A stretch of DNA of 64,000 nucleotides from positions 19,744,446-19,808,445 of the forward strand of contig OZ014411.1 in assembly GCA_963965975.1 (NCBI GenBank), given 5' to 3'. A model generated the notes under the pieces. The model was given only the letters and a program-made list of their open reading frames with translations, did no database searches and was not told where the DNA came from. The translations under genes and the position numbers were made by a program. Shown here one piece after another: positions 1 to 64,000 of this stretch. This DNA comes from Xestospongia bergquistia (lineage: Eukaryota > Porifera > Demospongiae > Haplosclerida > Petrosiidae). Every line of letters starts with the position of its first letter. Position 1 is the first letter of the stretch.

Positions 1-199
1 CATACATGCACACACATTATATATTAATTAAATTATATATCAATACATAATTAATTTTTGATGATCTTGTGAAGATGCTAAGCTTGTAGAAATATTTTGA
101 GTTATTTGTATTTACACTATGTATCCAATGAAAGATGTAGTTATACTTTAAACTATTAATTAACTATTTTTAGTGATTTAAGTGCTAATAATTGATTAA

Positions 200-960
200 T
201 TCTAATATTTTCAATTATTTTAGATTGTGGGCCAGAAAACTATCAAAGCTATTACTTAGCACTTTAGGTAGTGTTATGACATCATTCTATTACACATTAA
301 AATCTTCTAACAAGCCTTTTATAAATGACAATAATTCTAAAGTTTATATATATCTCATTATTAGTTCTTTGTAGCATATTGTATAATCAAGGTATCACTT
401 AGAATACTTCTACTATTAAAGTAAGACATGATGACCAGTAGTGTCAGGTGTCATTGATAGAAGTTATCATATCCTGTATAAACGTATTGATTATGATTAT
501 TTAATAATAATTTAAAAAGTGGGACCAGTTAAACCAGCAGTTATTCCTGTATTATCAGTGTCTATTTTATAATATGTAAAACAGTCAATAAACAAATTAG
601 TCTAACCTTGGTCTACTATCTCAGGAAGTGGTTTTAAGACTTGTTCTATGTCATTCTACTTTAATTAAGGAGATGCAAGATCCTGTACATGATATAGTAG
701 AGTAATAAAATAAGTTCAAAATTAAAATAACATGTAATTATTAGATAGACAGGTAAAAAGGATACACTACACATTACTTCAATGTGTTGACAATCTTGGA
801 TCAAACAGTGTTTTGTCAGTAAAGGAACAATTTGAAAAACGAATCTTTACTTCCAACTATACTTGTATATATTTGACATTAATTTGATCATTATTAATTC
901 CTTTAATATCAATTTTAGTAAGAGCACTAATAACAACATCTACTATGAAATAAAGTGTAC
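200..960 (-). pseudogene. Decayed copy of the Roc-COR exon tail and downstream linker exons
   Basis: This stretch matches about 8.17-9.06 kb in the same order. Positions 740-960 resemble the C-terminal coding part of the Roc-COR exon, 600-730 the first linker exon, 390-470 the short GITPDTAG-type exon and 200-330 the following intron. Frames are broken by small indels and stops. Because the order is that of a gene end lying downstream of the intact gene, the simplest reading is the leftover 3' part of a second tandem gene copy. The similarity is seen directly; the tandem-gene reading is inference. Confidence 0.6.
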
Positions 961-1319
961 TTGAAATACATCAAAATAATGGGTATTTTCATAAGGTTTA
1001 TACACTATAATGTTGAGAGCATTATTAAAGGTCATCTCCTACTATAGGACTGTAGCCATTACTTTGTAATATTAACTTTTATTGCTTAGACAGACATATC
1101 AATAGTCAGATGAGTACATTTGTGATGGAAATAGAAACAATGTTAGTTATGACATTTGAGTAATGAGATCTATGTTTTTGATGCTAAGTATGCACTTTTC
1201 CTGAAAGGTTCTTAACTATTAAAAATGCATTGACTTTTTGATTTTATAAAAAATGTAACATTTCATAATACAGTGTAGTTTATATATATTGTCATTTATA
1301 TATTACATTATTCTTATCA

Positions 1320-1432
1320 TTATCCATAGTCATCTTGATCAATTCTATCAATTATGAATACATCTGTCTTACTTATATCACAACAGAATAACTCTGTCAC
1401 ATCACATTGTGTGGTTGTAACACAGACATGGA
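1320..1432 (-). CDS. Possible terminal exon of the ankyrin-Roc-ZU5-death gene
   Basis: On the minus strand an acceptor (TTTACAG) at 1433-1434 opens a frame in the phase left by the exon ending at 2460. It runs 36 complete codons to a TAA at 1320-1322 and is cysteine- and threonine-rich at the start and acidic at the end. No domain is recognised. The phase match and clean stop make it a reasonable 3' end, but a one-in-three phase match is weak evidence and the exon could be spurious. Confidence 0.25.
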
Positions 1433-2459
1433 CTGTAAATGAGGATATTACTTATAACCACACATTTAGGGTCTTAGTAATAAATTATGTAATCCTAAAA
1501 CTGCAGCTACATTCAGAAATTACACTGTAGATGGTAATGATATTTATCCTATGAGGCAGCAAAATAGGTTTGCTTTGCCCCAGAGCATAATTTTAATAAT
1601 TTATAAGTTATTTTTAGATGTCAATTGTATCTCTCATCAAATAGTAATGTATTATATTATATGTGTTCAATACTTCACTTGATCTTTAAAAATTTACTAA
1701 GTTTAAAGTTGAGAGATTGATTTATTATCAAGGAAATTACTTGTTCTTCAGAATCAGTTGTCTAACTCTAAAACATATAAAGCTCTTTGATTTGTCTTCA
1801 TGATCTATTTATTTCCTAAAGAAACCATCAACTCACAGACTAGCCACAAACATACTGAGAAGGTGAAATATTTATTTATAACATCATATACAAAATATTC
1901 ATTCATACTTTGTGAGGTAAGGAACCAAACAAATTATATAAAGGAAAGGTATATTTCTGAGAAGTCATCATGTAATTGAGTTTGTATAATACAATTAAAG
2001 TGGATGACATACGTAGCACACCAGCCAAAACCAACAATTAATGATCTTGTAGTTGTATATCTTCCCTGCTGTAAATGTTCAGTTTTAAATAACATATTTT
2101 ATTTAAACAAAGTGGCAAAATTATTAATAAAATTATCTAGAAATTAAGGGGGCAGCAATGTAACAAAGCATCAAATAATAATATTCTAAGTTATTCTATG
2201 TGTAAAGAGGTCAAATATTTGGATTTAACAAAGCTAGTTCATTGACTGGAGATTTGTAACAACTTCAAGAAATAATACTTTAGTTAGCAGTTGCTCCTTC
2301 TTTATGAGACACTACAAAATTGTAAAAATAAAAAATTAAATAATAAAAATTCAAAAACTATGAACTATTAAAGATATAGTGTAGTGTAATCTTCTAACAA
2401 TCAATCATTTAAGATTATGGCCAAGAACAAGACTAAGTAAATATTGTCTACATACTTAC
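1433..2459. other. Non-coding stretch, probably the last intron
   Basis: AT-rich sequence with no sustained reading frame on either strand and no recognisable RNA gene or element. It would be the last intron if the terminal exon at 1320-1432 is real; otherwise it is 3' flank. Confidence 0.4.
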
Positions 2460-2520
2460 TATTTGGTTCTGTTATAGTAACATCAATTGTAGTCTCTTGA
2501 GTGCCTTCATTTTCTGCTTC
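2460..2520 (-). CDS. Acidic linker exon after death domain 2
   Basis: A 61-bp exon entering in phase 0 after the death-domain exon and leaving in phase 1, with a GTACAG acceptor and a GTAAGT donor. It encodes a Glu/Thr-rich linker beginning EAENEGTQETT. It is a near copy of the 6541-6610 exon, three codons shorter. Confidence 0.55.
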
Positions 2521-5500
2521 CTGTACAAAATGATTTACATTCTTAACTACAAATATCAGTGATATTAGTTATTTGTAGATTTTACAATAATATTATTAAT
2601 TCCATAATTCATTAATCATAACAAAAAGAATACTATAATAACTGATAAGCACTAATGTACAAAAGGAACCTTTGTCACAGTAGTTGCTGAATTACACTAA
2701 GTGATTTTATTACCAGGCTACCACTGTATAGAATAAAATAGGCAACAGGATTATCTGAGTGAAGACAATCCTATATAATAATCACATATTTAATTTGTGC
2801 AAATAAAGAGATGGTGTTAAAACCACAGGCATGACAAGGTAAAATTATGTTAACTATTATAAAAAACTAACCAGAAATCTCTTTAAATAATCTTTGTATT
2901 GACATGCCACATTATTCTGTCTTATAGCTCTTAAAGCAATTAACAAATTCCTCCTAGTTGCATTTTCAGCTTTTTGTTGAATCCATAATCGATACATACG
3001 TGCTAGGTCAGTACATCCATCTAGATCCACAACATCCAGTCCTAGTTTTACACCCAAATGATACCACTCAGCAGTTCGAGCAAACTCAGTTACTTCATTC
3101 AAGTCTGGTTGTTGATTTAAAAGTATCTCTAATGAAGGAGATACAACGATTTTATCTGACATTTTAATATTAGAGTAATAATCTTAGAAATATAGACATA
3201 TATATATAATATTCTAAATACCAACATCACAATACAAATGCAATAGGACACAAGTACTGTTAATTGTGTTACTAAGCAACTCTTCATTTTGACCAATCAA
3301 ATTGTACTCAATGGCATATTCCATGTATGGCTTCAATATACAAACCATGGATAGGGAAATGACATCAGTTAACTGTAATGGTGTGCATTTGACAGTCATG
3401 TTTTGCAAGTGGCATTTCTTTAAGGCTACTAAGAATGGACATTTAGAGTTTAGGGTTAGAGTTGTCTAGGATGTAGGGTTTAATACATATCCACTATGTG
3501 TAATGTGTATGCTCAGTAATAATTTTAATGATAATATTTGTTGATGAATAATGATTATAGATAATTTGTACAGATGAACAAACAGTAAATGTTTAATGTT
3601 TGTAAGGAACAACTATTCTGTAAACTTTGTAGCTCAATACTCTACACTCAAGACTCAGTAATAGTAAGTAGGTACCTAAATAAGTCTATGAAGTGACTGT
3701 AATAGTTATTTGAAAGCAATATAGTAGGAATGCAATGGACAATTTTTCAGACCTGTCCCCATAGCTTAATAATAAGACATTATAATATTGAATTTCATTA
3801 CTTAAGTAAGAAATCTCACCCAACTTATTCTCTACTACAGTAGTAGTGTCACTAACAGTTAGTTCTGACTTTTCAGATCCTATGAGATAATACATAACAA
3901 AATTATACAATTTAAGACCAACTATGGTATGCTTTGTTGGGGGGTGACTTGCTGGCTTGTTCTATGTTGCTGCCAGAGTGAGCTATATTAACAAAAGGGG
4001 CACTCATTTCTATATATTACTTCAATATTTTAGAAAAGCTTATGTAATATTTTATGTGACATTATATTAAAACATGAGTATATTCTATCTTTAATGTCAC
4101 TTACTTGTTGTCTCCTGTATTTGTTGCAATTCAAGACTAGAAATTACCAAACCCATTGGCTCACTTGACTCATTTATTCCATAAAAAGTAAGCTCTAGAT
4201 CAGTTAGTTCTTTGTTATCTTTGAAGGAAACTTCAAAGTTTAAAGAAGGTAGGGCAGTGTTTGGTTTATATCGATCAATGATGTCCCTAGTAAGCTTAAA
4301 CAATACATAATTTAAAACTTCACAATATCAACTAGGACTTTACTTCTAATGGAGTGACTTTTGGCTTAATGTCATAATTCTTCTCATTAGTGATTTTAAC
4401 CACAATTATGTCAGGATTAATAAAAGGACGTAGGTCTCTCCTTTTCCAGTTTTGGAAACGTTGCTCCGTGTTCACACTCTAATATAGATAAAGAACATGT
4501 ATACAGTGATAATATAGTGTTGTAGTTCTTTTTACATTATGGCTACATACTTCAATAAGAGGTGGAAGATTTTTTGTGACCACTGCATGTATTTCCCAAC
4601 AAAACTTGAGTACCTCCTTGAAAAAAACTGTCATGACATAACTGCATTGAGATTGATGATCCTTTTCTTTTTTGATGCCAATAGCAATGAGACAAAATTC
4701 AGGGATTCCTACAACACCAAAATTGTCATTAGGTCTGAACACTTGTTCATATTTAGTTGGTAATGGCTCAAACTTGTAAGGTGGTGGTCCTTTAGCTCTG
4801 ATAAATGCTAGCTGTTCACTTTCTTCTAGTGACTTGAGCTCAACATTATGTTGGAGGTGAAGCTTAATAGGTCTAGAGAATTTTCCTGTTTTTTTTATTT
4901 CGTAGATACAGCTAACAAACTCAACATTAGGAGGAAGGATGATCTCTGAATCCTGTGGTGAAACTATGCTCACTTCAATGTTGACTTCTTGCCCTTCTTC
5001 CACTGATGATGGTGGAACAACAAACTTCACTCCATACTCTGGTTTCTCAAAAACTTGCTCTTCATTGACGTATTCAATATTCCATTTAGACACATTTTTC
5101 AAAACTAAATAACAATAAATCAAACAAGTAGGAGTACTAGTACATTTATTAACCTTGTTTGCAGGGAACATCTTTCTTTGAAGGAACTTTGGAAATAATC
5201 GGGCTAATATCTGAAGTAGAAAACAAATAGGGACAAATATATTATATCTTCAGTAACCATTGAATTATTGCTTCAGTATTTTAAAAAAGCTTAAGTAATA
5301 TTTTATATGACATTGTATTAAAACATGAGTATATTCTATCTTTAACGTCACTAGAAAAATATTAACTTTTTCTTTGAAAATGACATCACGTGGGAACAGT
5401 TTATATACTAATAATCCAAACAGAAAATGGTAATGATAGCAATATATATAACTTTTTGGTGTAGTTTTTGTAAATAAAAACTTTGAAAAATATGAATAAT

Positions 5501-8500
5501 TCACTCATTCATTTATAATAAACAGTGGCTATCTATTATGTAACTGAAATATTTATTAATATTACATATATATGTCCACTATCACATATTGTTGTATGTG
5601 ACTTTCAAGAGTGATAAATGAAATTATACTACATTCTGTAACTGTTGATTTATATTTGAAAGTGATGCAATTAATAGTATTTATAATGAATTATTGGTAA
5701 CCACAGTACTTTTCGTTACTGATACTAAATTTTAAAGAATTCAATAAAGTACAGAACCTTTGTTGCAGTAATATATGGCTGAATTACATTGAGTATTGAG
5801 TACTAAATAACTTAGGCAATAAGATTGTCAACACTTATATATTTAAAGCAAATAAAACGATGGTATTAAAACCACAGGAATGGCAAATGGCATTAGTTAG
5901 CCCTAATCATGTACATTTGACAGTCATGTTTTGCAAGTGACTCTTCTGCTAAGCATGCATGTTTAGAGTTTAGGGTTAGAGTTGTCTAGGGTTTAGGGTT
6001 TAATACATATTCACTATGTGTAGTGCACATACTTGGTCATAATTTTAATGATAATATTTTGTCAATGAATAGATAATTTTTAAACAGTTGAGGTTTGACA
6101 TTTATTAGGAACAACTATTCTGTAAACTTTGTAGCTCAATACTCTACACTCAAGACTCAGCAATAGTAAGTAGGTACCTAAATAAGTCTATAAAGTGACT
6201 GTAATAGTTATTTGAAAGCAATATAGAAGGAAAGCAATGGACAGTTTTTCAGTCCTGTCCCCATAGCTTAATAATAAGACATTATATTGAAATTAATATT
6301 GAATTTCACTACTTAAGTAAGAAATCTCACCCAACTTAGTCTCTGCTACTGTAGTAGTGTCACTAACAGTTAGTTCTGAATTTTCAGACCCTGTATAAAA
6401 TATGAACTAAAAATCTTGTTTATAAGATGACATTTTAGTGATTAAAGATATAGTATAGTGTCATTAAATTACTTCTAACAGTCAATCATTTAAGATTATG
6501 GCCAAGAACAAGACTAACTAAATAATGTCTACATACTTACTATTTGGTTCTGTTATATGTAAATTAGTTACATCAATTGTAGTCTCTTGAGTGCCTTCAT
6601 TTTCTGCTTCCTGTACAAAATGATTTACATTCTTAACTACAAATATCAGTGATATTAGTTATTTGTAGATTTTACAATAATATTATTAATTCCATAATTC
6701 ATTAATCATAACAAAAAAAATACTATAATAACTGATAAGCACTAATGTACAAAAGGAACCTTTGTCACAGTAGTTGCTGAATTACACTAAGTGATTTTAT
6801 TACCAGGCTACCACTGTATAGAATAAAATAGGCAACAGGATTATCTGAGTGAAGACAATCCTATAATAATCACATATTTAATTTGTGCAAATAAAGAGAT
6901 GGTGTTAAAACCACAGGCATGGCAAGGTAAAATTATTTTTAATAAAGTATATACTGACATGTTAACTATCATTACAAACTAACCAGATATTTCTTTAAAT
7001 AATCTTCGTATTGACATGCAACATTATTCTGTCCTATAGCTCTTAAAGCAATTAACAAATTCCTCCTAGTTGCATCTTTAGCTTTTTGTTGAATCCATAA
7101 TTGATACATTTGTGTTAAGTCAGTACATCCAGCTAGACCCACACCATCCAGTTCTAGCTGTACACCCAACAGACGCCATTCAGCAGTTCGAGCAAAGGTA
7201 GTTATTTCTTTTAAGGCTGGTTGTTGATCTAATGAAGGAGATATAACAATTTTGTCTGACATTTTAATATTAGAGTAATAAACTTATAAATATAGACATA
7301 TATAAAATATTCTAAATACCAACATCACAATACAAATGTAATAGCACACAAGTACTGTTAATCATGTTACCAGACCAATCAAATTGGCATATTCCATGTA
7401 TGGCTTCTATGATACAAACCACTTACGGGAAATGACATCAGTTAACTGTGTGCATTTGACAATAATGTTTTGCAAGTGACACTTCTTTAAGGCTAATAAG
7501 AATGGACATTTAGAGTTTAGGGTTAGAGTTGTCTAGGCTTTACGGTTTAATACATATCCACTATGTCTAATGCATATGCTCAGTAATAATTTTAATGATA
7601 ATATTTGTTAATGAATAATGATTATAGATAATTTGTACAGTTGATGTTTAAGGTTTGTAAGGAACAACTATTCTGTAAACTTTGTAGCTCAATACTCTAC
7701 ACTCAAGACTCAGTAATAGTAAGTAGGTACCTAAATAAGTCTATCAAGTGACTGTAATAGTTATTTTAAAGCAATATAGTAGGAAAGTAATGAACAGTTT
7801 TTCATGTTATATTGAAATTAATATCGAATTTCACTACTTAAGTAAGAAATCTCACCCAACTTAGTCTCTACTACAGTAGTAGTGTCACTAACAGTTAGTT
7901 CTGACTTTTCAGACCCTATGAGATAATGTATAATAAAATAATACAATTTAAGACCAACTTTGGTATGCTTTGTTAGGGGGTGACTTACTGGCTTGTTCTA
8001 TGTCACCAAGGATGGGCTGGAGATCAATTTTTCTTGGTTCTTTCCCTGAACAAAGTATATAATATAATTAACATGATATCTTAATAACAAATAGGGAAGT
8101 GAAAATTATAGTTCTCTTTTAACTATAATGTAAATTAATAGTATATTCATAAAATTAGTCCTAATAATGATAATGAAGATTGTGGACACAAAAACTCTTG
8201 CATATAAAGATAGCACTTAGCAGTTTATCATAGAGCTATGACATCATTCCACTACATTAAATAAACTTTCTATAAACGAGACAAAATATACGAATATATT
8301 TCAATGTTTGACAGTTTACCAATAGCTATCTGTTGTTTATAACAAACATGTCAAACATAATTAAGGTCTCACCTAATATACCTCCTACTGTTAAAGTAGG
8401 ACATGATGAACCAGCAGTGTCAGGTGTAATTCCTTTATAAATAAAATATATCAGTAATACAATTTATTGATAATGATTATTTTATTACTTAAAGAAACAG

Positions 8501-11500
8501 GATCAGGTGATCTAACAGTTTCTCTTGTGTTATCAGATTCTATTTTCATAATATGTAAAACAATCCATAAACAAATTAGACAAACCTTGGTGTATTTTCT
8601 CAAGAAGTGGTTTAGAGACTTGTTTTATGACATTCTCAGTTAATAACGGGGAGGCAAGATCCTTTACATGATATAAAAGGATTAATATAATATCTTTAAA
8701 ACTAAATGACTTGTACATTGTTGCAGTTACACTAAAAGTAATAATAACTCACTTACCAAAGGATTGCGTCCAGCAAATATGCTGAACTGGCTACAGTGCT
8801 CCATTACAGATGCATAAGAATATTCAACAGACGATAAAAAGGATACACCACACATGTCTTCAATATGTTGTAGATAATCTTGTTGGACTGGTGACTCAGC
8901 ATTACTTGGGTCAAATAGTGCTTTGATCACTAAGGGAGCAATTCGAAAAAATGGATCTTTACTCCCTACTATATCTTCAATGTGAACGTTGTTAATGTCA
9001 ACTTTAGTAAGAATACCCACAGCAACATCTTCCATGGAATAAAGTGTGCGTTGACATACCTCAAGAGTATGAGGATTAGCTACTTCATTAGGTGCAATCA
9101 TGTACTCATCACTTGTACATGAACATAGTCGGTTCTTAAGGTTCAGAATGGTATTAATAACTGAGTTAAAAACTTTGTGACTTTCAGTCATCTCTTTGTT
9201 TGAAGCAAGTACTGTAACACATCGATTGTGCTCAGATACTTCAACAAAAAACTTAACTCCAGCTTCATTCTCCCAATATATACCATTAGTCCATACATTA
9301 CAACGACGAGCTAATGCTTCAACAATTGGATTAGCTTTGTAAAGTTTACATGGTTTTCTTCGAGGTGGGAGGGGGAGGCAATAGGTATAGGCAAGGCTAA
9401 GAAGAAGCATATGAAGAAATCGAGTCGACAGGAACTCATAAGGATCAGGACACCACAGACACCATCCCAATCCATTCACTATATTAATATCATCAGGTGG
9501 TTCAGCATCAATGTGTGCAGGAAAAAATAAAAGCTCATCAAATGGCATAGGTATTGATGTTGATATGTTAGTTTCAAGGCAATCAAGTGCACTTGATTCA
9601 ATAATGTGACAGAACTGTAGGCTTCTAAGAAATCCTACTAACATATCAATATCATGATGAGGAAAAACTTCCTTAAGAACTGATAGAGGTACAATGCCAG
9701 TATTACTAGCAATATTACGATAAACACGCTGGATTGCCTGTGGGGCAAATAGGACACCGTTAACTTCTTTGAGAAGAGCTGTTTTGTCAATTACTACCCA
9801 ACTTTTATTTTCCTTATTTCTGAGGAATAATATAAGACCCTTGTCACTCAAAGTGGTCAGAAATTCTAATAACACTGACATTTCTGATGGAAGAGAAGGG
9901 TCATTATGCTCTTTTAATAAGACAAATAGCTCTTCTAAACTAATAGCCACTTCTTTAAGAAGCTGTAAAAAGGAGTACTGGACATGGCAATAAAAGCTGA
10001 TTTTGTTGGATCGATCAAGAACAGCTTTACAGCTCTCAGAAAGCATAGAAATAAACTCTTTTACTCCTTTACCTCCTGGACGATGACATTCCATAGGTAG
10101 AAACCCACGGTATTCTTGTGAATGTATAACCTTCTTAGCAATTCCATCAACCAATCTATGGATTGGGTCAATACTAGTAGTCAGCTCATCCAGTCGACTA
10201 CCAACAACGATGATTTGTGATTTCATTGAGCTCTTCATTCCTTTACAAATCTCCTCAATAAACTTAAACCAGTAATGAAGATACTTTATCAGAATCTCTT
10301 CATTTAAGATCAGCTGGAAAAGAACCAAAAATACAGCAGGAGAGTTCAACATGAGGTTTTCAAGGACAGCAGCATGACTACTATAGTATTCCTTCTGACC
10401 AGCGAGATCATAGAGGACAATATTTCCTACTTCATGGCTTGTGAAGGTATGTGTATCAATACCAGCTGTTAGTGGTTCTACTGTGACACATTTGGATGTA
10501 TCAAAATTGTGATTGGCTGGTTTGTTAGCTCGTTCCATGATAACTGCAGCAAGAGAACTTTTTCCAACAGAAGTGTCACCACAGACAACTACCTTGCTAT
10601 AGGATTCCACAGGGAAGTCAGCTTGACACTGTTTAAATGGCGCAAACATTTTTAAAATCTCGAAACGATTGGTATTGCGGCGAGGAACAAGTTCCATTGG
10701 TGCTTGTCCATTGTTGTTCTTAGACATTGGATCAACTTTTCCAGAAGATAAGAGAAATTTGATGACACCAGTGGAGCCTTCGGAGCAAGCATTGTGAAGT
10801 GGTGTATTACCACTCTAAGTAAGATAGAATAGTAATAAGGTCTACAGTATTTACATTATAGTGTAGTAAATAACATAATAATAGGCTGTTTGATGAATAA
10901 ATGGCTAAATTCTGTTAAGGAGATAGGAATAAGAGACTTTTGAAAGTGATATGCCAGATCACATGTCATCAATTCATCATTCTACTTTTAATGCCTCCTA
11001 TTCAGTTATAAGTATACATAAAAATATATATTTAAATAAGAAGATCATCTTACAAATCAATAAATCAGTGAATTCTATTTGTCTATGCTAGAATTTATTA
11101 TCTATTAGAAAATGAATATCAATATATATCTCTAAAACCATGTTTACACACATGCAGCATAATTAGTTAATATCAGTCATATATTCCAAAAAAGCAAAAA
11201 GTTAATTTTGTACAGAATTAATCATCATAGGATAGATGAGCTTCCAGTGTTTCATGTATGAACACATGTATATAATGAGAAATAATTTAATATTATAATT
11301 ATGATCTATTACAGCTCTTTTATTTATAAATGTATTTCGTAACAAATTTAGAGAGAATCTAAACATTCCAATTCAATTAACATAACCTGAAAAATAAATA
11401 TTCAAATGTTTAAAACCTTCAGGACACATTAGCTAGATGTATGTTTATAATGGAATAGTCTTTATTAAGTTATATGGAATTGAGGTGGCCATGTGGGTGT

Positions 11501-14500
11501 TTTTTAAATATATAGTCTTAAAGAATGCAAAGTGTATTTAAAACTTGTGCCATCACCACAGCTACTAATTCAAGCTTCTCCTTAGCATTTTGAACTGTTG
11601 TTTCAAATTTGGAAATTTTTAAACTGGCCATTCTCATTTTAATCTATTATCTTCTAATGAGAAAGACCCAGTTTGAAACTAGACCTTAACATACACAGTA
11701 GATAAAACTCAATCACATATAAATAAATACTTTAATTCACAGAAGAAAACAGTCTATTTGCAAAATATAACAGACAATAATGTTAAAGAATTTTAATTAT
11801 CTAAGATTTATACAATATAAACCTAATTTATAACATCTTCAATTATGTACAAATAGCAGTTGTCAATATATAACTTATATTTATACTCACCCTGTTCTTC
11901 ACATCAATGTGAACATTACAATTAAAAATAGCAGCAACAATATCAACATTGTCATGAAGAGCAGCAAAATGCAAAGCTGTGTCGTTGTTCTGAGAACACA
12001 AAGACAATATGACAAGTAAAATGTGCAAATTACCTTTAATGTAGCAACAATGTAACTGGATTATTTATTTATATAATGACATTGAATATCAGTGTAATTA
12101 AATGATGAAGTACATAGTATCTAACTTGTAATATTCATAATCTTGAATGTGACAAATGGATATATATACCAATTTTAGCATTTTTATTAATATTATATCT
12201 ACAGTAAGCCCTATCCTAATAGTTGTTAGTAATTCTGATATAGCAATTTGTATATGTAGCATGTAGGTACTCAGTTATTAATTTTAAACATTAACAAAAC
12301 TTTTACACTTTATTCCAAAGAGTTGGTGTACAAACTTTATTACTGTATATACAACACCACACTTACATAACATTTAGTCACACTGAATGCAAGTTTAGAA
12401 AAGTGTGCCAATGTAAAACATAGCATCACTCAATGGCCAAAATTTCCTTAAAATAGAACAACTTATACTTTAGTCTCAAATTTCCTGTTGAAGTTGTTCT
12501 TTTTATCTCATGTTGACTAATTACTTGTAATTTACATGTCATCAAGTTGTAGTAGCAAGTGAAGCTCTTTCAATAGTTCATTACAGAAGGTAAAATATCA
12601 CAACCTACTTTGTGAAGTAGTACTACAACTTACCTTATCTACAATGTCAACAGAACAGCCACTCTTAATCAGAAAAAGTGCAATATCTGTATGGTTCTTG
12701 CTAACAGCAATCATGAGTGCTGTCTTCCCTTCCTATAATATAATATGTAATGAAAATAAAAAGATAAATACATAAATGATACTAGTTTTGTAATTTTTTG
12801 GTTTTGGTAATTATGAAATAGATCTTAATCTCAACAAGAATGTTTAGTTTACATACAACATAGATTTAGAATATATTTTGTTACAAATGACTTATTATAA
12901 CCTTAATTAGTAGTTTATAACCTATGGTATAAGTAATAAAAACAGTTTAAAAATGGGTGTGGTTGCCAAAAAGCTACACTGTAATATAATCTACAAGTAC
13001 AGATAGTCACATTCAATATTGTGGCATATTAAAACTCATTGCTTACAATGCATGTTAGTAGTCAAAGCATGCAGATCAATTTTTTGGGTAAGTCTCATGA
13101 AACAATACAATAAAACAATGAAAACAAATATACTCATACAGAAAACATGTATAGTCTGAAAAATCTTTGTTAGCACATGTACCTTGCCAACATTACCAAC
13201 TCAATATCAAACCAATGCTAATGTATACATGAATACATAGTAAATTTGGCTGTTGTTAGTTTAGTATGTAATAATAAATTATAGTTTATTTACTTCAATC
13301 ACATATTTTGAATTTTATATGGTAATATAAATTAGTTAGCACAAATGTCATAATAATAACTTCATAATAATATGACATGGACTTTGTTTTAATACAGATG
13401 TTTTCAATGTGAAATTTTTAGCATGGAAATTAAAGATAACAGAACCATTATTTTAATAGTATAAAAAATAAAAACTATCATTCAAACTTGCAAGGACATG
13501 ACAAAACAATGAGCCATAACATCAAACTTAATATTTCGTAAAAGCATAAACTTTTCACCAAATGATATAGGCTGTGATTTAAAATACAATTTCTGTCAAA
13601 GAGCAAGCTAGTTTTCATGTTAATATTACCATCAAGTTCTTTGGACTACTACCTGATTGAGAATGTAGTATAAAAATAATATACACACTTGTCAATGTCA
13701 GGTAAAACATCTTTTATCATTACAATGCTAATGCTTATTAAACAGTGATCTTCCGGTCATAGCTTCTGATTACCAAAAAAACTGATTTTTATTATTATTT
13801 AAATTACCTTGGTTGATATCAACACCATTATCAACTAATGCTTTAACAATGGCTGTGTGGCAGTACAAATATTGCATTGAACGATGTAAACTGATTTACT
13901 TGGTGGCTACTAGGAAGAAGATATAAGTAATCTTTACAAGGACATGCTTATTTTCCAGTATTATAATAGAGATACTAAATGAAACATGGCATTATAGAAG
14001 CTAAGGCTTAATCCACAATGGCCTGCATTTAGCCTAATAATATGTATGTTACTTTCAATACAGCCAGACATTCAGGTGGATATCAGTGGGTTGTCCTGAT
14101 AATCTTAAACAACAGGTGAACAACATATTCATGTACGCATTATTTTGCATCTTTTCTTGTCTACTAAACAATCTTATGATCAAAGCATTCTTAATTGAGA
14201 ACTACTTTATAAAAATTATAATATTAGTTCAGTACATGATGTAACAAAACCTTATGACACTATGAAATGGACTACATTAGATTATGACATTCACTATTTT
14301 TCATGATTTTAAAATCACTTCTTCCTTCAATACTATGTCAAGTAATGTTGATAACATTTAAGAAATTTTAGCATTTTTATTAATATAATATAAATACACT
14401 ATGCTTATTATTAAGCGTTAGTAATTCTGAAAACAATCTATTTGCATAATATAACAGACAATAACGTTTAAGAGTTTATAAGTATTAGTTATAACACATC

Positions 14501-17500
14501 CGGGAGTGCTGTGGTTGATTTATAAACACGACCGGATGTGTTATAAGTGTTTTATAGTACGTTGCTAGGTGGCTGCTTGGCAACATCGTGACGTAATTGC
14601 AACGCACGACACACGTGTTTGTGAAAAGGCGACTGGATTCAAGCTTTTCATATAACGATATACACCAGATAGCAACAGATATAATGTTTTTGGAGGATAA
14701 AGCCCGCCGTCTTGTTTCCTGGTCTCTGCAATAAAAAGGCCTAGCCACTTACTCAAAATAGTGGGATCAGTGCTCTGTAACAACGCCTCTGGAACTTGTT
14801 CTTCTGGTACATAGCATTTCGAGCTTTACTCCATTCGTTATAATTTTTAACAGCCCACATAGTCGACTCTTGCGTGTTCTTTGGTTGGAACTGCACACTT
14901 AATATATCTTTCTCGCATTTACCCAGATATTGCACTGTGGTTTGTGATAATGCATTGTGGGCTGGGTGAGAATGTTTTAGTTGATTTAATACAGCCTTAT
15001 AATCATAGCAACCACCTAGCAACGTACTATAATATAAACCTAATTTATAACATCCTCAATTATGTACAAAGGCAGTTGTCAATATATAACTTATATTATA
15101 CTCACCCTGTTCTTCACATCAATGTGAACATTACAATTAAAAATAGCAGCAACAATATCAACATTGTTATGAAGAGCAGCAAAATGCAAAGCTGTGTCGT
15201 TGTTCTGAGAACACAAAGACAATATAACAAGTAAAATGTACAAATTACCTTTAATGTAGCAACAATGTAACTGGATTATTTAATTATATAATGACATTGA
15301 ATATCAGTGTACTTTAATGATAAAGTACATAGTATCTAACTTGTAATATTTATAATGTTGAATGTGACAAATGGATATGTATACCAATTTTAGCATTTTT
15401 ATTAATATTAAATCTACAGTAAGCCCTATCCTAATAGTTGTTAGTAATTCTGATATAGCAATTTGTATATGTAGCATGTAGGTACTCAGTTATTAATTTT
15501 AAACATTAACAAAACTTTTACACTTTATTCCAAAGAGTTGGTGTACAAACTTTATTACTGTATATACAACACCACACTTACATAACATTTAGTCACACTG
15601 AATGCAAGTTTAGAAAAATGTGCCAATGTAAAACATAGCATCACTCAATGGCCAGAATTTCCTTAAAATAGAACAACTTATACTTTAGTCTCAAATTTCC
15701 TGTTGAAGTTGTTCTTTTTATCTCATGTTGACTAATTACTTGTAATTTACATGTCATCAAGTTGTAGTAAGTGAAGCTCTTTTAATAGTTCATTACAGAA
15801 GGTAAAATATCACAACCTACTTTGTGAAGTAGTGCTACAACTTACATTATCTACAATGTCAACAGAACAGCCACTCTTAATCAGAAAAAGTGCAATATCT
15901 GTATGGTTCTTGCTAGCAGCAATCACGAGTGCTGTCTTCCCTTCCTATAATATAATATGTAATGAAAATAAAAAGATAAATACATAAATGATACTCCTTT
16001 TGTAATTTTTTGGTTTTGTTAATTATGAAAACATCTCAATCTCAACAAGAATGTTTAGTTTACATACAATAGAGATTTAGAATATAAAAGTTATAAAAAT
16101 ATTGAATTGCATACAATTACTACATTATATTATACTTACTTTCTATTATATTATATATTTTGTTACAAATGACTTATTATAACCTTAATTAGTAGTTTAT
16201 AATCTATGGTATAAGTAATAAAAACAGTTTAAAAATGGGTGTGGTTGCCAAAAAGCTACACTGTAATATAATCTACAAGTACAGATAGTCACATTCAATA
16301 TTGTGGCATATTAAAACTCATTGCTTACAATGCATGTTAGTAGTCAAAGCATGCAGATCAATTTTTTGGGTAAGTCTCATGAAACAATACAATAAAACAA
16401 TGAAAACAAATATACTCATACAGAAAACATGTATAGTCCAAAAAATCTTAGTTAGCACATGTACCTTGCCAACATTACCAACTCAATATCAAACCAATGC
16501 TAATGTATACATGAATACATAGTAAATTTGGCTGTTGTTAGTTTAGTATGTAAGAATAAATTATAGTTTATTTACTTCAATCACATACTTTGAATTTTAC
16601 ATGATAATATAAATTAGTTAGCACAAATGTCATAATAATAACTTCATAATAATATGACATGGACTTTGTTTTAATACAGATGTTTTCAATGTGAAATTTT
16701 TAGCATGGAAATTAAAGATAACAGAACCATTATTTTAATAGTATAAAAAATAAAAACTATCATTCAAACTTGCAAGGACATGACAAAACAATGAGCCATA
16801 ACATCAAACTTAATATTTCGTAAAAAGCATAAACTTTTCACCAAATGATATAGACTGTGATTTAAAATATAATTTCTGTCAAAGAGCAAGCTAGTTTTCA
16901 CGTTAATATTACCATCAAGTTCTTTGGACTACTACCTGATTGAGAATGTAGTATAAAAATAATATACACACTTGTCAATGTCAGGTAAAACATCTTTTAT
17001 CATTACAATGCTAATGCTTATTAAACAGTGATCTTCCGGTCATAGCTTCTGATTACCAAAAAAACTGATTTTTATTATTATTTAAATTACCTTGGTAGTG
17101 ACAGTGTTGATATCAACACCATTATCAACTAATGCTTTAACAATGGCTGTGTGGCAGTACAAATATTGCATTGAACGATGTAAACTGATTTACTTGGTGG
17201 CTACTAGGAGGAAGATATAAGTAATCTTTACAAGGACATGCTTATTTTCCAGTATTATAATAGAGATACTAAATGAAACATGGCATTATAGAAGCTAAGG
17301 ATTACTCCACAATGGACTGCATTTACCCTAAAAATATGTATATTACTTTCAACACAGCCAGACATTCAGGTGGATATCAGTGGGTTGTCCTGATATTCTT
17401 AAACAACAGGTGAAGAAGGTCATATTCATGTACACATTATTTTGCATCTTTTCTTGTCTACTAATGAATCTTATAATCAAAGCATTCTTAATTGAGAACT

Positions 17501-20500
17501 ACTTCAAAATATTATAACATTAGTTCAGTACATGATGTAACAAAACCTTATGACACTATGAAATGGACTACATTAGATTATGACATTCACTATTTTTCAT
17601 GATTTTAAAATCACTTCTTCCTTCAATACTATGTCAAGTAATGTTGATAACATTTAAGAAATGAGTAGTAATACAATATTTACAATAACAAACAAATAGA
17701 TACTTACATTGTCAACAAGATTTAGATTGGCTCCTCTCTCTATTAACATCAAAACAATGTTTTTGTGTCCCTTCATTGTTGCTATCATGACAGGACTAGA
17801 TCCTTCCTAAGAATTATCATAATAAACATGATAATATATAACAATCAGTATAGATAGGTATCATAACAGTTGTATATTATCTATATTACATACACATACT
17901 GCTGTACATGTATTATATTGGAATCATCATATAGCTAAAATAAAGTACTAACAAAATATGTGTAACTGATGTACTTACCAGCTATTAAGTTATGGTAACA
18001 AATAATCACAGCATCATAAAATAGAAGGAAAACAATACAGTAAACAAAGTAATCAAAATAATAACAATTAAACTGCATACACATACAAATTATACAACAG
18101 TAAACAAAGTAATAACAAGAGTATAATTCAATAACAATCCCATAATTTTGTTTAGGAAGATAAAGACTTTACAGTCAAAAACTGACTACAAAAGTACAGG
18201 TTTGATAGACACATCGACAATTAGCATACCAATAGATATGGAAGACTAAAGGCAAATATATAGCATATATACATTACAAATTGTACTACATTATATCATA
18301 CTTACCACCTATTAAATTATGAAGAACACATTCAGATAACATACAATCCCCACCATCATAAAAGTACAGACAAAAATAATAAAGTAAACAAAGTAATAAA
18401 TATTGAATTGCGTACAATTACAAATTACACTACATTTTATCATACTTACTCTCTATTATATTATGAAGGAAACATTCAGATAATATACAATCCCTCCATC
18501 ATAAAAGTACAGACAAAAATAATACAGTAAACAAAGTAATAAATATTGAATTTCATACAAGTATAAATTACACTACATTATTTTATCATACATTTTATCA
18601 TACTTACTCTCTATTATATTATGAAGGAAACATTCAGATAATATACAATCCCTCCATCATAAAAGTACAGACAAAAATAATACAGTAAACAAAGTAATAA
18701 ATATTGAATTGCGTACAATTACAAATTACACTACATTATATCAGACTTACTTTCTATTATATTATGAAGGATACATTCAGATAACATACAATCCCACCAT
18801 CATAAAAGTACAGACAAAAAGAATACAGTAAACAAAGTAATAAATATTGAATTGCGTACAATTACAAATTACACTACATTATATCAGACTTACTCTCTAT
18901 TATATTATGAAGGATACATTCAGATAACATACAATCCCACCATCATAAAAGTACAGACAAAAAGAATACAGTAAACAAAGTAATAAATATTGAATTACAT
19001 ACAATTACAAATTGTACTACATTATATCATACTTACCCACTATTATATTATAAAGGACATATTCAGATAGCATATAATCACACCATCATAAAAGTACAAA
19101 CAAAAACAATACAGTAAACAAAGTAATAAATATTGAATCACATACAATAACAAATTGTACTACATTATATTATACTTACCTCCTATTATATTATGAAGGA
19201 CATATTCAGATAACATTCAATCACACCACCATAAAAATAGAGACAAAAGCAATACAGTAAACAAAGTAATAAATATTGAATTGTTTACAATTACAAATTG
19301 TACTACATTATATTATACTTACCAGCTATTATATTATAAAGGACATATTTAGATAACATACAATCACACCACCACAAAAATTGAGACAAAAGCAATACAG
19401 TAAACAAAGTAATAAATATTGAATTATTTACAATTAAAAATTGTATTACATTATATCATACTTACTTCCTATTATATTATAAAGGACATATCCAGATAAT
19501 ATATAATCACACCATAATAAAAGTACAAACAAAAACAATACAGTAAACAAAGTAAATAAATAATGAATTACATACAATTACAAATTGTACTACATTATAT
19601 CATACTTACTTCCTATTATAAAGGACATATTCAGATAACATTCAATACCCACCACCATAAAAGTACAGACAAAAACAATGCAGTAAACAAAGTTATAAAA
19701 ATATTGAATTGCATACAATTACAAATTGTACTACATTATATCATACTTACCAGCTATAATATTATAAAGGACATATTCAGATAACATAAAATATCACCAT
19801 CATAAAAGTAGAAACAAAAACAATACAGTAAACAAAGTTATAAATATTGAATTGTTTACAATTACAAATTGTACTAAATTATATCATACTTACCAGCTAT
19901 TATATTATAAAGGACATATTTAGATAATATACAATCACACCATCATAAAAGTACAAATAAAAACAATACAGTAAATAAAGTAATAAATATTAAGTTGCAT
20001 ACAATTACAAATTGTATTACATTATATCATACTTACCAGCTATTATATTATAAAGGACATATTCAGATAATATACAATCACACCATCATAAAAGTACAAA
20101 CAAAAACAATACAGTAAACAAAGTAATAAATATTAAGTTGCATACAATTACAAATTGTATTACATTATATCATACTTACCAGCTATTATTGTATAAAGGA
20201 CATATTCAGATAACATACAATCCCCACAACCATAAAATACAGAAAAAACAATACAGTAAACAAAGTAATAATTATTAAATTACATTATATTAAGCTACAA
20301 TTGTAAATTTAACAACTTTTGTTAACATATTATTCAATGAAACAATCATTTAATTTAATATGTACTACCTACATTTTGAATTGTTCATAACATGTACAGT
20401 TCCTCACTTTATAAAATTACATACTATCACTTTACATTAATGGAACTATGACATATAACAAAATTGTTTTTTAAAATGATTAAAAAACAGTAAATATTCC

Positions 20501-23500
20501 TTAGTAAATCTTTTATCAAATATCAATTGACATTTATCTTAAAGATACATTTATATTATTTTTACTATGCTAGTGTACATGTTAATACTAATATCAACTT
20601 CTTTGGACTACTACCTAATTGGGAATTTTGTACAATTATAATACATAAAAACTTGTCAATGTCAGGTAAAACATCTTTTATCATTATAATACTAATCATT
20701 ATTAAACAGTGATCTCCCAGTCATAGCTTTCACATTAAAAAAAACACTCATTTTTATTATTATTTAAATTACCTTAGTAGTGACAGTGTTGATATCAGCA
20801 CCATTATCAACTAATGCTTCAACAATGGCTGTGTGGCCTCCATATGATGCAAAATGAAGAGCCGTCCACCCAGCCTATTATAACAGAAAAAACAAACAAA
20901 CAGTCTGATCAATGGACATCAATATTGCTATAATTATATGTAGCTTTGAAGTTTAAAGTAAAACACAACATTAAACAATGTAAACTCATTTAGTTAGTGG
21001 CTACTAGGAGGCAGATATAAGCACTCTTTACAAGGATATTGTCCTAAACAAGACTTTCATTGTTGAAAAATATCAAACAAAAAATTAAAGTTTAAGGAAC
21101 TGATGTTTCATAAGATAGGCTTTATTACTAGATATGTGTGTACACTTTAACCAATTATTAATGATAGATGTAGATGTCAAATGAAGATATTACCTGACAC
21201 AAACGTTATAACAAAATTATCCCAACTACACAACATCACTTTGTTCAATTCTAATATGCTCATGATGATATTCTTTGTTTTGGTATACTCCTATATTTAG
21301 ACTTAGTCCTACATGATTGTATTTATGTTGTTAACTGACATCCATGCATGTTTAATTTCCAGTATTATAATAGAGATACTAAATGAAACATGGCATTATA
21401 GGAGCTAAGACTTACTCCACAATGGACTGCATTTAGCCTAATAATATGTATGTTACTTTCAATACAGCCAGACATTCAGGTGGATATTGGTGGATTGTCC
21501 TGATATTCTTAAACAACAGGTGAACAAGGTCATATTCATGTACAAATTATTTTGCATCTTTTCTTGTCTACTAATCAATCTTATGATCAAAGCATTCTTA
21601 ATTGAGAACTACTTCAAAATATTATAATATTAGTTCTGTACATGATGTAAAAAAACCTTATGACACTATGAAATGTACTACATTAGATTATGACATTCAT
21701 GATTATGACATTCATGATTTTAAAATCACTTCTTTCTTCAATACTATGTCAAGTAATGTTGATAACATTTAAGAAATGAGTAGTAATACAATATTTACAA
21801 TAACAAACAAATAGATACTTACATTGTCAACAAGATTTAGATTGGCTCCTCTCTCTATTAACATCAAAACAATGTCTCTGTGTCCCCTCATTGTTGCTAT
21901 CATGACAGGACTAGATCCTTCCTAATAATTATCATAATAAAAATGATAATATATAACAATCAGTATATATAGGTATCATAACAGTTGTATATTATCTATA
22001 TTTACAATAACAAACAAATACATACTAACTTTGTTAACAAGATTTAGATTGGCTCCTCTCTCTATTAACATCAAAACAATGTCTTTGTATCCCCTCATTG
22101 TTGCTATCATGACAGGACTAGATCCTTTCTAATAATTATCATAATAAACATGATAATATATAACAATCAGTATAGATAGGTATCATAACAGTTGTATATT
22201 ATCTATATTACATACACATATTGCTGTACATGTATTATATTGTAATCATGATATAGCTAAAATGAAGTACTAACAAAATATGTGTAACTGATGTAAATAA
22301 AGTAAAGATACACAATGATCAAATATAATGTACACATCTAATAACAAGAAGATAATCAACAACTTGACTTTAGAGATAAAACATCTCAATAGCAATGACT
22401 TTGTTATATCTTCTCTAATAGTTAACTACCAGTCTTAGCTTTAAAATTGTTCTAAATTAGATAATACTTACCAGCTATTAAGTTATCAAGATCATGGTAA
22501 AAAATAATCACAGCATCATAAAATAGAAGGAAAAACAATACAGTAAACAAAGTAATCAAAATAATAACAATTAAACTACATATACATACAAATTATACAA
22601 CAGTAAATAAAGTATTAACAAGATTATAATTCAATAATCATCCTATAATTTTGTTTTGGAAGATAAAAACTTTACAGTCAAAAAAACTGACTACAAAAAT
22701 ACAGACTTGATAGAGATATGGACAATTAGCATAGCAATGAATATCGAAGACTATATAGGCAGAGAAGCAAGATAGTAACAAACTTCAAACTATTGAAATA
22801 TCATTAATTGTACACACTATCACTGTTAGTGGTATGTAATTCATTGGTTGCCACGTCCCTCATCAATTAATGTATGTAGTTTAATTTATACACAGTTTAA
22901 AAAACCACATACAACAACAAAATAAAACGAAACATCAACATATCAATATATATATAGATTACAAATTGTACTACATTATGTCATACTTACCACCTTTTAT
23001 ATTATAAAGGACATATTCAGATAACATACAATCCCCACCACCATAAAAGTACAGACAAAAACAATGCAGTAAACAGAATAACAAATGTTGAATTGTATAC
23101 AATTACAAATTGTACTACATTATATCATACTTACCCACTATTATATTATAAAGGACATATTCAGATAACATACAATCCCCAACATCATAAAAGTACAAAC
23201 AAAAACAATACAGTAAGTAAACAAAGTAAATAAATATTGAATTACATACAATTACAAATTGTACTACATTATATCATACTTACCCACTATTATATTATAA
23301 AGGACATATTCAGATAACATACAATCCCCACCATAATAAAAGTATACACAAAAACAATACAGTAAACAGAGTAACAAATATTGAATTGTTTACAATTAAA
23401 AATTGTACTACATTATATCATACTTACCCTCTATTATATTATGAAGGATACATTCAGATAACATAAAATACCACCATCATAAAAGTAGACACAAAAACAA

Positions 23501-26500
23501 TACAGTAAACAAAGTTATAAATATTGAATTGTTTACAATTAAAAATTGTACTACATTATATCATACTTACCAACTATTATATTATAAAGGACATATTCAG
23601 ATAACATACAATCCCCACCACCATAAAAGTACAGACAAAAACAATGCAGTAAATAGAATAACAAATGTTGAATTGTATACAATTACAAATTGTACTACAT
23701 TATATTATACTTACTTCCTATTATATTATGAAGGACATATTCAGATAACATACAATCCCACCATCATAAAAGTACATACAAAACAATGCAGTAAACAGAA
23801 TAACAAATGTTGAATTGTATACAATTACAAATTGTACTACATTTTATTATACTTACTTCCTATTATATTATGAAGGACACATTCAGATAACATACAATAC
23901 CCACCATAATAAAAGTATAGACAAAATCAATACAGTAAACAAAGTAACAAATATTAAATTACATTATATTAAGCTACAATTGTAAATTTAACAACCTTTA
24001 TAACATACTATTCAATGAGACAATCATTTAATTTAATGTGTACTACCTACATTTTGAATTGTTCATAACATGTACAGTTCTTCACTTTATAAAATTACAT
24101 ACTATCACTTTACATTAATGAAACTATGACATATAACAAAATTGTTTTTTAAAATGATTAAAAAACAGTAAATATTCATTAGTAAATCTTTTCTCAAATA
24201 TCAATTGACATTTATCTTAAAGATACATTTATATTATTTTTACTATGATAGTGTACATGTTAATACTAATATCAACTTCTTTGCACTACTAATGCAGTAA
24301 CAAAGTAATAAATATTAAGTTGCATACAATTACAAATTTGACTACATTATATCATACTTACCCACTATTTTAGTATAAAGGACATATTCAGATAACATAC
24401 AGTCCCCACCACCATAAAAGTACAGACAAAAAAAAAGCAGTAAACAAAGTAATAAATATTAAGTTGCATACAATTACAAATTGTACAACATTATACCATA
24501 CTTACTTTCTATTATATTACATTCAGATAACATTCAATACCCACAATCATAAAAGTACAGATGGAAACAATACAGTAAACAGAGTAACAAATGTTGAATT
24601 GAATACAATTACAAATTGTACTAAATTATATCATACTTACTTCCTATTATATTATAAAGGACATATTCAGATAACATACAGTCCCCACCACCATAAACGT
24701 ACAGACAAAACCAATTCATAAACAAAGTAATAAATATTAGGTTGCGTACAATTACAAATTGTACTACATTATACCATACTTACTTTCTATTATAGTATAA
24801 AGGACATTTTCAGATAACATACAATTCCCACCACCATAAAATACAGACAAAACCAATGCAGTAAACAAAGTAATAAATATTAAGTTGCATACAATTACAA
24901 ATTGTACTACATAATACTATACTTACTTTCTATTATAGTATAAAGGACATATTCAGATAACATACAATCCCCACAACCATAAAATACAGAAAAAACAATA
25001 CAGTAAACAAAGTAATAATTATTAAATTACATTATATTAAGCTACAATTGTAAATTTAACAACTTTTGTTAACATACTATTCAATGAAAGAATCATTTAA
25101 TTTAATATGTACTACCTATGTTTTGGATTGTTCATAACATGTACAGTTCCTCACTTTATAAAATTACATACTGTCACTTTACATTAATGGAACTATGACA
25201 TATAACAAAATTATTTTTTAAAATGATTAAAAAACAGTAAATATTCATTAGTAAATCTTTTATCAAATATCAATTGACATTTATCTTAAAGATACATTTA
25301 TATTATTTTTACTATGATAGTGTACATGTTAATACTAACATCAACTTCTTTGGACTACTACCTAATTGGGAATTTTGTACAATTATAATACATAAATACT
25401 TGTCAATGTCAGGTAAAACATCTTTTATCATTATAATACTAATCATTATTAAACAGTGATCTCCCAGTCATAGCTTTCACATTTAAAAAAACATATTATT
25501 TAAATTACCTTAGTAGTGACAGTGTTGATATCAGCACCATTATCAACTAATGCTTCAACAATGTCTGTGTGGCCTTCATTTGATGCAATGTGAAGAACCG
25601 TCCACCCATCCTATTATAACAGATAAAACAAACAAACAATCTGATCAATGGACATCAATATTGCTATGATTATATGTAGCTTTGAAGTTTAAAGTACAAA
25701 CACAACATTAAATAATGTAAAGTCATTTAGTTGGTAGCTACTAGGAGGAAGATGTAAGCACTCTTTACAAGGATATTGTCCTAAACAAGACTTTCATTGT
25801 TCATGATGATATTCTTTGTTTTGGTATACTCCTATATTTACACTTAGTCCTGCATGGTAGTATTCATGTTGTTAACTGACATCCTTACATGTTTAATTTC
25901 CAGTATTATAATAGAGATACTAAATGAAACATGGCATTATAGGAGCTAAGGATTACTCCACAATGACCTGCATTTAGCCTAATAATATGTATGTTACTTT
26001 CAATACAGCCAGACATTCAGGTGGATATCGGTGGGTTGTCCTGATATTCTTAAACAACAGGTGAACAAGGTCATATTCATGTACACATTATTTTGCATCT
26101 TTTCTTGTCTACTAATCAATCTTATGATCAAAGCATTCTTAATTGAGAACTACTTCATAATATTATAATATTAGTTCAGTACATGATGTAACAAAACCTT
26201 ATGACACTATAAAATGGACTACATTTAGATTCTGACATTTGCTAAATTTAATCTTTTAAAAATTACTTCTGCCTTCAATACTATGTCAGGTCATCTTGAT
26301 AACATTTAAGAAATGAGTAGTTATACAATATTTGCAATAACAAACAAATACATACTTACTTTGTCAACAAGATTTAGATTGGCTTCTCTTTCTAATAACA
26401 TCAAAACGATGTCTTTGTGTCCATTCATTGTTGCTAACATGACAGGACTAGATCCTTCCTAAGAATTATCATAATAAACATGATAATATATAACAATCAA

Positions 26501-29500
26501 TATAAATAGGTATCATAACAATTGTATATTATCTATATTATTAATTACTGCAGTACATGTATTATATTGTAATCATCATATAGCTAAAATAAAGTAATAA
26601 CAAAATATGTGTAACTGATGTAAATAAAGTAAAGATACACAATGTTCAAATATAATGTACACATCTAATAACAAGAAGATAATCAACAACTTGACATTAG
26701 AGATAAAACATCACAATAGCAATAACTTTGTTATATCTTCTCTAATAGTTAACTACCAGTCTTAGTAATAACAAGATTATAATTCAATAATCATCCTATA
26801 ATTTTGTTTTGGAAGATAAAAACTTTACAGTCAAAAAAACTGACTACAAAAATACAGACTTGATCGAGATATGGACAATTAGCATAGCAATGGATATCAA
26901 AGACTATATAGGCAGAGAAGCAAGATAGTAACAAACTTCAAACCATTGAAATATCATTAATTGTACACACTATCACTGTTAGTGGTATGTAATTCATTGG
27001 TTGCCATGTCCCTAACCAATTAATGTATGTAGTTTAATTTGTACACAGTTTAAAAAAACAAATACAACAACAAAATAAAACGAAACATCAAAATATTGAT
27101 ATATATATAGATTACAAATTGTACTACATTATATCATACTTACCATCTATTATATTATAAAGGACATATTCAGATAAAAGATACATTCAGATAACATTCA
27201 ATCACACCACCATAGAAATAGAGATAAAAACAATACAGATAACAAAGTAATAAATATTGAACTGTATAAAATTAGAATTTTTACTACATTATATCATACT
27301 TACCACCTATTATATTATAAAAGATACATTCAGATAACATTCAATCACACCAACATAAAAATAGAGATAATAAAATACAGTTAACAATGCAATAAACATT
27401 GAATTGCTTAAAATTACAAATTGTACTACATTATATCATACTTACTTCCTATTATATTATAAGAGGTACATTCAGATAACATTCAATCACACCAACATAA
27501 AATTAGAGATAAAAGCAATACAATTAACAATGTAATAAACATTGAATTGCTTACAATTATAAATTGTACTACATTATATCATACTTACATCCTATTATAG
27601 TATGAAAGATACATTCAGATAACATTCAATCACACCACCATAAAAATAGAGATAAAAACAATATAGTTAACAATGTAATAAACATTGAAGTGCTTACAAT
27701 TATAAATTGTACTACATTATATCATACTTACCACCTATTATATTATAAAAGATACATTCAGATAACATTCAATCACACCACCATAAAAATAGAGATAAAA
27801 ACAATACAGTTAACAACGTAATAAACATTGAATTGCTTACAATTATAAATTGTACTACATTATATCATACTTACATCCTATTATAGTATAAAAGATACAT
27901 TCAGATAACATTCAATCACACCACCATAAAAATAGAGATAAAAACAATATAGTTAACAATGTAATAAACATTGAATTGCTTACAATTTCAAATTGTGCTA
28001 CATTATATCATACTTACCCACTATTATATTATAAAAGATACATTCAGATAACATTCAATCACACCACCATAAAAATAAAGATAAAAACAATACAGCAAAC
28101 AAAGTAATAAATATTGAATTGCATACAATTACAAATTGTACTACACTATATCATACTTACCCACTATTATAGTATAAAGGACATATTCAGATAACATACA
28201 ATCCCCACCATAATAAAATACAGACAAAACCAATGCAGTAAACAAAGTAATAAATATTAAGTTGCATACAATTACAAATTGTACTACATTATACCATACT
28301 TACTTTCTATTATAGTATAAAGGACATATTCAGATAACATACAATTCCCACCACCATAAAATACAGACAAAACCAATGCAGTAAACAAAGTAATAAATAT
28401 TAAGTTGCATACAATTACAAATTGTACTACATTATACCATACTTACTTTCTATTATAGTATAAAGGACATATTCAGATAACATACAATTCCCACCACCAT
28501 AAAATACAGACAAAACCAATGCAGTAAACAAAGTAATAAATATTAAGTTGCATACAATTACAAATTGTACTACATTATACCATACTTACTTTCTATTATA
28601 GTATAAAGGACATATTCAGATAACATACAATACCCACCATCATAGAAGTAAAGACAAAAACAATACAGTAAACAAAGCAATAATTATTAAATTGCATTAT
28701 ATTAAGCTACAATTGTAAATTTAACAACGTTTGTTAACATACTATACAATGAAACAATCATTTAATTTAATATGTACTACCTACATTTTAAATTGTTCAT
28801 AACATGTACAGTTCCTCACTTTATAAAATTACAAAATTGTTTTTTAAATTGATTAAAAAACAGTAAATATTCATTAGTAAATCTTTTCTCAAATATCAAT
28901 TGACATTTATCTTAAAGATACATTTATATTATTTTTACTATGATAGTGTACATGTTAATACTAATATCAACTTCTTTGCACTACTAATGCAGTAACAAAG
29001 TAATAAATATTAAGTTGCATACAATTACAAATTTGACTACATTATATCATACTTACCCACTATTTTAGTATAAAGGACATATTCAGATAACATACAGTCC
29101 CCACCACCATAAAAGTACAGACAAAAAAAAAGCAGTAAACAAAGTAATAAATATTAAGTTGCATACAATTACAAATTGTACAACATTATACCATACTTAC
29201 TTTCTATTATATTACATTCAGATAACATTCAATACCCACAATCATAAAAGTACAGATGGAAACAATACAGTAAACAGAGTAACAAATGTTGAATTGAATA
29301 CAATTACAAATTGTACTAAATTATATCATACTTACTTCCTATTATATTATAAAGGACATATTCAGATAACATACAGTCCCCACCACCATAAATGTACAGA
29401 CAAAACCAATTCATAAACAAAATAATAAATTTTAGGTTGCGTACAATTACAAATTGTACTACATTATACCATACTTACTTTCTATTATAGTATAAAGGAC

Positions 29501-32500
29501 ATTTTCAGATAACATACAATTCCCACCACCATAAAATACAGACAAAACCAATGCAGTAAACAAAGTAATAAATATTAAGTTGCATACAATTACAAATTGT
29601 ATTACATAATACTATACTTACTTTCTATTATAGTATAAAGGACATATTCAGATAACATACAATCCCCACAACCATAAAATACAGAAAAAACAATACAGTA
29701 AACAAAGTAATAATTATTAAATTACATTATATTAAGCTACAATTGTAAATTTAACAACTTTTGTTAACATATTATTCAATGAAACAATCATTTAATTTAA
29801 TATGTACTACCTACATTTTGAATTGTTCATAACATGTACAGTTCCTCACTTTATAAAATTACATAGTATCACTTTACATTAATGGAACTATGACATATAA
29901 CAAAATTGTTTTTTAAAATGATTAAAAAACAGTAAATATTCATTAGTAAATCTTTTATCAAATATCAATTGACATTTATCTTAAAGATACATTTATATTA
30001 TTTTTACTATGATAGTGTACATGTTAATACTAATATCAACTTCTTTGGACTACTACCTAATTGGGAATTTTGTACAATTATAATACATAAAAACTTGTCA
30101 ATGTCAGGTAAAACATCTTTTATCATTATAATACTAATCATTATTAAACAGTGATCTCCCAGTCATAGCTTTCACATTAAAAAAACATATTATTTAAATT
30201 ACCTTAGTAGTGACAGTGTTGATATCAGCACCATTATCAACTAATGCTTCAACAATGTCTGTGTGGCCTTCATTTGATGCAATGTGAAGAACCGTCCACC
30301 CATCCTATTATAACAGATAAAACAAACAAACAGTCTGTTTAATGGACATCAATATTGCTATAATTATATGTAGCTTTGAAGTTTAAAGTACAAACACAAC
30401 ATTAAATAATGTAAACTCATTTAGTTAGTGGCTACTAGGAGGCAGATATAAGCACTCTTTACAAGGATATTGTCCTAAACAAGACTTTCATTGTTCATGA
30501 TGATATTCTTTGTTTTGGTAACTCCTATATTTACACTCAGTCCTGCATGGTAGTATTCATGTTGTTAACTGACATCCTTACATGTTTAATTTCCAGTATT
30601 ATAATAGAGATACTAATTGAAACATGGCATTATAGAAGCTAAGGATTACTCCACAATGACCTGCGTTTAGCCTAATAATATGTATGTTACTTTCAATACA
30701 GCCAGACATTCAGGTGGATATCGGTGGGTTGTCCTGATATTCTTAAACAACAGGTGAACAAGGTCATATTCATGTACACATTATTTTGCATCTTTTCTTG
30801 TCTACTAATCAATCTTATGATCAAAGCATTCTTAATTGAGAACTACTTCATAATATTATAATATTATTTCAGTACATGATGTAACAAAACTATATGACAC
30901 TATGAAATGGACTACATTTAGATTGTGACATTCGCTATATTAAATGTTTTAAAAATTACTTCTGCCTTCAATACTATGTCAAATAATCTTGATAACATTT
31001 AAGAAATGAGTAGTAATACAATATTTACAATAACAAACAAATAGATACTTACATTGTCAACAAGATTTAGATTGGCTCCTCCCTCTATTAATATCAAAAC
31101 GATGTCTTTGTGTCCCCTCATTGCTGCTAACATGACAGGACTAGATCCTTCCTAATAATTATCATAATAAACATGATAATATATAACAATCAATATAGAT
31201 AGGTATCATAACAGTTGTATATTATCTATATTATTAATTACTGCAGTACATGTATTATATTGGAATCATCATATAGCTAAAATAAAGTAATAACAAAATA
31301 TGTGTAACTGATGTAAATAAAGTACATGATGTAAATACACAATGTTCAAACATAATGTACACATCTAATAACAAGAAAATAATCAACAACTTGACTTTAG
31401 AGATAAAACATCACAATAGCAATAACTTTGCTATATTTTCTCTAATAGTTAACTACCAGTCTTAGTAATAACAAGATTATAATTCAATAATCATCCTATA
31501 ATTTTGTTTTGGAAGATAAAAACTGACTACAAAAATACAGACTTGATAGAGATATGGACAATTAATAAAGCAATGGATATCAAAGACTATATAAGCAGAG
31601 AAGCAAGATAGTAACAAACTTCAAACCACTGAAATATCATTAATTGTACACACTATCACTGTTAGTGGTATGTAATTCATTGGTTGCCACGTCCCTCATC
31701 AATTAATGTATGTAGTTTAATTTATACACAGTTTAAAAAACCACATACAACAACAAAATAAAATGAAACAACAACATATCGATATATATATACATTACAA
31801 ATTGTACTACATTATATCATACTTACTTCCTATTATATTATAAAAAATATATTCATAACATACAATACCACCATCATAAAAGTTCAGACAAAAATAATAC
31901 AGCAAACAAAGTAATAAATATTGAATTGTTTACAATTACAAATTCTACTACATTATATCATACTTACCCACTATTATATTATAAAGGACACATTCAGATA
32001 AAATAAGTTCCCGCCATCATTAAAGTGGAAACAAAAACAATATAGTAAACAAAGAAATGAATATTTAATTGCATACAATTACAAATTGTACTACATTATA
32101 TCAAACTTACTTCCTATTATATTGTAAAGGACATACTCAGATAACATAAAATAGCACCATCATAAAAGTAGAAACAAAAACAATATAGTAAACAAAGAAA
32201 TGAATATTTAATTGCATACAATTACAAATTGTACTACAGTATATCATACTTACTTCCTATTATATTATGAAGGGTATATTCAGATAACATACAATACCAC
32301 CATCATAAAAGTAGGAACAAAAACAATACAGTAAACAGAATAACAAATGTTGAATTGTATACAATTACAAATTCTACTACATTATATCATAAAGGACACA
32401 CTCAGATAACAAACAATCCCCACAAATACAACACAGTAAACAGTAATAATTATTAAATTCCATTATATCAAATCTATTTCATTACATGTTATCAAATGAT

Positions 32501-34150
32501 GAGAGACTTGATTTACATTATTTATTTAACTACTTATTTGTCATCATTGAGTCTTTTCAAGACTAGTAAGACTTAAAACTTAATTTTGTCAATTGGAGAA
32601 CCAGAACTAGTTAAATAGCTATATGCTTCTACTTTTCTTGCTTTCATTCTGTACTAGTACAATATTGATTATAATTCCCATAATAGTTATAAAAGGCATT
32701 TTAAGACTATTTGGAAACAGGCTATACAAATATTCCATAACTTAAAACTTTTGTAGTAGTATTTTCTAGTAAAGTGAACTCCGTCAATTGACATTATTTA
32801 TGATAATTATTATACTCAATATTCTTTAACAACTATTATTACCAAAAATATATCTTAATATGTATATTACCACATGGTGAATATTAATAGCTATTTAAAC
32901 ACTGTGGGTGTTTGTAGATATTTGTTGTTTAGTATAGCTTCTATTTACTTGTGGAAAAAGATATAAAAACAATTTAAACAAAGAAAATGGATGTAATGAT
33001 GACAATGTCACAAAGCACTGAAACAAGGTTGTCATATTACTTTGTATACACAAATCCATACAAAATCCAAATATAACTATCATACTATAAGTTTTATTAC
33101 TTTACACTAATTTTGTAGGGGTTTTGTTAAAAGACTACAAAGTGAACAACAAAAAAATGTTTTATATTTGTTTATTCAAATTACCTTAGTAGTAACAACA
33201 TTAATATTAGCACCATTATTAACTAATGCTTCAACAATGTTTGTGTGTCCTTGAAAAGCTGCATGATGAAGAGCCGTCCATCCATTCTATTGCAATAACA
33301 ACAATAATAAACAAACTATCAACAATATTACTAACAGTCTATCCTAATTAGACAAATGAATTAAGATACTACAAATGGTTCCAGTGTTATACAAGTACAT
33401 GTATACTTTGATAATGAAGTATACAAGTGAATAAAATACTCTCAAAAAATTCATGTAATGTAAAGATAATAGTAAAATATATCTCAAAATGATCACAGTA
33501 AAAATAGAAGTCTCAATATCTTTAATTAATACATGTAAAATGTCAACTCAAAATTTATTTCTAAAGGCTGCAAACTTGGTCCTCAACATTGACTGTTTTT
33601 AATAGTCAGTATTACTCTATCTTTTAATTCAACTGAAATAGCTTCATGTACACTGCCCATTAGAGAGCATTCTACTTGAGACAAAGGTTATATTTGCTCT
33701 GTACTATAGTATTATTGTCATAATCCAGAATGTAAAACCATGTGTGCTGTATATATATTACTGTATAGCAATTAATTTTTATTTGTTTAATTTGTGGATG
33801 GCTCTATACTGCCATAATTAACTATGACATTACAACAATGAATTATTCAATTATAACAATGATAATATATTAATATAAATTCAAATCTACAAACTAATTT
33901 AGCAATAGACCAGTAACTAACTCAGCTTGATTGGTTAGGTTGAAAGAAAACAAAATATGTAAACAAAAATTAACATTTGTTATATTTCAAGAAAGTTCAT
34001 TTAGACTGACTGTTTTATTTATTAAGTGTAAAATTAAATAATGAAAATAACTTACATCATCTGTAGCATTTACGTTTGCACCTTTTGAGATGGCATCATT
34101 TACTTCTGATAAGTTTCCTTCTTTGGCAGAATTAATTAGCTTGCTATTTC
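2460..34150 (-). CDS. Ankyrin-Roc-COR-death-ZU5-death domain protein, multi-exon
   Basis: A large minus-strand gene assembled by hand from 29 exons whose phases join without a break: an ankyrin cap exon (34056-34150), thirteen one-repeat ankyrin exons, the Roc-COR exon (8757-10814), linker exons, death domain 1 (6984-7255), ZU5 (4551-5104), two exons after ZU5, and death domain 2 (2872-3155). Roc-COR with ankyrin repeats and a death domain recalls DAPK1-type ROCO proteins; ZU5 plus death domain recalls UNC5, PIDD and ankyrins. A role as a GTP-regulated scaffold for death-fold signalling is inference from these families. The start is not found: the first exon seen enters in phase 1. The model could be two genes joined between 6331 and 5210, but no stop or start is visible there. 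Confidence 0.6.
2872..3155 (-). CDS. Death domain 2 exon
   Basis: A 284-bp exon (phase 1 in, phase 0 out). The translated block has the death-fold pattern: ARTAEWYHLGVKLGL at the second helix, then RMYRLWIQQKAENATRRNL, then an ALRAI and YLK helix. It aligns over its full length with the exon at 6984-7255 and carries a four-residue insertion near the start. Death domains assemble with one another in receptor and apoptosome-like complexes; partners here are unknown. Assignment as a death domain is by pattern, without a profile search. Confidence 0.65.
3820..3879 (-). CDS. Symmetric 60-bp linker exon (copy 1)
   Basis: A phase 1-1 exon encoding a Ser/Thr-rich linker (SEKSELTVSDTTTVVENKL) immediately before death domain 2. 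Near-identical exons lie at 6331-6390 and 7856-7915, each inside a duplicated segment. Confidence 0.55.
4105..4294 (-). CDS. Post-ZU5 exon 2
   Basis: A 190-bp exon (phase 0 in, phase 1 out; acceptor TTTAAG, donor GTAAGT) encoding about 63 residues that alternate hydrophobic and polar as in a beta sheet (ALPSLNFEVSFKDNKELTDL). Between ZU5 and the death domain, UNC5, PIDD and ankyrins carry a UPA domain; position suggests something similar here, but I do not see a diagnostic UPA motif. Confidence 0.5.
4344..4478 (-). CDS. Post-ZU5 exon 1
   Basis: A 135-bp exon, phase 0 on both sides, joining the ZU5 exon to the 4105-4294 exon. It encodes 45 residues with a basic start (QRFQNWKRRDLRPF) followed by a short beta-like stretch. 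No family recognised. Confidence 0.5.
4551..5104 (-). CDS. ZU5-like domain exon
   Basis: A 554-bp exon (phase 1 in, phase 0 out, donor GTATGT) encoding about 184 residues. The first 100 match the ZU5 pattern: a conserved YGVKFVVPPSSVEEGQ start, a beta strand ending in EVSIVSP, a central LPPNVEFVSCIYEI and a strand with RPIKLHLQHN. The rest contains a short strand plus NFGVVGIPEFCLIAIG, like the tail of PIDD/UNC5-type ZU5 domains. ZU5 domains mediate intramolecular closure or cytoskeletal binding. Identification rests on motif reading, and an SPRY- or UPA-like tail cannot be excluded. Confidence 0.6.
5154..5210 (-). CDS. Short lysine/proline linker exon before ZU5
   Basis: A 57-bp phase 1-1 exon with acceptor ACTTCAG and donor GTTAAT. 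It encodes a basic linker (ISPIISKVPSKKDVPCKQ) that joins the 6331-6390 exon to ZU5 in frame. Confidence 0.45.
5211..6330. other. Intron with a partial third copy of the duplicated segment
   Basis: No exon was found between 5211 and 6330. From about 5880 it repeats the 3.4-3.9 kb and 7.45-7.93 kb intronic sequence, including the telomere-like TTTAGGGTTAG stretch, so part of this intron is a partial third copy of the duplicated segment. Confidence 0.55.
6331..6390 (-). CDS. Symmetric 60-bp linker exon (copy 2)
   Basis: A phase 1-1 exon encoding a Ser/Thr-rich linker ending TVAETKLG. It sits just after the acidic linker exon 6541-6610 and before the ZU5 part of the gene. It is a paralogue of the 3820-3879 and 7856-7915 exons. 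Confidence 0.5.
6541..6610 (-). CDS. Acidic linker exon after death domain 1
   Basis: A 70-bp exon, phase 0 in and phase 1 out, encoding EAENEGTQETTIDVTNLHIT and a few more residues. It is a duplicate of 2460-2520 with three extra codons (NLH). Confidence 0.55.
6984..7255 (-). CDS. Death domain 1 exon
   Basis: A 272-bp exon (phase 1 in, phase 0 out, donor GTTAGT) coding a death-fold domain: FARTAEWRLLGVQLEL, QMYQLWIQQKAKDATRRNL and LIALRAI are the helix cores. It is clearly paralogous to the 2872-3155 exon but differs in surface residues around the second and third helices, so the two domains may bind different partners (inference). The in-frame ATG at 7260-7262 lies upstream of the acceptor and is probably not a start. 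Confidence 0.65.
7856..7915 (-). CDS. Symmetric 60-bp linker exon (copy 3)
   Basis: A phase 1-1 exon of the SEKSELTVSDTTTVVETKL type immediately upstream of death domain 1, matching the exons at 3820-3879 and 6331-6390. Confidence 0.55.
7989..8045 (-). CDS. Linker exon, possible first helix of death domain 1
   Basis: A 57-bp phase 1-1 exon encoding GKEPRKIDLQPILGDIEQA. The pattern DLxxILxDIE resembles the first helix that precedes many death domains. The matching exon is missing in front of death domain 2. Confidence 0.5.
8373..8432 (-). CDS. Ser/Thr/Gly-rich linker exon
   Basis: A 60-bp phase 1-1 exon (acceptor TATAAAG, donor GTGAGA) encoding a flexible segment with PDTAGSSCPTLTVGG. No domain recognised. 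A broken copy lies at about 390-470. Confidence 0.5.
8586..8709 (-). CDS. Alpha-helical exon following Roc-COR
   Basis: A 124-bp exon, phase 0 in if the acceptor is ACAAG at 8710-8711, and phase 1 out at GTTTGT. It encodes about 41 residues with long amphipathic helices (FKDIILILLYHVKDLASP, then VSKPLLEKI). A stronger-looking TTTTAG acceptor 22 bp upstream would be out of phase, so the chosen acceptor is uncertain. A decayed copy lies at about 600-730. Confidence 0.45.
8757..10814 (-). CDS. Ankyrin repeat + Roc GTPase + COR domain exon
   Basis: A single 2058-bp exon, phase 0 on both sides. It opens with most of an ankyrin repeat (SGNTPLHNACSEGSTG), so the ATG at 10725-10727 is internal, not a start. 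Counting from that Met, the Roc domain has the P-loop GDTSVGKSS at 50-58, the G3 motif DLAGQ at 107-111 and SRLDEL at 177-182 in the G4 place. The COR part follows from about residue 230, with the LGWCLWCPDPYEF and TRFLHMLLLSLAY signature known from DAPK1-like ROCO proteins. Roc-COR tandems bind and hydrolyse GTP and dimerise through COR. The G4 element is not the textbook NKxD, as is common in this family. The upstream acceptor is ACTTAG, the donor GTAAGT. Confidence 0.85.
10815..11890. other. Intron without visible features
   Basis: AT-rich intron between the Roc-COR exon and the last separate ankyrin exon. No coding frame, repeat or element recognised. Confidence 0.5.
11891..11989 (-). CDS. 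Ankyrin repeat exon, NNDTALHF type (unit 1)
   Basis: A 99-bp phase 0-0 exon coding one 33-residue ankyrin repeat: NNDTALHFAALHDN, then VDIVAAIFN and VHIDVKNR. Acceptor TTCTCAG, donor GTGAGT. It differs at one amino acid (Asp/Asn) from its duplicate at 15106-15204. Confidence 0.8.
12634..12732 (-). CDS. Ankyrin repeat exon, EGKTALMIA type (unit 1)
   Basis: A 99-bp phase 0-0 exon coding one ankyrin repeat (EGKTALMIAVSKNHTDIA, then IKSGCSVDIVDK). Acceptor TTATAG, donor GTAAGT. Duplicate at 15846-15944. Confidence 0.8.
13808..13890 (-). pseudogene. Broken ankyrin exon lacking its 5' half (unit 1)
   Basis: The 3' half of a type A ankyrin exon (HTAIVKALVDNGVDIN) is present with its GTAATT donor, but the GWTALHFAS half and the acceptor are gone. 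A 12-bp loss relative to the 17091 copy also removes the VTT codons. The same large deletion is present in the copy at 17091-17181. Confidence 0.65.
14489..14546. repeat. 15-bp inverted repeat (hairpin)
   Basis: TTATAACACATCCGG at 14489-14503 faces its perfect reverse complement at 14532-14546 across a 28-bp loop. It directly abuts the left terminal repeat of the element at 14553-15031 and is absent from the paralogous intron near 11.78 kb, so it was probably gained with that insertion. Confidence 0.7.
14553..15031 (-). mobile_element. TIR element carrying a DUF3504/KIAA1958-like tyrosine-recombinase fragment
   Basis: Perfect 20-bp terminal inverted repeats, TATAGTACGTTGCTAGGTGG, lie at 14553-14572 and 15012-15031. 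On the minus strand the interior codes a fragment with STMWAVKNYNEWSKARNA, then in another frame LSKWLGLFIAETRKQDGGLY and LYLLLSGVYRYMKS. This is the N-terminal part of the Crypton-derived DUF3504 recombinase family (KIAA1958, QRICH1, ZMYM). One frameshift separates the halves and the catalytic domain is missing, so it is not autonomous. The paralogous intron at about 11.76-11.82 kb lacks the whole insertion. Confidence 0.65.
15106..15204 (-). CDS. Ankyrin repeat exon, NNDTALHF type (unit 2)
   Basis: A 99-bp phase 0-0 ankyrin exon (NNDTALHFAALHNNVDIVAA), duplicate of 11891-11989 at an offset of 3215 bp, with intact acceptor and donor. Confidence 0.8.
15846..15944 (-). CDS. Ankyrin repeat exon, EGKTALVIA type (unit 2)
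   Basis: A 99-bp phase 0-0 ankyrin exon (EGKTALVIAASKNHTDIA), duplicate of 12634-12732 at an offset of 3212 bp; three residues differ. Confidence 0.8.
16083..16162. repeat. Solo fragment of the 143-bp minisatellite
   Basis: About 80 bp matching the minisatellite core (TTGAATTGCATACAATTA ... ACTTAC TTT CTATTATATT) interrupts unit 2. The corresponding point in unit 1 (about 12868) is uninterrupted, so the fragment was inserted, or lost from unit 1, after the unit duplicated. Confidence 0.6.
17091..17181 (-). pseudogene. Broken ankyrin exon lacking its 5' half (unit 2)
   Basis: It retains HTAIVKALVDNGVDINTVTTK and the GTAATT donor. Compared with 20773-20874, about 120 bp covering the first half of the exon, the acceptor and the adjoining intron are deleted; what follows aligns with the intron sequence around 20.97 kb. 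No in-phase acceptor was found, so it is probably skipped. Confidence 0.65.
17708..17806 (-). CDS. Ankyrin repeat exon, type B (EGSSPVM), copy 1
   Basis: A 99-bp phase 0-0 exon: EGSSPVMIATMKGHKNIV, then LMLIERGANLNLVDN. Acceptor CTTAG, donor GTAAGT. The equivalent exon is missing from unit 1, where sequence like that near 12.17 kb follows directly (14.36 kb). Confidence 0.8.
18274..20280. repeat. Minisatellite block A, ~143-bp period, about 14 units
   Basis: Tandem ~143-bp units containing, on the gene strand, GTACAATTTGTAATTG, a donor-like GTAAGTAT, an upstream TATAATATAATAG and TTTGTCTGTACTTTTATG. Three bases between AG and GTAAGT vary between units (GTG, AGA, AAA, TGG, GAG, CTG, GAA in this block). 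A diverged unit with CTG lies at about 17.97 kb. Confidence 0.85.
20773..20874 (-). CDS. Ankyrin repeat exon, type A (AGWTALHF), copy 1
   Basis: A 102-bp phase 0-0 exon with a 34-residue ankyrin repeat (AGWTALHFASYGGHTAIV, then ALVDNGADINTVTTK). Acceptor TAATAG, donor GTAATT. Confidence 0.8.
21823..21921 (-). CDS. Ankyrin repeat exon, type B, copy 2
   Basis: A 99-bp phase 0-0 exon: EGSSPVMIATMRGHRDIV, then LIERGANLNLVDN. Lies 108 bp downstream, on the gene strand, of a near-identical exon at 22030-22128. Confidence 0.8.
22030..22128 (-). CDS. Ankyrin repeat exon, type B, copy 3 (local duplicate)
   Basis: A 99-bp phase 0-0 exon (KGSSPVMIATMRGYKDIV, ending NLVNK) with donor GTTAGT. It arose from a 207-bp local duplication with 21823-21921; the ~4.7-kb neighbours have only one such exon. 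Confidence 0.75.
22965..23975. repeat. Minisatellite block B, ~143-bp period, about 7 units
   Basis: Same unit as block A. Variable triplets on the gene strand: GTG, TGG, TGG, AGG, TTG, GAA, GAA. Confidence 0.85.
24290..25030. repeat. Minisatellite block C, ~143-bp period, about 5 units
   Basis: Variable triplets TGG, AAA, GAA, AAA, AAA. The block starts at a junction with unit-start sequence (CTACTAATGCAGTAAC) that recurs at 28.98 kb. Confidence 0.85.
25509..25610 (-). CDS. Ankyrin repeat exon, type A (DGWTVLHI), copy 2
   Basis: A 102-bp phase 0-0 ankyrin exon: DGWTVLHIASNEGHTDIV, then ALVDNGADINTVTTK. Same protein sequence as the 30203-30304 exon. Confidence 0.8.
26360..26458 (-). CDS. 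Ankyrin repeat exon, type B, copy 4
   Basis: A 99-bp phase 0-0 exon: EGSSPVMLATMNGHKDIV, then LLEREANLNLVDK. The usual ERGAN is EREAN here, a change at the loop glycine. Confidence 0.8.
27105..28690. repeat. Minisatellite block D, ~143-bp period, about 11 units
   Basis: Variable triplets ATG, GTG, GAA, GAT, GTG, GAT, TGG, TGG, AAA, AAA, AAA. The last three units are nearly identical, indicating recent homogenisation. Confidence 0.85.
28985..29725. repeat. Minisatellite block E, ~143-bp period, about 5 units
   Basis: Near-exact copy of block C at an offset of 4695 bp, with the same triplet order TGG, AAA, GAA, AAA, AAA. Confidence 0.85.
30203..30304 (-). CDS. Ankyrin repeat exon, type A (DGWTVLHI), copy 3
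   Basis: A 102-bp phase 0-0 exon identical in protein to 25509-25610, offset 4694 bp. Confidence 0.8.
31053..31151 (-). CDS. Ankyrin repeat exon, type B, copy 5
   Basis: A 99-bp phase 0-0 exon: EGSSPVMLAAMRGHKDIV, then LILIEGGANLNLVDN, with the usual ER of the loop replaced by EG. Confidence 0.8.
31790..32455. repeat. Minisatellite block F, ~143-bp period, about 5 units
   Basis: Triplets GAA, TGG, GAA, GAA. The last unit has lost the whole ACTTAC-to-CTATTATATT stretch. Confidence 0.8.
32456..33184. other. Intron without visible features
   Basis: AT-rich; no sustained frame, repeat or element recognised. A short minus-strand frame at 32895-33083 has no splice context and looks random. Confidence 0.4.
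33185..33286 (-). CDS. Ankyrin repeat exon, type A (NGWTALHH), most diverged
   Basis: A 102-bp phase 0-0 exon: NGWTALHHAAFQGHTNIV, then ALVNNGANINVVTTK. First full repeat after the cap exon, and more diverged than the 20-31 kb copies, so it may be close to the founder. Confidence 0.8.
34056..34150 (-). CDS. N-terminal ankyrin cap exon
   Basis: A 95-bp exon entering in phase 1 and leaving in phase 0. It encodes KLINSAKEGNLSEVNDAI, then SKGANVNATDD, the usual capping repeat of an ankyrin array. Acceptor TTTAG, donor GTAAGT. The exon before it is not established; the phase needs one base from upstream. Confidence 0.75.
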
Positions 34151-35495
34151 CTAAAGTAAAAACAAAATACTAAATGCATTACATAATGATTCTCCTAAAC
34201 AAAGATAATGTAAATAAATATTACTTGTTGGCCAATTTTTTTCTATTTTTCAACAACAATTATCAATTTGCACTAATAATAAATTTTATTGTGAATAATG
34301 TAGCAAACGATTAATAAGAAACCTTAAAAGAAGTGTACTTGATTTTTGACTTTGTTAAAGCTTGTTCAAGTATAGTTTGATCCAGATTCAATGATTATAT
34401 CTCATGATAAGAACATACTAACTAATGGTTGGTGCCACTAAATAGCCTTGTAAATTAAATTGCACAACTGCATATCAATTAGTTTACATATTAGATATAA
34501 AACAACTCATCCTGCACTATATGCAAACCAACTAACCATAGATTGTTTAAATCAATCTATTTTTGCAGTTTTGTTAGGCTTTTAGGGAAATTGTCATGAA
34601 TTAAATTAGTAATTATAAAAATGTTGCATATCACAATATTTTAAAAATAAATATCTACCATGATTTAAGAATGACTCCAGCTGCAGCCTTGAGAGAAAAC
34701 ACCTTGTATACTTGTGCTAATATACACATTGATTACATATAGTCAATATAACCTGTCAGCGTGTTATGGTCCATTACATGATACTTCCTTATTATTTTAC
34801 TTCATTGTTATTTGACAAAGCTCAAACTTATATAGACTATTCTCATAGTATCAACATTTGTTGTATCACAGGAATGTAAAAGTTCAATGCACCTCTGATC
34901 TCATTCATTGCTCTATATATACAACAATAATGTACAGTAATGTATGATCTAGACACACTTGGTAGAAAAAATTTAAGTGGAAGACTTAGATAGGTACATA
35001 GGAACATTATAGACACTCCCTCTCTGAAGGAAACAAAAGAAGGACTGATTACACTTAAATACTACTCAGTCCTGTCATTTTACTTATAGCAAAATATTAT
35101 ACTCTTACTTTTTCCCATGGCAACTACTATTAGCACAAACAGAACCCAACAGGAGTTTAGAAAGGAAAGACTAGAGACAGGAACGTTGCAAATTAAATGA
35201 ATGTTTTAGCTTAATTAATATCCTTTGTCAAAGATTCATTATAATTCCAAAGTTATTTTAAAATAGCTCCCTGGATACAGAAATTGTGTTAAAGATTTTT
35301 TCCCTTAATGTCACAGGTAGGCTACCTTAGTCATATTAAATATGTAGGATGGTCCTACACAGCTTATATGCTCTAATTCATTGTAAAGAAACAGGACTGT
35401 ATTTTAATCACATGTGACTGTAAATTTTTAATATATTCTGATATTATATCCTAGCAATTTGCATTAACTTAAGAAAAATTTAGATACCTGTACAG
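34151..35495. other. Non-coding, no features recognised
   Basis: AT-rich sequence between the cap exon and the retrotransposon. I see no exon, RNA gene or element in it. Confidence 0.4.
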
Positions 35496-35683
35496 TGTGA
35501 TAAACTGAAACATAACTTATACTTTGTATTTGTGTGTACTATTATCATTTATTATTATTATTATTATTAATATTATTACTATTATTATTATTTCTATTTT
35601 GGTTAGTTATCTAACTATTGCTTGGTGAATCCATATAAATGTGGGTACAAGGTTGTTTTCATTCCATTTCCTCAGTCACTACA
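35496..35683 (+). repeat. 5' LTR, internally deleted
   Basis: 188 bp, from TGTGATAAACTG to CACTACA, with an ATT microsatellite inside. Relative to the 3' LTR it lacks about 65 bp after CCATATAA. Confidence 0.75.
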
Positions 35684-36227
35684 TTGGCTAAGAGGTTACA
35701 TGGATTTGCTGTTCAACATATTAGTACGTGGAAAGATCTCGAGTTTCAACCTTGGTCATGAATCTTAGAGGTCATGTGCTGAACGAAGCTAAACAGAAAG
35801 TTAATAGCACTTACTGTATATGGCCCTTCAACATTTCAGCTATTTAATAAGAGTTGCTACAAGCAATTAGCTCAGGTGATAAATTGTAATGGATTTTAAC
35901 CAGTTCCTCAACAGTCATTATAACCTTACACCTTCTCTGATTTAAACTCAACATTAGAGCATGTAAAGAAAGCGAATCTGTAGCTACTTATGTAGCAGAA
36001 TTGAAGAGAGTCAAAGAATATATACTTGGGATTTAGCAAACGTTTGTGAATGAAAATTAATGGTTTACGATAGATTAATCTGTGACATCAATGATGTCTA
36101 CTACAAGAACCACACCTCACATACAAGAAAGCCTTTTAACTACCTCAACTTGATCTATGGGGCTTGGTGATCTTCACATCCCAGACCTACTAAAGCAATT
36201 ACCTTCCTCGTCCACTATGCAGCTTCT

Positions 36228-37600
36228 ACAAGATTGTCGACCTATATGTAATCGTTGTGGAGGCAACCATGTTTGCCAGCACTTGCAGTTTTCTTAAAAG
36301 TGATTACAGAGCATGTGGGAAATTGGACTCATACAAAAGTGTCATAGTAAACTGATAGCCACAAGTCAGACCCCTCAGCGGACCTCAGATCTCTCTCACC
36401 TGTCTGATGGGCCAGATGATGCCTACACCCCAGTTTACCTTGCCTGGGAAAGTCAAACCTATTGTATGACATTCCAAGTAAATGGGTTCCTATAGAACTA
36501 GACATAGGGCGTCTTTGTCAATTGTAAGTGAACAAACTTATGATTCTATTTCTCATCCCACATCTTAAATGCAACCTATCAATATTGCTCTCAGTACCTA
36601 TATACTGGAGAAAACCTCATGATCCTTGGCATTTGTGATGTACATGTAGATTACCAATCACAGTCTCAGATTCTCCCACTTCTAGTCATGCATGGACACA
36701 GACTATACAGCTTCTACATGTTATCATTGTTGAGGTAACCATGTACTTGCAGTTTTCTTAAAGGTGAATACAGAGCCTTTGGGAAATCGGACTCATACAA
36801 AAGTGTCATAGTAAACTGATAGCCACAAGTCAGACCCCTCAGTGGACCTCAGATCTCTCTCACCTGTCTGATGGGCCAGATGATGCCTACACCCCAGTTT
36901 ACCTTGCCTGGGAAAGTCAAACCTATTGTATGACATTCCAAGTAAATGGGTTCCTATAGAACTAGACATAGGGCATCTTTGTCAATTGTAAGTGAACAAA
37001 CTTATGATTCTATTTCTCATCCCACATCTCAAATGCAACCTATCGATATTGCTCTCAGTACCTATATACTGGAGAAAACCTCATGATCCTTGGCATTTGT
37101 GATGTACATGTAGATTACCAATCACAGTCTCAGATTCTCCCACTTCTAGTCATGCATTGACACAGACTATACAGCTTCTACATGTTATCATTGTTAAGGC
37201 AACCATGTACTTGCAGTTTTCTTAAAACAGAGCCTTTGGGAAATTGGACTCATACAAAAGTGTCATAGTAAACTGATAGCCACAAGTCAGACCCCTCAGC
37301 TGACCTCAGATCTCTCTCACCTCTCTGACGGGGTCAGATGTTACCTACCCCTTGCCTGAAACCTATTGTATGACACAGTCTAAGTAAATGGGTGTTAGAT
37401 CTTCCAATGGAACTAAACATAGGGTGTCTTTATCAACATCGTAATTGCAACTTATCAATATTACTCTCAGTACCTATACTAGAGAAAACCTTATGATCCT
37501 TGGCATTTGTGATATACACGTAGATTACCAATCACAGTCTCAGATTCTCCCACTCCTAGTTATGCATAGATGCGGACCAAGTCTTTTGGTAGAAATTGAC
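36228..37600 (+). repeat. Three tandem copies of a ~465-bp gag-protease segment
   Basis: The AACCATG landmark recurs at 36265, 36737 and 37201 (periods 472 and 464 bp). Each copy runs from the zinc-knuckle region into the protease. Only the third continues into downstream protease sequence; the first two break off at CATGCATGGACACAGA-like sequence and loop back. Confidence 0.85.
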
Positions 37601-37712
37601 TTGAAATAATTAAATTAGACTGGAACAGTATTCATTCCCTTGACAAACTCTATCACTCTCAACACTTCTTGACAAGTATACTGACCTATTTTGAATAACT
37701 ATTTGTGTATCC

Positions 37713-38640
37713 TTAGGTTGTCCCAAAATACTTCAAAGCCAGACCTGTAACATATAACCTTAAAGAGAAAGTAGAAAAAGAGATCTCTCGACTACAAGAA
37801 TTGGGTATCATTACCCAATTCATCATGTTGTTTGGGCCAGCCCCAATTGTTCCTATTGCAAAAAAAGACACCTTTGCAGAAATTACAAACAAAGTTACTG
37901 TCAAACAGTTTCTAACTACTGATAGCCATTCATTACTTTGCTTTGAAAACATTTTTGCAGCATTAAAAGGTGCTTGTTCTTGAAACTTCATTTGAGCCAT
38001 GCCAACCAGCAGTACTTTTACGTAAAAACTCTAAGCAGTATACAACCATTGAAACTCATAAAGGGTTGTTTCCATATCAACATCTACTGTTTACCATTTC
38101 AACGACTCCAAGTCCTTTTCAACAGGCTATGAAGAATGTTTTGTGTGACTTACAAAATGTCTATGTATATATCAATGATATCTTGGTCTCCGGTACCAAT
38201 GAAGAGGATCACCTACACAACTTCACCTGTGTACTTTTCAGACTGTCCTCTGCAGGACTTATATTAAAATGTTCTACATGCACCTTTGCTACAACATCAG
38301 TTGAGTATTTAGGTTACATTATTGATAACTCAGAACTCTACCTTTCCCATTCCAATGTTAAAGCTATTCAAGAAGCACCAGCACCTTTGAATGTCACAGA
38401 ATTAAGATCATTTTTAGGTCTTGTCAACTATTGTTACAAGTTATTTACAAAATCTGGCAAATCCTGGCCCCATTATATGCCCTTCTATAAAAAGGTGGCC
38501 ATTGGTCATTCATGGATAAAGACACAAGAAAGTGGTTTCCAACAGGTCAAAGATATCCTTCAATCGTCATCATTACTTGTACTTTTTGACAGTCAAAAAA
38601 CTCTTATTACTATGATGTGATGCCTCACTGGAATGGAACT
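37713..38640 (+). pseudogene. Reverse transcriptase fragment of the Gypsy element
   Basis: The N-terminal part (LKEKVEKEISRLQELGII, then APIVPIAKKD) and the palm and thumb (KGLFPYQHLLFTISTTPSPF, then YINDILVSG and LGYIIDN) lie in different frames. The catalytic motif reads YIND where the family has Y[IVLM]DD, so the first of the paired aspartates is lost. Inactive. Confidence 0.8.
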
Positions 38641-39440
38641 CAGTCTTTTAGACAATTGTTTATTCTGGGGTTCACATGTGAATGTACCTCCCGTTAGACA
38701 AAATACAGCTATCATGAAACATATCCAGGAATGGGAAAAATGAAAACGTTAGCTCGTTTGTATGTATGGTGGTCTGGTATTGATTCTGATATCAAAACAA
38801 AAGTGCAAGCTTGAAATACTTGCACTACTTCCCAGAGCATCCTTACACATTTGGGAATTCCTTGACAACCTTGGACTAGAGTTCATGTCAATCATGCTGG
38901 ACTGTTTTTCAGCAAAATTTCTTCCTTTTGATAGACGTTCATTCAAAATGGCTCAAAGTTAACATTATAGATTCTACCTCTTTGGAACTTACCATCAAGA
39001 AACTGAAGCAAATTTTCTTAATGCATGGTTTACCAAAACAACTAGTTTCTGATAACATACTGCCTTTATCAGTGATATCTTTCAATTTTTTATGAAACAA
39101 CACAGTATGAAGCACACTCACACCTCTCATTAATTGTCGAGGGTCTTCTTAAATTTTATAACATTATCGTGTTACACCCCAGCAGAACTTCTAACAGGTA
39201 GACATTTATGAATTCAATTAGATTTTATCCACCCAGACTTTTCTCACAAGGTATCAAATAAATAGAACCAACTTCTGTCAACAAAAATGTATGTCCCTTC
39301 AGTATAGGAGATCAAGTGTTCACACGTAATTATTATGGACCACCACAGTGGATTCATGCAGAAATCATTCAAATTACAGACCCAGTCTCGTATAAGGTAA
39401 CTGACATTATTTTGTGTTGTCATCTCAACCAATTATAGTA
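38640..39440 (+). pseudogene. Integrase fragments of the Gypsy element
   Basis: Short in-frame pieces separated by stops: a WWSGIDSDIKTKV zinc-binding-region piece near 38770, core fragments around 38.8-39.1 kb and a VFTRNYYGPPQWIHAEI-type C-terminal piece at about 39320-39430. Confidence 0.6.
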
Positions 39441-39668
39441 TCTTTCCTCTGATAGTAGTACTTGTTTGAAGTTGATGATTTTGATGACTGGCCTGTCCTG
39501 AATTCAACAACAATCATTTATATCCCTTCCCCTCCTACAATGAATTCTAACTCATCACTTCAACTGTCATCACATGTTTTACTTCTATCAACTCTCCATC
39601 ATTCCACTCATGTTCGTAAACCAGTTATTTGGTTCAGCCCCTTCACATTCTAGCTAGATGGGGGAGAG

Positions 39669-39713
39669 TGTGATAAATTGAAACACAACTTATACTTTGT
39701 ATTTTGTGTAATA

Positions 39714-39747
<34 letters not shown>

Positions 39748-39914
39748 GTTATTATTACTATTTTTAATAGTTATCTAACTATTGCTTGGTGAATCCATAT
39801 AAGTATTGTGTATTTAACTTGTAAACTGTCAGTTGATAGTGGTCTTGTTGTTAAGTTGTTCTGAAAATATAGTTGTTTGTTTGTTGTTTTCATCCTATTT
39901 CCTGTGTCATTACA
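39669..39914 (+). repeat. 3' LTR
   Basis: 246 bp from TGTGATAAATTG to GTCATTACA, preceded by GGGGGAGAG. Contains an (ATT)n run of about 35 bp. Confidence 0.8.
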
Positions 39915-41541
39915 TACACACCTTACAATATTTTTTTTAAAACTGCTATGGCAATAACCATTGTTACTTACTGACAAATGTAATGGTGTTCTGATAGACT
40001 TTTCCAATTTAACAATGATGTATATGTGTTTGCTTTTTATGCTTTTCTATCAAGGATGAAGAAAATGACATGAAAATGACTTCTATAGAAAAAAGTACAG
40101 TGATACATTAACATCTGCTTTAGATAACAGTAAAGCATGAACTTAAAAAGTCCATATTGGTGCCTGATCATGTCAATTTGTCAAGTGCATGAAGCAGCTC
40201 CTATCATCATGTAAATTGTGGTTCCACCTTAATTAGTCTTTATTGAAGCAGAACTAAAGAGCTACATAATCAATTAGGTATAGATCTCAATAAGCTTGAT
40301 AAGTACATTTATATACTAAGTTTTTCATCTTTGTAAGTAGGATTGTTAAAATTTGAGGTGATACAAAATGTGAATCTGTAGAGATGAGGAAGTAGCAAAA
40401 GAGTACACATTGCTATACATGAATTATACTAGAAACATTATATAGCTAAAGAATAAGGACAAACTAAATATATGTCACAGATGTAAAAATACTAAGGATC
40501 ATATGGTTAAAATATACTGTATATATTGGGACCCAATCTTAGGGATAGTAGCAACCAAAAAACTAGTATTTTTTGCTTTTATGATAGTAATAGCTTGCAT
40601 CAGGTTACTAGTATATTAGTTTATTTTGTAATTCTTTTATTCTGCACAAAATTCTAAATTGAAAGTATGCATTGATGTATCATGTTATTCAGTGTATAGT
40701 AAATGGTCTTTTCTATTACATAATTTTAACTTTCACTCTTTTTATGACTTTCCAAACATCTTCTACACCATTTACTGGTTCATAAACAGTTAGAAACTAA
40801 TTAAAAAATTGCAGACTGCCTTGTACTTCATGAAAATAATCAGTGATCTTGAAGTATAAAGCACTTCTTAGCTCTAGTTATGTATAGTATGTTTATGTAT
40901 TTATTGTCTTTATTATATACTCTATGTATATATGTATGTGTATAGTGTGTGCTGATTATTGTGGTGGTAACCAGGTCAATAATAAAGGCTAATTTATTAT
41001 AGCCTCTAATACCTGCTTGTTGCATAGTGATCATATCATTAATTGCTTTACAATAGTGAATTCTGATTGACATTCTATGTAGACAAGCAAGTGATAGAGC
41101 AATATCTAACATATTGTTAACCTGGTTCTGGACTAAGTCTCAAAATAAACTATTACTTAATAATCAACTCTCTATGATGTATTTTCACAAACCTTCGATT
41201 GACTTCTATTTAGTCATCAAGCAGACAAGAAGTCTTTGCATGTCGAAATGCCCTTACACATGTTCTGCTAGAGAAAGTGGCAGGATGTAAAAATGTGACT
41301 TGTGCCATTTCTCTGAAATTTAGACATTGTTGTCACCAAGTTAGAACAGTTCAAAGTACATTGCCAACTAACAGATCTAGACAAACAGAAAGACACACAC
41401 CCAAATATTTTAACCCTCTATGGAGCATTATCCACACAGTATGCAGCAAGGGTTAATGATAAGTTCCCACAAATGACCAGAAATAAAAACAAACCATTAA
41501 TAATAAATACAAAAACTAAGTAGGTAGCATACTCAACTCAC
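39915..41541. other. Non-coding, no firm features
   Basis: AT-rich. A minus-strand frame at 40840-41112 has a fairly protein-like first half but matches no family I know and lacks convincing splice sites. Nothing else seen. Confidence 0.35.
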
Positions 41542-41630
41542 CATCTTCATCAACTTGAGAAATATCTCCTGAGTGTAGCCAGCTTTCATCAATTGTTTCT
41601 TTCACTTTCTTATCATCATACATAAGTATC
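41542..41630 (-). CDS. Orphan exon of an acyl-CoA synthetase-like (ACSBG-type) enzyme
   Basis: An 89-bp exon with acceptor TTATAG and donor GTGAGT coding about 29 residues: KKVKETIDESWLHSGDIS followed by QVDEDG. The WLHSGD motif is the adenylate-forming enzyme signature whose Asp contacts the ATP ribose, and the KETID..WLHSGDI context fits bubblegum-type long-chain acyl-CoA synthetases. No neighbouring exon of such an enzyme was found on the minus strand within several kb either side. It ends in phase 1, which is what the ankyrin cap exon at 34056-34150 needs. It is either a stranded pseudoexon or part of a chimeric gene. Confidence 0.5.
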
Positions 41631-42089
41631 CTATAAAAATATGACCACAACAACATATCTTATATCACCTTTTTTAATATGAGTAAAAAATTCTATTTTA
41701 ATTACAGACAGAATCAGATCCAGCTTGTAATGACCTAGTAGATAATGTACTGTCAACAAATATGTAGATCAATGACACCAGTAACACAGCTCCAAATACA
41801 GTAGTAAACAACAGTGTACAAAATATGTAAACTTCAAATTTACACTACATTTACATAGATTTAGTTTACCACATAAAATACTTGAGGTTTACACATGTAG
41901 TGTACTGACACAGCTAGTTTTCATTAGTATACGAAGTGTGTAAACTTCATATGTACAATGCATTTACATAAATTTACAAGGTATTCATAGTTTACAAAAG
42001 GCAGGTTTACAACTCATTTACATTTAATAATATTATACTGTACCGAATTAAACTTGTTGTACCACCTACTTAACTAGCCAAGGAAGCGC

Positions 42090-43205
42090 ATGGCTAATGC
42101 TCGAAGTTCGTCAAGATCTCATAGTGGTCCAAGACACTCTTCTTATTATACTGGTCCTTTTTATAGAAATGACAGTACTCAAGAGAAAAGTTCTTCTGTC
42201 AAGCGATCCCGAGTTTGTCAATTGACGTTCAACGGTCCACCAGCTGGACAAGTAAACAATTATATAGCCCATGAATGAAACTAGGAGCCATAGCAGAGGA
42301 TTATAGTAGAGAAGAAAGTTCTAGTAATGAAGATTTAAATTGTAATGATGATAGAACAAACTGTATTTCATCCATAAAAAATTTGAAAATCAATTTAAGG
42401 AATCAGAAGGGTAGGTAATTGAAATAATAATTATTATTATTATAAGTTGTATTTCTAGAATTTCATCTGATTACACCAAAACTGTTCAAGTCTCTATTAC
42501 TGAACAAATTCAAAGTCAACCAAGCTGTAAGTTTCCATAAAAAGAAATAAAAGTAAGACTGGCTGAAAAAATTATCTGAGCGTTTTCAACATGTTTTTAG
42601 TGGCAGACGTTGTTATGAAAATCTGCACCATGCTTTCCTTGAGCATTAGTCTGGCAAGAGAGATTTTGTGGAGAATCAATTAAAACAGAGAAAATACAGA
42701 TTGCGACATGAATATGTATGTATAGTAATTATGAATTAACTTTAGAACATTATGCTAAAACCTGAGACTATGTGCTACAGTATTATTAATTTTTTTACAG
42801 AGATTCCAGAGACAAGAGTCAGTGACAACTGAAATTGAACTTGTTATACATAACTGAAGAATCAGATAATCCTGAAACCTTAATGGAATAACTGAACACA
42901 AATTATTGTTGTGTTCTGATAGTAAGCATTAAGAATCAATTATGTCCACTGTTATTATGTTGTTGTAGGACTTAATGAGTTTATGAAAATTCTAGATGAT
43001 CGATTCAGTAACAAGCAAGCTAAGTCTCCCGCTAGTGAATTGGTTGCAAAGAAGATCATAAAGGAATGATCACATTCTGCTATTGTTCCACCTAATGATG
43101 CACCAAAATGGGTAATAAAAACTGATAATGGTGAACATAGTAATTATTATATAATCATCACTTTGTACTTTTAGGTTGCCAGAAGTGTAACTCCTACTCA
43201 TTAAG
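42090..43205 (+). pseudogene. Remnants of an unrecognised multi-exon gene
   Basis: Several protein-like blocks follow each other on the plus strand: a Ser/Arg-rich start (MANARSSSRSHSGPRHSSYY), an acidic block (AIAEDYSREESSSNEDLN) one frame away, a short spliced-looking exon (42455-42530; ITPKLFKSLLLNKFKVNQ), and LNEFMKILDDRFSNKQAKSP with ELVAKKIIKE then a stop, followed by IVPPNDAPKW. Frames are broken by at least one indel and an in-frame stop. No family recognised. It could also be a poorly modelled live gene. Confidence 0.4.
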
Positions 43206-43404
43206 GTACATGTTTATGGTAATCATTACATCTTACTGTATCTGTTTGTGTGAACTACATATATCTCTTAAAATGAATTAAGGTATATTACTAGATTCAT
43301 ACTTTTTGATAACTTTTATAGGTTGTTGTACAAATGTAACCTCTTATGTGATCATTTATGAAAATTACAATATCTATCGTCTATTGGCAATCATTACTTA
43401 CATG

Positions 43405-43574
43405 TATATATATATATATATACTGAAGTATCTAAGTCTGTTGAAGAGTGCTCGATGTCGTTTAGACAGAGCGGGTTAGAACAGAATTAAAGGACAAAAG
43501 AACAGAGCTCTCGCTGTGTTGCTGTTACTCCGAGTTTCAGAGCGAAAGCTCTGTTCTTTTGTCCTTTAATTCTG

Positions 43575-43615
<41 letters not shown>

Positions 43616-43680
43616 CATATATATATATATATATATAAAATATATCTATATTATATATATATATCATGTATCACTCCATA
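43405..43680. repeat. TA microsatellites around a long hairpin
   Basis: (TA)n runs at about 43405-43422 and 43578-43671 flank a perfect 32-bp inverted repeat: arms 43478-43509 and 43547-43578, extending to 38 bp with one mismatch. The arm core is AACAGAATTAAAGGACAAAA and the loop is 25 bp. Confidence 0.85.
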
Positions 43681-45150
43681 GTACGAGGTAAATGTCATGA
43701 ACTTCTATACTTACTAAAAAGTTTTTTCCTTTGTAGCTACACAATCATAGTTATGATACACTTGACAATACCAATGTAGGTTATTTGATGTATCATAGCT
43801 GTTAATTATCATCTCTTATATAGTTGTGCTTGAGGCTCAAATTTGCTGTTGAACTGAATAGAACTCAGCATTGCATCTTAATTGATTATTGACTGTATAC
43901 ATAAACTCAAATTCTTTTCTATAAAACATTGTTCCAGTATAATTTATGATGACCTTTGTCTAATGTACATAAAGTTTACAAAGAAGTTAATGTCAAGTGT
44001 ACATTGCTTTGTACATGCTTTGTCCAAATCAGTTCATTTACTGTAGTCTAGAAATGCCAAGTGTCAACCATTGTAAACTATGATGTAAATTGGAGTTTAC
44101 ATTATAGTTTACAGTGTTGTTCACAAAGTACTTTGGCCCTGTGTAATTATGAGAAATACCAAGTAATTGTTCTTACTTTAAAATAATAAATTAATTAATA
44201 ATATATACATGTAGACTATCCAATTAAAATGTGTTAATAATTATCATTTACAATCAAATACAAGGAGAGAGAGAGAGAGAGAGAGATAGAACTAAACAAT
44301 ATTAAACAAAATTCAAAAGCTTGAATTACTAACTACTGAATGTCAAACACTATACAGACTGCTGCCAATTCCAAACACACTCACATTCCTACATGTGTCT
44401 CAATAATAACTGCTATTGAACAACAAAGTTTGGAGAAAATACTCCATAATATACATACTATAATTAATGGAAGATCAATGTACAATTGTGTAACTACTCA
44501 TATTCATCATAAAATACTTTTTGACATGTCATCATAAGTAGGTACAGTACTAATGTGTAAACATCAGTACATATGTTAAAACAAATTATTATTATTAAGG
44601 AAAGTTCAACAATACATCTCCAAGCATTTAGCTTGATGATTTATTAACACAGTACAGACTGAACAGTTTCCTTTAAAAGTTATGTGATATACTTACACAT
44701 GCCAGTAATGGTCTTGATGGTTTATACAAAAGATCCCAAGAATGGAACATGTGTGGAAAACGTTCAAAACCAACAATAGAATGAACGCTTGCCAATGAGA
44801 AACCCAGTCATAGAACAGTGAAACCATTGGAGCTGGAGCTTAATCATGAGAATCATGAAAACTGAAACCAATAGAACTTAATAGAACACAAGGAACTGTT
44901 ACAATACAATTATAGAACCCAACAAACACTATCTCTAACATGGAACCCAGAAAACAAAATATTGGAACCAATACACACAACACGACTCGTATGTGTATAG
45001 CTCCTAGTTTTTTGTGGCACAAGCCTTTTTCTCTCAGCAAGAAATTATGAAATGAAGTCGTATAATATCATCTCTTTTGTTCTGTTTATACTACTATACA
45101 TAATAAGAATTAATAGCTAATAGTATGGTAGGAGGTGCTTCGTGCTGAAG
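43681..45150. other. Intergenic region upstream of MRI1
   Basis: AT-rich with a (GA)n microsatellite at about 44265-44286. No exon or element supported. The MRI1 promoter should lie in its last few hundred bases. Confidence 0.4.
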
Positions 45151-47391
45151 ATGTCTCTGGAGTCTATTCGTTTTGATAAAGTACAAGGTAGTCTACAAAT
45201 TCTTAATCAGCTTCTATTACCTGAACATACTGTCTATGAACCAGTCAATGGTGTAGAAGATGCTTGGAAAGTCATAAGGGAAATGAAGGTAAGAATCATT
45301 TAATATAATAATATATTATATTGTATGTACAATCATTTACTGGTTGTTGTTAGTTGTTGTTATTGTTGTTGTAAACTGGTATGGTAGCTTGTAAGTATTT
45401 TATTAGGAGCTACATAGTTATAGTTCTTTATTAATAGAATTAATTGGTTAATATAGTCAATACTCCTTGAGATTTCATAGTCAAGACAAATGTTAGTAAA
45501 TAGAAGTAGTCTCACAAGCTAGACTCTGTCCTATGACTGAAATATTAACAGGGATGGGTCTAGAAAACTAATACAACAACTTGTTCTTCCTGCATGAAAT
45601 ATTGCTGGCCACATAAATATGAAACATTACCAAATAGTTTTCTGTCTCTCTGCAAATGTCATGTAAATTGTCATAATGATTATTTAAATAATAGCCTAGC
45701 ATAATGACCATTAGACTTCATCTATGTATTAATAACAATACCTTACTATTCTTTTAATAGATAGTACCCAATACTTATAGCTATTTACTTTAATTACTTT
45801 ATCTAGTTCCATGTTGTTGCTTCATACATCACATGAGGTCACCTAATTTTCAGTCACATCCATTATTATATATTACAGAACAAGGTGCTATGTTAAAGTT
45901 TTACACAATCTTTCCCATCAATTGTTTGGTCATGGGGACAAGATTGGAAGGAGGAGAAGGGGAGGGGACATAATTTGTATAAGCAATGAAAGTGCACAGT
46001 TTACAACATATTATAATATATGTGTGATAAATCCATGTCTTTTTATCATATAATGTAGTTCATTGCCACCATTAAACACATTGGTATGTGTCCTAGACCT
46101 ATTATAAAAATTCAGCAACAACTTTATTGTTTAAATATTGCTTTTATAAGTTTAGCTGAATCTTTGCCTTTATATATTAGGAAGATTAATATACATTGTA
46201 AACTATGTATCATTGTTGCACACATTAAGTATGTCCCTTCCCTTCTCCTCCTCTCAACGTACAATATACTATTATTTATGACATCAGATAGTCATAGCAT
46301 TTGTCCATTTTCCATCCACATGTCAGATCTAGTGATTGTCAACTTGTCCAACTTGTCTAGTGTCTCCATATAATCAGACATGTATTTATTTATTTCTGAT
46401 TCTCATGTAATAAATTAGGACATAATTTCACTAATTGATTTAATATTTTAATATCATTATCTAGACACGAGGAGCTCCAGCAATTGCAATAGTTGGTGCT
46501 TTAAGTATAGCAGTTGAACTCAGACACAAAGCAAATACTGGTGAATTTAAATCAACACAAGATGTGGCCACATTTGTTAATGATTCTTTCTCTTATTTAA
46601 AGACTGCTCGACCAACTGCTGTCAATATATCTGAAGCAGCTACTCGATTTATGAAATACATTGCTGAACTTTCTAAAAATGAATTAGGCACTAAGAAGCT
46701 TACAGATATTCTATACAATCAATTGTCACAGATGCTTGAAGATGATGTCACAACCAATCGAAAAATTGGGTTTCATGGAGCTGAATATATTCTTGCAAAT
46801 TCTACTGGAGATCAAGTCACTATATTAACTCATTGTAATACTGGATCTTTAGCAACTGGAGGTTATGGTACAGCATTAGGTGTTATAAGAGCACTATCAG
46901 AGAATGGTAAACTGTCCCATGCTTACTGTACTGAAACACGTCCCTATAATCAAGGCTCTAGATTGACAGCATATGAGCTAGTTCATGAGAAAATACCTGC
47001 CACTTTAATTTGTGACTCAATGTGTGGATGTCTTATGAAAGAGAAAGGTATCTCTGCAGTTGTTGTTGGTGCTGATCGAGTTGTAGCTAATGGAGATACA
47101 GCAAATAAAATTGGTACTTATCAACTAGCTGTTCTTGCACAATACCACAACATACCCTTCTATGTTGCTGCACCATTTACTACTATAGATTTTGGATTGT
47201 CATCTGGTTCACAGATTGTTATAGAGGAACGTAAAAAGCAAGAAATGATTTATTTTGGAAATAAAATGATAGCACCTGACAGTATTGATTGTTGGAATCC
47301 TTCATTTGATATTACTCCTGCTGATCTTATCACTGGTATCATAACAGAGAATGGTGTATATAAACCTGATGAATTAAAGAAAGTTACTTGA
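45151..47391 (+). CDS. MRI1: Methylthioribose-1-phosphate isomerase
   Basis: Two exons (45151-45288 and 46465-47391, phase 0) give 354 residues, close to the usual length. The enzyme converts 5-methylthioribose-1-phosphate to methylthioribulose-1-phosphate in methionine salvage. Family marks: [11 protein letters not shown] at the start of exon 2 (phosphate binding), the catalytic Cys in [19 protein letters not shown] (about residue 170) and the catalytic Asp in [19 protein letters not shown] (about 250), 80 residues apart as in characterised members. The 1.18-kb intron contains no further exon. The gene ends 62 bp from the convergent H6PD-type gene, so the two 3' UTRs probably overlap. The ATG was chosen as the first in a frame starting MSLESIRFD, typical of the family. 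Confidence 0.95.
45289..46464 (+). other. MRI1 intron
   Basis: Donor GTAAGA, acceptor ATCTAG. AT-rich; the plus-strand frame at 46086-46373 inside it has no splice context and is treated as chance. Confidence 0.6.
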
Positions 47392-47453
47392 TTACATAAC
47401 TAATAATTATTATTGAATGTAATACTTTACAATGGGAAAACATGTTATTATAA

Positions 47454-49856
47454 TCAATTACACAAATCTCTGTCTATCCAAACTTTCACTGTTCCAGGAA
47501 GTGCCATATGAAGTAATTGTACTATAGGTAAAGTAATGTTGCTGATGTCTAGACATTGTCTTTTGATTTTCATAAGTAGGTCACACTTTCCATCACCAGT
47601 GATCAGTACACTAATGATTCTTGCTTTAATAAGCTGTTTTATAGTTAAGGACACACGCTTTTTGATGGCAATAGGATATGTAGACAATAAGTTAATGAGA
47701 TGGATTGAGTCAGATATTGCTATTTCCTGTTCAATCATATCAGATGTAAAAATAGATGCTATATGACCATCTCCACCCACACCTAACATTACATAATCAA
47801 ATAATCCATCCACTTCCTGTGAAATATTAATCTGTGACTGTGTTCTTTCAGTCATACAGTTTTTTAACAATGGATGGATGTTCATATATGGTATAGGTAG
47901 AAGATTAAGGAGATGATTCATGAGATTATTAAAATTGCTTTCAACTGAAGTGGGTGTTACACATCTTTCATCTGTCTGCCATACATGAGTTTTAGTCCAA
48001 GGGAAAGAGTCTTTGTAGTTCAGAACTACTGCTTGATAAATACTCAATGGTGACATGCCTCCAGGAAAAGCTACATGATACACACCCCTCTCTTTAATAG
48101 ATTTAAGAGCAGTACGATATATATCATGTGACATATTTTGAGCCAATTCTGATCGTGATAACATGTATACTTGATGTCCAAATAAGTCTTCACTGGTAAA
48201 AGATGTTATGTCATTAGTAGAAATGTAGTGTACAAAATTATTGTCATTATCAAAGACTATTTCTTCATTTCTCCTTTGTCTATATTGTGTGTCCATGTGT
48301 TTGAAGGACAAGATCAAATCACTACCATTAACTGATAACTTCATGTTGTTCCACAAATCATTTGAATAAATTAATAGATTGCTTTGTTTTCCATCTAGTT
48401 CATGTAACAGAGGTGACCACACATGCCATGATTGAAGTGCATTTTTCAAAGGGATAAAATAACTTTCTTTTCCTTCAATCAAGTTTTTTATTATTGATGC
48501 ATATGCTTGTAATGGTTGTTGCTTATCAGGAATGAAAGCAGTCGTTTTGCAAGTACTGTCAAGTTGATGACTGAGAAAGTGGTACATATTGTAACCTTTT
48601 CCAAATGGTACCTCAATGGAATAATTTCTGTAATTACCAGTTTCTATATTAAAAACAATTGTATCTGTACATTGTCTTGTTTCATAAGGAAACCAAGACA
48701 ACAAGGACTGCTTAAAAACAACACGAGCATATGTTTCCTTTTTCCCAAGTGATTTGCCTGATATTAAAAAGATAGGTATCCCAAGCCATTGAGGAGATCG
48801 TACATTCATAAGTACAACAGCAAAAGTGGGTGTACAAGATCTTGTTTTTGTCTTATCCATATCTTGAAACAAGTGTGTTTGATAATCAGAGTATTGTCCT
48901 AATACAACATTGTTAACAAATGGAGGATACATTGTCTTCAAAGCTTCTAACTTTGCTTTGTTCAAATCAAAATTAGTTCCTGACTTTACAGAAGTGAAAT
49001 TTGTTAGATCTGCTATCAGTAGAGCCACTATTTCAGTTAGATGGTTCTGTAACATATCACGAACAACACCATACTGATCATAGTATGTTCTACCTTCCAC
49101 ACTCAAAATTTCACGAGCAACAACTTCAATGTGACTAATATACTTAGCATTCCATATTGGATTAAGTTTATTCAAATTATTCAAACGGAAATCTAAGATC
49201 TGACTTACACCTGGTTTGTGAAGATAATGATCTATGATAAAAAGTTCATTGCTATTTAAATATTTCTGTAGATGACCTGCTAATGTTTGTGCCGATTGAA
49301 GATCTTTGCCAAATGGTCTTTCAACTGCAACTCTCAATATGGTATTATTAGATGATGGTCTAGCATAATGGTCAATATTTTGAGCAATTGCTGTATAAGC
49401 AAAAGGTGGAACAGACAAATAAAATATGCGCACTGCTTCATACAAACTTTCTTCAATCAGTCGAGAATTAATGAAGTGATGTAATTCCTCATAATCTTGT
49501 TCAACTTTTAGACTACATGGTGTCACAATTGAAGCTATTTTACGATTGAGTTCAGTACAGTTTTCATTAAAGTCCTTTATTGTCTCACAAGAAAGATGCT
49601 TAAAGTAATGCTTTAAATTATCTACAGTTGTTTGTGTTGGTTCACGACTAGCAGCATATATGTGAAGTAGAGACGTGTCAACTAAGTTCCTGAAGATCAA
49701 TTCTTGTACTGAAGGCCATATCTTTCTCTTTGCTAAGTCACCATTAGCTCCCATAATAATCAGAGTAGTAGCTCCTTTGTTGGATGACCTATCACTTGCA
49801 TTTAATTTTTCAACAAGTTGAAAACATGATATTATAATAAATAAGATTGATTTCAT
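47454..49856 (-). CDS. H6PD: Hexose-6-phosphate dehydrogenase / 6-phosphogluconolactonase fusion (ER lumen)
   Basis: An intronless 800-residue reading frame. An N-terminal hydrophobic stretch (MKSILFIIISCF) looks like a signal peptide. Then comes a glucose-6-phosphate dehydrogenase domain with the NADP-binding GANGDLAKRKIWP (about 36-48), ERPFGKD (about 179-185) and the catalytic IDHYLHK (about 208-214). The last 250 residues form a 6-phosphogluconolactonase domain with PGGMSPLSIY, WQTDERCV and GVGGDGHIASIF. This order and length match animal H6PD, which makes luminal NADPH for 11-beta-HSD-type reductases; that role is known for vertebrates and inferred here. No KDEL-type tail is visible (ends DRDLCN). 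The start is the first ATG before the signal peptide, 76 bp from the divergent gene. Confidence 0.93.
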   Translation of the reverse strand: MKSILFIIISCFQLVEKLNASDRSSNKGATTLIIMGANGDLAKRKIWPSVQELIFRNLVDTSLLHIYAASREPTQTTVDNLKHYFKHLSCETIKDFNENCTELNRKIASIVTPCSLKVEQDYEELHHFINSRLIEESLYEAVRIFYLSVPPFAYTAIAQNIDHYARPSSNNTILRVAVERPFGKDLQSAQTLAGHLQKYLNSNELFIIDHYLHKPGVSQILDFRLNNLNKLNPIWNAKYISHIEVVAREILSVEGRTYYDQYGVVRDMLQNHLTEIVALLIADLTNFTSVKSGTNFDLNKAKLEALKTMYPPFVNNVVLGQYSDYQTHLFQDMDKTKTRSCTPTFAVVLMNVRSPQWLGIPIFLISGKSLGKKETYARVVFKQSLLSWFPYETRQCTDTIVFNIETGNYRNYSIEVPFGKGYNMYHFLSHQLDSTCKTTAFIPDKQQPLQAYASIIKNLIEGKESYFIPLKNALQSWHVWSPLLHELDGKQSNLLIYSNDLWNNMKLSVNGSDLILSFKHMDTQYRQRRNEEIVFDNDNNFVHYISTNDITSFTSEDLFGHQVYMLSRSELAQNMSHDIYRTALKSIKERGVYHVAFPGGMSPLSIYQAVVLNYKDSFPWTKTHVWQTDERCVTPTSVESNFNNLMNHLLNLLPIPYMNIHPLLKNCMTERTQSQINISQEVDGLFDYVMLGVGGDGHIASIFTSDMIEQEIAISDSIHLINLLSTYPIAIKKRVSLTIKQLIKARIISVLITGDGKCDLLMKIKRQCLDISNITLPIVQLLHMALPGTVKVWIDRDLCN

Positions 49857-49932
49857 TTTCGTAGCAGCACCGTTTATTTCCGCATTATTTCCGCATACTA
49901 TTCAGCCACACCCCTTGTTTGCAACGAAATGG
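49857..49932. promoter_or_regulatory. Bidirectional promoter candidate, H6PD / membrane protein
   Basis: Only 76 bp separate the start codons of the minus-strand H6PD-type gene and the plus-strand membrane protein gene. The spacer is more GC-rich than its surroundings, contains CGTTTATTTCCGCATTATTT and no TATA box. An out-of-frame ATG at 49929 precedes the plus-strand start and would give an 18-codon upstream frame. Confidence 0.5.
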
Positions 49933-50707
49933 ATGCTTCCTTCACCAAACGAACTTGTATTAGATGGCATCAGGACAACTAATCTAATAGTTTTTATTGT
50001 TATTATTGTTATAGCTTGTTTATCAGTTGCTGTCGTTTGTATTACTCTTGGATACGCCTTCTTTTTAACAAGAACCAACAGGTAATATATATATATGTGC
50101 ACTTAATCTGTCCAGAGTGAATGAGTGGTCTAGAGTGGTAATATTTTCTCAAATAGGATTAAAACATTTTGTCCAACTATGTGTGATTGGATTTACTAAT
50201 TCTTACATACTTTTAGCCTCACCATGTCCAAGCAGAAAAAAACTATGAAATATTCTTTTTCATCTAATAATAACAAAGACTCAACAGCTATAACTAAAAG
50301 TCAAGTGACATTACGATATATAGACAGCCACAAAAATATTAGAGATAAGTCCTTAAAATTGGGAGCACAGTTATCAACAGAGACAACATATGAAGATAAT
50401 AACTATGATGATGAAACTAATCTAGTTTGGGGAGATGATGAAATTGATACATCAAACATAGATCATACCAATGACAGCAGGTGAGTCAAAGATACTTTGT
50501 TACTATCAACCAATAATATTACACATAAAAAGCTTTTAAAATAAACATAATATTCATCAACTATATGTACTGATAAATTATGATTTTGTTAAATCATTAT
50601 TTTATTTCAAATGTAGCACTGATAACAATAACAAATCATTACCACCAACTTACATTTATCCACAACATCTGTTTAATGATCATATTACAGCAATTGTGAA
50701 GGAATAG
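49933..50707 (+). CDS. Small single-pass membrane protein, function unknown
   Basis: Three exons (49933-50081, 50217-50480, 50617-50707) join in phase 2 at both introns and give 167 residues. A short N-terminal part (MLPSPNELVLDGIRTTN) precedes a strong transmembrane helix of about 30 residues (LIVFIVIIVIACLSVAVVCI, then TLGYAFFL), followed by TRTN and a hydrophilic tail with Lys/Ser-rich and acidic parts (NLVWGDDEIDTSNID). The end, SLPPTYIYPQHLF, contains a PPTY motif that could bind WW domains. Positive residues after the helix favour an internal C-terminus. No family recognised. An alternative start at 49929 is in another frame and hits a stop quickly. Confidence 0.65.
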
Positions 50708-51285
50708 TCTATGTATTTTCATATTACTAATATTTCTGGTTTATTTTTCTTTATAACTTGATTATTTTCAACTTTTGTTAATTTATAAACTTTTGGTTAA
50801 GATTTTTATAATAGACATAAATAACAATAAGTTGACATTGATTACTAATTGCAAAAAATTTAAAAAACAAAGAAAAATACATAATAAAATTATTGGTACA
50901 TTAAGAAGTGTAAAGACAATAACAGATTGTCCACTCATCTTTTCACAATACCTACATAATGTAGAAAGAACAATACACACATTAATGTACAAATTAAATG
51001 AACACCAGTTACAATTAGTCAATCCATTAACAGATAATTCAATCATTATTTCACTAGTTATTTTAAAAACAAAGACAAATCTACATACAGAGGAAGCCAG
51101 CTAAAAGAAACATCATAGCAACCAAGGTAATAGCAGGGATAGTGTCATCATAATAGAGAGATGACACCAGATACATATACTAATATTAACTAGATATAGG
51201 AAAATGCATATCCCACTGTGGACTATGGATTATAATACTCTTAACACTTAAATGTATAATTCTATGAATATAATATCTAACTCAC
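50708..51285. other. Intergenic / 3' region, candidate last exon of the TRIM-like gene
   Basis: The final exon of the minus-strand RING/FN3 gene should lie here, since the exon at 51286 ends at a donor in phase 1. On the minus strand near 51080-51200 there are acceptors leading to short hydrophobic tails, but the in-phase choices give different endings and I cannot pick one. Opposed frames at 50775-51104 look like chance. Confidence 0.35.
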
Positions 51286-54200
51286 TAGGAATGATAGAAC
51301 ATTTGTGTGTGTCACTCCATGGTCCTTCACCAACAGCATTACGACATTGTACACGAAAGTAATATGTTGCACCAGTAACAATACCAGAATATGAAAACTG
51401 ACTATCTTGGCCACAGTAGATTTCTTCAAATGCATATCCTTTACAAAACCTTCCAATATTGATAGCATGATTATTGGATGTCTCTGTAGGCTCATCAGAC
51501 AGTGTTGAATTACTACTACTTGCATCTGTGGTTTGAGAACTCATTTGTGTATGAAGCTGTGGTGGTGGTGGTGGTTGAGAAACCTGTTGTTGTCTGTTTG
51601 GTCTGGGTGTGTCTTCATTGTCGCTTAACATGCCACTTAAATTAGAACCAGACATAGGATCGTGCTCTGAGTCACTTGGACTCTGAATATCTCTTGTATT
51701 AACTTTACTAGCTCCATCTTTTGTCAAAAGAGGAGGTAAACTCAAAAGTGCACCAGATGCTCTAGCAGCTGGAGTAGTTTGAGCTAACCTCACTGACTGT
51801 GGCAATACTGGTGTTTTCTGTAGTACCTGCCCTTGAGGAGTATTTGAGTTGGAGGTTTTCAGTTTTTCTTTATGGTCTTCCAACTTACCATTGGAGTCTT
51901 TCATATCAGGTGTTTGCATTGTAATTAAGGAGACATTGTGACTACTGCTGGTACGTAATGAGGCAGGTATTGATGGAAGATTACAACTTTTAATGTCACT
52001 AGATTGTGAGGTACAGTCACTACTCCCATCTTGATGGTAACCACTGTCTTGAGAGAGGCCAGGAGAATTGGCGCCAATATTCAAAAACCGTTTCTTAAAA
52101 TTAACAAGCTTATCCTTTTTGAATTTGAATGGTACATCAGCATAGCATTGAAGAGAGAATATAAGTGTTCGATCAGCTGTTACTTCTGCATTTTGGTCAG
52201 GTAACTCCCACCGTAAAACAATTGATGTAGAATGAACTGAGATGTTAGAGATGACAACTTTTCCTGGTAGCTGTAACACTGCTCCATGTTGATTTAATAC
52301 TTGCTGTAATTTTGATGTCAATTCACTTTTTGGACGAAGGCCAACAGGTAGAAGTTGCATGTTGCTTTTTTGAGTATTATCTTCATTGTGAGGAGATGGT
52401 GTAAATGAAGCTGTTTGTTTCAATACATTGTCTAAGACATTATCCATGTGTTTACGAGTGAGAAGAGCAGATATAGGATTGATCTCCAAGAGTCTCGTAA
52501 CTGTGATGAAAGAAATCATGATTTTAATGATACACTTAATCTATTTTGTATAGTGACATGTGATGTTATTACCAATAAACACAAATAGTTTAACAATAGT
52601 CTTTGATGTGGTATTGTTCAGTTATATATAAAGTAGAGATAATTTACCTTCTTCTTTAGCAGCAATAGTCCTTGAGAGAGCAGCAGCTACTTCCATTCTT
52701 TGTTCTTGTAGTATTTGCTCTCTTAGTTCCACTTGTTTATCTAAGAGACATAACAGTACAGCTTCTCGATGCTCCAATGCAGCTATTAGCTCATTACGTG
52801 TGTCTATGAAACAAAAGTATACTTGTAATAACTAGTTGGTGATAGAGTGGTTAAGCACTTGCTTCTAATTTTACATAGTGGTGAGAAGGGGGCTGAGGAG
52901 GATGAAGCCCCTAATGTTTTTATACAGGAGCAGAGCCACCATCACTTGTACATATGTTTAATTGTATAAGCTAACACACATCAACTGTAACATTTCCTTT
53001 TGATCACTTCCTATCATGTAGTTAGCTCCCTTCCCTCCTTTCTCAATATTTATGGGTCACCTATGTTCTATATGTACATGTAAATTTCAGAGTTAATGTT
53101 TATTTGTATGTTGTATTACTAATTGTAAAACTACCATATGTCTACAGAATTGATAAAGGACAATTGTATGTGACGAACAACACAAAAAGGCCGACATAGA
53201 ATAATCCTTACCTATGAAATGTTTCTCTAATTTATCTTGTGACTCCATTGCTTTATTACGAATCTCCTGTTTCATTTTCGATTGAGATTGAGCTAGTTCA
53301 TATAAAGATCCCTCTAGTTTTTTCATGTCATCCAGTTTTGTAGAGAGAGAATTACGATATGCTGTAGCAGAATTGTTCAATAGCTGATAGTTATGAAATT
53401 TATGTTGTCCATAAAATTTACATAAAACACACATAGGAAGACGCTCTGTTTCACAATAAAGCACACAGCTCTGACCTGGATGTTTCTTACAAGTTGGTTG
53501 TGGTCGGGGCTTAAGCGTTATAGATACTGGCTTGTGTTTGGAACGAACTTTAGAACCAGTATGTTGTTGAAGGTTACATGATTCACAATACGATGCTGAG
53601 CATTCACTACAGTACATTACAGCAGAGTTCTTTTCACACTCTGCACATCGATCTAGCTTGGAATTGCTGATAACTGATGCAAAATCTTCACTTCCAATGA
53701 GATCTAAAATGGCTTCATTTTTAACAAAATCTTCTGGTCTACTTTGAGGCTCAATAGGAGTACATATACCACAGACACCGCATTTTAAAGATGGTGGATC
53801 ATTCCGTAATGCACGTTCAAGACAGTTACTACAGAAGGAGTGTCCACAAAGCAATAGAAATGGTAAATGAACAAAATTGCTAAATTGAGAGTTACATGAC
53901 GGACAGAGAGTAGCTATTAGCTTATCTCCCTGATAACCTTGTACTTTCAATAAATATGACATGCCTTCATCTAAGCTGTCTGTCTCACATGGGTTAGGGT
54001 CAGTAATTGAGTTTTGGTGTTGACTCATATGGCGACGAAAAGAGTTGGATGGATCTGAACTAATACGACTTGTTTGGGAAATAGTTTTTAACCCATCTCC
54101 TTTACCATAAGAGGTAGTTAACCTGAATGAGCTACGTGAGCCAGGACGAGAGAAATGTATAGCTCGAGGATGTGCACCTATTATAAAAAGACATAATTAT

Positions 54201-54965
54201 ATAACACTCACTAAATGCACAAAGAATTAACATATTAATTTCTTTTAATAGTTCAGGCAGATAAAACTATGTCAATAAATGAAAACTACAATGTATTCTC
54301 TTGATAATAAAATCCATTAATTCTTATACCACAGAGTCATAAATATAAGGCTGTTTTTTACTTTTTTAATGAACATTGTGAATCCACACTATATAACATA
54401 GATATTACACTGAAGTAAATATCTAATTGTAATAATCTTTATAATTATAATCTCATGCACCTTGGATAAATCCAGCCTTCCCACTATATCTTGATAGTGG
54501 TCTCTTTGATCTTTGGCTTGCGGGACGTGAGTGACCTTTAGGAGAGGTACTGCTGCCACTAGATCGTCTACCATATGTAGAATTTAAGATTTGACTGTTT
54601 TCTAAGGAGTCCATAGGCCCAGAAACTGGAGCTACTTCAATTGCTATAAAGAAGTGGACAAAAGATATTTTTGTTTCTAGAAAGCAAGGATTTATACTAG
54701 CCTCATACCCAGGCTTTTGCAATAGAAAAGAAAGCCTGGGTACGAGGCTAGGAGTTATACCTAACATTTCAAGTAAAGATATAGATATTATATTTTAAAA
54801 TGATTTACTGTAACCAAACAATCTTTGTTAAAGTACACGTAACCAGGTGTCTACTCTAGACAATATTTCTACGAAAGCTTTATAAATTTATTTTATTGCT
54901 GTTATCATTTTTGTTGTTTTCTTACCGGTTTTACTAGGGGCTACTTTAGAGGTACGACCTCCCAT
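51286..54965 (-). CDS. TRIM-like protein: RING, two B-boxes, coiled coil, FN3
   Basis: Five exons with joining phases (54926-54965, 54461-54643, 53212-54177, 52648-52803, 51286-52500) give about 853 residues; the last exon is missing. After a Ser/Arg-rich N-terminus comes a RING (CPSCNSQF, then CGHSFCSNCL and CGVCG; about 167-212), B-box 1 (CAECEKNSAVMYCSEC), B-box 2 (CKKHPGQSCVLYC, then HKFH), a coiled coil (LIAALEHREAVLLCLLDKQV) and an FN3 domain. This is the TRIM layout of class I (COS-FN3) proteins such as MID1 and TRIM9, which are E3 ubiquitin ligases often bound to microtubules. The FN3 domain is split by a Ser/Thr/Pro-rich insert of roughly 200 residues. No SPRY domain was seen. It is divergent from the NADH dehydrogenase gene, 215 bp away. 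Confidence 0.85.
54697..54751. repeat. 21-bp inverted repeat (hairpin) in the first TRIM-like intron
   Basis: CTAGCCTCATACCCAGGCTTT at 54697-54717 faces its complement at 54731-54751 with one mismatch (A/G) and a 13-bp loop. It resembles the end of a MITE or SINE-like hairpin. Confidence 0.75.
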
Positions 54966-55180
54966 TTTTATCAGCTTCACAGTCTCCTGATCAGAGCTTT
55001 ATGAAAGAATTGGAGTGCCTTGCTGAGCAGCAGTGGATTGGGTGTCATGGATACAGAGCAAAATAAAACATTGCCTTTCATGATTATGATTAGGTAGCAA
55101 TGAATGCTATTGATAAAACCACATGTAATTAATACAAATCAACAAAGATATGCATTAATTAGAATTAAAAAAGACGAACC
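54966..55180. promoter_or_regulatory. Divergent promoter region, TRIM-like / NADH dehydrogenase
   Basis: 215 bp separate the two start codons. No TATA box at a convincing position and no other motif recognised. Confidence 0.45.
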
Positions 55181-58100
55181 ATGAACATGAACTTACGTCT
55201 TCTTTCCCCATTTCGTCGCTTTTTTCGCCGTAGAGTTGTATACTATAACGAAGCAATACAACTGACTGGAGTTCGTTTTGCTAGCTCTCACAAGAAAGGA
55301 ACCAGAAGTAGAAGGTTTCTAAAGAGGACTTTTGGTACGATACTTGCCGTCACTGTAGGTTACTACACGTATAAATTTCTTGAGAGAGCCACGAGGCCAA
55401 CGTTTCCCAATGAGCCGAAGAAAAGAGTCGTAATTTTAGGTACTGGTTGGGGAGCCATGAGTGTACTCAATCACTTGAATCCAGGCCAATTTGAAATAAC
55501 AATTGTATCACCACGAAACTATTTTCTCTTCACTCCTATTTTACCAAGTGTCACAGTGGGCACAGTGGAATCACGAAGCATTGTAGAACCTATACGCAAA
55601 CTCATTCTTAAGAACCACAAAGGTCATAATGTACAATATTATGAAGCAGAATGCATTGACGTGTTACCAGATACCAAGCAAGTTCATTGCAAGGATATGT
55701 CTGGTATACAAGGTCTATTGTGTGATTTTAAATTAGATTACGATATCCTTATTACTGCTATTGGTGCTAACAATAACACCTTTAATGTTCCTGGTGTTGA
55801 AGAACATTGTTATTTCTTAAAAGAAATAGAAGATGCTAGAACAATTCGAGATGCTCTAATTGATTACGTGGAATCTGCATCATATCCCGGGCAACCTCTA
55901 GATGAAGTCAAACGACTTTTACATTTTGTTATTGTTGGTGGTGGACCAACTGGTGTTGAATTTGCTTCAGAGTTGAGGGATTTCTTGCATGAAGATGTTC
56001 CTAGTATTTATGATCAAATACTTCTAGATCATTTCCAGGTAATGGCAACTTTATGTATTCCATAATAACATTGTTATTACAATTATACTATATTGTTTGT
56101 TATAGTAGTCTATATTTAATTAATAGACAGTAATTGATATACTGTGTCATTACATTGAATGACATTGTTATTACAATTATACTATATTGTATTGTTTGTT
56201 ATAGTAGTCTATATTTAATTAATAGACAGTAATTGATATACTGTGTCATTACATTGAATGACATTGTTATTACAATTATAATGTACTAAATTCTTTGTTG
56301 TGGTGTAGAGTCTAATTAATTTAAAATAATTGGTATATTGTTATTATATTATTTATTTGTTAACAAAGGTTTTGTTATTTATAGGTGACTCTAATTCAAA
56401 GTGGAGATCATGTTCTTAATAATTATGATAAACAGATAAGTGATTTTACTGAAAGAAACTTTCGCAAAAGAGACTACAATATTAACGTTGTTACTGAAAC
56501 AAGGTAATTAAGTACATTATAATTTTTATAATAATGTTAAATAGTTTAAATCAATCTATTACATTGTTAGACATCAATAAATCATATATAATCTATAAAT
56601 AATTTTATTGATGTGCTAAATAACATAACTATATTAGCTAAAGGAAGAAGAATGTATTATGAATACAACAAACTGTTTGTAAAAGAAATTAAGAGATGAT
56701 GACATAGTTACATTGACCATTTCAAAACAACACTGAGATGGGCTGGGATGGGAAGATGATATATCCATATATGGTAATGTGTAATATCTTTGAAGCAATA
56801 TTAGATTGTATTTAATGGGATGATAATCTAGTCCAAATCACTTACCTATTTAATACACTGGTATTCTCTGAACTGGAAGCAATTATACTCTGTCCAAGTT
56901 GAGAAGAGCCACCCAGACATGTAAATAACTTTGCTGTTTTACATGCTATTCACATGGAACTTGCACAATCGATTCAGCTTGCAAATGCACATTTTATATA
57001 CAAAATTTGACTCTCTAGTGCTACGAGAAAGTAGCAAACTAGAAAACTCAACAAAGAAAGAAGACTGATAATGCCCGATAGAGGTAGTAGATTTTTTGTC
57101 TGATGACTTCACGATCAAAATCATCAACTAACAGGCATTGTTTCAGATATGTTGAGTCTGTTTACACCTGTTGAGTTCTTCGAACATTCATAGACACTCG
57201 CAACAACTTCCTTTGTATGTGATCTCAGTCTCTTTCTCTTAGGTATCTTCACGAACACGAGAGAAAACGTGGTCTGTTCGCATGATATACACGTGAACAA
57301 ACAATGAACAAACTTAAAATGTACTTCAGCGCTAATTGTATTTAATAGGAGAGGAAATTCCTCACCTTACATTCCATGCATAAAACACCTTTTTTTTAAT
57401 GAAGGGCTCTTCTCAACTTGGACAGAGTTTAGTAATAGGATTACTATAGACACATTGTTGTCAATACTTATAAACACAAAATATTCTTTTATTTCAGAGT
57501 TGTTGGTGTTGGCGCAAAAGATGTAACTCTTTTTCATAAGACAACAGGTGAAAAAGAAACAATTCCTTGTGGAATGTGTGTGTGGTCAACTGGACTAGCT
57601 CCTCGAGAACTAACACGAAAAATGATGATGAAAATACAGAATAAAAAAAAAGGGTATGCTCTTACATTGTCATGTATATACATTGTTAGTATTGTGACTG
57701 TTTTTATTGCTTGGCACACAGTCTACCAAGCAGTCCAATAATTGTGTTTATGTTTATATAATATGTGTACATTTTTCATTGTCTAGTTCTATTGCTGTAA
57801 TTTAGTGTTGTTCTGATATCTAGTATTAGTTCTAGTACTCAGTTAAATATATATTACAGTATTAGATCTAGTACCTTGTACTAAAATAATTCTAGTACAC
57901 TATGAAATGTAATATTTTTACTATTAAAAAGTACTAAACTTTGTTTTAGTTCTAGTACCTATACACTATAGCATTACAATCACTTATCCTTAACTATGTG
58001 ACTGATCCCCCAGAAAATTAATCTTAATTATATCATTATGCCTTTATAGAATGTTGCTGATTCTCTCTCACAAATGATATAAAGACTAACCCTTAAGGAA

Positions 58101-61100
58101 ATTTAAAATTAATATGAAATTGTAATCATATAATTTATTTGATATTATTTAAACTAAATCAAACAATAATAATGTCATGTTGTTATCTTTTGTACAGCAA
58201 AGCTCTACTTACTGATGGATATTTAAGAGTTAAAGGAGCAGAAGGTATTTTTGCTTTGGGAGATTGCTCTACAATAGAACAAAATAAAATGATGGAAAAA
58301 GCAGAAGAAATTTTTGAAATGGCTGATGTCAATGGAGATAGAAAACTGTCATTAGAGGAATTCTCAGCTCTTATAGAAGATGCAAAACAGAAATATCCTC
58401 AAGTACAAATATTCTTTTCAAAAGCTGAAAAGAATGTTAAAAAGTAAGCTATAAATAAAATGAAAATATAATTGGCATAGTTTTCATTGTCATGGTTACA
58501 ATATTCCAAGGGGACACATGTAAAATTTATTTGTAGTATCTTGTGTGTTCTTTTCATTATTTTTAGCACTTATTTCATTATTTGTTGTCTAACAACAACA
58601 CCTATTTATTGACTAGTAAATGTTACAGTTGATGTAATGACAATCTAATATTAACTATACCTCAAATTACATGTACATGTAATTTGTATATAACATGTGA
58701 CAATGATCGGAATTAGGGAAATAACAAACTGTTTTTGTAAATATATACTAAATATGATAGTAGTAACATGATCTGAATATTATTATTAGGCTTGGTTTGT
58801 AGTGCTAATTATAATCATTGTTTTAACTTCAATGAAATTTAACATTTAGATCATTGATATCACTAAATGTTATTTCATAAACTGGACAACATGCTACTAC
58901 ATCCTTTTACTGATTGACAGACAAAACAAGCAAGATGTTTATATCATTAATGTAGGCAACATGTAATGTATCTACGTTGCACTATATGTATGTTGTTGTT
59001 GAATGTGACAATTGAAAGCAGTGATTATTTAAACTGCATACTCCACTAACACACACATTACTTACATGCACTGCATTCATGAGTGTGACTGATAATATTT
59101 TGAAGCTCTGCACAGGCTCTGACAATTTTTTTTAAAGAAACAATTGTTTTACTGTAATATCGTTATCTTTAATAGGACAATTTTTACAGTAATATCATTA
59201 TCTTTAATAAGACAATTTTTACTGTAATATCGTTATCTCTAATAAGACAATTTTTACTGTAATATCATTATCTTTAATAGGATAATTTTTACTGTAATAT
59301 CATTATCTTTAATAGGACAATTTTTACTGTAATATCGTTATCTTTAATAGGACAATTTTTACTGTAATATCGTTATCTTTAATAGGACAATTTTTCAAAA
59401 ACCACTTTAATTATTGAAGTGCTTGAAATAAGACTTCTATAAACACATACCAAAAATCATTTTTAAAATCATAACTTTCCATAAAATTAATCTTTAATAT
59501 CCATGTACTTTTTGAGTTATATAAGAATAAATAGAATACCAACATTGTACCACAGTTACTCTTAATTGAACTTAATCAAGCTTTACATAATGCATATAAT
59601 ATATTCATTGGTTTATAATAGATTTTTCTCTGAAATGGATACAAGTGGTGATCAGATGTTGGATATTGATGAGTTCAAACAATTGTTACGAACACTTGAT
59701 CATGAATTGAAGAATTTACCAGCCACAGCTCAGGTCGCTTCACAGCAAGGCAAATACTTAGGTAAACGATTATATTGTACTTGTATATATTACATTATAT
59801 TGTAATGTTTAAATGTTTAGTTCTACCATGTTTGTTGTTCATTGTGCCAGTATAGTAATGAAAAATCTATTATTTCTATTAACGAGATGATTTTCCAACT
59901 TTGAGTTCTAAAATAATATGCACCTGTGACTGATTGAAGTTTCATTCTTTTACAATAATGATGATAGTCTTATCTCAGTTATTTGACCTGTATTCAGCAT
60001 ATACTATGTAAAATGTTCACCATTACTAACAACAGTGCTATACTTTGCTCTTTGTATTGTAGAACCAATATCCCATAATAAGGTTTCACTTAATTCACAA
60101 TCTGTTACTTAGTAATACGTTTCTGTACAAATTAAGTCTACACATCACATTTGTTAGCTTGTGCTGTATTGCATTGTAAATTGAATATATTGTACTGTAA
60201 ATAAATCCAATAGTCATTACATCATAGTGACATCATGGTTATGTTATACGTTGTTTAGACTATTTGATTTCGTTAGACTGTATCTATTTTAAGTTTTATT
60301 GTGATGCATAATCATTACCTATTGCTAAGATAGAAAAGTATGTACATGGCTGTCTTATCACTCTAGACACGCCATATTCAACATCTTCCTTTTTTAACGT
60401 AGCAAGCAAAATTTAAAATATATTTTTACCCAGCCTATTTACCTGATGATAATCTTAAGGACTGAAACTTGTTATAACTGAAACATAATAAATACAAAAT
60501 CAATTGTATGATATTCTATGAATACCAGAAAATAAGATGTTTATACTTTTATAACACAAATGATTTTATAACTAATTGATATTGTTATTTCAGGTAAACT
60601 GCTCAGTAAGACTAATGGTAAAGAGTTATTGACTAATACTGAACAAGAATTAAAGATGAAGGGTCTCCATGAATTTTATTACAGACATCTTGGATCATTT
60701 GCTTATGTTGGTAATAACAAAGCTGTTTTAGAAGTACCAATTTTTGGTAAGAAGTCATTTAATTCTAACCTGTCCTTCTTTATAATTTCATTATTTTGAA
60801 ACATAATTATGTATATTAAACTATCCATAATTTTTTACTCATACTAATATATGTATATGTATTCAGGGTTAGTTACACTGTTTAATTTTATTAATATACA
60901 GGGTTTCATTTAGGGGGGGGGGGCATTTTGCCCCCCCTCCCTTGGAAATTAGGTTAGCCTTTTTTTTCAAGGAGTAATTGGATGTGATTAATACGAACTG
61001 AAATTCAACACAAATAGTATGCAGCATAAGATAACCTTAGGCTGAACACAAAGAGAATGTACAGTTTTAACCAATAGTCTATGAGTATTAAATTACTCCT

Positions 61101-61571
61101 AAGTGCCTGATCAGCACCAGTGTAACTTGGTGTATAGGTGCTAAGTGTCTTATCAGGACCTGAAATATGGTCATCTCATCATGTCATGTGAAAAGCACAA
61201 ATGGTCTGAAAATGTGCCAGAAGCAATCTCAGAGGGTCTAAAATTCAAAAATTTTCTGGGGGCATGCCTTCAGACCCCTCTAGAGGGCGCACTGTCACTT
61301 GCAGTCGCTTTCCCCCCCCCCCCCCCCAAATTTTCTCTAAGTATTATTTTGCCCCCCCCTTGTCCATTTTTATAAATGAAACCCTGATATATGATGATTT
61401 TATTAAGATTAATTGTTATTTAATGTCACAGGAGCTCTCAATGGTTGGTGGGTAATGTGGCTATGGAGAGCAGCTTACGCTAGTGAATGTGCTTCATCTC
61501 GTACTAAAGTACTACTGGTAACTGACTGGATTAAGTCTTATATTCTCGGTAGAGATACTTCAAGAATTTAA
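55181..61571 (+). CDS. Type II (alternative) NADH dehydrogenase with two EF-hands, mitochondrial
   Basis: Seven exons (55181-56038, 56385-56503, 57498-57653, 58198-58443, 59622-59761, 60594-60746, 61432-61571) join in consistent phase and give 603 residues. An Arg-rich presequence and a membrane segment (FGTILAVTVGYYTYKFL) are followed by the FAD-binding VVILGTGWGAMSVLNHL, the NADH-binding FVIVGGGPTGVEFASEL, the GIFALGDCS segment and two EF-hand loops (DVNGDRKLSLEE and DTSGDQMLDIDE). The C-terminus, WLWRAAYASE...GRDTSRI, is the amphipathic membrane anchor of the family. Such enzymes pass electrons from NADH to ubiquinone without pumping protons; EF-hand forms (plant and fungal NDB/NDE type) face the intermembrane space and respond to calcium. 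Location and calcium control here are inferred. Most animals lack this enzyme. Confidence 0.95.
56068..56290. repeat. Tandem ~93-99-bp repeat in NADH dehydrogenase intron 1
   Basis: The block starting ACATTGTTATTACAATTATA recurs at about 56069, 56162 and 56261; the first two copies are nearly identical except for a short TATTG insertion, the third is partial. Confidence 0.8.
56887..57428. mobile_element. MITE-like element with 24-bp TIRs in NADH dehydrogenase intron 2
   Basis: ACTCTGTCCAAGTTGAGAAG and four further bases (56887-56910) match the reverse complement of 57405-57428 perfectly. The 542-bp interior has no coding frame. No clear target-site duplication. Confidence 0.75.
59160..59400. 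repeat. 35-bp minisatellite, about 7 copies
   Basis: CGTTATCTTTAATAGGACAA plus TTTTTACTGTAATAT repeats exactly every 35 bp from 59161, alternating CG and CA at the first bases. It lies in intron 4 of the NADH dehydrogenase gene. Each unit holds TTTAATAG/GA, an acceptor-like string. Confidence 0.9.
60899..61386. mobile_element. Nonautonomous hAT-like element with 14-bp TIRs
   Basis: CAGGGTTTCATTTA at 60899-60912 is the exact reverse complement of 61373-61386, each followed inward by G or C homopolymers (a GGGGGG...CCCCCC hairpin on the left). CAGGG ends are typical of hAT elements; the flanking 8 bp (TTAATATA and ATATATGA) do not match, so the family call is tentative. It fills most of the last NADH dehydrogenase intron and has no transposase frame. 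Confidence 0.7.
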
Positions 61572-61957
61572 TGACAAAGTTTATCATAATTTTAAAGACA
61601 GATATTTTATTATTTTTTTACCTTGATATAATTATATTGTGATAACCTTGTACTAGTTTGGTTCTTAATACATTAATCAACAAGAACACATTTTCTCCCA
61701 TTGAAGATAATCATATCTAGTCAACTTTAACCAGAAACAGTGATGGACAACATTCCCTAGGGTTGTAAGAAGTGGGACTGTCCACGTGTATACCTGGACC
61801 ATTTTCTAATGAATAATTGTAGAACATACAATCATGTATAATAATTAATTAATTTAGCAATTAATATAACATGTATTGAGAAGCATAAAACAATATTCAT
61901 AATAGAAATAAAAAGCAATAAACTGATAAACATAAGTTATCATAAAATTAAAGTTAA
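61572..61957. other. Convergent 3' intergenic region
   Basis: 386 bp between the stop codons of the NADH dehydrogenase and TBC genes. AT-rich, with AATAAA-like strings on both strands (for example AATAAA at about 61910-61915); no gene. Confidence 0.5.
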
Positions 61958-63586
61958 TTATATAGTTTCATCTTCGTCACTCTCTATGTCATGATATATG
62001 TCTGCGTTCTTCTCAGCATGTTGTACACGCAACTCAGACACAGACTCCAATTCAGACTACAGTAAACATTTTAAAATAATTTGTTAGTGTAACAGGTAGC
62101 ACTGTAATGGGTGTGCTTTCGTAAAATTGATGTCTCAATGATTGATTGATTAATTGATTATGTTTGATTGATTTGATTGATTGATTGATTATGTTTGATT
62201 GCTACAAGCATTGAGATCCCACTTTGAGCATTAATATCTAATACATTGGCTGTACGCAGTGGGTACATAAACTTAAAACAGTTAACAAATGATATAAACT
62301 TGAGTTTAAAATTCTTATCTAGATTCATAGATATATGTACCATATATAGTTGCATAATTGCTCTACAGCAATAATTACATAAACTCATCATAAACCATTG
62401 TGTTGTCTATATTGAATTTATTGTACTTCCCATTCCTTTGATCCTCTCCTCCCTCTATATATTAAACAATGAATAATATAATAGTGTTATTAACCTCAAC
62501 AAGACTTCGATAGTATGTCCTTCTTTGATTAATCTTCTTCCTGGAGAACCACCTCATCATTGGATCATAGAAAGCAATCTAATATATTAAGAAAACAAAC
62601 AATGTTAACAAAATATTGAATGAACTGACAACATAAACTATAAAGATTGAAAACAACAAATAAACACTATTCAAAGCTACAGACGGTACAACTATTAAAA
62701 TTAATGATAAGACAATTTCAATACAACAAAATGATAAGATATATTGATTGATTTTAATTAACAGTACAACTCATAAACTAAATCTTCAATGAACTAATAT
62801 AAACACATACACAGAACTATCCAGCAGCTTCTAAATGCATACACAACAATACTTTATACACAATATAAAAGTACCTGTGTCAACTTTGTTACATCAACTG
62901 CATCCTGTGCCATACTTCTCAATTTGTTAAATATTTGTATTGAATTATCTTGACTTAATAGACTCTCCTCGTTATATTTAAAAATGGCTAGGGCATATCG
63001 AAATAATACTTTGCTACCCTCGTATAAAAATGTGTCCCAAATCCGTAATGATGTCTGCAAGAAATAAACAAGATATTGAAAAATACAATGATTGAAATCC
63101 AAACTAACTACAATGGTAGAAGTTTAATACTAATAAATATATAATTCAAGAACAGAAGTAGTAAGTATAATATAATATCTACTTAACACTCCTGTAACCA
63201 TTTTGGATGTGTAATGAGACTATAGACACTGCTACATGTATAAAACATCATTTATAAAGTTCCTTTTATAGACAAAATAGTTGTAGTATACATGTAATAG
63301 GAACTTATTGTACTGTTTCCTAACTCCACCCATAAACCCTAAAACATAGGGTAGGGTTAACACCACAATACAGCTAATCTACACTACTATGTCATTGTCT
63401 ATGACATAGCAGGTTTATTTTAATAGCATGTTATAATTATGACCATAGTCTAAAATATAATGTAGAATACAACCACTGACAACATGGAATGTTTGCAAAA
63501 CAATATTAATTATCATTACCTCAATTGGTAAGTTATCAATAAAAATAGTATGAAACCAGTTGAAAGTAATCAGTGAGAAATCGATA
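61958..63586 (-). CDS. TBC1D2/TBC1D2B-like Rab GTPase-activating protein, C-terminal part
   Basis: Four 3' exons (63520-63586, 62875-63054, 62495-62578, 61958-62056) join in phase 0; the gene continues beyond the right edge. They encode the end of a TBC domain: FSLITFNWFHTIFIDNLPIE, then SLRIWDTFLYEGSKVLFRYA and LAIFKYNEESLL, followed by a basic segment (FSRKKINQRRTYYRSLVE) and a short acidic tail (ESDEDETI). TBC domains accelerate GTP hydrolysis by Rabs; the post-TBC RNRRAYH-like segment resembles TBC1D2B (Rab7/22 regulators). The catalytic Arg and Gln fingers lie in exons outside the window. The orthology call is from memory of the family pattern. Confidence 0.85.
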
Positions 63587-63639
63587 CTGCAATAAAAATT
63601 AATTTGTATAAAATAATAAGAGCAATAAACAATATATAG

Positions 63640-64000
63640 TGCTAACAATCAATATAACATATATAATATATATGTATATAGTGCTAACAATCAATATATA
63701 ATATATAATATATATGTATATAGTGTTAACAATCAATATAACATATATAATATATAATATATATGTATATAGTGCTAACAATCAATATAACATATATAAT
63801 ATATATGTATATAGTGCTAACAATCAATATAACATATATAATATATATGTATATAGTGCTAACAATCAATATATAATATATAATATATATGTATATAGTG
63901 CTAACAATCAATATAACATATATAATATATATGTATATAGTGCTAACAATCAATATAACATATATAATATATATGTATATAGTGTTAACAATCAATATAT
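63640..64000. repeat. AT-rich ~42-bp minisatellite running off the right edge
   Basis: Units of 42 to 49 bp built from GTGCTAACAATCAATATAAC plus TATATA-rich spacer, at least 7 copies to the window end. It is in an intron of the TBC gene. The long minus-strand frames across it are products of the repeat, not genes. Confidence 0.9.

Follow-up and report, generated by a model that had tools for sequence, protein, structure and literature searches.

A candidate recombinant gene of ankyrin, Roc, ZU5 and Death modules within a large ROCO-like family of the sponge Xestospongia bergquistia

The stretch of DNA analysed here (the window: 64,000 nucleotides, 19.744-19.808 Mb of contig C1, in a genome of 146 Mb and 21 contigs) carries on its minus strand what we read as a recombinant gene from a very large family of ankyrin-Roc receptors, translated as one protein, with shorter isoforms produced via possible last exons; judged from the sequence, this reading could go either way. 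The first-pass annotation had described one protein of singular order, with ankyrin repeats followed by Roc-COR, ZU5 and two death domains. That singularity did not survive, as 5 of 150 places encoding a window-type Roc share the arrangement Death-ZU5-Death and the gene belongs to a family with at least 150 Roc places. The window gene is a variant among ROCO-like proteins, and the family surrounding it is the larger and more interesting result.

The gene model (34150-2280, minus strand, as are all its exons) joins 28 exons in phase into 1,775 amino acids, and its sole stop is the terminal one. All 28 acceptors are AG and 26 of the 27 donors are GT, the remaining one (exon m) being GC, and the chosen coding exons contain neither stops nor frameshifts. 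The first coding exon was not located, and the model start at 34150 falls mid-codon. Of the 29 exons with joining phases that had been proposed, the phases do join, but the number of exons definable here was 28 (truncated ankyrin exons near 17.15 and 13.86 kb were excluded); likewise, the 3′ limit had been put at 2460, and the model ends further on. The first two ankyrin exons found (34150-34056 and 33286-33185) are followed by twelve single-repeat exons (31151-31053, 30304-30203, 26458-26360, 25610-25509, 22128-22030, 21921-21823, 20874-20773, 17806-17708, 15944-15846, 15204-15106, 12732-12634, and 11989-11891). Ankyrin exons encode one repeat each, measure 99 or 102 nt, and keep a single phase after the first exon.

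Exon a (10814-8757) encodes the last ankyrin repeat, the Roc GTPase domain (1.5e-8), and a COR-like region. The linker exons b (8661-8586), c (8432-8373), and d (8045-7989), with 85-100% identity in five clade-1 genes (clades were named by sequence identity, not by tree), lead to exon f (7255-6984), which encodes Death domain 1 (Pfam Death; L061 and L062 have Death exons 84% identical to it in DNA), and to the linker exon g (6610-6541). Exon i (5210-5154), the truncated start of a third Death exon of the DeathA type, serves as a linker in the model and precedes exon j (5104-4551), which encodes the ZU5 domain (Pfam ZU5, 3.7e-5), where EFC stands in the position of the FS cleavage motif. A UPA domain would be expected in exons k (4478-4344) and l (4294-4105). 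The small exon m (3982-3953), with its GC donor, is a hybrid whose 5′ part belongs to clade 2 and whose 3′ part belongs to clade 1; it is followed by exon o (3155-2872) with Death domain 2 (Pfam Death, 25.3 bits; 99% identity to L061 and L062) and by exons p (2520-2460) and q (2311-2280), the latter containing the stop and being 100% identical in L061 and L062. Three possible last exons reach a stop in the joining phase: e (7915-7818, stop at its end, present too in L061, L062, and L063) before Death1, its second copy h (6390-6293) after Death1, and its third copy n (3879-3686, stop at 3686) before Death2. Because these exons interrupt the model three times, we infer, rather than read off, the single spanning transcript.

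Beyond the window gene, a 464-bp tandem repeat (2.3 copies) and then a reverse-transcriptase fragment (RVT_1, 1.2e-9) occupy 36281-38617. The region 46468-58447 contains other genes, namely an IF-2B family enzyme (46468-47391), a fusion of G6PD and phosphogluconolactonase (47457-49901, minus strand), an fn3 frame (51251-52540, minus strand), a RING/B-box frame (53096-54196, minus strand), and a pyridine-nucleotide oxidoreductase (from 55172).

When the joined protein, which lacks the first exon, was compared with Pfam, it matched Ank_2 (3.9e-143), Roc (1.3e-8; 35.5 bits, cut-off 27), Death (8.7e-8; 32.6 bits, cut-off 22.6), and ZU5 (4.1e-4; 21.0 bits, at the cut-off of 21). Pfam gave no LRR or NACHT and no kinase, the latter a feature of DAPK1, and TRADD-N found no match at E 0.001 with a Pfam that may not cover the NCOA6-type clade. 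Scored as single exons, the Roc exon reached 35.3 bits (cut-off 27), Death1 22.7 and Death2 25.3 (cut-off 22.6), and the ZU5 exon 24.4 (cut-off 21). Ankyrin repeats, Roc, ZU5, and two death domains were therefore found in the claimed order and joined in frame, with ankyrin repeats, Roc, and Death above and ZU5 at its cut-off, and the two layouts that had been said to fuse here, that of DAPK1-type ROCO proteins and ZU5-(UPA)-death, do meet, ZU5 and both death domains lying in frame 3′ of Roc.

Pfam Roc at E 0.1 matched 20 of 20 relatives, and a profile of 14 sequences without the ankyrin part had eight matches in the PDB (E up to 10), seven of which were LRRK2 Roc (best E 0.05). The P-loop of the window gene, GDTSVGKSS, is intact, and GSRLDE is invariant across 20 aligned Roc-exon sequences. 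DLAGQ, which had been pointed out together with the P-loop and is indeed present, is particular to the window gene; its Q is replaced by H (18) or R (1) in the 19 aligned relatives. The COR claimed after Roc, on the other hand, was not recovered by Pfam COR-A (0 of 20 relatives), by BLASTP of the window Roc exon against two COR-A-positive proteins from the same genome (L068 and L069), or by a PDB profile search, in which the matches listed (best 60 of 98) fell on the ankyrin part. An hhalign profile comparison with the same two COR-A-positive proteins gave a weak match in the COR-A register (P 0.006-0.007, probability 6%; P 0.071 for a control with one unrelated protein), so that the region after Roc in exon a is weakly assigned as putatively COR-like. 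In L068, read to its P-loop, the Roc domain carries a long insert. UPA, implied by the ZU5-(UPA)-death layout, was matched by Pfam in none of four sequences, nor was it among the PDB profile matches, of which there were three at E 0.65 or worse, two being ZO-1 within the ZU5 part. Single-sequence AlphaFold models of exon a (pLDDT 37) and Death2 (44.5) were both poor.

Searched with a 155-aa Roc query, the genome contains at least 150 window-type Roc places (best 150 of 179 candidates, all matching) with identities of at least 47%; 133 of them lie within open frames of at least 600 aa, one of these having two TGA inside the match. A second large family is marked by COR-A, which was found at no fewer than 146 places (among the best 150 of 171 candidates), 124 of them in frames of at least 600 aa, spread over contigs C10, C11, C12, C6, C3, and others, and each of the 146 was more than 2.5 kb away from all 150 Roc places. 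Such counts are lower bounds, and a place does not equal a proven gene. On C13, a pair of Roc places recurs with the same scores four times, ∼200 kb apart (3.41, 3.63, 3.82, and 4.03 Mb), which may be due to a recent large duplication or to an assembly effect.

One or more Death domains accompany at least 78 of the 150 Roc places (169 of 450 Death places taken in). For six Roc places, one of the ZU5 places taken in lay on the same strand no more than 11 kb downstream, and in five of these the order after Roc is Death-ZU5-Death: the window and the loci at 13.26, 13.35, 13.70, and 16.38 Mb. The 16.38 Mb locus has a TAG within the first Death match, and its Roc frame comprises just 396 aa. In the 13.70 Mb locus (L065), the order by eye is Roc-COR, b, Death, linker, ZU5, k, l, Ser/Thr linker, Death, the two Death matches being under the cut-off (19.5 and 19.7 bits vs 22.6). 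Past its second Death, at ∼4574-4658, a possible C-terminal membrane tail was seen by eye (ISWSMVLLGTTFVAVIAYIIYIVIN followed by a stop). Among the 66 of 149 ZU5 places taken in, 60 lacked a window-type Roc in the 11 kb upstream of them, and a Death domain lay within 3.5 kb downstream in 58 of these 60; ZU5-Death is thus more often found without Roc than with it. The Roc-less sites lie at C6:8.38-8.64 Mb and on C1, chiefly at 10.8-17.5 Mb, and the two that were read (L013 and L029) look like ANK-ZU5-Death, with ankyrin exons in front. For two ZU5 clusters, one at 8.4 Mb of C6 and the other at 15 Mb of C1, an upstream Roc domain had been expected; the two regions read there contained no long frame.

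These layouts bear on whether the window encodes one product or two. The main gene may stop at exon h (6293) as ANK-Roc-COR-Death, with the ZU5-Death2 block a transplanted 3′ end that is unjoined or rarely joined. We regard this as a possible but rather doubtful course of events. Exon h is a complete in-frame end, situated exactly where the first-pass annotation had placed the transcript ends that two genes would have; the close paralogs at 19.52, 19.63, and 19.99 Mb possess a single Death domain and no ZU5 in the 6.6-7.2 kb read 3′ of Roc; and the prevalence of ZU5 places lacking an upstream Roc points the same way. However, the phases link g to i to j, and Roc, Death, ZU5, and Death follow one another at four other loci. 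Moreover, an ankyrin scan of 8.7-2.3 kb gave nothing above 7 bits, so that a complete ANK-ZU5-Death gene is absent there; two genes, the second with a full ankyrin array of its own, were excluded on the same grounds.

That the 3′ half was assembled from more than one source is indicated by comparison with individual paralogs. The closest relatives of the window gene, at 19.48-19.99 Mb, are 91-93% identical in exon a over its full length (best 64 of 378 candidates scored, own locus included). Three of them, L061, L062, and L063, have the order a-b-c-d-(e)-Death-(p or g)-q, with a single Death and no ZU5, and L064 (20.94 Mb) has Roc-COR, i, ZU5, k, l, Death, g, q. Window positions 8954-6441 and 3967-1500 are 90% and 96% identical, respectively, to the clade-1 gene L062, with a further clade-1 piece (86%) at 6392-5869. 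The block bearing ZU5 (5263-3969, minus strand) is 87% identical in DNA to the clade-2 gene L064, which also matches an extra 99-base piece at 5453-5355 (83%), and the final junction from clade 2 to clade 1 lies inside exon m and preserves the frame. The Death1 and Death2 blocks, 87% alike, are duplicates of a single clade-1 segment. Read from these alignments, the window gene is a recombinant, in which the ZU5 block of one clade appears to have been placed between duplicated Death ends of another with the frames kept. Exon i aligns with the beginning of the L065 DeathA exon (83% identity over 42 nt) and can be identified as the stump of such an exon. Exons b and c and the final part of exon a recur as degenerate copies 3′ of clade-1 genes, at ∼300-960 (minus strand) in the window, where the copy was recognized by eye, and at ∼1.2-3.0 kb in L061 and L062; they are debris of earlier tandem duplications.

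The modules differ in age. Identity to the 20.94 Mb gene is 62% for Roc-COR, 83% for ZU5, and 93% for Death2, and Death identity among neighbouring genes reaches 99%. The dS of ZU5 to L064 and L065 is 0.21, and that of exon a is 1.21 to L057 (20.76 Mb; 63% identical), which was taken as a stand-in relative. The module ages conflict with the Roc exon, and the simplest reading is that the cassettes moved after the Roc exons had parted. Near-identical tandem paralogs could also be misjoined during assembly, and the neighbours are similar enough in their Roc and Death exons to invite such an error. Nevertheless, an artefact of this kind is very improbable here, the clade-2 block being 13% off L064, which is the closest of the copies compared and the genome's best match for ZU5, and therefore no stray duplicate of it.

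Constraint is evident in exon a, whose dN/dS was 0.20-0.23 against three distant relatives and 0.38-0.50 against five near ones (the Death exon of L063 was left out of the dN/dS analysis). For Death1 vs Death2, dN/dS was 0.97, so no constraint is shown, and when 33 changes were placed at random in 2000 copies, 14% of the copies were also stop-free. Because of this value, the role of Death1 is the weakest point of the proposed mechanism. It would also fit a decaying recombinant in which unequal exchange left the 3′ half as debris that yields no stable protein, as would the remnant exon i with its weak donor (gttaat), the GC donor of exon m, the duplicated possible last exons, and the broken DeathA pieces that L064 retains. 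Yet the intact chosen coding exons, the constraint on the Roc exon, and the long open frames around most Roc places speak against decay, which we consider unlikely.

The ankyrin array had been proposed to be fast-changing, and this was borne out in that the copy number of one exon type varies among close paralogs. The EGSS repeat occurs 3, 6, 6, 5, 7, and 5 times in six genes at 19.483-19.753 Mb (best 150 of 1165 candidates, assigned to genes by position), and pairs spaced 207-212 bp recur. In the window, pN/pS was 1.70 for five EGSS copies and 0.73 for four DGWT copies, both small samples, and two other ankyrin repeat types there showed no silent differences. The introns at 18269-32391 contain arrays of a 143-bp repeat, with 4 to 14 copies each and a strong GC skew, which apparently were duplicated along with the ankyrin exons. 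Another ankyrin intron harbors, at 14568-14825 (minus strand), a QRICH1-like fragment (25.9 bits, cut-off 30.8) that may come from a mobile element.

At the place of the ZU5 cleavage motif, 18 of 22 loci could be compared (L009, L010, L014, and L018 were unaligned there), of which 6 had F-S, 10 had F-C (the EFC of the window among them), 1 had F-T, and 1 had F-V. According to PMC3210808, the acyl shift can begin from Ser, Thr, or Cys, and a change of the residue before F is of little effect; His-270 of CARD8, 27 residues before Ser-297, matters for cleavage (PMC3210808, PMC8081665). The window has no histidine but a lysine 27 residues before F-C, and no invariant histidine was present between 83 and 135 in four aligned ZU5 sequences. 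A PIDD-type HFS in the window was rejected, EFC standing in its place. That F and a potential nucleophile (S, C, or T) are retained in 17 of the 18 loci speaks for self-cleavage in the family, and the ZU5 modules may self-cleave at F-S, F-C, or F-T.

DAPK1-type ROCO proteins consist of a kinase and ANK-Roc-COR-Death. Like them, the window gene has ankyrin repeats, Roc, and a C-terminal Death; unlike DAPK1, it adds ZU5 and a second Death, and the COR profile was not matched in the window. PIDD1, UNC5b, and NLRP1/CARD8 share with it the succession of ZU5, a further module, and a death-fold domain (PMC3210808, PMC8081665), whereas the window has EFC instead of the HFS or SFS of this group, and Roc in front. 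PIDD1 is characterized by LRR, ZU5-UPA-Death, and an HF/S site, where the window gene has no LRR, no UPA match, and EFC for HFS; the FIIND of NLRP1/CARD8 has F-S plus a histidine, where the window has F-C and lysine at −27. Canonical ankyrins contain ZU5(2)-UPA (PMC3663501), and their layout of an ankyrin array, two ZU5, UPA, and Death differs from the single ZU5 and the Roc present here. Among early animals, Trichoplax, for which at least 17 ROCO genes were reported, combines ROC-COR with death or CARD domains; the word ZU5 is absent from the main text of that paper (PMC4104024). The 357 lineage-specific proteins of the NCOA6-type TRADD-N expansion in Amphimedon resemble the window protein in having Death-like domains and often ankyrin repeats, although the order differs (PMC8195603).

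A parallel to the family is found in brown algae, whose LRR-ROCO genes, 9-47 per species and stated to outnumber those of other organisms reported to date, are proposed immune receptors with one repeat per exon (PMC11378527). Both repertoires are large ROCO families with one repeat per exon, one phase, and duplicated repeat exons, and the brown-algal-type trait of an exon number varying between paralogs is seen here with ankyrin instead of LRR. They differ in repeat type, in exon length (99/102 nt, not 72 nt), in the Death and ZU5 ends of the sponge genes, and in number, at least 150 Roc places in one genome being set against those 9-47 genes (PMC11378527). Among the open PMC papers listed in literature searches, no title or abstract beginning named the full order ANK-Roc-COR-ZU5 with two Death domains; Figure 2 of PMC11378527, with forty animal ROCO combinations, lies outside that scope, and a prior description is possible.

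If the window gene is read as one recombinant protein, its ankyrin array would bind a ligand, Roc and the COR-like region would provide a GTP switch and dimerization, and the ZU5 module and two Death domains would recruit death-fold adaptors, so that the protein would act as a cytosolic receptor for innate or self/non-self recognition. ZU5 may restrain the last Death domain, as in UNC5b and FIIND proteins, and exons e, h, and n would set the choice of isoform. For the family as a whole, we tentatively propose a modular set of several hundred Roc GTPase receptors with exchangeable parts, whose ankyrin exons are duplicated gene by gene and whose phase-matched Death, ZU5-Death, and Death-ZU5-Death cassettes are moved between paralogs by recombination, with ZU5 modules that may self-cleave. 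Such a set would exceed every ROCO repertoire described, would parallel in an animal that of the brown algae, and would work as a germline-diversified recognition system, the recognition role itself being putative. Under this same tentative proposal, the window would present one cassette swap visible at base level.

How simple animals distinguish self, symbiont, and pathogen is an open question, and we know of no vertebrate-type adaptive immunity in invertebrates. If true, the combination of recombining sensor repeats with death-fold outputs as exon cassettes would be a concrete and testable candidate for such recognition, and the idea of ROCO exon shuffling, proposed in brown algae, would reach an animal. 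The natural series Roc-Death, Roc-ZU5-Death, Roc-Death-ZU5-Death, and ANK-ZU5-Death would then offer a way to learn what ZU5 adds to a Roc switch.
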